Part shown: piece by piece, positions 1 to 64,000 of the stretch
Position numbering within the stretch: the stretch's first letter is position 1
Layout of the letters: each line of letters begins with the position of its first letter
Source: Streptomyces sp. TN58
Lineage (GTDB): Bacteria > Actinomycetota > Actinomycetes > Streptomycetales > Streptomycetaceae
Length of the DNA stretch: 64,000 bases
NCBI RefSeq assembly: GCF_001941845.1
Contig: NZ_CP018870.1
Coordinates: 5,680,001 to 5,744,000 of the forward strand
Reading direction: 5' to 3'
Program-made: the position numbers and the translations under genes
The notes under the pieces: generated by a model
Databases searched by the model: none
What the model was told of the DNA's origin: nothing
The model's input: only the letters and a program-made list of their open reading frames with translations

Positions 1-389
1 ACCTGATGGAGCGGCTGCGCGCGGAACTCGGCCTCGCCTACGTGTTCATCGCGCACGACCTGTCGGTGGTCAAACGGGTCAGCGACCGGGTCGCCGTCAT
101 GTACCTCGGCCGGATCGTCGAGATCGGGGACAAGGCGTCCCTCTACGAGAACCCCCAGCACCCCTACACCCGGGCGCTGTTGTCCGCCGTACCGCTGCCC
201 GACCCGGCGGCGGAGCGGCGGCGGGAGCGGATCGTGCTGCTCGGCGACCCGCCGAGCCCGGCCGCCCCGCCCCCGGGCTGCACCTTCCACCCGCGCTGCC
301 CCAAGGCGCAGGAGATCTGCCGGACGGAGCGCCCGATGCTGCGGATCGCCGCCTCACGCGAGGTGGCCTGTCACTTCCCGGGTGACTGA
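1..389 (+). CDS. Oligopeptide/dipeptide ABC transporter ATP-binding protein (C-terminal part, 5' end outside window)
   Basis: This is the C-terminal part of an OppF/DppF-type ATPase that energises peptide import at the inner face of the membrane. The visible part carries the H-loop region (FIAHDLSVVKRVSDRVAVMYLGRIVE), followed by the oligopeptide-family C-terminal extension with PQHPYTRALLSA and the Cys-containing segment FHPRCPKAQEICRTERP. That extension separates peptide transporters from other ABC ATPases. Walker A, the signature motif and Walker B lie upstream of the window. The reading frame is already open at base 1, so any start codon chosen inside the window would be an artefact. It ends just before a strong hairpin shared with the convergent peptidase gene. 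The family call is firm; the exact substrate is unknown. Confidence 0.9.
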   Translation, partial: LMERLRAELGLAYVFIAHDLSVVKRVSDRVAVMYLGRIVEIGDKASLYENPQHPYTRALLSAVPLPDPAAERRRERIVLLGDPPSPAAPPPGCTFHPRCPKAQEICRTERPMLRIAASREVACHFPGD

Positions 390-408
390 CGGGGATCACG
401 GGAAGAAG

Positions 409-443
409 GGGACCCGGGGCCGACACAATCGGCCCCGGGTCCC
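409..443. terminator. Bidirectional hairpin terminator between convergent genes
   Basis: A perfect 15-bp inverted repeat (409-423 pairing with 429-443) encloses a 5-nt loop, CACAA. It sits between the converging ABC-ATPase and peptidase genes, so it can end transcription from both sides. There is no U-tract, which is common for Streptomyces terminators. Confidence 0.85.
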
Positions 444-510
444 TCCGTTACCCGCTGTACCCCCCGGTGTCGCCGGCGGCAGGGGTGGTCAGGGGGAGGA
501 GCGGACACCC

Positions 511-2580
511 CTACGCCAGGCCGAGCTCGCGGCGGAAGAACTCCAGCTCCAGCGCCATGATCTTCTCGCGGGTGCCGTTCGGCGTCATGTGGGTGACGCC
601 CGGCAGGGCCAGCAGCTGGTGGGGGCGGCCCGCGTCCGTCAGGGCCTGGGACAGGCGCAGGGTGTGCGAGGGGTGGACGTTGTCGTCGGCGAGGCCCGTG
701 ACCAGCAGCAGCGGGCGGGACAGCTTCGGGGCGTCGGGCAGCAGCGAGTCCCGTTCGTAGACGTCCGGGTGGTCCTGCGGCAGGCCCAGGTACCGCTCCG
801 TGTACGCGGTGTCGTACTGCCGGAAGTCGGTCGGCGCGGCCCCGGCCGCCGCCGCGTGGAACACGTCGGGGCGGCGCAGTACCGCCATCGCCGACAGGTA
901 GCCGCCGTACGACCAGCCGCGGATGCCGACCCGGCCGAGGTCGAGGTCGCCGTGGCGGGCGGCCAGCGCGTGCAGCGCCGCGACCTGGTCGTCGAGGGTG
1001 ACCTGGGAGAAGCCGCGGTACATGGCGTGGGTGTGGGCGGGGGAGACGTACGCGGTGCCGCGGTTGTCGACGGTCACCACCGCGAAGCCCTGGTCGGCCC
1101 ACCACTGGCGGTGCTGCCAGCGGCGCGGGTCGGCGGTGATGTCCTGGGCGCCGGGGCCGCCGTAGCTGTCCATCAGGACCGGCAGCCTGCGGCCGGGGAC
1201 GTGCCCGCGGGGCAGTACGAGCGCGGTGGGGACGGCGTGCTCGGTGACCCGCTCCAGGACCGGGGCCACCCGGTACGGCAGCGGTTCGGACAGGTCGGCG
1301 GGCGTCAACTCCCGCCCGTCGGGGGTGCGTACGGTGCGGCGCACGCGGTCGGCGCCGGCGGAGGTCAGCAGCAGGTACCCGGCCGAAGCGGTCACGCTGT
1401 GGACGCCCGGCCCGTCCGCGAGCGGGGCCGTCTCCCCGGTGGTGGTGTCCAGCAGGAGCACCTGCTGCTCGGCCGGGTCCCGCAGGGCCGCCTCGATCAG
1501 CAGCCGGCCCTCGTGGATCCCGGCCACCCGGCGGACCTGGACCTCGTCCCCGGTGAGCGGTACGCCGTCCACGGCGAGGCCCCGCGCGCCGCCGCCGGGG
1601 GTGTCGGTGACGGTCAGCGTCCGCCCGTCGGGGAGCCGGCAGGGGGTGCCGCCGACGTCGGGGTCCACCCAGAGGGGGTGCGTGGTGCGGGACACCTCCC
1701 GGGTGCGGCCGGTGGCGGGGTCGGCGGAGAGCAGGACGACGGTGCGCTGGAGCCGGTCCTGGACGGTGAGCAGGATCTCCCCGGCCGACTCCCAGCCCGC
1801 GTCGGAGACGTAGGGGTAGGTTTCGGCGTCCCAGTCGATCCGGGTCCGGGTCCCGGTCCCGTCCGGGCGGAGCACCCACAGCTGGACGTCGGCGTTGGGC
1901 CCGCCCGCCTCCGGGTAGGCGAAGTCCTCGGCCGGCAGCTCGGGGTGGGCCGGGTCGGCGAACCACCGTCGCCGGAGGGCGGATTCGTCGACGCGGGCGG
2001 CGAGCAGCGTGTTGCCGTCGGGGGACCACCAGTGCCCCCGGGAGCGTCCCAGTTCCTCGGCGGCGGCGAACTCGGCCAGGCCCCAGCGGGCTCCGTCGTC
2101 GGGGCTGACCCGGCCGCCCGGGGCGACGTACAGGGCGTCGTCGGCGACATAGGCGGTGCGTGAGCCGTCGGCGTTGGGCCGCGGGTCCAGCGCGGGTCCG
2201 GCGGCTGGGATCTCGCGGAGGCTTCCGGCGCCGTCCGCGGTGACCTCGTACAGCCGCCCGTACAGGGGGAAGGCGGCGCGGCGCCCGTCGCCGGAGAGGG
2301 CGTAGGAGCCGATCCCGGCGGCGACGAGCCGGGTGCGTTCGCGCAGCCGGCGCTCGGCGGTGGGGAGCGGGCCGGGCTCGGGGCACAGCTCGCGGGGATC
2401 GGCAAGCCGGATCTCCTCTCCGGTGGCGGTGTCGAGCACCCAGAGGCTGTCGAAGGCGTCGGTCGCGCCGGTCGAGCGGAGGAACCAGAGGAGCCTGCCG
2501 TCGTCCCCGAAGGACAGTGCGCGCGGGGCGCCGTGGGTGAATCGGGCCGTGCTGGCGGAGAGCCTGAGGAAGTCGTCCAT
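511..2580 (-). CDS. S9 family peptidase (prolyl oligopeptidase / DPP-IV-like)
   Basis: This 689-aa protein is a serine peptidase of clan SC, family S9, probably cytoplasmic because no signal peptide is visible. The N-terminal two thirds look like the beta-propeller that gates the active site (repeated WSPDG-type strands). The last 230 residues form the alpha/beta-hydrolase domain. The nucleophile lies in GWSYGGYLSA. The acid is probably in GLADDNVHPSH and the catalytic His in LPGVTHMTPNG. Its length fits the family. It is transcribed toward the peptide-importer ATPase, so it may process imported peptides; that is inference from context. The start is ATG at 2580, 10 bp from a 7-bp inverted repeat that may be its operator. 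Confidence 0.92.
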   Translation of the reverse strand: MDDFLRLSASTARFTHGAPRALSFGDDGRLLWFLRSTGATDAFDSLWVLDTATGEEIRLADPRELCPEPGPLPTAERRLRERTRLVAAGIGSYALSGDGRRAAFPLYGRLYEVTADGAGSLREIPAAGPALDPRPNADGSRTAYVADDALYVAPGGRVSPDDGARWGLAEFAAAEELGRSRGHWWSPDGNTLLAARVDESALRRRWFADPAHPELPAEDFAYPEAGGPNADVQLWVLRPDGTGTRTRIDWDAETYPYVSDAGWESAGEILLTVQDRLQRTVVLLSADPATGRTREVSRTTHPLWVDPDVGGTPCRLPDGRTLTVTDTPGGGARGLAVDGVPLTGDEVQVRRVAGIHEGRLLIEAALRDPAEQQVLLLDTTTGETAPLADGPGVHSVTASAGYLLLTSAGADRVRRTVRTPDGRELTPADLSEPLPYRVAPVLERVTEHAVPTALVLPRGHVPGRRLPVLMDSYGGPGAQDITADPRRWQHRQWWADQGFAVVTVDNRGTAYVSPAHTHAMYRGFSQVTLDDQVAALHALAARHGDLDLGRVGIRGWSYGGYLSAMAVLRRPDVFHAAAAGAAPTDFRQYDTAYTERYLGLPQDHPDVYERDSLLPDAPKLSRPLLLVTGLADDNVHPSHTLRLSQALTDAGRPHQLLALPGVTHMTPNGTREKIMALELEFFRRELGLA

Positions 2581-2589
2581 GGCCGTAGT

Positions 2590-2608
2590 GTGACATGTGA
2601 AATGTCAC
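2590..2608. promoter_or_regulatory. Inverted repeat in divergent promoter (peptidase / MFS exporter)
   Basis: A perfect palindrome, GTGACAT-GTGAA-ATGTCAC, starts 10 bp upstream of the peptidase start and about 55 bp upstream of the MFS gene. Its size and position suit a dimeric repressor. No regulator gene is adjacent, so the binding protein is unknown. Confidence 0.5.
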
Positions 2609-2662
2609 CCCCACTAGGCCGTTCGAGTGGTGGTGCCTGGAGGGCGGGCTTAGCGTCGGAGG

Positions 2663-4216
2663 GTGGACCCGAACGCAGCGCCGAGCAGCAAACGGACCGA
2701 CGGCTCGGTCCGAGGAAGCGGCAGCGGACTCGCCCTGTTCGTCATCGCGTCCTGCCAACTCATGGTGGTTCTCGACATCACGATCGTGAACATCGCGCTC
2801 CCGCACATCCAGAGCGCCCTGGACTTCTCGACCGAAAGCCTCTCGTGGGTCGTCAACGCCTACACCCTCGCCTTCGGCGGCCTGCTGCTCCTCGGCGGCC
2901 GCACCGGCGACATCCTCGGCCGCAAACGTGTCTTCGTCTTCGGCGTCCTGCTCTTCGGCCTGGCCTCACTCCTCGGCGGGCTCTCCCAGAACGAGGGCCA
3001 GTTGATGGCCGCACGCGCCCTGCAGGGCGTCGGCGGCGCCATCGCCTCACCGACCGCACTCGCCCTGATCACCACCACCTTCCGGGAAGGCCCCGCCCGC
3101 AACCGGGCGTTCGGGGTGTTCGCCGGAGTCTCGGCGGCGGGCGGCGCGATCGGGCTCCTCGCGGGCGGCATCCTCGTCGAATGGCTGGACTGGCGCTGGG
3201 TCCTCTTCGTCAACGTCCCCATCGCGCTCGTCATCGCCGTACTGGCCGCGAAGGTCCTGCGCGAGTCCGAACGCCACCCCGGACACTTCGACTTCGCGGG
3301 CGCGCTGCTGTCCACCGTGGGCATGGTCGCGCTCGTCTACGGCTTCATCCGGGCCTCCCAGGAGGGCTGGCGCGACCCGGTGACGCTCGCCTCCTTCGGC
3401 GCGGCCGTGGTCCTGCTGACCCTCTTCATCCTCAACGAGCGGCGGTCGCCGCAGCCCATCACCCCGCTGCACATGTTCGCCGACCGCAACCGGGCCGGCA
3501 CCTACGGGATCATGCTCATGCTCGCCTGCGCGATCTTCGGCATGTTCTTCTTCCTCACCCTCTTCGTGCAGAACGTGCTCGGCTTCAGCCCCATCCAGGC
3601 CGGCCTCGCCTTCCTGCCGGTCAGCGCGGTGATCGCGGTGGGTGCGGGCCTCACCGCGAAGCTGCTGCCGAAGTTCGGGCCCAAACCGTTCATGGTCTGC
3701 GGCGCACTGTCCTCGGCCGTCGGGCTGGCCTGGCTGACGCGGATCGACGTCCATTCCACGTACCTGGGCAGCATCCTGGGGCCGATGCTGTTCTTCGCCC
3801 TCGGCATGGGCCTGCAGTTCGTGTCGCTGACGCTGATGGCCCTGTCCAACGTCCCCGACCGGGAGTCCGGGGCGGCATCCGGACTGCTGAACACCACGCA
3901 GCAGGTGGGCGGCTCGCTCGGCCTGTCGATCCTGGTGACCGTCTTCGGCACGGCCAGCCGCAACGAGGCCAAGGAGCAGGTGCCGGACTTCCTCGCCACG
4001 GCGGGGCCCGTGCAGCGGGCCTTCTTCGAACGCACCGGCCAGCTCCCGAAGCCCTGGGGCGACCAGGTGCTGACCTCGGGCATCAGCACGGCCTTCGTCG
4101 TGGCCGCCCTCTTCACCCTGGTCGGGGCGGCGATCGCACTGTTCGTCATCCAGGTCCGCCCCTCCGACCTCGAACGCCTCCAGGGCAACCACAAACCGGC
4201 GGCCGACCGCATCTGA
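2663..4216 (+). CDS. MFS drug exporter, DHA2 (EmrB/QacA) family
   Basis: This 517-aa integral membrane protein is a proton-driven exporter with about 14 predicted transmembrane segments. Helix 1 (GSGLALFVIASCQLMVVLDITIVNIALP) holds the DHA2-typical D-x-T-I-V-N-(I/V)-A-L-P motif. The loop LLLLGGRTGDILGRKRVF matches MFS motif A, and the GGAIGLLAGGILVEWLDWRWVLFVNVP stretch matches antiporter motif C. The GTG start at 2663 follows a weak GGAGGG. It is divergent from the S9 peptidase with an inverted repeat between them. Such proteins usually export lipophilic drugs or the host's own metabolites; the substrate cannot be told from sequence. Confidence 0.93.
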   Translation: MDPNAAPSSKRTDGSVRGSGSGLALFVIASCQLMVVLDITIVNIALPHIQSALDFSTESLSWVVNAYTLAFGGLLLLGGRTGDILGRKRVFVFGVLLFGLASLLGGLSQNEGQLMAARALQGVGGAIASPTALALITTTFREGPARNRAFGVFAGVSAAGGAIGLLAGGILVEWLDWRWVLFVNVPIALVIAVLAAKVLRESERHPGHFDFAGALLSTVGMVALVYGFIRASQEGWRDPVTLASFGAAVVLLTLFILNERRSPQPITPLHMFADRNRAGTYGIMLMLACAIFGMFFFLTLFVQNVLGFSPIQAGLAFLPVSAVIAVGAGLTAKLLPKFGPKPFMVCGALSSAVGLAWLTRIDVHSTYLGSILGPMLFFALGMGLQFVSLTLMALSNVPDRESGAASGLLNTTQQVGGSLGLSILVTVFGTASRNEAKEQVPDFLATAGPVQRAFFERTGQLPKPWGDQVLTSGISTAFVVAALFTLVGAAIALFVIQVRPSDLERLQGNHKPAADRI

Positions 4217-4274
4217 GCCGGGCCGGGGACCTGCGCCGAGCCGGCCCCCGATACGCCCGGCGGTCCGGCGCGGG

Positions 4275-4787
4275 TCAGGCCACGGTGACTCCGGTGACAC
4301 GGCCCACGAAGCCGTTCAGGTTGCCCTCCATGCGCGCCAGCCGCTCGTCGAGCGTCAGCGACTCCTCCTGCCGTCCGGCACGCAGCTTCGGCTGCCGCTT
4401 GCCGCGCACGTACAGGGAGCAGGCCAGGTCCGCGCAGATGTACGTGCCGACCGTGTTGCCCTCGCGGCCGCGGGCGCCCGCCAGCGGAGCGGCCAGCAGC
4501 GTCACCCCGGACGAGGCGTGGCCCGTCAGGCAGATCTGGCACAGGCTGGACTTCACCGCGCTGGTCCGGCCCACGGACGGCACCCGCAGGGAGATCCCCA
4601 GCGGGCCCCCGTCCCGCGGCAGCACCAGATGCGCCCGCAGCGGCGCGCCCGGATCGACCCACCCCAGGAAGTCCAGGTCCTCCCAGGGCAGTTCGGCGAA
4701 GTCGAGGGGCAGGCGCAGGCGCGCCGCCTCCCCCTTGGTGCAGTTCACGAAGGATGCGCGGATCTGTTTCTCGGTGAGTGGTTCCAC
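4275..4787 (-). CDS. FBP-domain protein with C-terminal treble-clef zinc finger (EF-G-binding/FusB-like)
   Basis: This protein of about 170 aa resembles the actinobacterial FBP_C family, related to the zinc-finger half of EF-G-binding proteins of the FusB type. A CQIC pair near the middle and a C-x4-C pair (CADLAC) would hold one zinc ion. The KSSLCQICLTGHASSGVTLLAAPLAG and NTVGTYICADLACSLYVRGK segments are the conserved core. I chose the GTG at 4787 (product MEPLTEKQIRASF), which has an AGGG upstream. The longer frame to 4853 begins with an unconvincing Pro-rich leader. By family analogy it may act on the ribosome or EF-G, but no role is established here. Confidence 0.8.
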   Translation of the reverse strand: MEPLTEKQIRASFVNCTKGEAARLRLPLDFAELPWEDLDFLGWVDPGAPLRAHLVLPRDGGPLGISLRVPSVGRTSAVKSSLCQICLTGHASSGVTLLAAPLAGARGREGNTVGTYICADLACSLYVRGKRQPKLRAGRQEESLTLDERLARMEGNLNGFVGRVTGVTVA

Positions 4788-4889
4788 GGGCGTCGACCCT
4801 ATTGCGCACCCGGGCCGGCCCGCACCCCAATATCCGGGGGGAGGGGGGAACATCCGGGGCGTTCGTGGCCTCCTCCCTCCTGCGGGCTG

Positions 4890-6296
4890 TCAGCCGTCCA
4901 GGCGGCGGACCCGGCAGCGCGCGGGGCCCTCGGTCCGCAGGGTGATCCCCGCGCCGACCGGGACCTCGGCGTCCACCGCCTCGAACGAGTACGCCCGCAG
5001 GATCATCGCCAGCGCGATCACCGACTCCAGCATCGAGAAGTGCTGCCCGATGCAGGCCCGCGGCCCGCCGCCGAACGGGAGCCACGCGTACCGCGGCCGC
5101 CCGGCCTCCGCCTCCGGGGTGAACCGGTCCGGGTCGAAGCGCTCCGGGTCGGGCCAGTGCTCAGGGCGGCGGTGCGTCACCCAGGGCGCGAGGATCACGT
5201 CCGCGCCCCCGGGGATGGCGTACCCGCCGATCCGGGTGGCGGCGACGGCCTTGCGGCCGATGACCGGCGCGGCCGGGTACAGCCGCATGGCCTCCTTGAG
5301 CACCTGCGAGAGGTACGGGAGCCGCTCCAGGTCGGAGGCCTCCGGCCGGCGTCCGCCCAGGACGCGGGTGATCTCCTCGCGGGCCCGGTCCTGCTGCTCG
5401 GGGTGGCGGGCCAGCAGGTGCAGCGCGAAGCAGAGGGAGGTGGCGGTCGTCTCGTGCCCGGCGAGCAGGAAGATCAGCACCTGGTCGCGGAGCTCGGCGG
5501 CGTCGAACTCCTTGTCGTCCGCGCTCCGGGCGGCGGCCAGCAGCGTCAGCAGGTCCTCCCCGGAGCCGCCGTCAGGGGACGCCTCGGCGCCTGTCCGGCG
5601 CCGCTGCCCGATGATCCGGTCGCAGACCCCGTACAGCTCGGCCAGCGCGGCGGCCGCCCGCCTGTTGCCCGGGGTGGGCCAGCTGCGCGGGATGTTGGCG
5701 GGGGAGTACCCGCGGCGCAGGACGTAGTCGGTGATGACCGGGAAGCAGCGGGCCACCACGTCGGCGGTGGCTTCCACGTCGGTGCCGAAGAGGATCCGGG
5801 CGACCGCCCGCAGGGCGAGGTGGGCCATCTCGTCGGACACGTCGACGATGCCGTCCGGGGCCTCCTCCCAGGCGGTGACCACCGAAGCGGTCTCGGCGGC
5901 GACGGCCCCGGCGTACCCGTCCACCCGGCGCCGTGTGAACAGCGGCTGCACGAGTCGGCGCTGGCGCAGGTAGTCCTCGTCCTGACTGGTCAGCAGGCCG
6001 TTGCCGAAGGACTCCCGGATCTCCTGGTAGAAGGCGTTGTCCTTGCGGAAGTTGGCCGCCTCGGAGGCGAGCACCTGCTGCACGCCCTCGGGGGAGAAGA
6101 CGCAGTACAGGTCGGCCCGCACCCCGGGCGGCCCGGCCGAGACCCGTACGACGTCCCCGTGCAGCCGCTGGGCCCGCAGAAAGGTGCCGAGGGAATCCGT
6201 CTTCAGGTCGTGGAGCGATCCGAGCAGCGGCGCGCCGGCGAGCGCGGGCACCTCCGTACTCGCTCCGGTTCCGCCCGTGTTGGTGTCCAGTGCCAC
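4890..6296 (-). CDS. Cytochrome P450
   Basis: A haem-thiolate monooxygenase of about 468 aa, soluble as in other bacterial P450s. Key motifs are present: I-helix AGHETTATS (residues about 280-290), K-helix EAMR (ExxR), and the haem loop FGGGPRACIG with the proximal Cys near residue 415. The mixed character (PERFDPDRF, LPFGGGPRACIGQHFSMLE) is closer to the CYP102/CYP4-like and pentalenene-oxygenase type than to CYP105. The start is GTG at 6296 (product begins VALDTNTGGTG) behind GGGAC. The longer upstream frame is Arg/Pro shadow sequence. There is no ferredoxin or terpene synthase nearby, so the substrate and redox partner are unknown. Confidence 0.9.
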   Translation of the reverse strand: MALDTNTGGTGASTEVPALAGAPLLGSLHDLKTDSLGTFLRAQRLHGDVVRVSAGPPGVRADLYCVFSPEGVQQVLASEAANFRKDNAFYQEIRESFGNGLLTSQDEDYLRQRRLVQPLFTRRRVDGYAGAVAAETASVVTAWEEAPDGIVDVSDEMAHLALRAVARILFGTDVEATADVVARCFPVITDYVLRRGYSPANIPRSWPTPGNRRAAAALAELYGVCDRIIGQRRRTGAEASPDGGSGEDLLTLLAAARSADDKEFDAAELRDQVLIFLLAGHETTATSLCFALHLLARHPEQQDRAREEITRVLGGRRPEASDLERLPYLSQVLKEAMRLYPAAPVIGRKAVAATRIGGYAIPGGADVILAPWVTHRRPEHWPDPERFDPDRFTPEAEAGRPRYAWLPFGGGPRACIGQHFSMLESVIALAMILRAYSFEAVDAEVPVGAGITLRTEGPARCRVRRLDG

Positions 6297-6397
6297 TCGG
6301 CCCGCCCGTCCCCTCGTCGTCCCCGCGCCTTCGCGAGGAGCCTGATTCTGCCGCCCCTGTTTGTTTCTGGCGAGAGCGCGTGCCCCGCCGGGTCGGA

Positions 6398-6954
6398 TCA
6401 CAGCTCCCGCAGGTAGCGGAGTTCGGTCAGGGTGACGTCGCGGTGGACGCCCTCGTGGATGTCCTCGTAGACGTCGTCCTGTGTCGCGCCGTCGGCCGCG
6501 TATCCGGCCCGCGTGTAGAAGCGCCGGGCGCGCCGGTTGTCCCGGAGGACCCACAAGGCCGATGTCGCGAAGCCCTGGCCGCGCATCGCGGCGTGCGCCT
6601 CGGCGAGGAGCCCGCGGCCGATGCCCGTGCCGATGAGGTCCGGCGCCACGTACAGGGCGTACACCTCACCCGCCCGGCCCGCGCCGGGAGCCGCGCCCGG
6701 TACCTCGCCGCGGGCGGGCCCGAAGCAGACCCACCCCACCGGACCGCGCTCGCCGACCGCCACGAGGTCCCTGGACTCCCGCCCGGGCCGGGCGAACACT
6801 CCCGCCGGCGGCGGGCGTCGTCCCCGACTGTCATCGCGTCCAGGTATCCCTGGGGAACGACGCCGGCGTACGCCGCCTGCCACCCCCGGACCCGGATCGC
6901 CGAGACGGCCTCGATGTCGGCCCCACCCATCTCCCGCACGCGCACACCCGCCAT
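6398..6954 (-). pseudogene. GNAT N-acetyltransferase disrupted by a 1-nt deletion
   Basis: The N-terminal third (MAGVRVREMGGADIEAVSAI, then RGWQAAYAGVVPQGYLDAM) is in one frame. The remainder (SRDLVAVGERGPVGWVCFGP, then YALYVAPDLIGTGIGRGLL with the acetyl-CoA loop and LWVLRDNRRARRFYTRAGY) is in another. The switch falls at about 6794-6799, where the minus strand reads GAGTGTTCGCC. Adding one G gives GAG-TGG-TTC-GCC and a smooth family-like RREWFARPGRES. So one base appears deleted, and the total length (557 nt) is one short of a multiple of three. The intact product would be about 185 aa. A sequencing error is the alternative to a true pseudogene. Confidence 0.75.
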
Positions 6955-6991
6955 CGCGCCAAGGTAGGCGACGGCTCCGCGCCGAACCACC

Positions 6992-7021
6992 GATCACCGC
7001 CCGGCGTCCCGGGCGGTGATC
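6992..7021 (-). terminator. Hairpin terminator after AraC-type regulator
   Basis: A perfect 13-bp stem (6992-7004 with 7009-7021) has a 4-nt loop, CGTC. It lies directly downstream of the stop codon of the minus-strand AraC-type gene. Confidence 0.75.
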
Positions 7022-7036
7022 CGCAGCACCCGTGCG

Positions 7037-7906
7037 CTACGCGGGCTCGACCGGCAGCCACAGCTCGCAGGTCGCGGTGCTGAAGTCCGCCGCGCGGTCG
7101 AGGGTGGCGACGATCGAGGGGCCGGGGCGCAGGCGCCACGGGTTGGAGGGGAACCAGTCGGTCGCGGTCGCCGCCCACGTCGTCTGCAGGGCCTGCGGAT
7201 GAGGTCCGCTGGTACGGAAGACCGCCCACATCCCCTCCGGCACCTCGATGGCGTCGAGGCCGTCCGGGGCGGGAGTCGCCCCGTCGAGGGCGACTCCGTG
7301 CAGGTAGGTCAGTTCGCTGCCTTCCGCCGCGTCCGGATCGACGTCGTCGGAGACCTGGAGCAGGCCGCCCGGTTCGGTGTCGCTCAGGGCCTTCAGCCGC
7401 AGGTGCTCCTCCGGCGGCAGTGCGGCGATGTGCTCCTGGATGTGCGGGTTGACGCCCTGGTGGACGAGCGGGACCCGGACGGCGTGTCCGACCAGCCGGA
7501 ACGCGGGGCGGTTGACAAGGCGGGTGTCCATGGGGACGCTCCCTTCGACGGTCAGGCGGAACCTGAGCTGCGGTTGTGTGCGCAAGGGGCCTCCGTCGCG
7601 GCGCACGTCACCGGGCCCGGCGCCGTGCACCGCCCGGAACGCCCGCCCGAACGCCTCGCCCGACCCGTATCCGTGCCGGACCGCGATGCTGAGCAGGTCC
7701 GCCTCGCCGCGTACGACGTCGGCGGCGGCGACGGTCATGCGCCGCCGCCGTACGTACTCCGACAGCGGCATGCCGGCCAGGGACGAGAACATCCGGCGCA
7801 GGTGGTACTCGGTGGTACCGAGCGCGCCTGCCAGTCCCTGGACGTCGGGCTCCTCGGCGAGGTGCTCCTCGACGAGATCGACCAGCCGGTTGAGCGCAGA
7901 GATCAC
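7037..7906 (-). CDS. AraC-family transcriptional regulator with GyrI-like effector domain
   Basis: This 289-aa cytoplasmic regulator has two domains. Residues 1-105 form the double HTH of AraC/XylS proteins (DVQGLAGALGTTEYHLRRMFSSLAGMPLSEYVRRRRM and LLSIAVRHGYGSGEAFGRAFRAVHGAGP). Residues about 125-289 look like a GyrI/BmrR-like small-molecule-binding fold (HGVALDGATPAPDGLDAIEVPEGMWAVFRTSGPHPQAL, ending ELWLPVEPA). This is the Rob-type order: DNA binding first, ligand binding second. The GTG start at 7906 has a clear AAAGGAGG 6 nt upstream. A pair of 12-bp direct repeats lies about 80-105 bp upstream and may be its binding site. The target regulon is unknown. Confidence 0.9.
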   Translation of the reverse strand: MISALNRLVDLVEEHLAEEPDVQGLAGALGTTEYHLRRMFSSLAGMPLSEYVRRRRMTVAAADVVRGEADLLSIAVRHGYGSGEAFGRAFRAVHGAGPGDVRRDGGPLRTQPQLRFRLTVEGSVPMDTRLVNRPAFRLVGHAVRVPLVHQGVNPHIQEHIAALPPEEHLRLKALSDTEPGGLLQVSDDVDPDAAEGSELTYLHGVALDGATPAPDGLDAIEVPEGMWAVFRTSGPHPQALQTTWAATATDWFPSNPWRLRPGPSIVATLDRAADFSTATCELWLPVEPA

Positions 7907-7985
7907 GGGGGCCTCCTTTCGACTCCCACCCTGGCAGCCGCCGCCCCCGCCGCACCCGACCGCGGCGAACCGATCCGATCAGACG

Positions 7986-8012
7986 GGATCGGACCGGACC
8001 GGATCGGACCGG
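7986..8012. repeat. Direct repeat GGATCGGACCGG x2 at 15-bp spacing
   Basis: Two identical 12-mers (7986-7997 and 8001-8012) lie between the AraC-type gene start and the end of a small gene. A partly inverted copy (CGATCCGATC) sits just to the left. Same-orientation sites about 1.5 helical turns apart could bind an AraC-type protein, but simple-sequence drift is equally possible. Confidence 0.4.
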
Positions 8013-8039
8013 TGCCGGGGACCTCTCGGAGGGCGCCCG

Positions 8040-8201
8040 CTACGCGCTGTCGAAGATGGCGCCGACCGTCTCCGTGATCCGGTGCCTCCACTTGTGCCGG
8101 CGGTTGCAGTACTGGCGCGGGAACCAGCGCCGCTCCTGCGGAATCGGCTGGTTGCACCACTTGCACAGCACCGTGCGCCCTCGGCTCGCGAAATCCCCCA
8201 T
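8040..8201 (-). CDS. Small Cys/Arg-rich protein, putative zinc-binding (53 aa)
   Basis: This is an unrecognised small protein. It begins MGDFASRGRTVLCKWCNQPI and continues with a WFPRQYCNRRHKWRHR segment. The CKWC pair plus a later C-N-R-R-H could form a C2-CH zinc knuckle, as in short actinobacterial zinc-ribbon proteins. The rest is strongly basic, so nucleic-acid contact is plausible but unproven. The ATG at 8201 gives a clean 54-codon frame ending in TAG. It lies in the same orientation as the lipoprotein gene, 51 bp downstream of it. Confidence 0.6.
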   Translation of the reverse strand: MGDFASRGRTVLCKWCNQPIPQERRWFPRQYCNRRHKWRHRITETVGAIFDSA

Positions 8202-8252
8202 GCCCCGACTCTAACCGCAGCGACCTGCGCCTTCGCCGCGCGGGGGAACGTT

Positions 8253-8738
8253 TCAGTAGCCCCAGCGCTGGCCGACGCTGTTGTCCTTGCGGCAGTGGAT
8301 CGCGCGGCCGTTGGCGTCGCGTCCGGAGCTTCCGATGTCGGCCTTCCTGCATATCTGCCCGGCCTTGTAGCAGTTCCCGGCGTTGGAGAGGGGATGGCAG
8401 GCGGTGTCCTCCTCGGCCTTGGTGGGCGCGGGAGCCGGCGCTGTCGTACGGGTGCGCGCGGGGGCGGGAGGCGCGGGGGCGGGCTCGGTGGCGGCAGGGG
8501 CGGCCTGTGTCGCGGGCGGGGTGGTCGGCGCAGCGGTGGTCGGGTCGGCGCTCGGGGTGGGGCTGGTGCTCGGGCTCGGAGAGACGGCGGCGCTCGCGCT
8601 CGCACTCGGCGTGACGGCGCCGGCGCCGGTGGCGCTCGGGTCGCAGGCGGCGAGCATCAGCACGGTGGTGACGGCGGCGATGGCGCCTGCGTAGCGTCTC
8701 TTGACGGTGTTGTTGCTGCCGGGCGGGCGCATGGCCAT
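8253..8738 (-). CDS. Putative lipoprotein with Pro/Ala/Thr-rich stalk and Cys-rich C-terminal module
   Basis: This 161-aa exported protein is of unknown function. The N-terminus (KRRYAGAIAAVTTVLMLAAC) is a lipoprotein signal with lipobox LAAC. It is followed by about 75 residues of Ser/Thr/Ala/Pro repeats, a typical wall-spanning stalk. The last about 48 residues form a compact module with four Cys (ACHPLSNAGNCYKAGQICRK, then HCRKDN). I have seen this module at the C-termini of other Streptomyces secreted proteins, without an assigned function. The start is ATG at 8738, six bases after AGGAGA. The upstream extension to 8819 lacks a ribosome site. Confidence 0.75.
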   Translation of the reverse strand: MAMRPPGSNNTVKRRYAGAIAAVTTVLMLAACDPSATGAGAVTPSASASAAVSPSPSTSPTPSADPTTAAPTTPPATQAAPAATEPAPAPPAPARTRTTAPAPAPTKAEEDTACHPLSNAGNCYKAGQICRKADIGSSGRDANGRAIHCRKDNSVGQRWGY

Positions 8739-9042
8739 CGGTGTCTCCTGGAAAGGCGGGGCACTTGGGATGGCGAGCAACATACTCGGCAAGTTGAAGC
8801 TTGTACGGGTTATGGGCAAATCGAGACGATGTACGAGGCGGGGTCCGCCGCAGACGGCCAGGCGGGCAGACGGCAGAGGTCCCGCCGCCCCCTCCTCGGG
8901 GAGCGGCGGAACATCGGCCTGAATCCCTTTGAGGTCCGCAAACGCGGCGGTCTAGTCTCGCGGCGTGGACCTGCACGACGTGTACCCGTCCGGATTCCGG
9001 TAGCGCACCCAGGAGCGACCTGGGGCGCCGCTGGAGGCTTTC
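8739..9042. other. Intergenic, divergent promoter region, no gene seen
   Basis: These 304 bases separate the lipoprotein gene from the divergent hypothetical gene. I see only very short or shadow frames. Promoters for both genes are expected here, but no clear motif stands out. Confidence 0.5.
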
Positions 9043-9420
9043 ATGTCCCGCACCGCCCACCACACCCCCGACAGGCAGACCCCGTACGGGCGTCAGCGCC
9101 GCGAGGACCACGACCGGCTGCCCTGGCACCGGATCCAGCAGGCGGGCCCGTGGCGTCGGGCCGACACGCGGACCCTGCGGTACTCCGCCACCGAACTCCG
9201 CGCCGCCGAAAGGGAAGGCCGGCGCCCCCGGCCGCAGGAGGTCCGCCGCGCCTTCGACATCTGGCGGTACTGCTGCGCCTTCACCGGCTCGCTGTCCGAG
9301 GCGGCAAACCTGGAGGAGCGCGGCGCCAGGGCCCGGCTCAGGGGCGCGGCACGAAAGGCGCTGTTCGACCCCGAGACGGTCATCGAGCCCTACCGCACCC
9401 GCTACCAGGCGCACTGGTGA
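9043..9420 (+). CDS. Conserved hypothetical protein, basic (125 aa)
   Basis: I do not recognise a family. The 125-aa product is basic and hydrophilic, with no signal peptide or membrane segment. A central patch, VRRAFDIWRYCCAFTGSLSEAANLEERGARARLRGAARKAL, looks helical. The ATG at 9043 follows CTGGAGG at good spacing. Downstream there is a perfect 12-bp hairpin and then the presumed left attachment site. This gene was therefore probably the original convergent neighbour of the HTH-murA gene before the island inserted. Confidence 0.7.
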   Translation: MSRTAHHTPDRQTPYGRQRREDHDRLPWHRIQQAGPWRRADTRTLRYSATELRAAEREGRRPRPQEVRRAFDIWRYCCAFTGSLSEAANLEERGARARLRGAARKALFDPETVIEPYRTRYQAHW

Positions 9421-9481
9421 CGCTGCTTACGTCGCGACCGCCCGGACCGGACGAAGCCCCCGCCCGGTGCGGACCAAAGCG

Positions 9482-9519
9482 CTGAGGTCCCATCCCCGTG
9501 AAGAGCGATGGGACCTCAG
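9482..9519. terminator. Hairpin terminator left of the island
   Basis: A perfect 12-bp stem (CTGAGGTCCCAT, 9482-9493, with 9508-9519) has a 14-nt loop. It closes the hypothetical gene at 9043-9420 and lies 48 bp before the attL-like repeat. In an island-free chromosome it would stand between that gene and the murA 3' end. Confidence 0.8.
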
Positions 9520-9567
9520 GTGGGCTGTTCCGTGCCCGGCGGCGCGATGGAAACGGCGGAAGGCGGC

Positions 9568-9582
9568 TCAGATGTCCCGGAA
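9568..9582 (+). repeat. attL-like core (copy of murA 3' end)
   Basis: TCAGATGTCCCGGAA is identical to 53599-53613. Read on the minus strand it encodes Phe-Arg-Asp-Ile-stop, the end of MurA, although no murA gene is attached here. This is the expected footprint of integration at a gene's 3' end. Confidence 0.65.
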
Positions 9583-9685
9583 AAGACTTGGCAGCCCTGT
9601 GAGCTGCGCAGACTCGTGACGCAGGGCTTCTGGCCTGGGGAAACACCCTTTCTCTTCTTTCGCCCTCGTACCCCTTGATGCAGCC

Positions 9686-9718
9686 GAAAGTCCCAGGAAA
9701 GTCCCAGAGGAGTCCCAT
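9686..9718. repeat. Three tandem 11-bp repeats, putative recombinase arm sites (left)
   Basis: GAAAGTCCCAG occurs twice in perfect tandem (9686-9696, 9697-9707) and is followed by the degenerate AGGAGTCCCAT (9708-9718). The 11-bp period equals one helical turn. A matching two-copy array lies inside the right end at 53501-53522. Confidence 0.65.
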
Positions 9719-10273
9719 GCGCGAGTGGCTGTAATGGCAGAGGCAGATGTGCCGCCATGTGGGGCGGAGTGGAGCGTCGCGGCCGGGGAGGGGGCGGTCA
9801 GGACGCCCCTCCGTGCCCGTCGAAACGCCGCACTCTGTTGAGTCGGCCCATGGCCGCCTGGTGCGCGTGCTGCAGAGAGAAGGTGCCGACAGGAGAAGGG
9901 CGCTGCCGCAGACTTGAAGTGCACCGGCTCCGGAGGCCGTCGGCGTTTCCGGCGCCTTCCCAGGTCAGTAGCTTAGATGGCGGCATGTTAGGGGCTCGGT
10001 CCCGCGTATGTCCCGTGAAAATGAAATGTTCTGTTTGTTTGCCATTCTGTGGCGTTGTCCTTGCGTCGAGGTCCCGCAGCGCGACGTGGCAGCCGTCACG
10101 AAGGCCTACCACGCGCAAGGATGGACGGCCCCGTCTCGGGTGCTCGAAATGTCGCGGTGACCAAGCACTTCCGAACGCCCGGAACGCGGCTGCCCGCCGG
10201 GCGGCCGTCGGGCCGGACGCCGTTCGAGCGCTGGCCGCACCCGAGGGAGTGCGCGGCCTGTCCTCGGCCGGGG
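9719..10273. other. Island left end, no convincing gene
   Basis: These 555 bp have several open frames (for example 9757-10359 plus, 9798-10445 minus), but none has a ribosome site, domain or plausible composition. Base composition is locally lower in GC around 9990-10060. It may be a decayed remnant of the recombination module; I cannot identify one. Confidence 0.4.
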
Positions 10274-10945
10274 TTACTTCCGGCCAGGTGTCCATTTCAT
10301 GCCGAGCCGGTACGTCCGGGAGATCACGTCCTGGACGCCGGGGCCGTCCGCCGGCGTGAACCAGCGCACCTCGCGTTCGATGACGAGTTCGCCCTCCTGT
10401 CGTTTGATGAGGGCGATGGCACACGCGTGCGCCATCGGCGGGCACTCGTCCAGAACCACTCGGAACCGGTCACCGCGGTCGGAGGTCAGCGTCACCACCG
10501 CGTCGAGGCCGCGGAAGTCGCCGGACCCCTCGTATATGTAGACGAAGAGCAGGAGCTTCTGGAACTCGGCCTGGTGGTCCAGGTTGATGACGAGGTTCTC
10601 TCCCGTCTCCCGGGCCCCGGTCCGGTCGTCCGAGTCGAGGGCGACGTAGGGGAAGCGGTCCACCGCGCCGAAGGCGTTCCCCAGCGCCTGCACCACGGTC
10701 TTGGAACCGTCGGTGCAGCGGATCATGCAGCCGAGGTCGAGGTCCACCGTCCTGGCCGAGGCCGCGCGCAGCGAGGCCCGGATCCGGCCGAACAGACCAC
10801 GCGCCTCGCCGGCCGCCCGCTGGGCGGCGGCCTGTGGCGAGGTCCAGTTGAGGTTGACCTTGATCAGTCCTGAGGTCATGCCGTGCTTGTCCAGGGAGAC
10901 CGTGGGCGAAGCCTTCGTCAGGTCCACGGCGGTGGGCTTGGTCAT
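10274..10945 (-). CDS. TerD/TerA-family (tellurium-resistance-like) protein
   Basis: A 223-aa cytoplasmic protein of the Ter stress-protein family, whose members bind calcium and form membrane-linked stress or phage-resistance complexes. Diagnostic segments are the VDLDLGCMIRCTDGSKTVVQALGN stretch and the acidic DSDDRTGARETGENLVINLDH loop, which matches the family's Ca-binding DD-x-TG pattern. The C-terminal half (GVQDVISRTYRLGMKWTPGRK) is typical of the longer actinobacterial form. The ATG at 10945 has AAAGGT 6 nt upstream. It is divergent from the SWIM gene. It is the first recognisable gene inside the island, and no other ter gene accompanies it. Confidence 0.85.
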   Translation of the reverse strand: MTKPTAVDLTKASPTVSLDKHGMTSGLIKVNLNWTSPQAAAQRAAGEARGLFGRIRASLRAASARTVDLDLGCMIRCTDGSKTVVQALGNAFGAVDRFPYVALDSDDRTGARETGENLVINLDHQAEFQKLLLFVYIYEGSGDFRGLDAVVTLTSDRGDRFRVVLDECPPMAHACAIALIKRQEGELVIEREVRWFTPADGPGVQDVISRTYRLGMKWTPGRK

Positions 10946-11177
10946 ACGGCACCTTTCCGAAGAGGGAGGGCGGGGGACGACAGTACAAGTGGAGGCATGG
11001 GATCGCAGAGGTGCGGCCGGAGGGCTGAGCCGGTAGGGCCGGGAGGGCGGCTCGAACAACCGGAAGCATCGACTCGTGGGGGTGGCGCCGTTCTGATCTC
11101 TGGAGTCGTTCGGCCTGACGGCCTCTAACATGAGGGTCGTCGGAGGGGGCCTGGGCCGGAGCGGAGCACGGAGAGTC

Positions 11178-12842
11178 GTGGGCGGTCTTACGGAAGCGAA
11201 GCTGAGGGCACTGGCCGGGGGTCGATCGTTCGAACGTGGACTCGGTTATGTGGACGAGGTGTCCGGGGTCGAGTTCGGTGACCGCTGGATCCGGGCGTCG
11301 GTGCAAGGCACGGAGCGGTACGAGGTGGAACTGCTCCTCGGCGGCAGGAAGCTCGCAGGCACATGCGACTGTCCGTACGGCCAGGAGGGCAACTTCTGTA
11401 AGCATCTGGTCGCGCTCGGTCTGGCGGTGATCGCCCAGAAGGCCGACCTGCCTCGCCTGAGGAAGGCAGCCCGGGACCGGACCCGAGGCCTCGAAGCCTG
11501 GCTGACCGGCCTGTCACGGGACGATCTGCTCGCTCTCGTGCGGGAGGAGGCGGCCGAGGACCGGAGCCTGCGGAGGCGTCTGGAGCTGCGGGCGGCGAGT
11601 GCCCATGGCGACGTGGCCGGGATCCGTTCCCGTATCCGCGAGTTGCTCGACATCGGCCCTTTCGCGCAGTACGGCTACGTCGAGTACGCCGATGCCCGTG
11701 CCTACGCCGACCAAGCCGGGCAGGCGGTCACCGCGATCCGGTCGCTGACGGCCTCCGGCCAGGTGACCGACGCGACGGCCCTGGCTCGGGAGGCGATCGG
11801 CCGGCTGGCCTCCGTGGTCGAAAGCGTCGACGACTCCGACGGCCGGCTCGGCCAGGTCGGCGCCGATCTCGCCGACGCCCACCACGAGGCCTGCCGCGCG
11901 GCCCGCCCGGATCCGGAGCAACTCGCGCACTGGCTGGTGACCCATGCCCTCGGCGAAGCGGCCGACCTGACGGACATCGACCCTCTCGATTACGGGGACG
12001 TGCTCGGGGAGCGGGGGACGGCCGCCCTGCGCCGGTGTGCGGCCGAGGCATGGCAGGCGAACCGCACCGGCTGGGCCGAGAAGCACCTGATGCAGCGCCT
12101 CGCGAAGTCCGGTCGGGACATCGATACGGTGATCGCCGTGCACGCCGCCGACCTCGCCCCGGACGGCCACACCCACCTGCTCGTCGCCCGCGAACTCGAC
12201 ACCGCCGGCCGTACCGCCGAAGCTCTGGAATGGGCCGAGCGCGGCATCCGGGAGGCCGAGGACCTTGCCGACGTCGACACCGCCCTGGTCGACCACCTCG
12301 CCGACCGCTACACCCGCACCGACCGGCTTGCCGACGCCGTCACCCTGCGCCGTGACCACTTCGCCGCCCGCCGCACCCTGCTCACCTATCAGCAGCTACG
12401 TGTCGCAGCCGTGGCCGCCGACTGCTGGCTGACCGAGCGGGAGAAGGCGCTGGAGCTTCTCCGCGCCGATGTCGAACAGGCTGGCGCGTACGGTGGCCGG
12501 GTCCTCGTCGACATCCTGCTGGACGACAAGGACCTCGACGCCGCCTGGCAGGCAGCCCACGAGCACGGCGCCCACGACGGCCAATGGCTCACCCTCGCCG
12601 ACCAGTCCCGCCCGACCCGCCCCGCGGATGCCCTTCCCGTATACCTCCGCCTGGCCGCCAGCCTCGCACGCGAGACCGGCAACCGCGCCTACGAACAACT
12701 CGTCAGCCTGCTCCTGAGTGTCCGCGACTGCCACCACCGCCTCGGCACGCCGGACGACTTCACCACCTACATCGCCGACCTGCGCGCCGCCCAGAAGCGC
12801 AAGCGGAATCTGATGCGACTGATGGGCGACTGTGGGCTATGA
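11178..12842 (+). CDS. SWIM zinc-finger protein with helical-repeat C-terminus
   Basis: This protein of about 554 aa has a SWIM zinc finger near residue 64 (C-D-C-P-Y-G..., then F-C-K-H: C-x-C-x(n)-C-x-H), a DNA- or protein-binding motif often found beside SNF2 ATPases. The remaining about 430 residues are helical and rich in Ala/Leu/Asp, and look like TPR-type repeats. I chose the GTG at 11178 (MGGLTEAKLRALAGGRSFERG) because GGAGAG precedes it. An ATG at 11130 in frame has no ribosome site. It ends 173 bp before the DISARM-like operon, whose SNF2 helicase could be a functional partner. That link is inference. Confidence 0.82.
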   Translation: MGGLTEAKLRALAGGRSFERGLGYVDEVSGVEFGDRWIRASVQGTERYEVELLLGGRKLAGTCDCPYGQEGNFCKHLVALGLAVIAQKADLPRLRKAARDRTRGLEAWLTGLSRDDLLALVREEAAEDRSLRRRLELRAASAHGDVAGIRSRIRELLDIGPFAQYGYVEYADARAYADQAGQAVTAIRSLTASGQVTDATALAREAIGRLASVVESVDDSDGRLGQVGADLADAHHEACRAARPDPEQLAHWLVTHALGEAADLTDIDPLDYGDVLGERGTAALRRCAAEAWQANRTGWAEKHLMQRLAKSGRDIDTVIAVHAADLAPDGHTHLLVARELDTAGRTAEALEWAERGIREAEDLADVDTALVDHLADRYTRTDRLADAVTLRRDHFAARRTLLTYQQLRVAAVAADCWLTEREKALELLRADVEQAGAYGGRVLVDILLDDKDLDAAWQAAHEHGAHDGQWLTLADQSRPTRPADALPVYLRLAASLARETGNRAYEQLVSLLLSVRDCHHRLGTPDDFTTYIADLRAAQKRKRNLMRLMGDCGL

Positions 12843-12859
12843 CTCGCCAAGCATGTCAT

Positions 12860-12874
12860 GTTGACATCGTCAAC
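12860..12874. promoter_or_regulatory. Shared island operator, site 1 (upstream of DISARM-like operon)
   Basis: GTTGAC-ATC-GTCAAC is a perfect 6-bp inverted repeat with a 3-nt spacer, 140 bp before the fusion-helicase start. Closely related elements occur at 40534 and 52170 before two other defence transcription units. The TTGACA within it could also serve as a -35 box, so a bound protein would block RNA polymerase. Confidence 0.65.
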
Positions 12875-13014
12875 GAACTTCGCTGTTGTTTACGATTGAA
12901 CTCTCGTGTACGCTGCTCGCGGGGCTGGGGGTCTGCCCGCGTCGCGAGACGGGGCGTTCTCCCGTGGGGAGTCGTGTGCTCGCAGGGCCACGCGAAAACG
13001 CAAGGGAATGGGCT

Positions 13015-16000
13015 GTGGCGACGGAGATGATCGCGGGGCGGTTCCGGCTCCTGGGGGCTGTGGACTCGGGCAACATGGGCGAGGTCCACAGAGCCGAGGA
13101 TCTGGAGGCCGCTCCAGGCGACGCCGATCGCGTCGTGGCGGTCAAGCTGATCCTCCGGCGTCGGTCCGGCCTGCAGATCGACACGCACGGCGACGCCAAG
13201 ACCGTGGAACGGTTCGCCCGCGAGGTCCGGATCATGCAGACCTTCGCCCGGCACCCCAACCTCCCGCGTACGATCGCCGGCGGTGTGGACGACACGAACG
13301 GCGGCCTGCCCTACCTCGCGATGGAATTCCTCGACGGCCATCCTCTGGCCGACCTGGTCGCCGACGAGCCGCAGCTGCCGATCTCCTGGGCGGCGGCCAT
13401 CGCGGCGCAGATGGCGGAGGGGCTCAAGGCCGCCCACGTCGAGGGCGTCGTGCACCGCGACCTCAAGCCCCGCAATGTCATGCTCACCCGCGGTGGCCTC
13501 GTGAAGGTCCTCGACTTCGGCATGGGCCGGATCGTCGACGACCCGGACGGTACCAAGCTCACCAGCACGGGCGTCACCGTCGGCACCGCCCGCTACATGG
13601 CACCCGAGCAGTTCCAGGGCGGAGCCGTAACCCCGGCGGCGGACCTCTACGCTCTCGGCTGCGTCCTGTACGAGATGCTCCTCGGCGTACCGCCGTTTGT
13701 CGGCACCTCCGCGTACGAACTCGGCGAGAAGCACGTCCGTCAGGCACCGAACCCGGTCAGGCTGGTCCGGCACGACGTCCCCGAGGCGCTCGCCCGCCTC
13801 GTCGACCGCCTCCTCGCCAAGGACCCGGCGGACCGCCCCGAGAGCGCCGCCGCCGTACGGGACGCCCTGCTGCCCTTCGTCGCGCCCGCCGAACCACTGC
13901 CCGCCTGGCGCGAGTTCGACCCGGTGGGCCGCCTCCTCCAGGACCGGGCCGCGCTCTCCACGCCCACGGCGCGGCAGGCTCCGGCCGACCAGCCGCCCGC
14001 CCAGACCCGCCCACACACGTCCGGTATGGACGTCTTCGGCGTCCACCGGGACCTGATCGACGAGTACCGCGCCTTCACCCAGGGCGGCACGATCATCCGT
14101 GACGAACGCGTCGCCGACTTCGTCCGGCGCGACCTCGACGCCAAGTCCCAGTGGCCCAACCCGTGGATCTCCCTCAACCCCTTCTTCGACTCCGCCGGCA
14201 CCGTTGCCGAGCTCGCTTCCCAGGGCGTCCTCCACCCCGAGTGCGCGCGGATCTTCCAGGCGAAGAAGACCAGGGGCGGCACCGTCTGCGACGGCCGCCC
14301 CCTCACCCTTCACCAACACCAGCGCGAAGCCGTCGACGCCGCCCGGTCCGGGGCGTCCTACGTCCTCACCACCGGCACCGGCTCGGGCAAGTCCCTCTCC
14401 TACATCGTGCCCATCGTCGACAAGGTCCTCAGGGACCGGGAGACGGAGCCGAGAGGGACGGCCAAGAGAGTCCGTGCGATCATCGTCTACCCCATGAACG
14501 CCCTGGCCAACAGCCAGCTCAAGGAGCTGGAGAAGTACCTGAGGGACGGCTACGGCGCAGGACGCGAGCCCGTCACCTTCGCCCGCTACACCGGCCAGGA
14601 GGACGACGCCGCCCGCAGGGAGATCCGTGACAACCCGCCGGACATCCTGCTCACCAACTACGTGATGCTGGAGCTGATGCTCACCCGCCCCGACGACCGC
14701 GACAGCCTCGTCCGGATGGCCAAGGGCCTCGAATTCCTCGTCTTCGACGAACTCCACACCTACCGAGGCCGCCAGGGCGCCGATGTCGCCCTGCTCATCC
14801 GACGTGTCCGCGAGGCGTGCCAGGCCGACCGTCTCCAGTGCGTCGGAACCTCCGCCACCATGTCCACCGAGGGCACGATCGACGAGCAGAAGAGCGTGGT
14901 CGCGGGCGTCGCCTCCAAGCTCTTCGGCACGAGGATCCGCACCGAGCACGTCATCGGCGAGACCCTGGTCCGCGCCACCGACCCGGCCCCCGACACCGTC
15001 CCTGCCGAGCGGCTGCGCACCACCGACGCGCCCCGTGCGTACGCGGACCTGGTCCGCGACCCGCTCGCCCGCTGGATCGAGACCCGCTTCGGCCTGGCCA
15101 CCGACACCCTCACCGACCGCCTCGTCCGCCAGAAGCCCGCCAAGATCGAGGACGCGGCCGAGGACCTCGCCCGGGAGAGCGGCGTGTCCGTCGAGGACTG
15201 CGCCGCGGCTCTGCGCGCCACCCTGGAGGCCGGCTCGCAGGCCCGTCACCCCGTCACGGAACGCCCCCTCTTCGCCTTCCGCCTCCACCAGTTCCTCTCC
15301 AAGGGCGACACCGTCTACGTCACCCTGGAGGACCCGGAAAGCCGCCACCTCACCCGTGACTACCAGCAGGTGCAGCCCGGCACCGACGGCAAGCTCCTCA
15401 TCCCGCTCGCCTTCTGCCGGGAGTGCGGCCAGGAGTACCTGACGGTGTGGCGCACCGAGAAGGACGGAGAGGTCCGCTACGAGTCCCGCCGCGACACCTC
15501 CGCCACGGGCGGCAGGGCCGGCGACGGCTACCTCTACGTCGGCCGCCCGTGGCCCCGCTCGCTCGACGAGGCCGTCGCCGAGCGCAAGCTGCCGGAGTCG
15601 TGGCTGGAGCTCGACGACCGTGGTCAGGAAGTCGTCAGGAAGTCGTACCGCGAGCGCGCGCCCCGCGCCGTGACCGTCGACCCCTATGGGTACGAAGGAC
15701 GGGGCGACCTGGACGCCGCCTTCATCCCGGCCCCGTTCCGCTTCTGCATCCAGTGCTCGGTGTCCTACGAGCAGCCGCGTGGCAAGGACTTCGCGAAGCT
15801 CGCGACCCTCGACCAGGAAGGCCGGTCCTCCGCCACCTCCCTGGTGTCGGCGGCCGTCGTCCGCTCCCTCAAGGCCGTGCCCGAGGAAGCCCTCGACAAG
15901 GAGGCGCGCAAGCTCCTCACCTTCGTCGACAACCGCCAGGACGCCTCCCTCCAGGCCGGCCACTTCAACGACTTCGTCCAGATCACCCAGCTGCGCGGCG

Positions 16001-19000
16001 CGCTCTACCGGGCCGCCCTGGACGCCGGGGAAGAAGGCATCCACCACGAGGAGCTGGCCACCCGCGTGGCGAACGCCCTCGCCCTGGACCCCGTCGAGTA
16101 CACCGGCCAGTCGGACCTGCCGCCCGCCCTCGCCCGCAACGCGGCCAAGACCCTGCGTGACGTCATCGCCTTCCGTCTCTACCTCGACCTGGAGAGCGGC
16201 TGGCGCATCACCATGCCGAACCTGGAGCGGACAGGTCTGCTGACGATCGACTACGCGGACCTCCAGTGGGTCGCCGAGCGTGACGAGCGCTGGCAGGACA
16301 CGCATGCGGCGCTCCGCGGCGCCGACCCCGCCCTGCGCGCCGAGATCACGCGGACGCTCCTGGACGACATGCGCCGCGAACTCGCCATCGACGTCCAGTA
16401 CTTCCGCGACGACTTCGACGCCCTCCAGCGTGCCAGCGAGGAACGCCTCATCGACCCGTGGGTCCTCGGCAGGTCCGACGCGCCCAGGGTCAAGACCGCC
16501 TACCCGCAGCCCTCCAGCCCCGGCATGGACCGTTCCGGGCACTTCCTCTCGGCCCGCGGCAAGTTCGGCAAGTACCTGCGCCGCACCGCACCCACGGTCT
16601 TCGACGCGCGCGACGGCGTGAAGTTGGACAACACCGACCTCCAGAAGGTCATCGTGGACCTGCTGAAGGTGCTCGCGAAGGCCGGCCTGGTCACCGAGGT
16701 CAGTGCCGCCCCCCAGCGCGCCGGCCGCTTCCGCGCGCCGACCGGTCCCGCCGCCACCGGCTACCGGATCTCCGCCGCCTCCCTCATCTGGCGGGCCGGC
16801 CCCGGCGAGTCCGGCGCCCACGACCCTCTCACCCGCACCTACGCCAGCGGCGACGGGCCGCGCGTCAACACCTTCTTCCGCGACCTCTACCGCAACGCCG
16901 CCGCCGAACTGTCCGGCCTGTTCGCCCGTGAGCACACCGCCCAGGTCGACCCCGCCGAGCGTGAGCGCCGCGAAGAAGCCTTCAGCAAGGCCGAACTGAA
17001 GCTTCTCTACTGCTCCCCGACCATGGAGCTGGGCGTCGACATCTCGTCCCTCAACGCGGTCATGATGCGCAACGTGCCGCCCACCCCGGCCAACTACGCA
17101 CAGCGCAGCGGACGCGCCGGCCGGAGCGGCCAGCCCGCCCTCGTCACCACGTACTGCGCCACCGGCAACAGCCACGACCAGTACTACTTCCGTCGCTCCG
17201 AGCGCATGGTGGCGGGTGCCGTCGCCCCGCCGCGCCTCGACCTCGCCAACGAAGACCTCGTCCTCTCCCACCTCCAGGGCATCTGGCTCGCCGAGGCCGG
17301 GCTGAAGCTCGGCCGGGCCATTCCGCAGATCATCGACATCGCGTACGACGAGAGCCTGGGCCGCCCGAACCCGGCGCTCCACCTCCACGACGACCTGTAC
17401 GCGGCCTCCCGCGACGCCGACGCGCAGGCCCGCACGGTGGCGGCGGCCCACCGGGTCCTCGGCCCGTTGCTTGCCGACTTCGCCATGACCGTTTGGTGGG
17501 ACGAGCGCTGGATCGAGGACCGTGTCCGTACCGCCCCCGACCGCTTCGACCGCGCCTTCGACCGCTGGCGAGACCTCTTCCGGGCCGCCCTCGTCGACCA
17601 GTACGTCCAGAACAAGCGGGTCCTCGACCACACCCTCACGGAAGGCGACCGGCGGCGCGCCGTCGCCCGCCGCAAGGAGGCCGAGACCCAGCTCAATCTC
17701 CTCAAGAACGAGACCCCGGACAGCAGGTCCGTCCTCTCCGACTTCAACCCCTACCGCTACCTCGCCTCCGAGGGCTTCCTGCCCGGCTACTCCTTCCCCC
17801 GCCTGCCGCTGGCCGCCTACATCCCGACCACCGGCCGTCGCCACGGCGACGGCGACTACCTCCAGCGCCCCCGTTTCCTCGCCATCCGCGAGTTCGGCCC
17901 CGGCGCGCTGATCTACCACGAGGGCGCCCGCTACCAGGTGACCCGCGTCCAGCTGCCCCCGGACTCCTCCGGCGACATCGCCACCACTGCGGCAACCCGC
18001 TGCAAGCACTGCGGCTACCACCACGATCCCGAGCAGCGCGCCGACGTCTGCGACATGTGCAAGGAGCCGCTCGGCGCCGCCGCCTACAACCTGCTGCACC
18101 TGCACACCGTCTACACCCAGCGCCGGGAGCGGATCTCCTCCGACGAGGAGGAGCGCCGCAGGGCCGGATTCCGGCTGGAGATCTCGTACCGCTTCCAGGA
18201 CCACGGCATCCGCAAGGGCCGCCAGGACGCCCACGTCTCGGACCCGGCGGGCAGTCTCGCCACGATCTCGTACGGCGACTCGGCCACCGTCCGCATCACC
18301 AACAAGGGACGGCTGCGCGCCAAGGAGAACGAGCAGGACGGCTACTGGCTCGACCCCGCAAGCGGCCACTGGATGAACGAACGCGATGCCGCCGAGGCGT
18401 CCGGCGACTCCAGCGAGATGCCGGTCATCGACCCGGACGGCAACGAGAAGCGCCGCAGGAAGCGAGTCGTCCCCTTCGTCGAGGACCGCCGCAACATCCT
18501 CGTCGTCACCCTCGACGAGCCGCTGCCCGAACCCATCGCCCTCACTCTCATGTACGCCCTGGAGCGGGGCGTCGAGGCGGCGTTCGAGCTGGAGGACTCC
18601 GAGCTCACCAGCGAACTGCTCCCGCCCGACGACGGTCCCCGCAACCGCTTCCTGCTCACCGAGGCCGCGGAGGGCGGCGCCGGAGTCCTGCGCCGCCTCC
18701 AGGCCGAGCCCGGAGCGCTCGCCGTCGCCGCCCGCCGCGCCCTGGAGATCTGCCACTTCGACGAGCACGGAGTGGACCAGGCCGAGCAGCACTGCGCCCG
18801 AGGCTGCTACGACTGCCTGCTCACCTACGGCAACCAGCTCGACCACGCGGCCATCGACCGCCACACCGTCGTCCACCTGCTGCGCCGCCTCGCCTCCGCC
18901 GTGTCCGAGCCCGAAGGGCGGGGCGAGTCCCCGACGGAGCAGCACCGGCGGCTCGTCGAGGAGCTGGGGCGAACGGCCCCGAAGCTCGCCGACACGCCGG

Positions 19001-19326
19001 CCGACGACACCGACGACATGGCGAACACTCCCCTGGAGCAGACCCTCGTCAACTGGCTCAGGGACCACGGCCTGCGCCTGCCCGACGAGGGCCAGACTCT
19101 CGTCGGCACCGCCCTCCCCGACTTCGTCTACCACCTGCCCGGAGTCAACCTCGCCGTCTTCGTCGACGGGCCGGACAGGGAGGAGGACGCCACCCGGGAC
19201 GAGGACGCCGAGGAGCGCCTCTACGACGCCGGCTGGGGCGTCGTCCGCTTCCCGGCCGACCCCGCCGACTGGGACGCCGTCGTCGCCCGCCACGCCCGCT
19301 ACTTCGGCGGCCCCGCCGCCTCCTGA
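13015..19326 (+). CDS. Ser/Thr kinase - DExH helicase - DUF1998 - nuclease-like fusion protein (DISARM/Druantia-like)
   Basis: A 2103-aa multidomain protein. Residues about 5-290 are a Hanks-type kinase: VAVK lysine, HRDLKPRNV near 147, DFG near 167, GTARYMAPEQ. Residues about 430-1400 are an SF2 helicase: Walker A TGTGSGKS near 452, DELH near 578, SATMS, and QRSGRAGRSGQ near 1362. Cys pairs CRECGQEY and CIQCSVSY lie inside it and a zinc ribbon (CKHCG...CDMCKE) near 1662. Residues about 1900-1950 hold the DUF1998 signature (CARGCYDCLLTYGNQLDH). The tail (PDFVY near 2035, AVFVDG, GWGVVRF) resembles Vsr/PD-(D/E)XK nucleases. DUF1998 helicases occur in DrmB, DruE and MrfA. A kinase at the front is not part of the classical systems I know. 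GTG at 13015 follows AAGGGA. It is first in a three-gene operon with a SNF2 helicase and methyltransferase. Confidence 0.85.
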   Translation: MATEMIAGRFRLLGAVDSGNMGEVHRAEDLEAAPGDADRVVAVKLILRRRSGLQIDTHGDAKTVERFAREVRIMQTFARHPNLPRTIAGGVDDTNGGLPYLAMEFLDGHPLADLVADEPQLPISWAAAIAAQMAEGLKAAHVEGVVHRDLKPRNVMLTRGGLVKVLDFGMGRIVDDPDGTKLTSTGVTVGTARYMAPEQFQGGAVTPAADLYALGCVLYEMLLGVPPFVGTSAYELGEKHVRQAPNPVRLVRHDVPEALARLVDRLLAKDPADRPESAAAVRDALLPFVAPAEPLPAWREFDPVGRLLQDRAALSTPTARQAPADQPPAQTRPHTSGMDVFGVHRDLIDEYRAFTQGGTIIRDERVADFVRRDLDAKSQWPNPWISLNPFFDSAGTVAELASQGVLHPECARIFQAKKTRGGTVCDGRPLTLHQHQREAVDAARSGASYVLTTGTGSGKSLSYIVPIVDKVLRDRETEPRGTAKRVRAIIVYPMNALANSQLKELEKYLRDGYGAGREPVTFARYTGQEDDAARREIRDNPPDILLTNYVMLELMLTRPDDRDSLVRMAKGLEFLVFDELHTYRGRQGADVALLIRRVREACQADRLQCVGTSATMSTEGTIDEQKSVVAGVASKLFGTRIRTEHVIGETLVRATDPAPDTVPAERLRTTDAPRAYADLVRDPLARWIETRFGLATDTLTDRLVRQKPAKIEDAAEDLARESGVSVEDCAAALRATLEAGSQARHPVTERPLFAFRLHQFLSKGDTVYVTLEDPESRHLTRDYQQVQPGTDGKLLIPLAFCRECGQEYLTVWRTEKDGEVRYESRRDTSATGGRAGDGYLYVGRPWPRSLDEAVAERKLPESWLELDDRGQEVVRKSYRERAPRAVTVDPYGYEGRGDLDAAFIPAPFRFCIQCSVSYEQPRGKDFAKLATLDQEGRSSATSLVSAAVVRSLKAVPEEALDKEARKLLTFVDNRQDASLQAGHFNDFVQITQLRGALYRAALDAGEEGIHHEELATRVANALALDPVEYTGQSDLPPALARNAAKTLRDVIAFRLYLDLESGWRITMPNLERTGLLTIDYADLQWVAERDERWQDTHAALRGADPALRAEITRTLLDDMRRELAIDVQYFRDDFDALQRASEERLIDPWVLGRSDAPRVKTAYPQPSSPGMDRSGHFLSARGKFGKYLRRTAPTVFDARDGVKLDNTDLQKVIVDLLKVLAKAGLVTEVSAAPQRAGRFRAPTGPAATGYRISAASLIWRAGPGESGAHDPLTRTYASGDGPRVNTFFRDLYRNAAAELSGLFAREHTAQVDPAERERREEAFSKAELKLLYCSPTMELGVDISSLNAVMMRNVPPTPANYAQRSGRAGRSGQPALVTTYCATGNSHDQYYFRRSERMVAGAVAPPRLDLANEDLVLSHLQGIWLAEAGLKLGRAIPQIIDIAYDESLGRPNPALHLHDDLYAASRDADAQARTVAAAHRVLGPLLADFAMTVWWDERWIEDRVRTAPDRFDRAFDRWRDLFRAALVDQYVQNKRVLDHTLTEGDRRRAVARRKEAETQLNLLKNETPDSRSVLSDFNPYRYLASEGFLPGYSFPRLPLAAYIPTTGRRHGDGDYLQRPRFLAIREFGPGALIYHEGARYQVTRVQLPPDSSGDIATTAATRCKHCGYHHDPEQRADVCDMCKEPLGAAAYNLLHLHTVYTQRRERISSDEEERRRAGFRLEISYRFQDHGIRKGRQDAHVSDPAGSLATISYGDSATVRITNKGRLRAKENEQDGYWLDPASGHWMNERDAAEASGDSSEMPVIDPDGNEKRRRKRVVPFVEDRRNILVVTLDEPLPEPIALTLMYALERGVEAAFELEDSELTSELLPPDDGPRNRFLLTEAAEGGAGVLRRLQAEPGALAVAARRALEICHFDEHGVDQAEQHCARGCYDCLLTYGNQLDHAAIDRHTVVHLLRRLASAVSEPEGRGESPTEQHRRLVEELGRTAPKLADTPADDTDDMANTPLEQTLVNWLRDHGLRLPDEGQTLVGTALPDFVYHLPGVNLAVFVDGPDREEDATRDEDAEERLYDAGWGVVRFPADPADWDAVVARHARYFGGPAAS

Positions 19327-19370
19327 CCACGGAACCGACCGACCACCCGAGGACCCCGAGGACTCACCCG

Positions 19371-22280
19371 ATGACGCTCACCTACTCCGCCGGTTCCCTG
19401 GTCACCGCCCGAGGCCGCGAATGGGTCGTGCTCCCCGAGAGCGCCCCCGACATGCTCGTCCTGCGCCCGCTCGGCGGTTCCGACGACGACATCGCCGCCG
19501 TCTTCCCCGCCTTCGAGGACGTCAGAGGCGCCGAGTTCGCCCCGCCGTCCGCCGCCGACCTCGGCGACCACCGCGCCGCCGGGCTGCTGCGCTCCGCCCT
19601 CCGCATCGGCTTCCGCTCCGGAGCCGGCCCCTTCCGCTCCCTCGCCGGCATCGCCGTCGAACCCCGCGCCTACCAGCTCGTCCCGCTCCTCATGGCGCTG
19701 CGGCAGAGCACCGTACGGCTCCTCATCTCCGACGACGTCGGTATCGGCAAGACCGTCGAGGCCGGCCTCATCGCGAGCGAACTCCTCGCCCAGGGCGAGG
19801 CACGCGGCCTTGCCGTCCTCTGCTCACCGGCCCTCGCCGAGCAGTGGCAGGAGGAGCTGCGCACCAAGTTCGGCCTCGACGCCGAACTCGTCCTCGCCTC
19901 CACCGTCTCCCGCCTGGAGCGCGGCCTGGACCTGGGGCAGTCGCTCTTCGACAAGTACCCCCACGTCATCGTCTCCACCGACTTCATCAAGTCCACCCGC
20001 CACCGCGACGACTTCGTCAAGCACTGCCCCGACCTGGTGATCGTCGACGAGGCCCACACCTGCGTCGTCGCCGACGACACCACCTCCACGCAGAACCAGC
20101 TCCGCTACGAGCTGCTGCGCCGCGTAGCCGAGGACGCCGAGCGTCACCTGCTCCTCGTGACCGCCACCCCGCACAGCGGCAAGGAGTCCGCCTTCCGCAA
20201 CCTTCTCGGCCTGGTCAGGCCCGAACTGGCAGGCACGGACCTGGACTCCGACCGGGGCCGACGGCTCCTCGCCCAGCACTTCGTGCAGCGCAAGCGCGCC
20301 GACGTACGCCAGTACCTGACGACCGAGGACGGCCTCGGCGACGACAGCCTGGCCGAGCGGACCGCGTTCCCGTCCGACCGCTTCTTCAAGGACGAGACCT
20401 ACAAGCTGTCACCGGCCTACCGCGCCCTCCTCGACGACGCCATCGCCTATGCGAGCGAGCGCGTCGAGGCCGCCGGCAGCCAGGGCAAGCGCGAGGCCCG
20501 TATCGCCTGGTGGTCCGCGATCGCCCTGCTCCGCTCCCTCGTCTCCTCCCCGCGCGCCGCCGCCCAGACCCTCCGTACGCGCTCCGCCGCCGCGGCCGCC
20601 GCCAGCGCCGAGGAAGCCGACCGCTTCGGCGCGCCCCTCACCCGTGACGCGGCCGACAGCGACAGCCTGGAGGGCATGGACGTGGCCCCCGGTGCCGAGA
20701 CCGACGACGCGGGCGCCCGCCTCGCCGAACTCGCCGACCGGGCCGCCGCCCTGGAGGGCCCGGAAGGCGACCTGAAGCTGAAGGCCCTGGTCAAGCACCT
20801 CAAGGCGCTGCTCGCCGACGGCTACCACCCGATCGTCTTCTGCCGCTACATCCCCACCGCCGAGTACGTCGCCGAGCACCTGGGCGGCAAGCTCGGCAAG
20901 AAGACCGTCGTTCGCGCCGTCACCGGCACCCTCTCGCCCCAGCAGCGCATCGAGCGGATCGAGGAGCTGGCGGAGGAGGCCGGGCAGGACCCCGCCGCCC
21001 GCCGCGTCCTCGTCGCCACCGACTGCCTCTCCGAGGGCGTCAACCTCCAGCACCACTTCGACGCCGTCGTCCACTACGACCTCGCCTGGAATCCCACCCG
21101 CCACGACCAGCGTGAGGGCCGCGTCGACCGCTACGGGCAGCAGCGCGACGAGGTCCGGGTCATCACCCTGTACGGCAGCGACAACGGCATCGACGGCAAG
21201 GTCCTCGACGTCCTCATCAAGAAGCACCGCCAGATCAAGAAGGACCTCGGCATCTCCGTCTCCGTCCCCGACGAGACCTCCTCCGGCGTCACCGACGCCA
21301 TCGTGGAGTGGCTGCTGCTGCGCGGCCGGGAGGGGGAGCAGGGAACCCTCTTCGAGGCAGACTCCTTCCAGCAGAGCTTCGCCGACCTGGAGGCCGACTG
21401 GAAGTCGGCGGCCGAACGCGAGACCCGCTCCCGCTCCCGGTTCGCCCAGCGCTCCATCCACCCGGAGGAGGTCGCCCGCGAGGTCCTCGCCATCCGCGAC
21501 ACCCTCGGCCGCGCCGACGAGGTGAACGACTTCGTACGGACCTCCCTCGCGGCCCTGGAAGCCCACCTGGTGGAGGCGGGCGACGGCTCCGGCGACTTCA
21601 CCGCCGAGGTCAGCGGCACCTCCGCCGGCCTGCGCGACGCCCTCGCCCCCGTCGTCGGCTCCGCCGCCGTCGAAGGCGCCCGCCCCATCCCGTTCCGTAC
21701 GACCTCGGCCGTGGCCCGGGGCGAGGCCGCCCTCGTCCGCACCGACCCCGTCGTCGGTGCCATCGCCACCCACGTCCTGAACTCCGCCCTCGACAGCCAG
21801 GCCGACGGCCGCCGCCCCGCCCGCCGCTGCGGTGTCGTCGCCACCCGCGCCGTCGACACCCGCACGACCCTGCTCCTCGTCCGCTACCGCTTCCACCTCA
21901 CGCTGCCCTCCCGGCAGGGGGAGAAGCAGCTCGTCGCCGAGGACGCCCGCCTCCTAGCCTTCCAGGGCTCCCCGAAGAACGCCGTGTGGCTGCCCGAGGA
22001 CCGGGCCCATGCCCTCCTCACCGCCCAGGCCGCCGACAGCGTCGACCCCGACCACGGTGAGCACATGATGACCCGGGTCCTCGGCCAGCTCTCGGCTGTC
22101 ACCGACCACTTGGAGCAGTACGGCGACACCCTCTCCGCCGAACTCCACGAGTCCCACCGGCGGGTCCGCCGCGCCTCCGACGAGATCGTCCGCGGCCTGC
22201 GGGTCACCGCCCAGAAGCCGGCCGACGTCCTCGGCGTCTACGTCTACCTGCCCGCCGCGTCCGGAGAGGCCGCCGTCTGA
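19371..22280 (+). CDS. drmD: SNF2-type helicase, DrmD-like
   Basis: A 969-aa SF2 ATPase of the SNF2 branch that would translocate on double-stranded DNA. Motif I is [13 protein letters not shown] (residue about 121), the DEAH box is VIVDEAH (about 226), and motif III is TATPHSGK. The C-terminal lobe has [44 protein letters not shown] in place of the usual DEMGLGKT is characteristic of this defence-linked group. Length and neighbourhood match DrmD of class 1 DISARM, which sits beside the DrmMI methylase. The ATG at 19371 is 45 bp after the fusion helicase. It overlaps the next gene by one base (TGATG), implying translational coupling. The symbol is an assignment by similarity of architecture, not an alignment. 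Confidence 0.8.
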
Positions 22281-25200
22281 TGTCCGCCACCACCCGCAAC
22301 CAGGTCTTCTCCGCCGTTCACACCGTCGGCGGCCTGCTCCCCGCCGACATGCTGATCCGCATCGCCGACGGCAAGGACGTCAAGGGCTCCGCCCCCGCCG
22401 ACTACCAGGTCATCGGCGCCCGTTCCGTACGCGACGAGGCCGAACGCCACTGGGACTACCTGAAGTCCGTCTGGCGCGAACTGCGCGAGAAGCTGCCGGT
22501 CGCCCCGGACGCCGAGACCCCGGCCGACCCGACCGGCCTGGCCGTCTCCCAGTGGCTGGAACCGCTCTTCGCCGAGCTGGGCTTCGGCCGCCTGACCCCG
22601 ATCGGCGCCACCGGCATCCCGGCGGACAGCGACCCCGACCGCGTCTTCCCCATCAGCCACCGCTGGAACCACGCCCTCCTCCACATGACGGCTTGGAACG
22701 CCGACCTGGACAAGCGCACCGGCGGCGCGGGCACGGTCCCGCCCCAGTCCCTCGTCCAGGAGTGCCTGAACCGCACCGAGGCCCACCTGTGGGGCGTCCT
22801 CACCAACGGCCGCCGACTCCGGATCCTGCGCGACTCCAGTGCGCTCGCCACCGCCTCGTACGTCGAGTTCGACCTCGAAGCCATCTTCGACGGCGAACTC
22901 TTCAGTGAGTTCGTGCTCCTGTACCGCCTGCTGCACGTCTCCCGCTTCGCGGTGGCGGAGGGCGCGGCCCCGTCCGCCTGCTGGCTGGAGAAGTGGCGTA
23001 CGGAGGCGATCGCCTCGGGTACACGGGCCCTGGAGCAGCTCCGCAAGGGCGTCCAGGAGGCCATCACCACCCTGGGCACGGGCTTCCTGCGCCACCCGGC
23101 GAACACGACCCTGCGCGAGGACACGGACGTCAAGGCCCTCCACGGGGCGCTGCTGAGGCTCGTCTACCGCCTGCTGTTCGTCTTCGTGGCGGAGGACCGC
23201 GATGTCCTGCACGGCAAGGAGGCGACGGAGCAGGCGCGGGAGCGTTATGCGTCGTACTTCTCCTCGGCTCGCCTGCGCGCCCACGCCCGCCGCCGCCGGG
23301 GCACAGCCCACGGCGACCTCTACCAGGCCCTCCGGATCGTCCTGGACGCCCTCGGCGACGAGAACGGCCGCCCGGAACTGGGCCTGCCGGGCCTCGGCGG
23401 CATCTTCGACGAGACGGAGACGGACGCCCCCCTGAAGGGCCTGTCCCTCTCGAACGAGTACCTCCTCACGGCCGTACGCCACCTCTCCCAGGTCCGGGAC
23501 GCGGGTTCGCGGCGCTGGCGCACCGTCGACTACCGCCACCTGGACGCTGAGGAACTGGGCTCGATCTACGAGTCCCTGCTCGAACTGGTCCCGCAGCACA
23601 GCGCGGCCGACCGCACCTTCGAACTGGTGGAGCTGGCCGGCAACACGAGGAAGACGACGGGCTCGTACTACACCCCGTCCTCGCTCATCGAGTGCCTGCT
23701 CGACTCCGCACTGGACCCGGTCCTGGACGACGCGGTCAAGCGCGGCGAGCAGACGGCGAGCGCGGCGGGCGACCCGGACCCGTCGGACACGATCGTCCGC
23801 GAACTCCTTTCCCTCACGGTCTGCGACCCGGCCTGCGGCTCGGGCCACTTCCTGGTGGCGGCGTCGCGGCGGATCGCGAAGCGGGTGGCGGCGGTACGGG
23901 AACGTAACCCGGAGCCCACGCTTGAGGCCGTCCGCCACGCTCTGCACGAGGTCGTGGCGCGCTGCGTGTACGGCGTGGACCTCAACCCGATGGCCGTCGA
24001 GCTGGCCAAGGTGTCGCTGTGGCTGGAGGCCCTGGAACCGGGCAAGCCGCTGGGTTTCCTGGACGCCCACGTGAAGCACGGCAACGCGCTCATCGGGGCG
24101 ACGCCGAAGCTGCTGCGGGGCGGGATTCCGGACGAGGCGTTCAAGCCGATCGAGGGCGACGACAAGAAGTACGCCAAGACCCTGGAGAAGCAGAACAAGG
24201 CGGAGCGGGGTGGCCAGCGGGGCCTCTTCGACCTCGGCGGCGAGACGAAGATTGCCAACACGGTCTTCGCGACGGGCCTGCGCCGCATCACCGGTGCCGC
24301 CTCGGACACCCTGGCCCAGGTGCGCCGGCAGGAGGCCGCCTACCAGGACTGGGCGGAGTCGACGGAGTACGTCCGCGCCCTGCACGTGGCCGACGCCTGG
24401 TGCGCCGCTTTCACGTGGCGCAAGAGGGCCGACGCTCCGATGGCGGTCACGGAGGAGGTCTTCCGTAACCTCCAGGATCCGACCTCGGACGCGGCCCCGC
24501 AGTCGACTCACGACGAGATCGTCCGCCTGCGGACGCAGTACCGGTTCTTCCACTGGCACCTGGAGTTCCCAGAGGTGTTCTCGGTCCCGGAGTCGGGAGT
24601 GGGGATCGATGAGGCGACGGGATGGGCCGGCGGGTTCGACTGTGTGCTGGGGAACCCGCCGTGGGAGCATCTTGAGCTCAAGGAGCAGGAGTTCTTCTCT
24701 GCACGCGCGGCGCACATTGCCGAGGCTGCGGGGGCGAAGCGGAAGAAGCTGATTGCAGGGCTTCCTGCGGGGGACCCTGCTCTGCACGAGGAATACGAGG
24801 CAGCCAAACGCGAGGTTGACGGAACGCGCCACTTTGCCAGCGGTTCGGGAGTATTTCCGCTGTGTGGGCGCGGCCGTATCAAGACGGACCCTGTCTTCAC
24901 CGAGCAAGGGCGCAAGTTGACAGCGCCGCGCGGCCGAATGGGCGTGATCGTTCCGACGGGCATTGCGACGGATGCAACGACGCAGTACTTCTTCAAGGAC
25001 CTGGTGCAGCAGGGCTCGATCGCGGCGCTGTACGACTTCGAGAACAGGGCCGGCCTGTTCCCGGACGTGGACTCCCGTATGAAGTTCAGCATCCTGTCCC
25101 TGACGGGCCGGGCACTGCGCGAGCCTGCCGCTCGGTTCGCCTTCTTCCTCCACGACCCGGCGGAGCTGGACGAGGCGGACAAGGCGTTCACGCTCACTCC

Positions 25201-26308
25201 GGAGGAGATCATCCTTCTCAACCCGAACACGGGCACCTGCCCGGTGTTCCGCTCCCGCCGCGACGCCGAGATCACCCTGGGCATTTACCGCCGTGTCCCG
25301 GTCCTGATCAAGGATGGTGATCCCAAGGGCAACCCCTGGGGTGTCTCGTTCATGCAGGGCTTGTTCAACATGACCAGCGACTCGCACCTCTTCAACACCC
25401 GCGAGGACCTGGAGGCCGAGGGGTGGCACCTGGAGGGGAACGCCTTCGCCAAGGGCGAGGCCCGAATGCTGCCCCTGTACGAGGCGAAGATGCTCCACCA
25501 CTACGACCACCGCTGGGCTACCTACGACGAGGACGGCTCTACCCGTGACTTGCCCCTGGAGGAGAAGTGTGACCCGGGCGCGGTGGTTCTGCCTCGCTAC
25601 TGGGTCGCTGAACGCGAGGTAGACGAGAAGCTGGCCTCGAAGCGCTGGAAGCGGAAGTGGCTCCTCGGCTGGCGCGACATCTGCCGTGCCACCGACGAGC
25701 GCACCGCGATTTCGTTCTCCTTCCCCAAGTCGGCGGTGGGTAACAAGATTCCCCTCATGCTGGCGGACCAACCTCCGGCTGCTCTGGTCGCGTTGATTGC
25801 CTGTCAGGGTTCGCTCGCCCACGACTTCGCCAGCCGACAGAAGGTCGGCGGAATCACCATGAACTTCTTCATCTGGCAGCAGCTTCCCGTACTAGCCCCG
25901 GGCGCGCTGCTGTCGCACTACCAATGGGTCGGCATCAGGGCCAAGGAACTCAGCTTCACTTCGTGGGATATGGCTCACCTTGCCCGTGACCTCGGCGACA
26001 TCGGCGCCCCCTTCATCTGGGACGAAGACCGCCGTACCGTCATCCGTGCCGAACTCGACGCCCTGTTCTTCCACCTCTACGGGATCACCCGAGACGACGT
26101 CGACTACATCCTCGACACCTTTCCCATCGTCAAGCGCAAGGACGAGGCCAAGTACGGCACCTACCGCACCAAGGACCTCATCCTCGCCGAGTACGACCGC
26201 ATGGCGGCGGCCGGCGTCAGCCTGACCACGCCCCTCGTGGACGGCGAGAACTACACCTCCACCCTCACGCCGCCCCCGGGCCACGGCCCCCGCCACCCGG
26301 CAGCCTGA
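22280..26308 (+). CDS. drmMI: Eco57I-type DNA adenine methyltransferase, DrmMI-like
   Basis: A 1342-aa N6-adenine methyltransferase. The TGSYYTP box (about residue 460) precedes SAM motif I DPACGSGHF (about 515) and a conserved GVDLNPMAVELAKVSLW. Motif IV is GNPPW (about 792). A long C-terminal half carries the target-recognition region (KWLLGWRDICRATDERTAI, DQPPAALVALIACQGSLAHDF). Size and domain order match class 1 DISARM DrmMI, whose methylation marks host DNA as self. No PLD-family drmC follows. From about 24590 on the sequence is visibly less GC-biased at wobble positions than before, suggesting the recognition half was exchanged by recombination. Start ATG overlaps the helicase stop. 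Confidence 0.88.
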   Translation: MSATTRNQVFSAVHTVGGLLPADMLIRIADGKDVKGSAPADYQVIGARSVRDEAERHWDYLKSVWRELREKLPVAPDAETPADPTGLAVSQWLEPLFAELGFGRLTPIGATGIPADSDPDRVFPISHRWNHALLHMTAWNADLDKRTGGAGTVPPQSLVQECLNRTEAHLWGVLTNGRRLRILRDSSALATASYVEFDLEAIFDGELFSEFVLLYRLLHVSRFAVAEGAAPSACWLEKWRTEAIASGTRALEQLRKGVQEAITTLGTGFLRHPANTTLREDTDVKALHGALLRLVYRLLFVFVAEDRDVLHGKEATEQARERYASYFSSARLRAHARRRRGTAHGDLYQALRIVLDALGDENGRPELGLPGLGGIFDETETDAPLKGLSLSNEYLLTAVRHLSQVRDAGSRRWRTVDYRHLDAEELGSIYESLLELVPQHSAADRTFELVELAGNTRKTTGSYYTPSSLIECLLDSALDPVLDDAVKRGEQTASAAGDPDPSDTIVRELLSLTVCDPACGSGHFLVAASRRIAKRVAAVRERNPEPTLEAVRHALHEVVARCVYGVDLNPMAVELAKVSLWLEALEPGKPLGFLDAHVKHGNALIGATPKLLRGGIPDEAFKPIEGDDKKYAKTLEKQNKAERGGQRGLFDLGGETKIANTVFATGLRRITGAASDTLAQVRRQEAAYQDWAESTEYVRALHVADAWCAAFTWRKRADAPMAVTEEVFRNLQDPTSDAAPQSTHDEIVRLRTQYRFFHWHLEFPEVFSVPESGVGIDEATGWAGGFDCVLGNPPWEHLELKEQEFFSARAAHIAEAAGAKRKKLIAGLPAGDPALHEEYEAAKREVDGTRHFASGSGVFPLCGRGRIKTDPVFTEQGRKLTAPRGRMGVIVPTGIATDATTQYFFKDLVQQGSIAALYDFENRAGLFPDVDSRMKFSILSLTGRALREPAARFAFFLHDPAELDEADKAFTLTPEEIILLNPNTGTCPVFRSRRDAEITLGIYRRVPVLIKDGDPKGNPWGVSFMQGLFNMTSDSHLFNTREDLEAEGWHLEGNAFAKGEARMLPLYEAKMLHHYDHRWATYDEDGSTRDLPLEEKCDPGAVVLPRYWVAEREVDEKLASKRWKRKWLLGWRDICRATDERTAISFSFPKSAVGNKIPLMLADQPPAALVALIACQGSLAHDFASRQKVGGITMNFFIWQQLPVLAPGALLSHYQWVGIRAKELSFTSWDMAHLARDLGDIGAPFIWDEDRRTVIRAELDALFFHLYGITRDDVDYILDTFPIVKRKDEAKYGTYRTKDLILAEYDRMAAAGVSLTTPLVDGENYTSTLTPPPGHGPRHPAA

Positions 26309-26324
26309 CGCGCACCACTGCCTA

Positions 26325-26365
26325 CGCGGCCCGGACCGGAGGAGAGCACCACGGTCCGGGCCGCG
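26325..26365 (+). terminator. Hairpin terminator of the DISARM-like operon
   Basis: A perfect 13-bp stem (26325-26337 with 26353-26365) has a 15-nt loop and is 17 bp past the methyltransferase stop. It also directly precedes the ribosome site of the next gene, so it could act as an attenuator for that gene. Confidence 0.75.
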
Positions 26366-26382
26366 ACTCGAAAGGAGTGACC

Positions 26383-27636
26383 ATGGATGACGAGATCCAG
26401 CTGATCAGGGACGGCGACGGCCTGGCGGTCATCGGGGATCAAGCGACAGTCGAACGCTTCCTCATGTCGGAAGGGCTGCCGTCGCAGGCCCTACGACCGC
26501 GCCCGTTCCGGTCCGCCCTCGGCAACGCCGCTGGATTCGCACAGGCGGGTTCCGACATCGCCGCCAACTCGGGCCGCTGGGTGAAGCTGACCAAGGAGTC
26601 CGCGCGGCGCATGGACAAGTACGGGCTGAGGGAGAGCGCCAAGACGGGTTTCAGTACCGGCGTGCTGAAGGGCGACAAGGGCCAGATCAAGGGATTCGTC
26701 GAGTTCGCGAAGGGGCAGGGGCCCCTCCGAGGCAACCCGGCGCAGATGGCCAACGTCGCGACGCTCATGGCACAGCTCGCGCTGCAGCAGGCGATGGACG
26801 AGATCACCGACTATCTCGCCGCGATCGACGAGAAGGTCACAGACGTGCTCCACGCCCAGGAGGACGCCGAGTTGGCGAAGATGGTCGGGGCGGACTTCGT
26901 GATCGAGGAGGCCATGACCATCCGGGACGAGGTGGGCAGGGTCTCCGATATCACCTGGTCGAAGGTGCAGGCCACGCCGGAGACGATCGCGACGACCCAG
27001 GTGTACGCGCTCCGCCGGCTCGACGCGCTCGCGGAGAAGATGGAGCAGAAGGCCAAGATTGGTGACCTTGCCGCGGCGGCCGAGGAAGCCGAGGCCAAGG
27101 CTCGGCAGTGGCTCGCCGTTCTGGCTCGTTGCTTCCAGCTCCAGGACGCGATCGCCGTGCTCGAACTCGATCGGGTACTGGACGCGGCTCCGGAGGAGCT
27201 GGACCGGCATCGCGACGGGATCCGGATCGCCCGGCGGAATCGGCTGGAGCTCATCTCGCGGAGCACCGAGCGGCTGGTGGCGCGGATGAACGCGGCCGCC
27301 GACGCGGCCAACGCGAAGGTGCTGCTGCACCCGACCAAGTCCCCGGCCGTGGTCCAGTCGAGCAACCAGGTCGTGGCCGGCGTCCACGACTTCCACGGGC
27401 GGCTCGGGATCGAGTCCGGTCGCCAGTCGTCGGAGACGAGGCGATGGGCGGTCGCGGCGGCGGAGGTGAGGGACAAGGCGCTTGAGACAGGAGCGAAGGG
27501 CGTCGGTGCCGCCAAGAACCTCGGCAACGAAACCCTCGACCGGGCCAGTTCGATGAAGGACAAGCTCTCCAGCGGTATCTCCGAACGAGCGCGCCGCCGG
27601 CGCGGGGACGAGGCGGAGAACGCCGCGGAAGGCTGA
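26383..27636 (+). CDS. Helical/coiled-coil protein of unknown function (417 aa)
   Basis: I do not recognise a named family. The product lacks a signal peptide and strong membrane segments. It is largely alpha-helical, with a mixed-charge region around residues 115-310 (TLMAQLALQQAMDEITDYLAAIDEKVTDVL, then MEQKAKIGDLAAAAEEAEAKARQW) likely to form coiled coils, and a very basic tail (SERARRRRG). A Gly/Ala-rich stretch near residue 45 could touch membrane. ATG at 26383 sits 6 nt after AGGAG; a GTG two codons earlier is less well placed. It is separated from the DISARM-like operon by a strong hairpin, so it may be expressed at a lower level with it or independently. Confidence 0.7.
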   Translation: MDDEIQLIRDGDGLAVIGDQATVERFLMSEGLPSQALRPRPFRSALGNAAGFAQAGSDIAANSGRWVKLTKESARRMDKYGLRESAKTGFSTGVLKGDKGQIKGFVEFAKGQGPLRGNPAQMANVATLMAQLALQQAMDEITDYLAAIDEKVTDVLHAQEDAELAKMVGADFVIEEAMTIRDEVGRVSDITWSKVQATPETIATTQVYALRRLDALAEKMEQKAKIGDLAAAAEEAEAKARQWLAVLARCFQLQDAIAVLELDRVLDAAPEELDRHRDGIRIARRNRLELISRSTERLVARMNAAADAANAKVLLHPTKSPAVVQSSNQVVAGVHDFHGRLGIESGRQSSETRRWAVAAAEVRDKALETGAKGVGAAKNLGNETLDRASSMKDKLSSGISERARRRRGDEAENAAEG

Positions 27637-27853
27637 GCGAGCGGCAAGCGGGCTCGCCGGGCCTCGACGGGCTTCACGTGAGCCGTTCTGGCCTGGTGAG
27701 CGGCCACCTCGTCTGAGTCCCATGAGCCTGACGGTGGGCCGGTCTCCAGCAGCGACCGGCGGATTCACGGCCCCACCTGCACCTTCGATTGCGATGAGTT
27801 CCGAAACAGCCCCGCCCGCCCCGGACGGGTCCGCACCTCAGGAGTCTGCTGTC

Positions 27854-28597
27854 ATGATCCCGCCGAAGCCCACCGACGAGCCGACTTTCCCCACCGCGCC
27901 CCTTCCGGCACCCGCGCCCGCCGGGCGCAAGCTGTCCCGGCGCGCCGCCGTGCTGCTTGCCGCCTGGACGGTGGTGGTCGCCGGAGTGTCCTCCGGTGTC
28001 ACCCTCGCCATCGTGGGCGACGACGGCGTCCCGGACGTGACGTCCGCGCCGGCGTCCAGCCCGTCGATATGGCAGGACACGCGCACGTACCCCGACGATG
28101 CCGTGCAGGGCCCGGAAGAACTGGCCAGCCCGTCTCCCACCGCCAAGAGCTACGCCATGGGGGAGAAGGCCAGGAGCGGCGGCGCGACCGTGGTCGTCAA
28201 GAAGGTCCGCGAGTCCGCGACGGTGACCATCGACGACTTTGACACGACCAAGACGCGCAAGGCCGGTGCGGGCGCGAAATACGTCATGGTGGAGACCACC
28301 GTTTACAACGACGGCGATAGCCCCTTCGACCCCGTCTGCGGTGGTGGGATCTCGATCGGACTCGTCGATGCCGAGGGCCGGACGTTCGACCTCATCGAGG
28401 ACGCGTATCTGGTCAAGGAGAATTCCAACGCCAAGGCATGCGGCGAAGAGGTGCAGCCCGGGTTCAAGCGCGACGCCTTCTTCGTCTACAAACTCCCCGC
28501 CGACGCGCGCCCCGCCCACTGGGCCTTCTCCGGCTCCCGGGGCGAGGCCGAGGACGACCTGGCCATCGTGACGATCACCACCACGACTTCTAGCTGA
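27854..28597 (+). CDS. Membrane-anchored protein with DUF4352-like extracellular domain
   Basis: This protein of about 247 aa has a Pro-rich cytoplasmic leader, one membrane anchor (RRAAVLLAAWTVVVAGVSSGVTLAIVG, residues about 29-55) and an extracellular beta domain. The domain GAKYVMVETTVYNDGDSPFDP, followed by FDLIEDAYLVKENSN, resembles the DUF4352/immunoglobulin-like proteins common in actinobacteria, in which two Cys residues may pair. I chose ATG at 27854 because AGGAG lies 9 nt upstream. The frame stays open to an ATG at 27722 with no ribosome site. Function is unknown. Confidence 0.65.
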   Translation: MIPPKPTDEPTFPTAPLPAPAPAGRKLSRRAAVLLAAWTVVVAGVSSGVTLAIVGDDGVPDVTSAPASSPSIWQDTRTYPDDAVQGPEELASPSPTAKSYAMGEKARSGGATVVVKKVRESATVTIDDFDTTKTRKAGAGAKYVMVETTVYNDGDSPFDPVCGGGISIGLVDAEGRTFDLIEDAYLVKENSNAKACGEEVQPGFKRDAFFVYKLPADARPAHWAFSGSRGEAEDDLAIVTITTTTSS

Positions 28598-28647
28598 CCA
28601 GACCACTCTCCCGCGCCCCTGACCCCTCGCCCGCCCGGAGCCGCGCC

Positions 28648-30882
28648 ATGACGCCGTTCGCCGACGAGGAAGACACCCGTAAGGTCCAGACGGCCGTCCT
28701 CGGCCGCGCCGGATCCGACAACCCCGTCTTCCTTCCGTACGATCACGACGAGTTCGACCTCTTCATGCGGGGCCGCTCCCGCGACGATTTCTACTGTGGC
28801 ACCCTCCTCGGCGGCTGCGGCAAGAAGCTCAGCGCCAAGCGCTACACCGAGAAGAAATGCCACTTCGCCCACCGCCCGCCCGTGCAGTGCCGCCGCACCG
28901 CGAATGGCGAGTCCAGCGCCGACCACCTCTACATCGGCCAGGCCCTCCAAGACTGGCTGCGCGGCCAGGGCCACCGGAAGGTGACCGTCACCTACCCGGA
29001 CCTCGGCGCCGGGCCCGGCGGGGCGGTGGAGGTCCGGTTCGAATCCGCTCGCCGGCTCATCCGGGTGCAGATGGGGCGACTGCCGCTCCGTACCTGGCAG
29101 GGCGACCTCGATCGTCTCGCCAGGGCTCACGCGCGCGGTGTCCACTGGGCGTACGGCACGGACAGCGGACTCGCCCACAACGAGGTCGAGGAGCACGGCC
29201 ACGCCATCCGGTTCTCCTGCCGGACCGAACGCGGCACCCGGCAGGTCTACGTCGGTACGCAGTTTCCCGGCCATGCCGTCGAGTGGGCGACCCTCGCGGA
29301 GTGCCGGCTGACGGACGACGGCATCGTCACGCCCACTCTCGCCGAGAAGCCGGATCCCGTGCCGGTGCCCCCGGCGGTGTTGGTCTTCCCGCTCCAGGCC
29401 GGGAGCGTCGCGTTCACCGGGGCGGCGGAGGTCCCGTCGGTACGGACGGACCACACACGCTTCTACGAGGCGGATATGCAGCCCGAAGGATCGGCCGCGA
29501 CCCGTGCCCGGATCGGCCTGTCGAGTCAGGCCCCCGTGCCGCTGCCGCACCTCATCCACGTACTCACCGGCCCCGCCCAGCTGTACCCGCTTGAAGACGC
29601 CCACTGGCTCATACGTGCCGATGCGGCGACCCCGCTCCCGCACCGCACGGACCCCCGCTGGCCGGACCTTCACCCTTCACAGCCACCTGCCCCGGCCGTG
29701 GCCTTCGCGCCGGATCGCGGGGCTCTGGACGAACAGAGAACGGTGCGGGTGTTCCGAAGGATCCTTGGGAAGGCACATCGCCAGGGCAGATTCGTCACCT
29801 GGGAGCAGTTGGTCGGATTCGTGGGTGCCCGACCCGCTGATTTCACGGCTGCTGACCGGGTTCGGCTGCTCGTTGCCGTCGATGCACCGCTCACCTCGGG
29901 CAAGCCGCTGTTGTCGGCGAGGGTGAAGTCCTCTGGGCAGGTGCTCGGCGGCCACCCCGCCCCCTTCTTCGCGGACGTCCTGGCAGGGCTGGGCTGGGAT
30001 GCTGAACTCACCCCGGCCGTCGTTCACGGTATCTGGCGCAGGGCGACCGCCCCCGTGCAGCGGGCCAAGTCCCTGCACGTAGTGGAGGAGCGTGCGTGGC
30101 AGGAGGATGAGGCCTGGCTGGTCAGCAGACTGCGGGAGCACCTTCACCTCGTGGCGAATGGGCGCGGCCTGGTCAAGTGGAATACGTTGCTGCAACGGCA
30201 GAACATCGATCCGTCCTCTGTCTCCCCGGTTGACCGTGTGCGGTTGCTCGCGGCCGTGGACAAGCCGTACGAGCCGGGTCGGCCCGTCTATTCCTCAGTG
30301 GTGAGGGCGAACGACCGGAACGACATCCCGCCGCCCTTCTTCCGCGAGGTGTTGGACGTGCTGGGCTGGCAACGGCCCGAGGACGTACACACCTTGGAGG
30401 CCGCGTGGCGCCTGGAGCGCGACCGTGTCTACACGGCGGCCAGGCGGAGGACCCGGCGGAGCGGAGGCGCGATCACTGGCACCGAGGCTCGGCCAGGGGC
30501 AAGGGACCGCGAAGCAGGGGAGGATGTCGTCGATGCCGTTCGTCGGGTCCTTGTCGATGCCGCCCGACGCCGGGTCTGCGTGGGCTGGCGTGCGCTCGCT
30601 GAAGCCTCCGGTACGCAGGTCGAAGCACTCCCCGACGCGGGCAAGCTTGCGCTCCTGATCGCCGTGGACAAGCACCCGTCTGTGTCAGGGGTGTTGCTGT
30701 CGTCGCTCGTGGTCCGCCCCGGTGATCCTGTACTGCCGTACTTCGATGAGATTCTCCGGGCCCACGGTCGTCCACACGGGCTCAGCCCGGTTCAAGTGGG
30801 CCAGGTCCGCAAGTATGAGCAAGCCCGTGTTTTTGAGGCGTACAACGGCACGAACCCGGCCGCCCCCAAGGAAGACGCATGA
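28648..30882 (+). CDS. CoiA-like (nuclease-related) protein with three C-terminal helical repeats
   Basis: A 744-aa protein. The first about 230 residues resemble the CoiA competence/nuclease-like family. A Cys pair (CGTLLGGCGKKL) and CHFAHRP come first, then a Cys-Arg-Arg, then ESSADHLYIGQALQDWL and a VTVTYPDLG...VEVRFE segment, in the order of a PD-(D/E)XK core. A spacer of low similarity follows. Residues about 365-740 contain three divergent repeats of about 100-110 aa. Each has a helix ending in a V-W/G-W pattern, the core D(R/K)(V/L)(R/A)LL(V/I/A)AVD(A/K), a Ser/Val patch and PFF/PYF-(A/R/D)-(D/E)-(V/I)-L. This architecture looks like a nuclease head on a binding scaffold, but no function is known to me. 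Confidence 0.65.
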   Translation: MTPFADEEDTRKVQTAVLGRAGSDNPVFLPYDHDEFDLFMRGRSRDDFYCGTLLGGCGKKLSAKRYTEKKCHFAHRPPVQCRRTANGESSADHLYIGQALQDWLRGQGHRKVTVTYPDLGAGPGGAVEVRFESARRLIRVQMGRLPLRTWQGDLDRLARAHARGVHWAYGTDSGLAHNEVEEHGHAIRFSCRTERGTRQVYVGTQFPGHAVEWATLAECRLTDDGIVTPTLAEKPDPVPVPPAVLVFPLQAGSVAFTGAAEVPSVRTDHTRFYEADMQPEGSAATRARIGLSSQAPVPLPHLIHVLTGPAQLYPLEDAHWLIRADAATPLPHRTDPRWPDLHPSQPPAPAVAFAPDRGALDEQRTVRVFRRILGKAHRQGRFVTWEQLVGFVGARPADFTAADRVRLLVAVDAPLTSGKPLLSARVKSSGQVLGGHPAPFFADVLAGLGWDAELTPAVVHGIWRRATAPVQRAKSLHVVEERAWQEDEAWLVSRLREHLHLVANGRGLVKWNTLLQRQNIDPSSVSPVDRVRLLAAVDKPYEPGRPVYSSVVRANDRNDIPPPFFREVLDVLGWQRPEDVHTLEAAWRLERDRVYTAARRRTRRSGGAITGTEARPGARDREAGEDVVDAVRRVLVDAARRRVCVGWRALAEASGTQVEALPDAGKLALLIAVDKHPSVSGVLLSSLVVRPGDPVLPYFDEILRAHGRPHGLSPVQVGQVRKYEQARVFEAYNGTNPAAPKEDA

Positions 30883-31040
30883 GATCAAGCCGTCGCCGGC
30901 TCGTGATCGGCATAGCCGCCACCCTGGCCGTCGTCAACGATCTCCGGCGCGACCGGGGGCCTGCGGGGCGAGCGCGGGGAGAAGGGGGAGCGCGGGATAC
31001 AGGGTCCCGCCGCGATGCCTGTCGGGGCCGACAGTGGTGA
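30879..31040 (+). other. Short ORF overlapping the CoiA-like gene; possible collagen-like remnant
   Basis: An ATG overlaps the upstream stop codon (ATGA) and opens a 53-codon frame beginning MRSSRRRLVIGIAATLAVV, which looks like a signal anchor. From about 30945 a neighbouring frame encodes six Gly-X-Y triplets (GLR GER GEK GER GIQ GPA). A frameshift would join anchor and collagen-like stalk. It may be a decayed gene or chance. Confidence 0.3.
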
Positions 31041-31087
31041 GGCCGGCCCCGACCGTGGTCCCGGCCCTCACCAGCCAGTGCAGAACG

Positions 31088-31420
31088 CTACGGCCGCTTC
31101 GAGAAGCGGTACACCGCGTACGTCATGCCCAGGATGATGTCCACGACGGCCCACAGGATGAGGATCAGGCCCACGCCGATCGCGGTTCCGACGTTCTCGG
31201 CCTCGTTGCAGGTCTGCTGGTCGAGCGTGTCACAGTCCTCGGGGGTGCCCGCGCCGGAAGCGATCCCCGTGATCAGCCAGATCAGGAAGAGGAGCTGGAC
31301 GGCGAGGAAGACCCAAAGGAAGACCCGGCGCCTCTTGCGCGAGGACTGCGGGGGAGGCAAGGGAGGCGGGGGCTGCGGGGGAGGCTGCCATTGGGGATTG
31401 TTCTCCGGAGGGGTGCTCAT
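31088..31420 (-). CDS. Small Pro-rich membrane protein (110 aa)
   Basis: A 110-aa protein with a Pro/Gln-rich cytoplasmic N-terminus (residues 1-26), a basic SSRKRRR stop and two hydrophobic segments (VFLWVFLAVQLLFLIWLITGI and VGTAIGVGLILILWAVVDIILGM). They are separated by a short loop with two Cys (EDCDTLDQQTCNE) that may form a disulfide outside the membrane. Proteins of this layout are common in Streptomyces and have no assigned role. It stands alone on the minus strand. Confidence 0.7.
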   Translation of the reverse strand: MSTPPENNPQWQPPPQPPPPLPPPQSSRKRRRVFLWVFLAVQLLFLIWLITGIASGAGTPEDCDTLDQQTCNEAENVGTAIGVGLILILWAVVDIILGMTYAVYRFSKRP

Positions 31421-31582
31421 GACGGATCACGCTTTTCGTGCATGGCGCGAAGAGAGCCCACCGACATCGTCATGACGGCACGCACCTCTGCTCTTCGCGC
31501 CTAAGACCCATCATGGCCCCGCCCGGCGGCTTCCGCGCGCCCGGTCGCGGCGCTCTCGCCGCCGCCGCCCGCTGCTGCCCGC

Positions 31583-31768
31583 TCAGTCCTCGGACGCGAA
31601 CGACACGAAGCGCGCCCAGCCCTCGCGCCCGACCGCGAAGGGCCGGCGCTTCACGTCCTTGGAGTCCCGGACGTGGACGGCCTGCGGGGTGACGGCGACC
31701 TCGACGCAGCTGTCGCCCTGGGTTCCGCTGTAGCTGGACTTGAACCAGGCGAGTCCGGTCGTACTCAT
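31583..31768 (-). CDS. DUF397 domain protein
   Basis: A 61-aa protein of the actinobacterial DUF397 family. The hallmark WFKSSYSG(T)QGDSCVEVA and VHVRDSKD are followed by AVGREGWARFVSFA. Members are almost always paired with an XRE-type regulator, as here, where the ATG overlaps the regulator's stop (ATGA). Such pairs, as in the whiJ-like loci of S. coelicolor, are thought to act together in developmental or sigma-factor control, with the small protein modulating the regulator. Confidence 0.92.
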   Translation of the reverse strand: MSTTGLAWFKSSYSGTQGDSCVEVAVTPQAVHVRDSKDVKRRPFAVGREGWARFVSFASED

Positions 31769-32670
31769 AGCTCTCCTCGCAGTCGCTCCAACAGGCCCAG
31801 CGATTCCTTGGGGTTGAGGGCCTGTGAGCGCAGTGTGTCATAGCGCTGTTGGAGGAGGCGCACCTCTTTCGGATCGGAGATCAGGCGCCCGTTCTGCTGC
31901 CCCTCGGAGTACCCCAGCCGCCGTCCGTCCGGAGTCTCAAGGAGTTGTACCGGCCCGTCCAGGCAGCCGTGGACCTCGGCCTCCAGCGGAACCACTTGCA
32001 GGGTCACGTTGCGCGGCTTGGTCAGCTCAAGCACCAGGTCCAGCATGCTCCGGTGCACCTCCGCCCCACCCAGCCTGCGGCGGAAGACATGTTCCTCCAC
32101 GATGAAGCTGAACGGGACGGTCGGCCGCTCGTACAGCATCCTCCGGCGCTTCAGGCGGGCGGCGAGCTGGGTCTCCAGCTGCCGCTCCGTCAGGAGCGGA
32201 ATGCTGTTGTCGAACACCGCCCGCGCGTACGCCTCCGACTGCAACAGCCCCGGCACCAGCCTGCACTCGTACGTGCACAGGCTCACCGCCACCTTCTCCA
32301 GCCGCGCCCACCGGCGGAACCACACCGCCAGCCCCGACTCGGCCCGGGACAGAAACGGCGCGGACCTCCGGAGCGCCCCGGTGTTCCCCAGGGCGACTTC
32401 TCCTCGCTCGACGAAGGCCTCGTCCGGCACCCGCCGCCCCAACTCCACTGACTCCACCGTGTGCTTGGAGAACCGGACGATCTCCCCGAAATCGGCCCTG
32501 CTCAACCCCGCGTGCTCCCGCAGGGCCTGGACGACTGCCCCGAAGGTCCGCAGGCTGTCCGACGGATCGGGTTCCCGACCCTGCTCATCCGCACCCTCCA
32601 CACCCTCCGTTTCCTCCGCCTCGTCCATGCCGTCCAACCCGTCCGTCACGACCTCGACGTCCTCCGCCAT
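31765..32670 (-). CDS. XRE-family regulator with DUF5753 (WhiJ-like)
   Basis: A protein of about 301 aa. An acidic leader (residues 1-38) precedes the HTH (TFGAVVQALREHAGLSRADFGEIVRFSKHTVESVELGRRVP). The C-terminal about 190 residues match DUF5753 (YECRLVPGLLQSEAYARAVF, ERQLETQLAARLKRRRMLYE, FSFIVEEHVFRRRLGG, GYSEGQQNGRLISDPKEV). I place the start at ATG 32670 because AGGAGGTGG lies just upstream; the frame to 32727 is not needed. It overlaps the DUF397 gene and is divergent from a disrupted ATPase gene, the usual three-gene arrangement. A perfect palindrome at 32771-32791 is its likely operator. Confidence 0.9.
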   Translation of the reverse strand: MAEDVEVVTDGLDGMDEAEETEGVEGADEQGREPDPSDSLRTFGAVVQALREHAGLSRADFGEIVRFSKHTVESVELGRRVPDEAFVERGEVALGNTGALRRSAPFLSRAESGLAVWFRRWARLEKVAVSLCTYECRLVPGLLQSEAYARAVFDNSIPLLTERQLETQLAARLKRRRMLYERPTVPFSFIVEEHVFRRRLGGAEVHRSMLDLVLELTKPRNVTLQVVPLEAEVHGCLDGPVQLLETPDGRRLGYSEGQQNGRLISDPKEVRLLQQRYDTLRSQALNPKESLGLLERLRGEL

Positions 32671-32770
32671 TCGCGGCCACCTCCTGACGCGCCCGTACGC
32701 CGACCTCCGTTCCCGGGTCGGCAGCACTCAGCGTGACGCGTACGAGCCCGTACCGTCCACTCAATGTGCC

Positions 32771-32791
32771 CGTACGCTGACGCAGCGTACG
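32771..32791. promoter_or_regulatory. Palindromic operator between XRE regulator and ATPase gene
   Basis: CGTACGCTG-ACG-CAGCGTACG is a perfect 9-bp inverted repeat. A related half (AGCGTGACGCGTACG) lies about 40 bp to the left. It sits centrally in the divergent promoter, about 100 bp from the XRE start and about 50 bp from the ATPase start, which fits XRE autoregulation. Confidence 0.6.
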
Positions 32792-32838
32792 AACCTCGCT
32801 CCTGGAGCGCGCTCCCACGCGCCCGTCACGCTGATCCC

Positions 32839-33336
32839 ATGCGCACCATCACCCCTCACCAGCTCACCGCCGTGCGGACGTTCGCCTAGCGGCTGTCCTC
32901 CACCCGCCGTGGCGCCCGCCTCGCCCGCCTGCTCGTCATGGAACGGCTGACGGCCTGGGAGGCGTCACCCAGCGTGGCCGAACGCACGGAGCAGATCGTC
33001 GCCGAACTCGCGGCAAACGCCGTCAGGCACGGCCGTCTCCAGGGGCGCGACTTCAGGGTCGCCCTCACCTGTGTGTCCTCGCCGGGCGTTCTCCGCATCG
33101 AGGTCACCGACCCGCGCGGCGAGACGCCTCCCGCCCTGCCGTCGGACCCCGAAGGCCTGTCGTACGAGGCAGAGTCGGGCCGAGGGCTTCTCCTGGTCGC
33201 GGCCCTCGCCGACCGCTGGGGCGTGGAACCGTATCCGCCGAGTGGCAAGACGGTGTGGGCGGAGGTCGGGCCGGCAGGGGTCGAGGGCGCTTCCCTCTCC
33301 GGCGCCCTGTCAGGAGGGTCGAATCAAGACACGTGA
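32839..33336 (+). pseudogene. RsbW/anti-sigma-like ATPase gene with in-frame amber stop
   Basis: A GHKL-fold ATPase of the type paired with XRE/DUF397 genes in Streptomyces. The visible fold includes the N-box (IVAELAANAVRHG), a DPRG-type G1 box (VTDPRGETPP) and GRGLLLVAALADRWG. Reading from ATG 32839 in the same frame gives MRTITPHQLTAVRTFA, then TAG at 32887-32889, then RLSSTRRGARLARLLVMERL. That downstream stretch is the usual N-terminal helix of the family, where the stop replaces what is normally Gln, so a CAG-to-TAG change is the simplest reading. Translation could restart at ATG 32938 (132 aa), which would lack the first strand. Confidence 0.7.
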
Positions 33337-33524
33337 CCATGAGATCCAGCCGCTTTTAGAGTGTGTGAACGCGTTCGGCGGTGCCGCGTGATCACACACG
33401 ACCTGTCGGCGACGAGGAATGCGCTAGCCTCCGTGCTGCCCGTGAGAGGCAGGACTGTGAGCCTTCGGCTCGCCTCGGGGCACAGCGGCGAGTCGGGCCA
33501 CTGCGGAGACGCACAGGGGGGCCT

Positions 33525-35712
33525 TTGAGCTGGAACGACGCGCCGCCGCCGCAGGTGGTCAGGGAATACCGCATCGAGCGTCGCATCGGCCAGGGTGGGA
33601 TGGGCGTCGTCTATCTGGCCGTGTCACCGTCGGGCCGCCGGGTCGCCCTGAAGATCATCCGTGGGGAGTTCGTCGACGACACCGATCACCGCGCGCTTTC
33701 GCCAGGAGATCGACGCCGCGCGACAGGTCAGTGGAGCGTTCACCGCCGCGGTCGTGGGCGCCGACCCCGACGCCGAGCCCCCTTGGATGGCGACGCAGTA
33801 CTTCGATGCCCCGACGCTTTCCCGTCGCATCCGCGAGAAGGGGGCTCTTGAGGAGAGCGCTGTATGGCGGTTGGGGCAGGGACTCGCCGAGGCTCTGCGC
33901 GACATTCACCGGGCCGGCTTGGTGCACCGCGACCTGAAACCCAGCAATGTGCTGCTGACGGACGACGGTCCCCGGGTCATCGACTTCGGCATCGCCCGGG
34001 TCCTGGAGGCGGAACCGCGTACCCGGACCGGAAAGATCCTCGGAACGGTGTCCTTCATGGCGCCGGAGCAGCTGAGCACCCCGCGTGAAGTGGGGTCGGC
34101 GGCCGATGTGTTCGCACTGGGCGGGGTCCTCGCCTACGCCGCGACCGGGCGTGGGCCGTTCGACGGGGACACCGGCACCCCTCCCATCGCGATCGCGATG
34201 AAGATCGCGCAGGACGAGCCCGACCTCGCCGGAGTCTCACCAGGTCTGCGTTCCGTCATCGAGAAATGCCTCTGCAAGGAGCCGTCCGGCCGGCCATCTC
34301 CCACGGAACTGCTCGCTCTGCTGCACGGCAAGGAGCCGGAATCCCCAGAGGCGAAGAGGCTCACGCCTGCGGCGACATCGGCCGAGCCGGAGGATCCCCG
34401 AGGGGCGCCGGAGACGAAGGGAGGGGCAGAGCTGGCGGGGTCTGCCGACACCCCCCGGCCACGACTGCGGTCGCGAACCTATCTGCTGACTGCCCTGGCC
34501 GTGATCGCGGCTGTGATGGCTGTCGTGGCTGTGCCGATGATGCGAGAGGGCGGCGGGCCAGGGAACCCGGCTGACGGCAAGCGCTCCGCTTCCCCCACCG
34601 CGAGTGCGTCACCGAGGCCGACCGGCCCCATGGTCGAAGAGGCGGCGGCCATGCGGCCGAAGGGATGGACCTTGTGGGAGCGGAAGCCCACGACGTCCAT
34701 GGCACGAGGCCTGGGCGAGCCTCCTTCCTGTGGCGGCAGCGAGGATGTGCTCGTCTGCGTGCAGGCCGGTGGACTGGCCGAGCGGCTCGACGTGGCTTCT
34801 GGACGGGTCATGTGGAGCAAGCGGCACGGCGAAGGGAATAGGTCCACGGGGGCGGTCGTGGGGATCGCGGGCGACACGGTCCTGGTCACGGACATGAGCA
34901 GCGAAGGGCTCCTCGCGCTCGACATCGATTCAGGTGACCGTCTGTGGTCGGATCCGACGGCAGATCTCCGGTCCGTCATCCTGCGTGAGTCCACAGTCAC
35001 GCTGACGTATCCGCGTGTGGATACTTTCCGCTTCAAGACCAGGGACGCACGGACAGGCAAGGTCATCGCGTCCAGGACCTTTCCCGCCGGGGGGTGGTAC
35101 GACCTCTTCGATGCCGGAGACCAGGGGACGTACCTGCTGGAGGCTCGGGTGGGTGACCCCTATGCCAGATCCATGGCCGCCTTCGACCCGGCCACACTGC
35201 GTACGACCAAGAAGATCGCCACCTTCGACAAGGGCCCGGGCACGCCGATTGCCGCCGACAGCGAAGCTGTTTCCTTTCTGGGCGATGACCTGAGCATCAC
35301 CCGCGTCGGCCTGGCGGATGGGAGCGCGAAGCGCATCTCCACAGGCGCGGGCAGACTGAGCGTCTTCCGCGCGCAGGGTGACACGGTGTATGTGAGCCGG
35401 GCCGACGGCGCACTGGCCTCCTACGATCTGCGGACGGGCCGGCGGCACTGGTTCGTGGAGACGGACGTCGAGTCTCCGTCGCGACCGGTGCTCGCGGGCG
35501 ACCGGTTGTACATTTTGGCCGGCGACGGGCGGATCGTCTGTGTCAGTCAGGCCACAGGGGAGCTTCTGTGGCGGAGCGCAGAACGACGAGATCCGAACAG
35601 AAGGCTCGTGAATGAGGTCGGCTCGGTCGTGGAACCCCTGGTCCTGAAGGGTGTGGTGTACGCAGGATCGAGCACGGGATCCGTCTTCGCGGTCGCTCCG
35701 CCCTCAGGGTGA
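33525..35712 (+). pseudogene. Ser/Thr protein kinase with PQQ-like beta-propeller sensor, frameshifted
   Basis: A PknD-like receptor kinase. TTG at 33525 after AGGGGGG starts SWNDAPPPQVVREYRIERRI and the Gly loop GQGGMGVVYLAV, with VALKII. The frame is lost at 33690-33696 (CGCGCGC). Inserting one CG pair gives [13 protein letters not shown] and rejoins the long frame with [16 protein letters not shown] and [10 protein letters not shown]. Then come a membrane helix ([18 protein letters not shown]) and an extracellular beta-propeller with repeated L..GD.LYI / D..TG...W motifs. Total length 2188 nt is two short of an intact frame. A loss of one dinucleotide by slippage, or an assembly error, explains it. 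The remaining frame from 33661 lacks the ATP-binding loop. Confidence 0.78.
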
Positions 35713-35731
35713 GGAGCCCACGCCGTCGCTG

Positions 35732-35750
35732 GGCGGGGAGTCACCCCGCC
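35732..35750. terminator. Short GC hairpin at convergent gene ends
   Basis: A 7-bp stem GGCGGGG/CCCCGCC with loop AGTCA lies between the kinase stop and the end of the convergent glycosylase-like gene. It could serve both genes. Confidence 0.5.
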
Positions 35751-36349
35751 TGTGCCTTGAACCGCCAGACGGCGTGCTCGAGCCCACCGGGTTCGTGCCC
35801 GAGGCAGGCCGCGGTCTCCACGTACACGGCTCGCAGCTTCTCGTAAGGGAGGCCGGTCACACCGGCCTCCGCGGCGAAGGCCCGAAGGTGCACGTCCACG
35901 GCGACCTGCGACCGCCCGACCAGGTTGCCGATGTAGTCGACGCTCTTCGGTCCCACCCCCTTCACCTGTCGAAGGGCCGCACGGTTGTCCGCATCGCCGA
36001 GCCAATAGTGGAGATCATCGCGGGTGTCGACACCCCTCGCGGCCAGCAGATCGGTGAGGGCATGGGCGGTCGCGACTCTGCCGGGGCTGTTGAACCTCAT
36101 GGCGACGCCGAGGTCTTCCGTGGCCAGGCGTGCCTGGAAGCCGCCGACGGTGACGGCGTCCGGCCATGCCGACTGGAGCTGGAGCAGCCGAGGCCGGATG
36201 GTCGACTCGTACTTGCGGCGCGCCTGGAAGCTGACATCGCAGATGACGGTGCCCATGTGAGTCCAGCCACCTGGCGGAGGGAAAGGTCCGTCGCCAAGGA
36301 CGGACCGGACATGGGTGGTGAGCAACTGGACGGGGCTGAGAGCGGCCAT
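35741..36349 (-). CDS. HhH-GPD DNA glycosylase-like protein (endonuclease III fold)
   Basis: A 202-aa protein. The core is a helix-hairpin-helix (LRQVKGVGPKSVDYIGNLVG) followed by VAVDVHLRAF, where the Asp is the conserved catalytic residue of the HhH-GPD superfamily. No C-terminal 4Fe-4S cysteine cluster is present. Such proteins excise damaged or modified bases. ATG at 36349 begins MAALSPVQLLTTHVRS; the longer frame is a shadow. It lies next to a UDG-like gene in the same orientation with a 64-bp gap, so the two may form a base-excision pair. In a defence island, removal of modified phage bases is a possible role (inference). Confidence 0.75.
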   Translation of the reverse strand: MAALSPVQLLTTHVRSVLGDGPFPPPGGWTHMGTVICDVSFQARRKYESTIRPRLLQLQSAWPDAVTVGGFQARLATEDLGVAMRFNSPGRVATAHALTDLLAARGVDTRDDLHYWLGDADNRAALRQVKGVGPKSVDYIGNLVGRSQVAVDVHLRAFAAEAGVTGLPYEKLRAVYVETAACLGHEPGGLEHAVWRFKAQAG

Positions 36350-36413
36350 GGGCCAATGATGGCGTTCCGGCCGGACAACCGGAGCGGATCGCAAAGGTCT
36401 GTCCGGGGCGCGG

Positions 36414-37043
36414 TCAGGACCGGAGTATGTCCGCCACCCTCTGCAGCGCGTCCTTGCGATGCTGTTCGCGAGACGCTCGGACCTCGGGATCGGGCGACCA
36501 CAGTGCCTGCCGGCCGGGGTGATACGTACGCACCACCTGGAACCATACCTCTCCCGCGAACTCGGGATGTCGCTTCTCGAGCCGTCGCCACGTGGCCTGC
36601 GCGTCACCGCCCTGGAGCAGGACGACGCGCGGATTCGGCATCAACCCGAGGAGGCGCGCGAGGACTTCCGCGCCGGCCTCCTGCTGGGAGGCGTCGGGCT
36701 TCTGGTTGATGTACCAGGGGTAGGCGTTCCAGGGTGTGGTGTCGCGGATGTCGATGCCGGCCTCCTTGAAGGCATGGCACTGACGCTCGGCGGTCGGGTC
36801 GTCGTTCTCCACGCACAGGAATCCCGAGCCGGAGCCGTCCTGCGTCTTGGGGCCGGGATCGCGCAGTACGGACAGGACACGTGCGTCGACTCCGCCGTGC
36901 CAGGGGGCGACATACGGCATCCAGCCCCGGTCGTCCTGGTCGCGCAGACCGTCGACCAGTTCGTTGATCGCGCGCACGTGCGGCGCGTACCGATTCTGCT
37001 CTTGAGCGACGCGAAACGCGTCGTCCGCCATCCGCCGGACCAT
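36414..37043 (-). CDS. Uracil-DNA glycosylase superfamily protein
   Basis: A 209-aa protein whose plan matches the UDG superfamily. An N-terminal segment (VLSVLRDPGPKTQDGSGSGFLC) occupies the place of the catalytic GxDPG-type motif. A central strand, VVLLQGGDAQATW, is typical. The late HPGRQALW corresponds to the HPS loop that contacts DNA. The NDDPTAERQ stretch lies where family-4-like enzymes bind the base. It differs from canonical Ung, so the substrate may be another modified base. The ATG at 37043 follows GAGGGAG. It precedes the HhH-GPD gene on the same strand. Confidence 0.7.
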   Translation of the reverse strand: MVRRMADDAFRVAQEQNRYAPHVRAINELVDGLRDQDDRGWMPYVAPWHGGVDARVLSVLRDPGPKTQDGSGSGFLCVENDDPTAERQCHAFKEAGIDIRDTTPWNAYPWYINQKPDASQQEAGAEVLARLLGLMPNPRVVLLQGGDAQATWRRLEKRHPEFAGEVWFQVVRTYHPGRQALWSPDPEVRASREQHRKDALQRVADILRS

Positions 37044-37195
37044 GACTGCTCCCTCTTCGTCCCCACCCGAGTCATGCCGCGGCTGGAGGGCCGCCCGGCC
37101 TCAGGTTAGAGGACCTCACCGGCATGTGCTTCGGTACGGGGCCTCGCCCGGCGTCGCCGCTCCCGCACCGAGCTCTCCCGGCTACGATCGACCGC

Positions 37196-38362
37196 ATGAC
37201 GACCTCGGAGACCCCGCCGCCCCCGATTCAGGAAGAGTACTTTCTCGACATGCCTACGGGAGTCGAGGCGGAGGCGGAGGACGAGGCGATCCCTGAGATC
37301 GAGCGCCCGTGGAAGCCCGAGCAGATCCGGGTCAACACCAAGCAGTTCTCGCTCCGCAACGCACTGGACATGATCGACGACGAGTCGCTGGAGCTCGCTC
37401 CTGATTTCCAGCGTGGCCGTGTCTGGAAGCATGTCCAGAAGTCCCGTCTCATCGAGTCTGTCCTGCTGCAGATCCCGCTTCCGGCGTTCTATTTCGCCGA
37501 GGACTCCGAAGGGTTCATGCGGGTCGTGGACGGCCTTCAGCGCCTCTCGACGATCCACGACTTCGTGCGGGGCGGGGAGAAGGCGGGATTCGCGCTCAAG
37601 GGGCTGGAATATCTGGAAGAGTCGGTAGAGGGGAAGCGGTTCGAGGATCTGCCCGCGCCGTGGAAGCGGCGGATCAACAACGCGCAGATCATGGCCCATG
37701 TCATCGACCCGACGACCCCGCCCGATGTCATGTACGACATCTTCAAGCGCATCAACACGGGTGGAACTCCACTCAACGCGCAGGAGATCCGGCACTGCAT
37801 GAGCAAGGACCGAAGCCGGCGGACCCTCAGGATGATGACGTCCTCGGACGAATTCAACGCGGCCACCAACGGTCTCGGTGGCCATGAGCGTATGAACGAC
37901 CGGGAGATGGCTCTCCGCTTCGCCGCCTTCTGGCTGCATGGTGCGGAGGAGTATATGAGATTCGGGGCGATGGACCCGTTCCTCCAGCGCACCACTGCCA
38001 TGCTGGACAATCCGAGCGAGGTGGATGACACCAAGCTCGACCACATGATGGCCGACTTCCGCCACGCCATGGAGAACGCGTACCTGGTCTTCGCGGGGCA
38101 GGCATTCAGGAAATGGCCACAGGGACCGAGCCAGGGCAAGTATCCGATCAACCGGGCACTCTTCGAAGCATGGGCCATCACGCTGACGACGTACGACGGC
38201 CGCGATCTCGCGGACCGCAGGGAATCCATCGTCGAGGCGGCACGCGACCTGATGACCCATGACTACCGCTATCTGGAAGCGATCACCTCGTCCACCGGTG
38301 ACACCAAGCGCGTCATCTACCGCTTCGGTGTCACCCGCCTCGCCGCCGAGGCCGGCCGGTGA
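37196..38362 (+). CDS. DUF262 domain protein (ParB/GmrS-like nuclease fold)
   Basis: A 388-aa protein. The N-terminal half contains the DUF262 signature: DFQRGRVWKHVQKSRLIESVLLQIPLPAFYF (from about residue 70) and VVDGLQRLSTI (about 110). These correspond to the P-x-FQR-x-W and DGQQR motifs of GmrS, which hydrolyses NTP and drives a nuclease. Gln in the last motif is replaced by Leu (DGLQR). The C-terminal half is helical and lacks the HNH of full GmrSD proteins. It overlaps the next ATPase gene (GTGA), so both are made together. I take it as the first gene of a three-gene defence cassette. Confidence 0.85.
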   Translation: MTTSETPPPPIQEEYFLDMPTGVEAEAEDEAIPEIERPWKPEQIRVNTKQFSLRNALDMIDDESLELAPDFQRGRVWKHVQKSRLIESVLLQIPLPAFYFAEDSEGFMRVVDGLQRLSTIHDFVRGGEKAGFALKGLEYLEESVEGKRFEDLPAPWKRRINNAQIMAHVIDPTTPPDVMYDIFKRINTGGTPLNAQEIRHCMSKDRSRRTLRMMTSSDEFNAATNGLGGHERMNDREMALRFAAFWLHGAEEYMRFGAMDPFLQRTTAMLDNPSEVDDTKLDHMMADFRHAMENAYLVFAGQAFRKWPQGPSQGKYPINRALFEAWAITLTTYDGRDLADRRESIVEAARDLMTHDYRYLEAITSSTGDTKRVIYRFGVTRLAAEAGR

Positions 38363-39474
38363 TCACCTCCCTGGGCATCCGCCACTTCAAGCGCTTCGCC
38401 GAGGCCTCGTTCGCCCTGCGGCCGCTCACCGTCCTGACTGGCCTCAACGGAACCGGGAAGAGCACCGTCATCCAGGCGCTGCTCCTCGCCCGCCAGCTCG
38501 CCGACGCTCCGGGCAGCCGCGTGGTGCGGCTCAACGGCCCGCACGGACTTGCCCTGGGCGAAGCGCACGAACTGCTGCACCCCGACGCGCCGGACTCGGT
38601 CATCGAGGTCAGGACCGAAAGCGATCAAGCCGACGTGCCGCCGAGCGATCTCACCTTCGCCGTCCCCGATGAGCAGGCCCTCTACCTCGCCGTCGAACCC
38701 TCCTCCGACGCCCCACTTCCCGAGCTGACCGGCCAGGGATGCGCTTTCACCTATCTCTGCGCCGAACGCCTTGGCCCCCGGGACCAGCTCGACGTCTCCG
38801 CCGAGCACCCGGAGCTGCTCGGGGTCGGCGTCCGCGGCGAGTACACGGCTCAGGTGCTCGCCCTGCACGAGAGCCGGCCCGTACGGGCGGAGCTGCGGCA
38901 CCCGGACACCGAGGCCACCCACGGTGTCACCGTCCTGCGGACCCAGACCGAGATGTGGGCGTCCGAGATCATTCGGCCCATCGAGATCATGGCCCAGTGG
39001 CCGCCCGGGATCACGGCGAGCACGATCCGCTTCCGGGAGCCGGGCCTGCTCAGTGAGGCGATCCGCCCCACCAACATGGGGTTCGGCTTCTCCTACGCGC
39101 TGCCGGTCATCGTGGCCGGGCTGCTCACCGTGCCCGGTGACATCCTGATCGTGGAGAATCCCGAGGCCCACCTGCATCCGGGGGGCCAGTCCCAGCTGGG
39201 GCGCTTTCTCGCGAGGGTCGTGGGAGCGGGGGCCCAGGTCATCGTGGAGACCCACAGCGACCATGTGATCAACGGTGTCCGTCTCGGTGTCGCCGAGGAT
39301 CGGACCATCGGTCCGGAGTCGGCGCTGATCCACTACTTCGGGGCGGAGGCGGCAGGCTCCGTACCCATCGAACTCACCGAGAGAGGTGAGTTGAGCGACT
39401 GGCCGGAGGGATTCTTCGACCAGATCGAGCGCGATCTGGGGAGGCTGGCGCGTGCCAGGCGCAGGGGGAGGTGA
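38359..39474 (+). CDS. AAA ATPase, OLD/DUF3696-like
   Basis: A 371-aa ABC-type ATPase of the OLD/RecF-like group. Walker A is GLNGTGKST (about residue 28). The long insert has no coiled coil. Walker B is ILIVENPEAHLHPGGQSQLGRFLA (about 265), followed by VIVETHSDHVINGVRLG, the D-loop and H-region of the family. The final GELSDWPEGFFDQIERDL is typical of DUF3696 proteins. No TOPRIM nuclease is attached, so the nuclease activity, if any, would come from the DUF262 partner. The GTG start overlaps the upstream stop by four bases, and the next gene starts 23 bp before this one ends. Confidence 0.87.
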   Translation: MITSLGIRHFKRFAEASFALRPLTVLTGLNGTGKSTVIQALLLARQLADAPGSRVVRLNGPHGLALGEAHELLHPDAPDSVIEVRTESDQADVPPSDLTFAVPDEQALYLAVEPSSDAPLPELTGQGCAFTYLCAERLGPRDQLDVSAEHPELLGVGVRGEYTAQVLALHESRPVRAELRHPDTEATHGVTVLRTQTEMWASEIIRPIEIMAQWPPGITASTIRFREPGLLSEAIRPTNMGFGFSYALPVIVAGLLTVPGDILIVENPEAHLHPGGQSQLGRFLARVVGAGAQVIVETHSDHVINGVRLGVAEDRTIGPESALIHYFGAEAAGSVPIELTERGELSDWPEGFFDQIERDLGRLARARRRGR

Positions 39475-40433
39475 GCCGGCCAGGTTCGTGGTCGACGAGT
39501 CGTCGTTCGACTTCCGGGGGCTCACCGAGGAGGCGTTGACCGATGCCATGGACGCGTTCAACGACGCCCTCGAAGAGCTGAGAGAGACGCGCACGGTCAA
39601 CGTCTCGCCGTGGTGGTTCGACGCGGAGTGCGCGGAGGGACGCGACCTTCACGAAGTCCTGTACGAGGGCGGGACTCCGAAGGCCGGGCGGGACGCGAGG
39701 CTGCGGATGGCCAGGCTGATGGACCGCTGCCCGTCCTGGGACCCGGATCTGCCCGGCCTGCCTGATGAGGTATCGGTGAACGGGGCGGAGCCGTGTCTTG
39801 CGCTCTCCGTCGGACACTCCTGGTGGCACGCCGGGAACGGGCACAGCGTGGGATGTCTGGTCTTTACCGTGTCCAGGCGCCGAGGATGGCATTCGGTCAC
39901 GGCCAGGGAAGACAAGACCTCGGAGCACATCGAGCGGGACGTGTTCTTCTTCGGGGGGGCCGCAGGGGCTGCCGGAGTTCTGGCGCTCGCTGTTCGCTCG
40001 TGAGGGCGTCAGGGAGAACGAGTTCTTCGAGCGGGCGAGGGAGGCGTTTCCCGGGCTGGTCTTCGCCGAGTCCCTCGCCTTCCGGAAGTTCGATGGTGGT
40101 TACGGCCAGTTGAGGGACTGGGTCGTCCACGTCCTCACTGTGGTGAACGACCATTTCGCAGACGCCGTGGCCAAGCACGCGGGAGTGGCGGCGAACGTCC
40201 AGGCGGAGCTCGGCCACCACGGCCTCGTTCTCTCCCCGGAGAGCCCCAACACACGCTCCAAGGCCCGCATCATGGCGCAGCGGGATGTGGATCACGTGGG
40301 GGAGACCTACCGCTGCGAGTGGCATGCGAAGAAGGAGCCGAACCGAAACAGGGTGCACTTCAGCCTGCCCGATCAGCGTCTGGGGGGCCGCATCCTGATC
40401 GGCATCTTCGTCGATCATCTAGACACGGAGTGA
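39452..40433 (+). pseudogene. Third gene of DUF262/ATPase cassette, frameshifted at a G7 tract
   Basis: An unknown protein that would be about 326 aa if intact. Frame one runs from GTG 39452 to HIERDVFFFGG and then fails. Frame two continues PQGLPEFWRSLFAREGV to the end at 40433. The join is a run of seven G at 39953-39959; with six, the protein reads VFFFGGPQGLPEFWR without a break. The C-terminus (CEWHAKKEPNRNRVHFS, then GGRILIGIFVDHLDTE) has a motif seen also at the end of the 43418-45067 product. The tract could switch expression by slippage, or be a sequencing error. The N-terminal part resembles nothing I know. Confidence 0.65.
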
Positions 40434-40533
40434 CATCCCCTTCCGATCGATGAGGCGCAGTCGGCGAAGCGTTCGGCAACTTCAACTTCGGCGATCGTAC
40501 ACACGTCCACAGTCGTAATGGCCAGATTGGTCT

Positions 40534-40548
40534 GTTGACGTCGCTAAC
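40534..40548. promoter_or_regulatory. Shared island operator, site 2 (upstream of Rad50-like/McrBC operon)
   Basis: GTTGAC-GTC-GCTAAC lies 72 bp upstream of the Rad50-like gene. It matches site 3 in 15 of 17 positions when extended to GTTGACGTCGCTAACGC. The right half is imperfect. The intergenic region 40434-40619 has no gene. Confidence 0.55.
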
Positions 40549-40619
40549 GCGAGTGCGTCAAGGTGTGGTTCTGAGATGCGGTCCACCGCCGTACCGCAGT
40601 TCCCTTGCCTGGAGCCGCC

Positions 40620-43004
40620 GTGAGCGATCAGTCCCACCCGTCCCTCCGCGACCTCGTCCTCAAGCGCCTGGCCGTTTCCAGCGTGGAGCCGGAGACGGCG
40701 GACCTGTTGCGCGACCTGTTCCCCGAGGCTCCGAACGGAACGGCCACCCGGACGGGACCCCTCTTCCTGCGCTCCATCACGGCTGCCGGGTGGCGGGGCA
40801 TCGGGCCGGAGGCCACGCTCGACCTCACGCCGGCACCGGGACTCACCGTCGTCGCCGGACGCAACGGCTCCGGGAAGTCCAGCTTCGCCGAGGCTGCCGA
40901 GATGACGCTGACGGGCGACAACTTCCGCTGGCAGGACCGTACACAGATCTGGCGGCAGGGGTGGCGCAATCTGCACAACCCCGCGACTCCCCGTGTGGAG
41001 GTGGTGTGCTCCCGCGACGGTGCGGCGGCTCCGGCCACCATTGGCAGGAGCTGGCACGGTGCGAACCTGAGTGACGCGCGGGTGGCGGTCCGCCGGCCCG
41101 GCGAGCCCGATGCCGAACTGCATCAGGTCGTCGGCGCGGAGGAGCTCGCGCTGTACCGGCCGTTCCTCTCGTACAGCGAACTCGGGGCCGTGATCAACGG
41201 CCCCATGACCGCCCTCCATGACGGACTCGCCCAGATCCTCGGCCTGGAGCAGCTCTCCGAGGCCTATAAGGAGGCGGGAGCCCGCCTCAAGGCGATCAAG
41301 GACGGCGAGAAGAAGGTCACCGACCTGGCAGCCACGGTCCTCACCGAACTGCGGGGCTCCGGCGACCCGAGGGCCGTCGCGGCCGTGGAGGTTCTCTCCG
41401 CACGCCGCCCGGACCGCGAACGCGTTCGCACCCTCCTCGCCGCACGGCCCGAAGGCGACAACGCCGAACTCGAAAGGCTGCGCGGGCTCTCCACCCTCGA
41501 AGGGCCTGATCTGAGCGACATCAGCGGTGCCGTGACGCGGCTGCGGGAAGCCGCGGCCCGGGCCGATGACGCGCGGTCCGGCTCCGCCGAGGACGCCCGC
41601 CGTCTCTCCGACCTCCTGGAGCGGGTGCTCGACCACCGGCGGCGGGCGCGGACCGCCGACTGCCCCGTCTGCGACACCCCCGGACTGCTCGACGACGACT
41701 GGGCGGTGCGCGCCCGGGAGCAGGTCGAACGGCTCCAGCACGAAGCCGCGGAAGCGCAGTCCGCGCGCGACGACCTGCGCGGCGCCATCCGCGCCGTCCA
41801 CGATCTCGTCCAACCCGTTCCCGTATGGCTCCGGCCGGAGGACTCGCCGCTCGCCACCCTCTGGCGGGAATGGTCCCTGTGCCGGAGCGTGACCGACCCC
41901 CGCCCGCTGGCGGATCAGGTCGAGCGCCTTTCGGCCGCCCTCGCCGACGCCTGCCGACAAGAGAGCGAGCAGGCGGCCCGCCTGCTCGCTGATCAGGACG
42001 CCGGCTGGCAGCCGCTCGGGGTGCGCCTCGCCGAATGGCTGGCCGCCGCCGACCGGGCCGCCGAGGCCGCATTGCTCGGCAAGCGGCTCAAGGACGCGCA
42101 GACCTGGCTCAAGAAGGTCACCGACGAACTCCGCGAGGAGCGGCTGCGCCCGTTCGCCGACCAGTCGCAGACCATCTGGAAGCTGCTCTGCGAGCGCAGC
42201 AGCGTCACGCTCGGCTCGATCGGCCTGACGGGGACGGCCAACCAGCGCAAGGTGAAGCTCGACGTGTCCGTGGACGCCATGGACGCGCCCGCCTTCGGCG
42301 TGATGAGCCAGGGTGAACTGCACTCGCTCGCCCTCTCGCTGTTCCTCCCTCGCGCCACCCACCCCGACAGCCCTTTCGGATTCCTGGTGATCGACGACCC
42401 GGTGCAGTCCATGGACCCGGAGAAGGTCGAGGGGCTCGCGCGGGTCCTCCACGCCTGTGCCCAGCGCCGCCAGGTGATCGTCTTCACTCACGACACCCGC
42501 CTCCAGCAGGCCATCCGCCACCTGCGCATCCCCGCGACGATCATGCAGGTCTCCCGGCAGACCGACTCCGTCGTCAAGGTCACCCGCACCGACGACCCGG
42601 TCTCCCTCGCGCTGAGCGAGGCCCGGGCCGTCGCCAAGGACCCGAACGTGCCGCAGGACGTCGCCGACCGGGTCCTGCCCCAGATGTGCCGTGGCGCCCT
42701 GGAGGCCGCCTGCCTGGAACCCGCACGGCGCCGCCTGCGGGCCGAAGGCCACGGCCACGCCGATGTCGAGGCCAGGATCGGCAAGGCACACAAGCTCACC
42801 GAACTCGCCGCGCTCGCCTTCTACGACAGCACCATGGAGCCCGCCCAGGTCCTCGCCGCCGTCGCCCAGGACCACGGCCCCTGGGCCCGCGCGCTCATCG
42901 AGCGGTGCAACGCCGGCGCCCACCAGCTCCTCACCCCGATCGGCGACCGCATGGACCTGGTCCGGGACACCGAGCGCCTTGCGAAGGCGGTGCGCGGCCG
43001 ATGA
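40620..43004 (+). CDS. Rad50/SbcC-like SMC-type ATPase
   Basis: A 794-aa ABC ATPase with the SMC-family split head. Walker A is AGRNGSGKSSF (about residue 80). Two helical arms flank a CPVC motif (about 348) placed like the zinc hook of Rad50. The signature helix is MSQGELHSLALSLFLPR (about 563), and Walker B is FGFLVIDDPVQSMD (about 588), followed by VIVFTHDTRL. It is shorter than true Rad50 or SbcC, as are defence-associated versions such as those in Lamassu and RecF-like systems. GTG at 40620 has GGAG five bases upstream. It heads a six-gene operon and overlaps the next gene by ATGA. Confidence 0.88.
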   Translation: MSDQSHPSLRDLVLKRLAVSSVEPETADLLRDLFPEAPNGTATRTGPLFLRSITAAGWRGIGPEATLDLTPAPGLTVVAGRNGSGKSSFAEAAEMTLTGDNFRWQDRTQIWRQGWRNLHNPATPRVEVVCSRDGAAAPATIGRSWHGANLSDARVAVRRPGEPDAELHQVVGAEELALYRPFLSYSELGAVINGPMTALHDGLAQILGLEQLSEAYKEAGARLKAIKDGEKKVTDLAATVLTELRGSGDPRAVAAVEVLSARRPDRERVRTLLAARPEGDNAELERLRGLSTLEGPDLSDISGAVTRLREAAARADDARSGSAEDARRLSDLLERVLDHRRRARTADCPVCDTPGLLDDDWAVRAREQVERLQHEAAEAQSARDDLRGAIRAVHDLVQPVPVWLRPEDSPLATLWREWSLCRSVTDPRPLADQVERLSAALADACRQESEQAARLLADQDAGWQPLGVRLAEWLAAADRAAEAALLGKRLKDAQTWLKKVTDELREERLRPFADQSQTIWKLLCERSSVTLGSIGLTGTANQRKVKLDVSVDAMDAPAFGVMSQGELHSLALSLFLPRATHPDSPFGFLVIDDPVQSMDPEKVEGLARVLHACAQRRQVIVFTHDTRLQQAIRHLRIPATIMQVSRQTDSVVKVTRTDDPVSLALSEARAVAKDPNVPQDVADRVLPQMCRGALEAACLEPARRRLRAEGHGHADVEARIGKAHKLTELAALAFYDSTMEPAQVLAAVAQDHGPWARALIERCNAGAHQLLTPIGDRMDLVRDTERLAKAVRGR

Positions 43005-43393
43005 CCCGTACCCCCGACGACCTAGCCGCGGCCGCCCGTCATCTGCTGCTCCCTCCCTCCGGCGTCATCCACACCCTCGCGCCGGGACTCCGCGCCCGAG
43101 CCGCCGCCGCCCTGCTCCGGCTGGCCCTGGACGAGGCCATGGACGGCTTCTGGCGGCAAGTCAGCCCCGCCATGGCGCACAGCCGTGGCCGTACCAAGGC
43201 GCTCTGTCTGGAGTGGTACGCCCCGTGCTCCGTGGCCCGTCAGTGGTACGCCGTGTGGTCCGCGCTCAGCGCGGCCTGCCACCACCACACGTACGAACTC
43301 CCGCCCACCCCGGGCGAGGTCAAGGCCTGGCACGACGACGTCGTCGAACTGCTCGCCGCCCTCCGCCAAGGACCCGAGCGGACCGAAGCCTGA
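43001..43393 (+). CDS. Small partner protein of the Rad50-like ATPase (130 aa)
   Basis: A 130-aa helical protein without a recognised domain. It begins MTRTPDDLAAAARHLLLPPS. Cys/His/Trp residues are notable in the second half (CLEWYAPCSVARQWYAVWSALSAACHHHTYELPP). The ATG overlaps the stop of the ATPase gene (ATGA), which implies coupled translation and a fixed ratio. SMC-like defence ATPases often have such a small subunit encoded directly after them; that is the basis for calling it a partner. Confidence 0.75.
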   Translation: MTRTPDDLAAAARHLLLPPSGVIHTLAPGLRARAAAALLRLALDEAMDGFWRQVSPAMAHSRGRTKALCLEWYAPCSVARQWYAVWSALSAACHHHTYELPPTPGEVKAWHDDVVELLAALRQGPERTEA

Positions 43394-43417
43394 CCGGTGC
43401 ACCGAAAGGACCACGGC

Positions 43418-45067
43418 ATGGACACACGCCGCTACCGCATGGTCGTCACCAGCGGCCTCGACTACGTCAGCACCGGCGCGCAGGTCGACGCCCGGCTCCG
43501 GGACTGGCTGCGTGAACCGCCCAAGAACTACGACATCCAGGCGTTCGCGGAGGGACGCAACGAGATAGCCCGGGGAGTCACGCTCGACCACGACTCGGCG
43601 ACCGGCACCGGCGGGGCGTACGGGCGTTGGCGCCTCCGGGAGACCGCCCCGGACGGCACCTGGCAGACGACCCTGGTGATCAGGCAGACGGAGAGCCGGC
43701 CGACCCGCGTACAGCTGGACGTGGAGCACCTTCCCGACGATCCGGACACGTTGCCGACGCCCGCAAAGACCCCCCGTCTCGCGGCAAGCCTGCTGGACGT
43801 CCTTCAGGCCCGCGACGGGCTCGCGGACGTGACCCGGATGCCACAGGTCGTCGAGGCGGCCGACATCGACTCCGTCATCGACGAGTTGTGCGACGCGGAG
43901 CGTCGTCTCCCGATCGTCATGGCCACCGCCCCGAACGGGGCCGACTTCGATGTCTGGCTGGAGCGGACCCTGGACCCGCTGGTCCGTCCCCTGGCCGGCC
44001 TCGCCATCCTCTACGCCCTCGCGCCCGGGGCGGACAACCGCTTCAACCGGCTCATGGAGTACCACCGGGTGTACGGCGGCGGCATCCGGACCTTCCTTCC
44101 TGGTGTGGACCCGGCCTGGGCGGCCGACGGCCAGCGCCACCGCGTCATGTCGCACCGGGTCGTCGCCGAGAACCCGGCCCGGGCCCGCCGCCTGCTCGCC
44201 CAGCTTCCCCAGGGCCTCGCCACCCGGGCGCCACTGCCGCCCGAGCTGGACGCGGTGCCCGTGTTGCGCGCGCGTACCAAGGAGAGCTCGGGCAGCTCCG
44301 AGCTGGAGCGGCTGAGGGACGAGAACCATGCCCTCTTCGAGATCCTCGAGGAAGCCGGGCGCGAGCAGCGGGTACGGGCCGACGAGATCAGGGACCTGAA
44401 GAACGAACTCCAGCGCGCCAGGAGCGACGAGATCACGCTGATCGCCGAGTACGACGAGCAGTACCGGGAACTGCACGAGAGCCGGGTCCAGCTCGTCACC
44501 GTGCAGAAGCGCCTGCTCGCCCTCGGCGCCGCCGAAGCCGCGTACGCCCCGGACGACGGCGGTCCCGCTGTCCCCGAGTCCTTCGCGGAGATCCTGGAAC
44601 GGATCGAGGAGATGCCTCGCGTGCACTTCACCGGAGCCAGGAAGATCACCCTGGAACTGGACGACCAGGCGTACGGTTCCTCCTGGGTCCGCATGGCCTG
44701 GGACGCACTGCTGGCGCTTCGGGACTACGCCGACGTCTCGGTCGACGCCCCCGCCGACGGCGCGGCCTTCCGTGACTTCAAGCAGTGGTGCGAGGACGCT
44801 CCGGGCGGCAGGCACGCGATATCGCCCCGTAAGGTCGTGCGCGACGAGTCCAGGACGGTGAAGACGAACAACGCCTGGCGCAAGGAACGGACCTTCCCCG
44901 TCCCGGAACACGTGGATCCAGCCTGCCGGCTGTTCATGGGCGCGCACGTGAGGATCGGCGGCGGCAACACCGTCGCTCCACGCCTGCACTACCACGACGC
45001 CGCCCGCGCCGAGCACGGGATCTTCATCGGATACATCGGGCCGCACCTCACCAACACCCTCACCTGA
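43418..45067 (+). CDS. Coiled-coil protein of unknown function in McrBC operon (549 aa)
   Basis: I do not recognise a family. The N-terminal about 280 residues form a mixed alpha/beta region (VVTSGLDYVSTGAQVDARLRDWL, RLPIVMATAPNGADFDVWLER, PLAGLAILYALAPGADNRFN). Residues about 290-375 are a clear coiled coil (heptad-rich ELERLRDENHALFEILEEAGREQRVR onward). The C-terminal domain ends in RLHYHDAARAEHGIFIGYIGPHLTNTL, a motif shared loosely with the frameshifted 39452-40433 product. ATG at 43418 follows GAAAGGA; a GTG seven codons earlier is possible. It sits between the ATPase pair and mcrB, so it is probably an adaptor or effector for one of them. Confidence 0.72.
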   Translation: MDTRRYRMVVTSGLDYVSTGAQVDARLRDWLREPPKNYDIQAFAEGRNEIARGVTLDHDSATGTGGAYGRWRLRETAPDGTWQTTLVIRQTESRPTRVQLDVEHLPDDPDTLPTPAKTPRLAASLLDVLQARDGLADVTRMPQVVEAADIDSVIDELCDAERRLPIVMATAPNGADFDVWLERTLDPLVRPLAGLAILYALAPGADNRFNRLMEYHRVYGGGIRTFLPGVDPAWAADGQRHRVMSHRVVAENPARARRLLAQLPQGLATRAPLPPELDAVPVLRARTKESSGSSELERLRDENHALFEILEEAGREQRVRADEIRDLKNELQRARSDEITLIAEYDEQYRELHESRVQLVTVQKRLLALGAAEAAYAPDDGGPAVPESFAEILERIEEMPRVHFTGARKITLELDDQAYGSSWVRMAWDALLALRDYADVSVDAPADGAAFRDFKQWCEDAPGGRHAISPRKVVRDESRTVKTNNAWRKERTFPVPEHVDPACRLFMGAHVRIGGGNTVAPRLHYHDAARAEHGIFIGYIGPHLTNTLT

Positions 45068-45175
45068 GGTACAGAGCGGGGTTAAGGTCCTTCTCGGCAC
45101 CGACCTTCGGGCATATGCCCTGCCCGTGTCCAAGGACTCACGGGAACGAGGAACGTACGTGAACCAGGAGTGTGC

Positions 45176-47038
45176 GTGAACGAGGACAGCGGCAACCCCG
45201 CCGAGTACCCGGAGTTCCGGCTGCGGCTGCCCGGCGGGGACGGCATCGGGCGGGCGGTCGGCGTCCTCCTCGACGCCGTCGGCACCAACGGGAGCCGCAA
45301 GTTCCTGGTCCGGGCCGGTTCGCCGGCCCGGGAGCACGTCATGCCGTCGTTCCCCAAGCACTTCAGCGGCACGTTCAAGCGGCGCGAGGAGCTGAGAGCC
45401 GCCGGAGTCCTCGCGCCGTCCGACCGCTGGCCCGGCTGGCTGGAGCTGACCGCTGACGTCGAGTGCGGATCGCCGTCCGCCGCCGCCGAGATACTCGTCG
45501 GAGCCCCGCGCAACGGCTGGGAGGAGTGGCGCACCAAGGCGGGCACACCGCTGTCCGACTTCATGGAGGGCATGCGTTCCGGGCCCAACCGGGCCTGGCT
45601 CGTGCGCGGCTCGAACGTGGCGGGCAGTGACCTCGTCCACCGCCTCTGGCTTCCCGAGGGCAGGGTCACGCTGTCGGCCTCGCGGCTGCGCCAGGGAGTG
45701 GCGCAGGGGGCGAGCAAGGAGCGGCTGAGAGCGTTCGTCGAGGAGGACTACGGGACGACGGCGACCTACAACCAGAAGCTGGAGCTCGTCGACGAGCTGT
45801 ACGCGTTCCTCTCCTGGATGAAGCCGGGCGACACGGTGTGCGGCATCTCCGGGGGCCGCCTGTACGTGGGTGAGATCACCGGAACGGTCGAGCAGACCGC
45901 CTCCGAAGGCGGCCGCTCCAACCTGCGCCGCCCCGTCGACTGGCAGAGCAGCGGGTACGCCTACGACGAGCTTCCCGAGGAACTCCAACAGAAGCTCTCG
46001 GCGCAGCACGACGTCGTCGACCTCACCTCCGTGCAGGCCCTCATCGACGGACTCGGCCGTACCGACGAGGAGCTCGCCGACGAGGCCGTGTCCCGGGAAC
46101 GCGACCCGAGCGAGACCGTCCCGGCCCTCGCGGCCCGGCGTGAGCTGGAGCTTCCCGAGCCGGGCCAGGCCCTCGCCGACGAACTGCTCGTCCACGACGT
46201 GGAGTGGCTGCGCGAGGTGAAGGACCTCCTCTGGGACGAACGGCAGCTGGTGCTGTACGGACCGCCGGGCACGGGCAAGACCCACCTGGCCCTCAAACTC
46301 GCCGAGTTCCTCGGAGGCGGGCCCGAACGGGTCAAGCTGGTGCAGTTCCATCCGTCGTACGCGTACGAGGACTTCTTCGAAGGCTTCCGGCCGAAGGAGG
46401 ACCCCGACACCCGGGAGGTCGCCTTCCGGCTGACGGCGGGCCCGCTGCGGGAGCTCGCCGACCTCGCCTCCCGTGAAGGAAACCGCCACATCCCGCACTT
46501 CCTGATCATCGACGAGATCAACCGTGCGAATCTGGCCAAGGTCTTCGGAGAGCTCTACTTCCTCCTGGAGTACCGGAACAAGTCGGTCCGCCTGACTTAC
46601 TCGGGCGACGACTTCGCCCTCCCGTCCAATCTCTTCGTCATCGGCACGATGAACACCGCCGACCGCTCCATCGCCCTTGTCGACGCGGCCATGCGACGGC
46701 GCTTCGCCTTCGTGGAGCTCTCGCCGCGTACCGAGCCCACCCAGGGGCTGCTGCGCCGCTGGCTCGCCGCCCAGGACCGCGGCCCCGAGCCGGCGGACCT
46801 GCTGGACGCGCTCAACTCCCGCATCGACGAACCCGATTTCCGTATCGGCCCCTCGTACCTGATGAAGAAGGCGGTTTACCGGGAAGGCGGCCTCGACCGC
46901 ACCTGGCGCACCAAGATCCTTCCACTCCTGGAGGAGCATCACTACGGAGAGGGAATCGACATCGCCAAGACCTACGGTCTCGAAGCCCTTCGCGCGAGCA
47001 TCGCACCGGCTGCCGGCCCGGGTGAGCCCGACGCGTGA
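45176..47038 (+). CDS. mcrB: McrB-like AAA+ GTPase of a type IV (McrBC) restriction system
   Basis: A 620-aa motor subunit. The N-terminal about 340 residues differ from E. coli McrB and contain a possible modified-DNA reader (GDTVCGISGGRLYVGEITGTVEQ looks like a PUA/EVE-type beta fold). The AAA+ core has Walker A GPPGTGKTHLAL (about residue 361), the McrB hallmark LIIDEINRANLAKVFGELYFLLEYR (about 445) and GTMNTADRSIALVDAAMRRRFAF. It would form a ring that drives cleavage by McrC on DNA with modified cytosine. I chose GTG at 45176, five bases after AGGAG; a GTG two codons earlier is less well placed. It overlaps mcrC (GTGA). Confidence 0.9.
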   Translation: MNEDSGNPAEYPEFRLRLPGGDGIGRAVGVLLDAVGTNGSRKFLVRAGSPAREHVMPSFPKHFSGTFKRREELRAAGVLAPSDRWPGWLELTADVECGSPSAAAEILVGAPRNGWEEWRTKAGTPLSDFMEGMRSGPNRAWLVRGSNVAGSDLVHRLWLPEGRVTLSASRLRQGVAQGASKERLRAFVEEDYGTTATYNQKLELVDELYAFLSWMKPGDTVCGISGGRLYVGEITGTVEQTASEGGRSNLRRPVDWQSSGYAYDELPEELQQKLSAQHDVVDLTSVQALIDGLGRTDEELADEAVSRERDPSETVPALAARRELELPEPGQALADELLVHDVEWLREVKDLLWDERQLVLYGPPGTGKTHLALKLAEFLGGGPERVKLVQFHPSYAYEDFFEGFRPKEDPDTREVAFRLTAGPLRELADLASREGNRHIPHFLIIDEINRANLAKVFGELYFLLEYRNKSVRLTYSGDDFALPSNLFVIGTMNTADRSIALVDAAMRRRFAFVELSPRTEPTQGLLRRWLAAQDRGPEPADLLDALNSRIDEPDFRIGPSYLMKKAVYREGGLDRTWRTKILPLLEEHHYGEGIDIAKTYGLEALRASIAPAAGPGEPDA

Positions 47039-48249
47039 CCGGCATCGAGCTCGTCGAACACGCCCCGCACACCACCCATGACCTGCCGGCGGCCATCGGC
47101 CGGGCACTCGCCGCCTCCCGGATCGTGGACGCGGCGCCCGACCCGTACCGGACCGGGGGATGGCGGCTGCGCGCGGGGAGCAAGGTCGGAGCCTTCGTGG
47201 TCAGGGCCCCGGGGGAGGACCCCGTCACCCTGAGGATCACCCCGAAGGTACCGATCGCCCATCTGTTCTTCCTCCTGGGGTACGCCCTGAACCCGCGGAT
47301 CCACCAAGAGGGCACGGTGGAGGTGTCGGCGCACACGGAACTGGTCCCCTTCTTCGCCCAGACCTACGAGAGGGCGCAGGAGCGAGCCCTGAGGCAAGGA
47401 GTGCTGCAGGGGTACCGGCACACGGAAGAGGCGTCCCCTGTCCTTCGCGGTCGGCTCAGGGAGACCGAGCAGGTGCGCCGTCACCACGGACGGCTGTTTC
47501 CCCTGGAAGTGGCCTATGACGAGTACACCACCGACATACCCGAGAACCGGCTGCTGCGGGCGGCGACCGAGCGGCTGCTGAGCCTGCCCCGCGTCCCGGC
47601 CGGAGTACGGCGGTCCCTCCAGCACCAACGGGCCCGGCTCATCGACGCCCAGCCCCTGCTGCGCGGCGCCGCTCCGCCCCGGTGGCGGCCGAGCCGCCTG
47701 AACCTCCGCTACCAGCCCGCGCTGCGGCTGGCGGAGACCGTCCTGCGCAGCGAGTCGCCCGAGCACCTGCCGGGTGACGTCACCGTCGACGGATTCCTGC
47801 TCGACATGAACAAACTCTTCGAGGACTTCGTCTGCGTAGCCCTGCGTGAGGCCCTCGCCGCGTATGGCGGACACTGCGCGCTCCAGGCCAAGGGAGTGCA
47901 TCTCGACGCGGACGGGACCATCCGTATGAGGCCGGATCTCCTCCGGTACGGGGACGACGGCCGCCCGCTGAACGTGGCCGACGCCAAGTACAAGGCGCGG
48001 AAGCCCGACGGTTTTCCCGACGCCGACCTCTACCAGATGCTCGCCTACTGCACGGCGCTGGGTCTTCCCGAGGGGCATCTGATCTACGCCAGGGGCGGCG
48101 CGCTTCACGCTTCCCACCGTGTCCGGAACGCGGGGATCGTCATCCACCAGCACGTCCTGGACCTGGAAGGGGCGCCGACGGAACTGCTCGGGACGGTCCG
48201 GGACCTTGCCCGCCTGATGGCCGAGGGCGCGGGACTCGCATCCCCCTAA
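47035..48249 (+). CDS. mcrC: McrC-like nuclease subunit
   Basis: A 404-aa nuclease subunit. The N-terminal domain interacts with the motor (WRLRAGSKVGAFVV, LRITPKVPIAHLFFLLGYA). The middle has the family pattern YDEYTTDIPENRLLRAATERLL. The PD-(D/E)XK core is MRPDLLRY (about residue 300), then VADAKYK (about 315) and DLYQMLAYCTALG. These are the features of McrC/LlaJI proteins. The GTG start overlaps the mcrB stop by four bases. The presence of both subunits intact suggests a functional modification-dependent restriction system. Confidence 0.9.
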   Translation: MTGIELVEHAPHTTHDLPAAIGRALAASRIVDAAPDPYRTGGWRLRAGSKVGAFVVRAPGEDPVTLRITPKVPIAHLFFLLGYALNPRIHQEGTVEVSAHTELVPFFAQTYERAQERALRQGVLQGYRHTEEASPVLRGRLRETEQVRRHHGRLFPLEVAYDEYTTDIPENRLLRAATERLLSLPRVPAGVRRSLQHQRARLIDAQPLLRGAAPPRWRPSRLNLRYQPALRLAETVLRSESPEHLPGDVTVDGFLLDMNKLFEDFVCVALREALAAYGGHCALQAKGVHLDADGTIRMRPDLLRYGDDGRPLNVADAKYKARKPDGFPDADLYQMLAYCTALGLPEGHLIYARGGALHASHRVRNAGIVIHQHVLDLEGAPTELLGTVRDLARLMAEGAGLASP

Positions 48250-48293
48250 GATCGTTTCGGCCGCGCCGCACGCCACGAGGTAAGGAGCCCACC

Positions 48294-50450
48294 GTGCCCC
48301 AGCTCGCCTTCGCGAACAGCTTCTGGGAGAGCTACGACGTGCTGGAGAAGCCCGTCAAAGCCGGAGTGCGCAAGGCGATGGCCAAGTTCCAGCAGCTCAC
48401 CGTCGCGGAACTGCACGCCGACAAGGGGCTTCACCTGGAGTCGGTGGACAAGGCGCGCGATCCACGGATGAGGACCATCCGGATCAACGACTTCTGGCGC
48501 GGAGTGGTCCTCGCCCCGAACGACGGCAGCGACGTCTTCCTCCTCATCAACGTCGTGCCGCACGACGACGCCTACAGCTGGGCGGCCAAGCGGCTCTACA
48601 CGGTCAACACCGCCACCCGCGGCCTGGAGGTCCGCAACGTCGTCGCCATCGAGCAGCTGACGCCAGTCCTGGAGAAGGCGGCGGCAGTGGCCCCCACTCT
48701 GCTTTTCGCCTCCCATTCGGACACCGTGCTGCGGGAACTCGGCATCGACGCGCAGGTGTTGCGGGCGGTGCGCACCATCACGGACCAGGCCCAGCTGGAC
48801 GCGTTCGGCACTCTGCTTCCCGAGGACCAGTTCGAAGTCCTCCAGTTCCTCGCGGAGGGTTTCAGCCCGGAAGAGGTCTACCGTGACGTCGTCACCGCAC
48901 GGCGGCCCGCCGACGCTCCTGAAGACCCCGCGGACGACCTCGTGTCGGCGATCCTCCATACCAGAAGCCGCATCACGCTCGTGACCGGGCCGGACGAGCT
49001 GGCCGAGATCCTGGAGAAGCCCTTCGCCGCCTGGCGGGTCTTCCTCCACCCCTCCCAGCGGCGCGTCGCTTATCGTGTGTCCTACGGCGGGCCGGCCCAA
49101 GTGACCGGAGGCCCGGGCACGGGCAAGACCGTTGTCGCCCTGCATCGTGTCAAACACCTGCTGTCCCGCTCCGAGGACAGCCGGGTCCTGTTCACCACGT
49201 ACACCAACGCGCTCGCGGTGAGCCTGCGTGAGAACCTCGCGCAGCTGCTCGACGGCGATGAGGCGCAGCTTCGCAGGGTCGACGTGACGACGGTGAACGC
49301 CTACGCGCACCGAGCCCTTCAGACAGCCGACGGTCGGACGCCGTCCCTTGTCGGAGACCGTGAGGAGCGGCAGATCTGGCAGCGGGTCGGCAAACGCCTC
49401 GGCCTTCCGTGGCCGGAGCAGTTCCTCGCCCAGGAATATCGCCACGTCGTACTCGCCCAGGACATCGGCACGCTCGACGCCTACCGGGGCGCGGCGCGCA
49501 GAGGACGCGGCTCGGCGCTGCCCGTAGCCCAGCGAGAGCGGGTCTGGGAGGCGATCGAGCTCTTCCGGGCCGAACTCTCCGCCCGAGGCGGCCGCACCCA
49601 CCTCGAAGTCTGCGCCGAGGCGGCACGGCTACTGGCGGCGCGACAAGCCTCGGACGGTCATGACTACCACCACGTGGTCGTCGACGAGGCGCAGGACCTG
49701 CATCCGGCCCAGTGGCGCGTACTGAGGGCCGCTGTACGGCGCGGACCCGATGACCTCTTCATCACCGGTGACCCCCATCAGCGGATCTACGACTCCCGGG
49801 TCAGCCTGAGTTCACTGGGGATCGGGGTGACAGGCCGGAGCAGTCGGCTGAGGGTCAACTACCGCAGCACGGAGGAGATCCTGAGCTGGTCCACCGGCAT
49901 CCTGAACGATGTGGCTGTCGAGGATCTCGGCGGGGACGGTGTGGACACCCTCCTCGGCTACCGTTCCCTCCTCCGTGGAGGCCGGCCTCATGTCATAGGA
50001 CACGCCACCGAACAGGCTGAGGCGGACGCGATCGTCGAGCGGATTGAGGAGTGGATCGGCCAGGGCATGCGTCCCGAGGAGATCGGGGTGTGTGCCCGGT
50101 TCCACCTGCTCCTGGACAAGGTGTACGACAGGCTCGCGGCTCGGGGCATTCCCGTGGTCCGGGTCAAGGAGGCGCCGAGGGCGGGAGCGGCAGGAGTGCG
50201 CCTTGCGACGATGCACGCGATGAAAGGGCTGGAGTTCCGGGGCGTCGGTGTACTTGGCGTCTCCGACGGCGCGCTTCCCTTCGCCCGCGAGGTCACCGCG
50301 GCGGCGACGGACAGACTGCAGCACGAGGCTGATCTGCTGCGCGAGCGGTGCCTGTTGTTCGTTGCCTGCACACGGGCCCGAGAAGCGCTGCACGTGTCCT
50401 GGAGCGGAAAGCCCAGCCCGTTCGTTCCCCTGGCCGCCGAACTCACCTGA
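48294..50450 (+). CDS. UvrD/Rep-type helicase with N-terminal RelE-like domain
   Basis: A 718-aa SF1A helicase. The first about 95 residues (FWESYDVLEKPVKAGVRKAMAKFQQL, RTIRINDFWRGVVLAPNDGSDVFLLINVVPHDDAYSWA) have the RelE/ParE toxin layout, with the usual His-Asp near the end of the sheet. The helicase begins with Walker A VTGGPGTGKTVVALHR (about 272), then VVVDEAQDLHPAQW (about 464), ITGDPHQRIYDSR, LRVNYRST and the C-terminal TMHAMKGLEFRGV and FVACTRA. This fusion is known in actinobacteria. GTG at 48294 has AAGGAG upstream. It is 44 bp after mcrC and ends the operon, convergent with the methylase. Confidence 0.88.
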   Translation: MPQLAFANSFWESYDVLEKPVKAGVRKAMAKFQQLTVAELHADKGLHLESVDKARDPRMRTIRINDFWRGVVLAPNDGSDVFLLINVVPHDDAYSWAAKRLYTVNTATRGLEVRNVVAIEQLTPVLEKAAAVAPTLLFASHSDTVLRELGIDAQVLRAVRTITDQAQLDAFGTLLPEDQFEVLQFLAEGFSPEEVYRDVVTARRPADAPEDPADDLVSAILHTRSRITLVTGPDELAEILEKPFAAWRVFLHPSQRRVAYRVSYGGPAQVTGGPGTGKTVVALHRVKHLLSRSEDSRVLFTTYTNALAVSLRENLAQLLDGDEAQLRRVDVTTVNAYAHRALQTADGRTPSLVGDREERQIWQRVGKRLGLPWPEQFLAQEYRHVVLAQDIGTLDAYRGAARRGRGSALPVAQRERVWEAIELFRAELSARGGRTHLEVCAEAARLLAARQASDGHDYHHVVVDEAQDLHPAQWRVLRAAVRRGPDDLFITGDPHQRIYDSRVSLSSLGIGVTGRSSRLRVNYRSTEEILSWSTGILNDVAVEDLGGDGVDTLLGYRSLLRGGRPHVIGHATEQAEADAIVERIEEWIGQGMRPEEIGVCARFHLLLDKVYDRLAARGIPVVRVKEAPRAGAAGVRLATMHAMKGLEFRGVGVLGVSDGALPFAREVTAAATDRLQHEADLLRERCLLFVACTRAREALHVSWSGKPSPFVPLAAELT

Positions 50451-50462
50451 CCGGTCGGCCTG

Positions 50463-52124
50463 TCACTCGCCCCAGTCGCCCGCATGGGGGACGAGGGCGC
50501 CGTTGGTCAGTCCGTCCCTGGCCAGAGAGGCCGCCCTCTGCCCCAATTCCGCCAGCTTCGTCATGCGCTCCTCGAACTCCTGGAGTGTGCGGAAGACCGC
50601 TCCGTAGCGACGCTGGTCGGCGACCGCCATCTGCGGGATGCGTGCCGCTCGCGCGTCCACACGATGCGTACCGCTGGCGCTGGTCGAGCGACGGACATTT
50701 GACACGCTCTGAAGAAAGCCGCGCAGGTAGTCCGTATCGAGTTGAGGACTCGTCGAATGGGGGCCGCCGGTATCCGTCTCGATCAGACCCGCCCGGGACA
50801 GTTCAGCGAGGCTGACCGTGGCCGTGTCCAGAGAGTCCTCTCCTGCCCCCTCTCGTAGAGCGGGCAGGAGGGCACCCAGCGCATGGAGTTGCTGCTCGAT
50901 CTGTTCGCGCAGGGACTGGTACTCCGCTCGGAAGTCATGGGTGGAACGGTGGACGTGATGGCCCGGAGTGAGATCGACGGTCTCGTCGAGAAGGTCGATG
51001 AGGGGGACGTCGACGACCTGGTCACCCGTGGGTTCCAGTGGTCCGTCCGGCTCGTTGCCCGTCAGGTCGATCATGCGCACGTGCGACGGAGTCGCATCGT
51101 CCGGCTTCGGGCGGCGGAGGATCCAGAGCAGTACGGGGACGGAGTGCGAGGAGGCGACTCCGCCAGGCAGTGCGACGACCTGGACGAGGATTCCCCGCCG
51201 CACGAGCTCTGCCCGGATCCGGCGCCCCGCCTTGCGGTAGGCCGTGGAGGCCGGCATGACGATCACCGTGCGACCCCCGGGGGCGGTGTGGGCGTAGCAG
51301 TGTTGGAGCCAGGCCAGTTCCCCCTCGGCCTTGGAGGGCGTACCGAGCTCCCAACGCGCGTCGAGGAGCAGTTCCTCACGCCCCCAGTCGGGGCCGGAGA
51401 CAGGCGGCTCGCAGACGACGAGATCGGCGCGGAGCGAGGGCCAGGCATCCGCCCGCAGCGAGTCACCCGCTTGGATCACCGCATCGGTTCGGCCGGTCAA
51501 ATCGGCTCGAAGGCCGGCGAACCGTGCTGCTGCGGGGTCGATCTCCTGCCCGCGAACGACCGTACCGTCGGCGTCGCCCACGGCCATGAGAAGGACCCCG
51601 ATACCGCAGGCTGGGTCGAAGACGGTGGCGCCGTCGGTGGCCCGGCCCGCGAAGTGGACAACCGCCCGGGTGATCCGTGCGGAGGACACCTGGTCAGAGC
51701 CGCTGCGGCGGGCCGAGTCCTGGAAGCGCTCGACAAGTCCGTCGACTGCGTCGGCCGCGGGGGCGTTCTTTGCCAACGAGGTGACGATCGCGGCTGCCGT
51801 GGAGTCGAGGCCGGACGGATTTCCCGTCGAGAGGAACTCGGCGACCGAAGCCAGACCGCCGATCATGTCATCGCTGAACGACGCACGGAGCGCCTGCCAG
51901 AGCCGGACCTCGTCGGAGACGTCGTGGCTCTTCCGCTGGGTTGCCAGCCATGTCCGTACGTCGGCAAGGGAGAACAGCGGCGTGCCCGGACTGCCTCCCG
52001 CCGGGGCGGGGAAGTCCTTGTGGCGACGCCTCCAGTTCGACACAGCCGCTCGCGTGACGCCCGCGATGCGTGCGATCTCGGCCCCGGTGATCAAAGGGTC
52101 TGCTGCACCCGCTTCATCCCTCAT
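50463..52124 (-). CDS. N6-adenine DNA methylase with N-terminal HTH; variant motif IV
   Basis: A 553-aa type I HsdM-like methylase. Residues about 12-60 form an HTH (ITGAEIARIAGVTRAAVSNWRRRHKDFP). Residues about 150-350 are the methylase fold, with motif I VFDPACGIGVLLMAVG (about 168). At motif IV, where N/D-PP-Y/F is expected, the protein has VVCEPPVSG (about 238). The C-terminal about 180 residues include a long helix pair (EYQSLREQIEQQLHALGALLPAL and YGAVFRTLQEFEERMTKLAELGQRAASLA) as in target-recognition subunits. The E for N change could abolish catalysis and leave a DNA-binding role. It converges on the UvrD gene 12 bp away and has a shared operator in its promoter. Confidence 0.83.
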   Translation of the reverse strand: MRDEAGAADPLITGAEIARIAGVTRAAVSNWRRRHKDFPAPAGGSPGTPLFSLADVRTWLATQRKSHDVSDEVRLWQALRASFSDDMIGGLASVAEFLSTGNPSGLDSTAAAIVTSLAKNAPAADAVDGLVERFQDSARRSGSDQVSSARITRAVVHFAGRATDGATVFDPACGIGVLLMAVGDADGTVVRGQEIDPAAARFAGLRADLTGRTDAVIQAGDSLRADAWPSLRADLVVCEPPVSGPDWGREELLLDARWELGTPSKAEGELAWLQHCYAHTAPGGRTVIVMPASTAYRKAGRRIRAELVRRGILVQVVALPGGVASSHSVPVLLWILRRPKPDDATPSHVRMIDLTGNEPDGPLEPTGDQVVDVPLIDLLDETVDLTPGHHVHRSTHDFRAEYQSLREQIEQQLHALGALLPALREGAGEDSLDTATVSLAELSRAGLIETDTGGPHSTSPQLDTDYLRGFLQSVSNVRRSTSASGTHRVDARAARIPQMAVADQRRYGAVFRTLQEFEERMTKLAELGQRAASLARDGLTNGALVPHAGDWGE

Positions 52125-52169
52125 GAGTCAACCGTACACGCCGCTACAGACGCGAGTTAGATAGTGAGC

Positions 52170-52184
52170 GTTGACGACGTCAAC
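52170..52184. promoter_or_regulatory. Shared island operator, site 3 (upstream of HTH-methylase)
   Basis: GTTGAC-GAC-GTCAAC (with outer C/G making 7-bp arms) lies 46 bp upstream of the methylase start. On the methylase strand it reads GTTGACGTCGTCAACGC, 15 of 17 identical to site 2. A further half-site, GTTGAC, abuts the start codon near 52125-52131. Confidence 0.65.
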
Positions 52185-52239
52185 GTATCTTGAGGGGAGT
52201 CATCTTCTTCCCCTACGGAGAGGGCGAGCGAGGGATCGG

Positions 52240-52653
52240 TCAGACCTTGATCACGGTGACGCGTCCACCGCACAGGGCGATGAGGTCCTCGGGGTCGGAG
52301 GTGAGGATCGTGGTCGGTCCCGGAGCCGCCAGGGCGGTGGCGGCGAGCATGGCGTCGATGGCGTACTTGTGGCCGTGCAGGCCGGCGTCGGCGAGGAGGG
52401 CGGCGGCGTGGCGGGCGATCGGTTCGGTGATCGGCTCCACGACGAGACGGGAGAGCGTCCACTCCAGGGCCGGGCGGTTGATGCGGGGGTGGACCACCTC
52501 GACGAGGGTGGCCGCCGAGGTGATCACGCGCAGGTCGTCGGCGCGGGCCAGAGCGAGCCAAGTGGTGACCGTTCTGTCGCGCAGGACCGCCTTCGCCAGC
52601 CCTTCGCTGTCGAGGACGAGGGCGCCGCCGGGAACCGCGGGGGAGCGGGTCAC
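52240..52653 (-). CDS. PIN-domain toxin, VapC-like
   Basis: A 137-aa ribonuclease of the PIN family. The acidic active-site residues are visible: VLDSEGL, ATLVEVV, then YAIDAMLAATA and LTSDPEDL. VapC-like toxins cleave RNA and are held inactive by a cognate antitoxin. The GTG start overlaps the stop of the upstream ribbon-helix-helix-like gene (GTGA), the standard antitoxin-first arrangement. It lies at the right end of the island, where such pairs often stabilise mobile DNA. Confidence 0.88.
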   Translation of the reverse strand: MTRSPAVPGGALVLDSEGLAKAVLRDRTVTTWLALARADDLRVITSAATLVEVVHPRINRPALEWTLSRLVVEPITEPIARHAAALLADAGLHGHKYAIDAMLAATALAAPGPTTILTSDPEDLIALCGGRVTVIKV

Positions 52654-52913
52654 GCTGCGCTCGCCCCATGCTGGTTCTGCTCGCGACGGGCTTCGGCGAG
52701 CTGGTCGCGCAGTGACTGGATCTCGTTGTCAGTGACGGGACCGTGTTCGGCCTCGGCGACGGTGATGAGTTCGTTGAGGTTGTCGCGTTCGATCTGGCGG
52801 GCGACGGCGGCGGCCACATAGGCGGACAGGCCGGAGGGGCCGCTGCGGGCCTTGGCGGCTTCGGCGATGTCGCGCGGCATGGTGATCGAGTACTTTCCGG
52901 TGGGCTCGCTCAT
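52650..52913 (-). CDS. VapB-type antitoxin, ribbon-helix-helix-like
   Basis: An 87-aa protein. The N-terminus (KYSITMPRDIAEAAKARSGPSGLSAYVAAAVARQIERDNL) fits a CopG/ribbon-helix-helix DNA-binding domain, with a short strand followed by two helices. The acidic tail (TVAEAEHGPVTDNEIQSLRDQLAEARREQ) would bind and block the toxin. The ATG at 52913 (MSEPTGKYS) has AGGA 8 bases upstream; the frame extends to 52934 without a better site. It is translationally coupled to the PIN toxin and probably represses its own promoter. Confidence 0.82.
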   Translation of the reverse strand: MSEPTGKYSITMPRDIAEAAKARSGPSGLSAYVAAAVARQIERDNLNELITVAEAEHGPVTDNEIQSLRDQLAEARREQNQHGASAA

Positions 52914-53598
52914 GCTACTTATCCTACCCTTCATCCTCCCGGTAGGGCTTTCTTGTCTGTCACTGGGACCGCAGGCGGCACGTTGAGCTGGAGGGAGGTG
53001 GTGGACGCCATGCGGAGTTCGGCAGGTCAGGTGCGAAATGCACTCGGACGGCGTGGGCCGAGGTGGTGAAGCCCCGGCGGGGGTCGGCGGCCGACGATGG
53101 GGTGCATGTCAGGGCTCTGGCCGACGAGCTCGGGGCCTTGTTGGTCCGGGCCGCCAGGGAAGCCGCCGCTGACGGCTTCGGCCGGAGTCATGACCCCGCC
53201 ACTCACGCCTCGGACAGCGCAGCCCGATCCCTGGGAGACGGCGTCCGGAACGACATCAGCCACGCTGGCGCCGGCCGCATAACTCGTGTCCAGGACGCAG
53301 GGTCAAGGCCCACCCGTGCCTGCCCCCGCCAGGACTCCCTCGGCCCGCGCCTGTTCGGTGAGGACAGTGCCGTCAAGTCCACGCCCGCCTGGAAGACGGG
53401 CGACACGACCGACTGATCCGACCACGCTGTCCGACGGCCAGGCATCCACGCCCATGCCCCGCCCCGGTTACGCTGTTCGCGGGCGTGTACGGCGTGGGCG
53501 TAAAGTCCCAGAGAAATCCCAGAAAGCGTGCCTCGCCTCCTGATGGTGCGCATTGACGCAGGTCAGAGAGGTTTCGTTAGCCATTACCTGACGATCTT
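52914..53598. other. Island right end, no convincing gene
   Basis: About 685 bp separate the antitoxin gene from murA. Short frames exist on both strands (for example 53063-53416 plus and 53203-53553 minus) but none has a ribosome site or domain. One minus-strand patch, FQAGVDLTALSS, faintly recalls integrase C-termini. Only the 11-bp repeats at 53501-53522 and the attR-like core are noteworthy. Confidence 0.45.
53501..53522. repeat. Two tandem 11-bp repeats, putative recombinase arm sites (right)
   Basis: TAAAGTCCCAG (53501-53511) and AGAAATCCCAG (53512-53522) match the GAAAGTCCCAG array at 9686-9718 in sequence, period and orientation. They lie 77 bp inside the right core, while the left array lies about 104 bp inside the left core. 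Confidence 0.62.
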
Positions 53599-53613
53599 TC
53601 AGATGTCCCGGAA
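53599..53613 (+). repeat. attR-like core overlapping murA stop codon
   Basis: TCAGATGTCCCGGAA, identical to 9568-9582. It encodes the last four residues and stop of MurA on the minus strand, so insertion here restores an intact gene end. Confidence 0.65.
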
Positions 53614-55128
53614 GATCTCGATCTGGGCGCCCACCGAGTTGAGGCGTTCGGCCAGTTCCTCGTAGCCGCGGTTGATCACGTAGACGTTGCGCAGCACCGA
53701 CGTGCCCTCGGCCGCCATCATCGCCAGGAGGACGACCACCGCCGGGCGGAGGGCCGGCGGGCACATCATCTCCGCCGCGCGCCAGCGGGTCGGGCCCTCG
53801 ACCAGGACGCGGTGGGGGTCCAGCAGCTGGAGGCGGCCGCCCAGGCGGTTGAGGTCGGTCAGGTAGATGGCACGGTTGTCGTACACCCAGTCGTGGATCA
53901 GGGTCTGGCCCTGGGCGACGGCCGCGATGGCCGCGAAGAAGGGGACGTTGTCGATGTTCAGCCCGGGGAAGGGCATCGGGTGGATCTTGTCGATCGGCGC
54001 CTCCAGCTTGGAGGGGCGGACCGTGAGGTCGACCAGGCGGGTGCGGCCGTTGTCCGCCGTGTACTCCGCCGAGCGGTCGTGGTCGAGGCCCATCTCCTCC
54101 AGGACCGCGAGCTCGATCTCCATGAACTCGATCGGCACCCGGCGGATCGTCAGCTCCGACTCCGTGACGACCGCGGCGGCGAGCAGGCTCATCGCCTCGA
54201 CCGGGTCCTCCGAGGGGGAGTAGTCCACGTCCACGTCGATGTTCGGGACGCCGTGCACGGTGAGGGTGGTGGTGCCGACGCCCTCGACCTTGACGCCCAG
54301 CGCCTCCAGGAAGAAGCACAGGTCCTGGACCATGTAGTTCGAGGAGGCGTTGCGGATGACGGTGACGCCGTCGTGCCGGGCGGCCGCCAGCAGCGCGTTC
54401 TCGGTGACCGTGTCCCCGCGCTCGGTCAGGACGATCGGGCGGTCGGGGGCGACGCCGGCCGCGACCTTCGCGTGGTAGATGCCCTCGGTCGCGGTGATGT
54501 CCAGGCCGAAGCGGCGCAGGGCGATCATGTGCGGCTCGATGGTGCGGGTGCCGAGGTCGCAGCCACCCGCGTACGGCAGGCGGAAGGTCTCCATCCGGTG
54601 CAGCAGCGGGCCCAGGAACATGATGATGCTCCGGGTCCGGCGGGCCGCGTCCGCGTCCATGGCCTCCATGTCGAGGCGGGCCGGCGGTACCAGCTCCAGG
54701 TCCACGCCGTCGTTGATCCAGCGGCTGCGGACGCCGATGGAGTTCAGGACCTCCAGCAGTCGGTAGACCTCCTCGATGCGGGCCACCCGTCGAAGTACCG
54801 TACGGCCCTTGTTGAGGAGCGAGGCGCAGAGCAGGGCGACGCACGCGTTCTTGCTCGTCTTGACGTCGATGGCGCCGGAGAGCCGGCGGCCGCCGACTAC
54901 GCGCAGGTGCATCGGGCCCGCGTAGCCCAGGGAGACGATCTCGCTGTCGAGAGCTTCACCGATTCGGGCGATCATCTCAAGGCTGATGTTCTGGTTGCCG
55001 CGCTCGATCCGGTTCACTGCGCTCTGGCTGGTGCCGAGGGCGTCGGCGAGCTGACTCTGTGTCCAGCCCCGGTGCTGACGGGCGTCACGGATGAGCTTGC
55101 CGATGCGTACGAGGTAGTCGTCTGCCAT
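53599..55128 (-). CDS. murA: HTH-fused UDP-N-acetylglucosamine 1-carboxyvinyltransferase (MurA-like)
   Basis: A 509-aa protein. Residues 1-70 are an XRE-type HTH (IGKLIRDARQHRGWTQSQLADALGTSQSAVNRIERGNQNIS). The remainder is the two-domain EPSP/MurA fold that transfers enolpyruvate to UDP-GlcNAc in peptidoglycan synthesis. The KN pair is in TSKNACVALL, and the catalytic-loop Cys is kept in GGCDLGTR (about residue 190). Canonical MurA lacks an HTH and is about 420 aa, so this is the second, actinobacterial type (the SCO5998-like paralogue). It may sense cell-wall precursors and act on DNA, which is inference. It lies beside aconitase, as in S. coelicolor, and its 3' end is the island's insertion point. 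Confidence 0.9.
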   Translation of the reverse strand: MADDYLVRIGKLIRDARQHRGWTQSQLADALGTSQSAVNRIERGNQNISLEMIARIGEALDSEIVSLGYAGPMHLRVVGGRRLSGAIDVKTSKNACVALLCASLLNKGRTVLRRVARIEEVYRLLEVLNSIGVRSRWINDGVDLELVPPARLDMEAMDADAARRTRSIIMFLGPLLHRMETFRLPYAGGCDLGTRTIEPHMIALRRFGLDITATEGIYHAKVAAGVAPDRPIVLTERGDTVTENALLAAARHDGVTVIRNASSNYMVQDLCFFLEALGVKVEGVGTTTLTVHGVPNIDVDVDYSPSEDPVEAMSLLAAAVVTESELTIRRVPIEFMEIELAVLEEMGLDHDRSAEYTADNGRTRLVDLTVRPSKLEAPIDKIHPMPFPGLNIDNVPFFAAIAAVAQGQTLIHDWVYDNRAIYLTDLNRLGGRLQLLDPHRVLVEGPTRWRAAEMMCPPALRPAVVVLLAMMAAEGTSVLRNVYVINRGYEELAERLNSVGAQIEIFRDI

Positions 55129-55747
55129 GGGGGCACCGTATCTCAGATATGAGATGACTCCCGCGCCGGGTGTGGCAGTCGGGTGTGTCGGACGGCGTGT
55201 CGGGGCGTGTCGTCGCGCCCTCCCGGGTGTTACCGACCGTCAGATCCCGTGGCGGGGCTGCCGTACGCGTGGTGCTCGACCGGTTCGCGTTCGGCGAGTT
55301 CGGTGAGGACGGGACCAGGCCCCTGCCGTGATGCCGATGCGGTCGTGCATGCGGCCCGGCCCGCCAGCCCCGACTTCTCCGCGGCAACCACGGCCTGCGT
55401 AGTGCCATTTATGGGCATCTGTCCGCTGCGACGCCCCGGCCGCCCCGCGCTGCGCGCGCCTGGGGGACTGCCCTTGGACGGTCCCGGGGGCCCGGCCGGG
55501 GCGGCGCTCCCCTCCGGCGCCGCCCCTCCGGACGGCCGGCGCCCTTCTCGTCGCGCCCCTCGCCCCCCGAGGGCTGGACGCGGACGCACCCTTGCAGAAG
55601 ATCCGAACACGTTCAACGCCGGGCGATATCCCGCCGTTCCCCGGTACCCCGGAGGCGGATCAGGGCGCGCCGCGGCGCCCTCCCGGCCTGCCGCGCCTCC
55701 GGGCGCGCGTGTGTGCCTCGTCGCCGCGCCCGGACATGTACTAGAGT

Positions 55748-55765
55748 TATCTCGACATCGAGATA
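55748..55765. promoter_or_regulatory. Palindrome upstream of acnA
   Basis: TATCTCGA-CA-TCGAGATA is a perfect 8-bp inverted repeat, 133 bp before the acnA start. It is AT-rich at its ends, unlike its GC-rich surroundings. It looks like an operator for a dimeric repressor; the protein is unknown. The rest of 55129-55897 contains no convincing gene. Confidence 0.6.
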
Positions 55766-55805
55766 TCTGCCGAAGGCGTACCGCAGCCGCCCCCGCTGAT
55801 AAGGG

Positions 55806-58612
<2,807 letters not shown>

Positions 58613-58654
58613 GGGCGCGCCAGGCGGAGCGATCCGCCGTCTGTCGGCACCATA

Positions 58655-58685
58655 GGGCCGTACCCCCGTCAAGGGGGTGCGGCCC
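58655..58685 (+). terminator. Rho-independent terminator after acnA
   Basis: A 13-bp stem (58655-58667 with 58673-58685, one G-U pair) with a GTCAA loop is followed by a CTTTTT run a few bases later. It is the best intrinsic terminator in the window. Confidence 0.88.
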
Positions 58686-58783
58686 TTCCGCTTTTTCGCG
58701 GTGGCGGTCTCAGGTGACGGACAGGTCTCAACTCGGAAAAGCCGGGGACGATCCTTGTGCACGATCTTGCTCAGCCGAGCGGA

Positions 58784-58799
58784 AGTGGACTATACCTGT
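58784..58799. promoter_or_regulatory. dre-like site (DasR type) upstream of ngcE
   Basis: AGTGGACTATACCTGT matches the DasR consensus ACTGGTCTAGACCACT in 11 of 16 positions and lies about 130 bp before ngcE. DasR is the GlcNAc-responsive GntR repressor of Streptomyces. A ROK-protein site is an alternative. Confidence 0.4.
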
Positions 58800-58929
58800 G
58801 CCCCTCCGGGCTCGCTGCGTGACGAGCGGCCCCGGACCGGGGGAAGCCGGGGGGACCTGCGGTGATGCCCGCGTGCACGGCAACTGCCGCGAATTCCGGC
58901 CTCCTTCACACTCTGACGAAGGCGAGGAC

Positions 58930-60360
58930 ATGAGCATGGGATCCACTGGTGAGGGCTTCGGCCGCCGTGATCTGATCAAGCGTTCCGCGGCGCTCGGACT
59001 GATCAGCGTGCCGACGATGAGCTTCCTGTCCGCCTGCGCCTCCGGCGGGGGGGACACCACGAAGGGCCCCGACAAGGGGGTCGTGTCCAAGGAGAACCCC
59101 TTCGGCGTCGCCAAGGGCGGCAAGATGGACGTCGTCGTCTTCAAGGGCGGCTTCGGCGACGACTACGCCAAGGCCTGGGAGGCCGCCTTCGACAAGAAGT
59201 GGGGGACCACCAGCTCCCACCTCGGCACCCAGGAGATCACCGGCAAGCTCCAGACCCGCTTCAACGGCGGCAACCCCCCGGACGTCGTCGACAACTCCGG
59301 CGCCCAGCGCATCAAGCTGGACGTGCTCTTCAAGAGCAACCAGCTCGCCGACCTCACGCCCGTGCTGGACGCGCCCTCGCTGGACGACCCGACCAGGAAG
59401 GTCCGCGACACGCTCATCGCGGGGACCGTCGAACAGGGCACGCAGGGCGGCAAGTTCGTCTCCCTGAACTACGTCTACACCGTCTTCGGCTTCTGGTACT
59501 CGGGCAAGCTCTTCAAGGAGAAGGGCTGGACGCCGCCCAAGACCTGGGACGAGTTCCTCGCGGTCTGCGCGAAGGCCAAGGAGGCCGGCCTCGGCGGCCT
59601 CGCCCACCAGGGCAAGTACCCGTACTACATCAACGTCGTCATCATGGACCTGATCGCCAAGAAGGGCGGTCTGGAGGCCATGAAGGCCATCGACAACCTG
59701 GAGCCCAACGCCTTCGAGGGCAACGCCGACGCCCTCGCCGCCGTCGAGGCGGTCTACGAGGTGGTCGAGAAGGACCTGCTCCTGCCGGGCACGAACGGCC
59801 TGACCCACACCGAGTCCCAGACCGCCTGGAACCAGTACAAGGCCGCCTTCATCCCCTCCGGCTCCTGGCTGGAGAACGAGCAGCTCAAGCAGACGCCCGA
59901 CGACTTCGACATGCAGTTCCTGCCGGTTCCGCTGCTCCCCGGCAGCAAGCTGCCCTTCGAGGCCATCCGGGCGGGCGCCGGCGAGCCCTTCATCGTCCCG
60001 GAGAAGGCCGCCAACAAGGCCGGCGGGCTGGAGTTCATCCGTTCGATGCTGTCGCGCGAATGGTCGACCATCTTCGCCCAGCAGGCCAACTCGCTCACCG
60101 TGGTCAAGGACGGCGTGGACCCGGGCGTGAAGCTGCGGCCCGGCACCCAGTCGGCGGTCACCGCCCTCAAGGCGGCGGGGACGAACACCTTCAACTACCT
60201 TTACATCGACTGGTACAGCGAGATGGACACGGCGATCCAGGACGCGTCCAACGAGCTGATGGCCAAGCGGATTCAGCCGAAGGAGTGGATCAGGCGCGCC
60301 CAGGCGGCGGTGAACAAGGCGGCACAGGACCCCAACGCCAAGAACAACCGTCGCAGCTGA
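58930..60360 (+). CDS. ngcE: N-acetylglucosamine/chitobiose ABC transporter substrate-binding lipoprotein NgcE
   Basis: A 476-aa extracellular sugar-binding protein of family 1. The signal has a twin-arginine motif (GRRDLIKRS) before a hydrophobic stretch and a lipobox LSAC with the lipid-anchored Cys at residue 36, so it is probably a Tat-exported lipoprotein. The body has the SBP fold (VVDNSGAQRIKLDVLFKSNQLADLTPVLD; TFNYLYIDWYSEMDTAIQDASNELMAKRI). ATG at 58930 follows GAAGG; the ATG two codons later is possible. Its order with two permeases and a ROK regulator, right of aconitase, matches ngcEFG of S. coelicolor. No dedicated ATPase is encoded here, as expected since MsiK energises it. Confidence 0.85.
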   Translation: MSMGSTGEGFGRRDLIKRSAALGLISVPTMSFLSACASGGGDTTKGPDKGVVSKENPFGVAKGGKMDVVVFKGGFGDDYAKAWEAAFDKKWGTTSSHLGTQEITGKLQTRFNGGNPPDVVDNSGAQRIKLDVLFKSNQLADLTPVLDAPSLDDPTRKVRDTLIAGTVEQGTQGGKFVSLNYVYTVFGFWYSGKLFKEKGWTPPKTWDEFLAVCAKAKEAGLGGLAHQGKYPYYINVVIMDLIAKKGGLEAMKAIDNLEPNAFEGNADALAAVEAVYEVVEKDLLLPGTNGLTHTESQTAWNQYKAAFIPSGSWLENEQLKQTPDDFDMQFLPVPLLPGSKLPFEAIRAGAGEPFIVPEKAANKAGGLEFIRSMLSREWSTIFAQQANSLTVVKDGVDPGVKLRPGTQSAVTALKAAGTNTFNYLYIDWYSEMDTAIQDASNELMAKRIQPKEWIRRAQAAVNKAAQDPNAKNNRRS

Positions 60361-60402
60361 CAGCACGCCCCACCGGTCACCGGCACACCAGGGACGGACA
60401 CC

Positions 60403-61347
60403 ATGAGCCAAGTAGTCCAGGGCAGGGGAAGGACCGGCTTCATCGCCGGCTTCCTCCTCGCACCGCTCGCGCTGTATCTGACCTTCGTCATCTGGCCGTA
60501 CGTACAGACGTTCGGCTACTCCTTCACCAACTGGACGGGCCAGTCTCCGACCTTCGACTTCGTCGGCGTCGACAACTACTCCGCCCTGATGAAGGACGAG
60601 GTCTTCCGCGGAGCCCTCTGGAACAACCTGCTGCTCCTGGTGTTCGTCCCCGCCGTCACCATCCTGCTCGCCCTCTTCTTCGCCTTCATGGTGAACGCGG
60701 GCGGGCGGGGCGGCGCCGGCGGCGTACAGGGCGTGGCCGGCTCCCGCCTCTACAAGGTCGTCTACTTCTTCCCGCAGGTCCTCTCCCTGGCCATCCTCGC
60801 GGTGCTCTTCGGGGCCGTGTACCGCTCCGACGAGGGCGGCCTCCTCAACGGCGCCCTCATCCGGCTCGGCCTCGTCGACCGGCTCCACCCCGTCGAATGG
60901 CTCAACGAGCCGAACCTCGTCCTGTGGTGCCTGCTCCTCGTCGTGGTCTGGCACGGCGTGGGCTTCTACCTCGTCCTGTTCTCCGCCGCCATGCAGTCCA
61001 TCCCCAAGGACATCTACGAGGCGGCCCTCCTCGACGGGGCCGGCCGCGCCCAGACCTTCTTCAAGGTCACCCTGCCCCTGCTGTGGGACTCCGTACAGAC
61101 CTCCGCGGTCTACCTGGGCATCGCCGCCATGGACATGTTCGTGCTGGTGTCGACCATGACCTCGGGCCAGTTCGGCGGCGGCCCCGACCACCACAGCGAG
61201 GTCATGGCCACGGTCCTGATGAGGAACTTCCTCTACTTCGGCAAGAGCGGGTACGCCTGCGCCATGGGCGTGGTCATGCTCGTCCTCACCATGATCCTTT
61301 CCGTCGTCACGCTGCGCGCCACCCGCCGCGAGCGCATCGAGTTCTGA
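60403..61347 (+). CDS. ngcF: Sugar ABC transporter permease NgcF
   Basis: A 314-aa inner-membrane permease of the MalF type with six predicted transmembrane segments. The cytoplasmic EAA loop, EAALLDGAGRAQTFFKVTLPLL, contacts the ATPase. The N-terminal GFIAGFLLAPLALYLTFVIWPYVQTFGYSFTNW is typical of these proteins. The start ATG lies 42 bp after ngcE behind GGGACGG. With NgcG it forms the channel for GlcNAc and chitobiose taken up during chitin breakdown. Confidence 0.86.
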   Translation: MSQVVQGRGRTGFIAGFLLAPLALYLTFVIWPYVQTFGYSFTNWTGQSPTFDFVGVDNYSALMKDEVFRGALWNNLLLLVFVPAVTILLALFFAFMVNAGGRGGAGGVQGVAGSRLYKVVYFFPQVLSLAILAVLFGAVYRSDEGGLLNGALIRLGLVDRLHPVEWLNEPNLVLWCLLLVVVWHGVGFYLVLFSAAMQSIPKDIYEAALLDGAGRAQTFFKVTLPLLWDSVQTSAVYLGIAAMDMFVLVSTMTSGQFGGGPDHHSEVMATVLMRNFLYFGKSGYACAMGVVMLVLTMILSVVTLRATRRERIEF

Positions 61348-61360
61348 GCGGGAGACCGTC

Positions 61361-62287
61361 ATGACCACAGTGATCAAGGCTCCGGGCGAATCCGCGGCGG
61401 AGCGCTCCGGCGGCGCCGGCCCCGGCGCGGAACGGGGCGGCGGACGCTCCGAGGACATGGTCCTCAACGTCTTCTCCCACGGCTTCCTCGCCGTCTGGGC
61501 CGTGCTGATCGTGCTGCCGCTGATCTGGCTGGCGCTCGGCTCCTTCAAGACCGACGCGCAGATCGGCGGCTCGGCCCTCAGCTGGCCGGCCAACTGGAAC
61601 TTCGACGCGTTCGGCAGGGCCTGGGACAAGGGCATCGGCGACTACTTCGCCAACACCCTCATCGTGATGGTGTTCTCCGTGCCGCTGACGATGCTCCTCG
61701 GCTCGATGGCGGCGTACGTCCTGGCCCGCTACCCCTTCCCGGGCAACCGGTTCCTCTACTACTTCTTCGTCAGCGGGGCGATGTTCCCCGTCTTCCTCGC
61801 GCTCGTGCCGCTGTTCTTCATGGTCAAGCGGTTCGACATGCTGAACACCTACCAGGGCCTCATCCTCGTCTACGTGGCGTACTCGATGCCCTTCACCGTC
61901 TTCTTCATGCACTCGTTCTTCCGCACGCTGCCGACGGCGGTGCACGAGGCGGCGGTGATCGACGGCGCCTCCGACACCCGGATCTTCTTCCAGGTGATGG
62001 TCCCCATGGCCAAGCCCGGCCTGATCAGCGTCGGGATCTTCAACGTCCTGGGCCAGTGGAACCAGTACATCCTGCCCTCGGTGCTGATGCAGCCCCAGAC
62101 CGGATCGGACCCCGAGCGCTACCTGCTCACCCAGGGCCTGATCCAGCTCCAGCAGCAGCAGGGCTACGAGACCGACCTGCCCGTGCTGTTCGCCGGCGTG
62201 ACCATCGCGATGATCCCGATGCTGGTGGTCTACCTCTCCTTCCAGCGGCAGATCCAGGCGGGCCTCACCTCGGCGACGCTGAAGTAG
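61361..62287 (+). CDS. ngcG: Sugar ABC transporter permease NgcG
   Basis: A 308-aa MalG-type permease with six transmembrane segments and EAA loop EAAVIDGASDTRIFFQVMVPMAKPGL. The cytoplasmic N-terminus is Gly/Ser-rich (SAAERSGGAGPGAERGGGRSED). It starts 13 bp after ngcF with GGGAGA upstream. The gene ends the operon and is convergent with the membrane-protein gene at 62311. Confidence 0.86.
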   Translation: MTTVIKAPGESAAERSGGAGPGAERGGGRSEDMVLNVFSHGFLAVWAVLIVLPLIWLALGSFKTDAQIGGSALSWPANWNFDAFGRAWDKGIGDYFANTLIVMVFSVPLTMLLGSMAAYVLARYPFPGNRFLYYFFVSGAMFPVFLALVPLFFMVKRFDMLNTYQGLILVYVAYSMPFTVFFMHSFFRTLPTAVHEAAVIDGASDTRIFFQVMVPMAKPGLISVGIFNVLGQWNQYILPSVLMQPQTGSDPERYLLTQGLIQLQQQQGYETDLPVLFAGVTIAMIPMLVVYLSFQRQIQAGLTSATLK

Positions 62288-62310
62288 CACGGCCGGCCGA
62301 AGCAGCCCCG

Positions 62311-63180
62311 TCACGAGACCTTGCGCAGCCGGTACAGCCGTCCCGGGCCCGGGCCCCCGATCTCCTGCTGGATCCGGGGCTCCCGGGCGGTGCCGCCGAC
62401 GCTCCAGACGGGCCACGCGCACCCCGGGACGTCCACGCGGACCTGCTGCGTCCATACGTCCCGGCCGCTCTCGTAGACCCAGGTCCCGGAGCCCGAGCAG
62501 CTCGGCGCCGGGTCGCCGGGGTAGTCGGCCTGGCTGCGGCCGCCGACCCCGGAGGCGGTGACCCGGCCGTCCGGGGTGAAGACGAGCGTGTTGCCCGTCT
62601 GGTCGATCCAGCTGCCGGCCATGTCCTGCGGCCCGAGCCGCGGCGGCTCGTACGCGGGCAGCAGGCCGACGGCGAGCGCGAGCGCGCCCAGGAGGCCCGT
62701 CCCCGCCACCACGGCCGTGCCCCACAGCGCGACCCGCCGCAGCAGGCCCTCGCCGCGGGGGAGGGCGAAGACCACGCCCAGGGAGAGGGAGGCCGTGGCC
62801 GACGCCCAGAAGACCAGCGTGTCCCCGGTCTCCGCGTCGTTGTACGTCGCGAAGACCAGGACGGGCGCCGCCAGCAGGGCCGCCACCACCGGCGGCGCCG
62901 ACCACCAGGCCGTACGCCCGCCGAGCCCCCGGGAGAGGAGGTCGGCCAGCGCGACCGCCGGCAGTACGAAGACCAGCGACAGCAGGAACGAGACGAAGCC
63001 GACGAGCGGCGTGAGCGCCACCAGGGCCCCCGCGGCCTCGGCGTGGCCGGAGCGCACGTCCGGTGGCGGCTGCGTCTGTACGTACAGCAGGACCACCACG
63101 GCCGCGAGCGCGACCTCCAGGCACCCCACCAGCGTCGAGACCGCCAGCACGCGGCCGTAGGACCTCTTTTCCTGACGCAT
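62311..63180 (-). CDS. Membrane protein with C-terminal extracytoplasmic domain
   Basis: A 289-aa protein of unknown function. The first half has about five hydrophobic segments (VLAVSTLVGCLEVALAAVVVLLYV; ALVALTPLVGFVSFLLSLVFVLPAVALADLL; APPVVAALLAAPVLVFATY; LVFWASATASLSLGVVFAL; VALWGTAVVAGTGLLGALALAVGLLP). The C-terminal about 105 residues are soluble, with GSWIDQTGNTLVFTPDGRVTASGV and a CSGSGTWVY segment resembling small lipocalin-like or avidin-like beta domains. ATG at 63180 has GAGGGGGG upstream. Confidence 0.75.
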   Translation of the reverse strand: MRQEKRSYGRVLAVSTLVGCLEVALAAVVVLLYVQTQPPPDVRSGHAEAAGALVALTPLVGFVSFLLSLVFVLPAVALADLLSRGLGGRTAWWSAPPVVAALLAAPVLVFATYNDAETGDTLVFWASATASLSLGVVFALPRGEGLLRRVALWGTAVVAGTGLLGALALAVGLLPAYEPPRLGPQDMAGSWIDQTGNTLVFTPDGRVTASGVGGRSQADYPGDPAPSCSGSGTWVYESGRDVWTQQVRVDVPGCAWPVWSVGGTAREPRIQQEIGGPGPGRLYRLRKVS

Positions 63181-63668
63181 GCCAACCCCCCTCGTGGCCG
63201 GGCGGAGCGACACGTCCGCCCGGCCGGCGATGTCTCCCGTCCATGGTGCCAGCCCAGGCTGAACGCGTTCAGTTCATTCTGGGCGCTGTTACAGCCCTGT
63301 GCCAGGAGCCGGCGCAGGACGCGGTTGTCCGGCCGTGTGGAAAGGGGGAAAGTGAGAGGAGTGCGGGCGAGCGCGCGCGGGCAGGGGCGTGCCGCTGCCG
63401 CGCGGGCAGGCGCCCGGCCCGGCCGGAAATGGCCGCAGAGGACCGGTGCCCACGGCGGCCGTGACGCGATCCGGTGGGCTGCTCTTTCCCCCTTTCAGTC
63501 GGTAGGTCCGATTCGTGTCGCGTCAGCCTCTTGACGTGCGGATGCGTAAAGGCTCGACTTAAGGTTCACAAGTTGGAGAGACGCCGGGGTCTCGGAGCGC
63601 CAAGCCGCGACGTGTCCCGGCCGGGGGGCGACGGCCAGCCGTCGCTAATGGGCAGGAGTGGATGAGTC
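63181..63668. other. Intergenic, divergent promoters, no gene seen
   Basis: These 488 bp lie between the membrane-protein gene and the ROK regulator, both of which should have promoters here. No reliable gene or strong palindrome was found. An AT-richer patch near 63545-63575 (CTTAAGGTTCACAAGTTGG) may belong to the ROK promoter. Confidence 0.45.
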
Positions 63669-64000
63669 GTGCAGACTCCCGGATCGCAGTCGTCGCTGCA
63701 CCGCGCGAATCTCGAACGGGTCGTACGGGCGGTGCGGCTCGCGGGGTCGCTGACCCAGGCGGAGATCGCCCGTACCACCGGACTGTCGGCGGCCACGGTC
63801 TCCAACATCGTCCGGGAGCTGAAGGACGGCGGGACCGTCGAGGTCACCGACACCTCGGCCGGCGGCCGGCGGGCGCGGAGCGTGTCGCTCAGCGGTGACG
63901 CGGGCATCGTGATCGGTGTCGACTTCGGCCACACCCACCTGCGGGTGGCCGTCGGCAACCTCGCCCACCAGGTGCTGGCCGAGGAGTCCGAGCCGCTGGA
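63669..64000 (+). CDS. rok7B7: ROK-family transcriptional regulator (3' end outside window)
   Basis: The first 110 codons of a ROK repressor. Residues about 25-60 form a winged HTH (GSLTQAEIARTTGLSAATVSNIVRELKDGG), and the sugar-kinase-like domain begins at IVIGVDFGHTHLRVAVGN, the phosphate-binding part of the ATPase fold. GTG at 63669 is preceded by AGGAG at long spacing. By position next to ngcEFG it corresponds to Rok7B7 of S. coelicolor, which affects xylose use, carbon control and antibiotics. The symbol rests on synteny. Confidence 0.82.
   Translation, partial: MQTPGSQSSLHRANLERVVRAVRLAGSLTQAEIARTTGLSAATVSNIVRELKDGGTVEVTDTSAGGRRARSVSLSGDAGIVIGVDFGHTHLRVAVGNLAHQVLAEESEPL

Follow-up and report, generated by a model that had tools for sequence, protein, structure and literature searches.

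A 15-bp palindrome upstream of three defence transcription units of Streptomyces sp. TN58, a likely operator of an HTH-methylase

Three defence transcription units of Streptomyces sp. TN58 are preceded by variants of one 15-bp palindrome, GTTGAC-N3-GTCAAC, which is probably the operator of a single transcription regulator. The best candidate for this regulator is the HTH-methylase whose gene is located at 50463-52124 of the region analysed. This region, hereafter the window, is the whole stretch of 64,000 nucleotides, and all coordinates refer to it. Site S1 (GTTGACATCGTCAAC, 12860..12874, plus strand) is an exact palindrome located 5' of the kinase-helicase (ARMADA) operon. Site S2 (GTTGACGTCGCTAAC, 40534..40548, plus strand) overlaps the predicted -35 box TTGACG of the Rad50 operon. 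Site S3 (GTTGACGTCGTCAAC, 52170..52184, minus strand), again an exact palindrome, is found 5' of the HTH-methylase gene. S1 and S3 match the consensus exactly, and S2 has two mismatches. The preliminary description of this DNA had reported the palindrome in three defence promoters and the identity of S2 and S3 at 15 of 17 bases; both observations were confirmed. It had also proposed coordinated control of the three units, which is supported by the conservation of the site upstream of all three genes, by its near-fixed geometry at two of them and by its tracking, for the most part, with one protein, the HTH-methylase.

The first gene of the ARMADA operon (13015..19326, plus strand) encodes a fusion of a protein kinase and a YprA/DruE-like helicase bearing an MZB domain, i.e. 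the ARMADA YprA homologue. It was assigned with Pfam and PADLOC on an open frame from 12886, its start codon being picked by inspection; the frame 12886-19323 contains DEAD, Helicase_C and MZB domains (Pfam) and gives a DruE-like match of 344 bits (PADLOC). Next come a DpdE/DrmD/BrxHII-like helicase (19323..22280, plus strand; PADLOC DpdE 1843 bits, DrmD 286, BrxH 194) and a DrmMI/PglX-like methylase (22280..26308, plus strand; PADLOC DrmMI 227 bits, Pfam Eco57I). With respect to DISARM, whose helicase is made of separate DrmA and DrmB parts, the MZB-bearing helicase is a single polypeptide and has DruE as its top matches among the best 25 of 63 PADLOC families, and the DrmA match of the following gene (181 bits) ranks below its DpdE match. 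The YprA-like helicase with an MZB/DUF1998-type domain, together with the gene content and order, corresponds to ARMADA type I, for which PMC12458937 gives the order YprA-like helicase, BrxHII-like helicase, PglX-like methylase. The operon differs from that system by the kinase fused to the helicase and by the HTH-methylase gene and operator alongside; the term "helix-turn-helix" is absent from the main text of that paper, and passages of it on the system describe neither an operator nor this regulator.

The first gene past S2 encodes a Rad50/SMC-like ATPase (40605..43004, plus strand; Pfam SMC_N). It is followed on the same strand by genes for a HEC-07-like protein (43397..45067; PADLOC), a McrB-like AAA_5 protein (45170-47038; Pfam), McrC (47035-48249; Pfam) and a UvrD/GajB-like helicase (48294..50450; Pfam, PADLOC). 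The HTH-methylase gene (50463..52124, minus strand) encodes an HTH joined to a degenerate N6-methylase, and its product is the proposed shared regulator. In other genomes it is found next to UvrD/McrC/McrB genes, next to DrmMI/DpdE genes or next to the kinase-helicase gene, and all 33 genomes with a kinase-fused helicase (>800 bits) also contain an HTH-methylase orthologue. The operons thus travel as modules with the HTH-methylase, and their earlier portrayal as otherwise unrelated systems does not hold.

Scanning the complete genome (7,585,034 bases) with GTTGAC-N3-GTCAAC, as the preliminary description had advised, revealed exact matches in two places, both within the window, so the many equally good housekeeping matches that would have spoken against coordinated control are absent. 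The reversed control pattern had 0 occurrences in the same sequence. Versions with one mismatch are found outside the window at six places, five of which are coding-like as judged from a frame that is open over all the 321-401 bases read and from a third-position GC of 0.86-0.97. Allowing up to three mismatches gave 57 places in the window versus 21 expected, a count that carries little weight since most of these matches are coding-like words.

A 15-bp matrix was then trained on 76 of the 80 other HTH-methylase loci compared (the best 80 of 140 relatives), representing 47 distinct sites. Three loci were left out because the site was picked at a wrong distance (L031, L060, L071) and one because its start codon was uncalled (L073). 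With this matrix S1 (23.9), S3 (23.1) and S2 (20.3) are the top three places in the window, the next best (14.1) being located within the UvrD gene. A second matrix trained without any perfect site returned the identical top three. No place scoring at least 20 was found in 3 Mb of first-order Markov sequence. Elsewhere in the genome a GTGGAC-N3-GTCAAC word within a coding-like stretch scores 21.5; GTGGAC is present in no training site. The top score of S2 is obtained on the minus strand, as GTTAGCGACGTCAAC; in the direction of the Rad50 gene it is only 16.2.

The site is conserved in related islands upstream of all three genes, on which the preliminary description had made its proposal depend. 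With a cut-off of at least 16.5 at no more than 150 bp upstream, it is present 5' of the HTH-methylase gene in 75 of the 80 relatives, the five other loci having no site that reaches 16.5. Nine HTH-methylase loci have none of the other window genes in the flanks read, and eight of these still carry the site. For the kinase-fused ARMADA helicase the site was found in 30/30 loci compared, the window's own included. It is seen across genera, in Streptomyces and other actinomycetes. Among the perfect sites of 246 genomes, 35 of 67 are within 70 kb of an HTH-methylase or kinase-helicase gene; the remainder are distributed as 7 across 50 orthologue genomes and 25 across 196 others. Extra sites were also noticed within coding stretches of relatives (e.g. 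L025 at 4469 and L035 at 6388).

The spacing between site and promoter is nearly constant at two of the genes. The predicted -10 TACGCT of the ARMADA operon (12909..12914, plus strand) is 42 bp from the centre of S1, and a TANNNT is found at 41-43 bp in 30/30 loci. Likewise, the predicted -10 TACGGT of the HTH-methylase gene (52131..52136, minus strand) is 41 bp from the centre of S3; a TANNNT is present 40-45 bp from the site centre in 70 of the 80 HTH-methylase promoters, and 68 of the 80 (window included) have their start codon 53-56 bp away from it. In the own and ARMADA promoters the -10, usually GTGTACNNT, thus follows the site at a distance of 41-43 bp, or around four turns of the helix; at the HTH-methylase gene this puts the site some 54 bp ahead of the start codon. 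Since the ATG of this gene is only 6 bases past the predicted -10, its mRNA may be leaderless. At S2 a weak -10, CAAGGT (40559..40564, plus strand), is predicted 18 bases after TTGACG. A TACGAT is also present 42 bp left of S2 and could serve a leftward transcript.

These distances bear on the earlier reading of the TTGAC in each site as a -35 box. TTGAC is a -35 consensus, and S2 fits it (TTGACG, 18 bases, CAAGGT), so this reading was retained for S2 alone; at S1 (42 bp from the site centre) and S3 (41 bp) the conserved -10 is too distant. That the three sites arose by chance or by duplication of promoter DNA, as palindrome-looking -35 elements served by no regulator, is for us hardly credible: S2 would suit such an explanation, but S1 and S3 are far from the -35 position, and the site is unique genome-wide, conserved across genera and tracks one protein. 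A chance palindrome as such was ruled out by the genome-wide search and by the conservation in relatives.

An indication of which protein reads the site comes from the Rad50 genes, for which 47 of the 246 genomes have a match. Among the 30 best loci, 17 carry the site (16 scoring at least 16.5, one 15.3), and all these 17 genomes contain an HTH-methylase orthologue (>500 bits). Ten of the 13 site-less genomes lack the orthologue, two have it on another contig, and one has a partial match covering residues 101-547 only, i.e. without the HTH. The association has a Fisher value of 1e-5 over the 30 best loci, uncorrected for kinship. One comparison is informative: a Rad50 homologue that is 71% identical (G054, locus L087) is site-less in a genome without HTH-methylase match, and homologues at 54-58% identity in orthologue genomes have the site.

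For McrB, 29 of the 30 best loci are in orthologue genomes, and 15 of the 30 have the site. These are the 15 most similar McrB genes (73-89% identity), where it precedes the matched stretch by 24-601 bp; they are presumably operon heads, an assignment made from site and -10 and not on a complete gene map. In the remaining 15 (62-68% identity), no site of at least 16.5 is present within 1.5 kb, one of them reaching 15.2. Nine of their genomes have the site at the Rad50 gene instead, and one (G227) has no HTH-methylase orthologue. Five loci in orthologue genomes (G144, G139, G078, G240 and G196) are site-less over about 10 kb upstream, except for a borderline 16.5 in G144, and in four of the five the HTH-methylase is only a few kb away, which slightly lowers our confidence in the HTH-methylase as the regulator. 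In genomes without the orthologue, 0/7 McrB genes have the site over the 6.6-9 kb read upstream. Altogether, the site largely tracks the HTH-methylase across genomes.

The five site-less McrB operons would be easier to understand if the operator were shared but bound by another protein, the HTH-methylase gene being merely one of its targets. Such a binder could be a chromosomal factor or an XRE/DUF5753 protein, and a second HTH gene of the DUF5753 kind is indeed present in the island (31765-32727; Pfam). We nevertheless consider another binder unlikely, given the operator at the HTH-methylase gene in 75/80 loci, including 8/9 where no other window genes are in the flanks read, and given the Rad50 and McrB genes that have no site where the genome lacks the HTH-methylase. 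A sister subfamily of the protein also has its own variant site: VGRAAVSNWRRR is found in 18 of 20 sister proteins, and GTGAAC-N3-GTCAAY upstream of the own gene in 16 of 20. Within the HTH-methylase family itself, covariation of HTH and half-site is uninformative, the recognition helix being nearly invariant.

This variant site was encountered again at ARMADA helicases without kinase. Of seven such helicases, three have a GTGAAC-type site (17.2-17.5), one scores 14.5 and three have none, so they are unusable as a site-free control. At the four scoring loci a sister gene is 14-20 kb off, and for two of these four the nearby sister gene is without such a site of its own; for the three site-less loci no near sister gene was found among the matches listed. 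The site is not a general mark of defence promoters: for JetA (Wadjet), 0/14 closest homologues have it in 700 bp, including three whose genomes contain the HTH-methylase. The site is nevertheless present at a Wadjet gene (locus L078, site at 11191) located some 5 kb from an HTH-methylase gene, which we treat as a single case.

In the HTH-methylase, Pfam N6_Mtase covers residues 129-356, and residues 15-61 give a weak mad1 match (PADLOC, E 1.3e-4). The AlphaFold2 model (mean pLDDT 85.2) has helices at 14-21 and 25-34 and an intact methylase fold. The recognition helix VTRAAVSNWRRR (residues 23-34) is unchanged in 74 of 81 homologues, and each of the other seven differs by one residue. The SAM motif DPACG is kept in 76/81, and the closest solved structures are type I-like methylases, e.g. 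PacII M. Both features would suit a protein that has remained active as an adenine methylase and exerts epigenetic control by methylating the A in GTTGAC/GTCAAC, as CfrBI, which methylates its own -35 region (PMC3978073). However, motif IV (CEPPV here) reads CDPP or CEPP with A, V, T, G, M or P in the next position, or ETPV in two homologues, and an aromatic fourth residue (F, Y, W) is found in 0/80 readable homologues, compared with 13 of the 16 readable of 20 sister genes (12/16 being CNPPF). The conserved signal is also a 12-base palindrome, longer than a typical methylation site. We therefore find continued methylation improbable. With this aromatic residue lost, the methylase domain has probably ceased to act as an enzyme and become a sensor or scaffold; the loss of catalysis is deduced from one motif, the modelled fold being intact.

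We propose that the N-terminal HTH, with VTRAAVSNWRRR as recognition helix, would bind GTTGAC-N3-GTCAAC as a dimer and would thereby unite three targets in a single defence regulon, namely the ARMADA operon, the Rad50/HEC-07/McrBC/UvrD operon and the HTH-methylase gene itself. Repression is expected where the site overlaps the predicted -35, as at the Rad50 promoter, or abuts the -10, as at many McrB genes of relatives. At the own and ARMADA promoters, the protein could activate, or repress via bridging to a half-site-like GTGTAC. A bolder extension, tentative and rather unlikely at this stage, is that this family consists of non-catalytic guards whose type I-like methylase domain detects when phages attack methylases and switches the ARMADA, McrBC and Rad50 modules jointly via one operator, new modules joining by gain of the 15-bp site. 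SAM depletion or DNA-mimic anti-restriction proteins (Ocr, ArdA) would be the triggers, upon which the operator would be released or flipped.

A search of open-licence PMC, mostly of listings and abstract openings, found no description of this operator there. An HTH fused to a methylase, with a conserved operator in its own promoter, is the arrangement of regulatory methylases such as M.SsoII and M.Ecl18kI, which according to PMC3978073 likewise carry a regulatory domain at the N-terminus of a DNA methylase and have a quasi-palindromic regulatory sequence of 15 bp, separate from the site they methylate, in the control region of their own defence genes. Those are active C5 methylases of one R-M pair (PMC3978073); here the fold is of the N6 type, motif IV is degenerate, the sites serve several operons over 40 kb at varied promoter positions, and binding is deduced. 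RptR, as presented in PMC12255303, is another regulator that has a conserved palindromic operator and is tied to a defence island, but it is a small repressor acting on TAGCTA repeats at one promoter, whereas here a methylase-fused HTH is accompanied by a 15-bp palindrome at several promoters. BrxR-type regulators of BREX (PMC9122589) likewise regulate a defence operon and are WYL proteins, not methylase fusions. Our data suggest that a degenerate methylase can act as a defence regulator. A sequence signature here predicts a regulon of one regulator, one operator and several defence modules; it recasts a list of adjacent defence genes as a circuit that can be tested, and the site may be used as a marker for further members. 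MADS also deserves comparison: of its mad1-mad8 gene set, mad1, mad2, mad3, mad6 and mad8 matches (PADLOC) are on scattered genes of the window, with mad4, mad5 and mad7 not among the matches listed, and a mad1-like HTH, albeit a weak match, and a mad2-like methylase are here joined in a single protein.

The three candidate operator sites, S1 (12860-12874, before the ARMADA operon), S2 (40534-40548, before the Rad50 operon) and S3 (52170-52184, before the HTH-methylase gene), were all found where the preliminary description had placed one palindromic operator shared by three defence promoters, and 15 of 17 bases are indeed identical between S2 and S3. The genome scan with GTTGAC-N3-GTCAAC that had been proposed (one contig of 7,585,034 bases, of which the window is 5680001-5744000) returned two exact matches only, S1 and S3. 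The reversed control pattern gave no match in these 7,585,034 bases. One mismatch adds 6 further places, in 5 of which the frame is open across the whole stretch read and third-position GC is high. With up to 3 mismatches, 57 matches are observed in the window versus 21 expected; this loose count says little, and it is the near-perfect sites that carry weight.

The HTH-methylase protein (50463-52124, minus strand) was searched against 84,980 species genomes. A relative is encoded in 140 stretches, the nearest named ones in Streptomyces, and the best 80 of the 140 (49-96% identity) were kept. For 76 of the 80 loci, the DNA in front of the gene (47 distinct 15-mers, the window's own site excluded) was used to train a 15-bp matrix. 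S1 (23.9), S3 (23.1) and S2 (20.3) are its top three places in the window, the next scoring 14.1. The ranking is unchanged with a stricter matrix, from whose training all perfect palindromes and the six closest relatives were dropped (23.4, 22.6 and 20.1, then 14.2).

S1 and S3 belong to one promoter class (class I) and S2 to another (class II). In 75 of 80 loci the 150 bp upstream of the HTH-methylase gene contain a site scoring at least 16.5; L066, L069, L071, L079 and L082 fall below this (9.8-16.3). In 68/80 promoters, including that of the window, the site centre is 53-56 bp from the start codon; 70/80 have a TANNNT at a distance of 40-45 bp from that centre, with GTG before it in 65 of the 70. 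At S3 the predicted -10 is TACGGT, and the ATG comes 6 bases further on, so that the mRNA may begin with this codon. S1 has the same arrangement: its predicted -10, TACGCT, lies 42 bp from the centre of the site. The kinase-helicase that opens the ARMADA operon (13015-19326, plus strand) was searched with its N-terminal 662 residues in 246 genus genomes, giving matches above 800 bits in 33. All 30 best loci, the window's included, carry a site (17.8-25.4), and in each of them a TANNNT lies at a distance of 41-43 bp.

For class II, the 30 best Rad50 homologue loci, including the window's own, were compared. Sixteen have a site scoring at least 16.5 and one more, L091, scores 15.3. The left half reads TTGAC in 16 of these 17 and TTGAT in L091. 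The hexamer 18 bases after TTGAC is CATGCT in 8/17 and CATGAT, CATAAT or GATGAT in 3/17; the other 6/17 fit a CATGCT-type -10 poorly, among them the window (predicted hexamer CAAGGT) and its three nearest relatives. A leftward transcript could also arise from a TACGAT that lies 42 bp left of S2 in the window and at 41-42 bp on that side in L084 and L085.

McrB genes show a third arrangement (class III). Thirty loci were fetched, and the 15 with the highest similarity to the query (73-89%) carry a site. Measured from the centre of the nearest site, a TANNNT starts at 11 bp in 13 loci and at 14 bp in one, so that the site abuts a -10 in 14 of the 15; L213 has no TANNNT at those distances. Further upstream (regions L206-L220), 8/15 have a distal second site at 51-53 bp, a spacing of about five turns, and 4/15 have one at 115-300 bp; none was seen in 3/15. 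The other 15 McrB loci (62-68%) have no site of at least 16.5 within 1.5 kb: 9 of their genomes carry the operator at the Rad50 gene, G227 is without an orthologue (match above 500 bits) of the HTH-methylase, and G144 (borderline, 16.5), G139, G078, G240 and G196 have no site in about 10 kb upstream of McrB. The operator is therefore absent from some modules. The five McrB operons concerned (L243-L247, L139 genome group), which show no good operator over the roughly 10 kb read, belong to genomes that encode an HTH-methylase.

Across genomes the operator largely tracks the HTH-methylase, in raw co-occurrence counts that ignore kinship. All 17 site-bearing Rad50 loci sit in genomes with an orthologue. 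Among the 13 Rad50 loci without a site, the orthologue is absent in 10 genomes and on another contig in G164 and G032; in G223 the match spans residues 101-547 only, so that the HTH lies outside the matched part. The informative case is G054, where Rad50 is 71% identical and there is neither an HTH-methylase match nor a site. The remaining Rad50 homologues without a site are only 43-50% identical, and kinship and regulator are thus confounded there. At McrB in genomes without an orthologue, a site was found in 0/7 (6.6-9 kb upstream read, best score 14.2). The orthologue is present in 33/33 kinase-helicase genomes versus 50/246 overall. The 246 genomes contain 67 perfect palindromes. The 50 genomes with the orthologue account for 42, and 35 of those 42 lie no more than 70 kb from the HTH-methylase or the kinase-helicase; the other 196 genomes account for 25. 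In each of the near relatives G116, G143 and G181 the perfect sites number exactly three and stand at the three genes where they would be expected. A Wadjet (JetA) gene near an HTH-methylase (L078:11191-12872) also has an operator, found at 0/14 other close JetA homologues.

A sister subfamily was sampled with 20 longer relatives, which are 40-45% identical where they match. Its helix is VGRAAVSNWRRR in 18/20, GTGAAC-N3-GTCAAY occurs within 300 bp upstream of the gene in 16/20 (L156-L175), and TAGTAGCCT is conserved upstream in 11/20. Among 7 kinase-less ARMADA helicases, 3 have a GTGAAC-type site (17.2-17.5) and one more a near-match (14.5); a sister gene lies 14-20 kb from all four, although two of these sister genes, L156 and L157, have no GTGAAC-type site of their own. 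Operator type and HTH subfamily thus tend to match, a pattern to be expected if the site is read by the HTH protein.

Is the HTH-methylase a dead methylase? Motif IV could be read in 80 homologues, the window's included, one further row being truncated there. In all 80 it consists of CDPP or CEPP and then A, V, T, G, M or P, with 2 counted as ETPV; the aromatic residue is missing from the family. In NPPY/F methylases this aromatic holds the flipped base, and its loss would be expected to abolish catalysis. Motif I is DPACG in 76/81 homologues. Sister proteins mostly keep an intact-looking motif (of 16 readable among the 20, CNPPF in 12, CEPPF in 1, NPPS or DPPS in 3). Among solved folds, type I-like methylase subunits come closest to the AlphaFold2 model (32 sequences; pLDDT 85.2, pTM 0.70), with PacII M ranking first; they are also nearest by sequence.

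Most likely, an HTH dimer would read both halves, GTTGAC and GTCAAC. Bound over the -35 or beside the -10, it should block polymerase. About four helical turns separate the class I site from the -10 on its downstream side, which contains a half-site-like GTGTAC; activation and bridging repression are both possible there, and we do not claim a sign. As guesses, SAM level or phage anti-restriction proteins might change the state of the regulator. The closest working precedent is M.SsoII, a methylase described as binding, through an N-terminal regulatory region, a 15-bp quasi-palindrome within its own system's control region (PMC3978073). The present protein differs from it in its N6-type fold and its degenerate motif, and in that one site would serve several operons. 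A published description of this operator was not found in the open-licence literature searched.

The operon at 13015-26308 is ARMADA type I-like, with the gene content and order described for that system (PMC12458937) and, here, a kinase fused in front. The Rad50 operon (40605-50450) encodes Rad50-like, HEC-07-like, McrB and McrC proteins and a GajB-like UvrD helicase. Elsewhere, the gene for the HTH-methylase adjoins UvrD/McrC/McrB, DrmMI/DpdE or the kinase-helicase; judged from these neighbourhoods, the defence operons are modules that accompany it. Between the two regulated operons lies an NsnA/NsnB-like pair (37124-39474, plus strand; GmrSD_N domain and AAA ATPase), at which no operator was seen. 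A possible toxin-antitoxin pair (52240-52934, minus strand), made up of a PIN-domain gene and, before it, a short gene of unknown family, separates the HTH-methylase from an EPSP synthase domain with an HTH fused N-terminally (53599-55128, minus strand). A DUF5753-type HTH gene adjoins a HATPase gene at 31765-33336, and relatives of these two genes occur near HTH-methylases in L051, L063 and L078.
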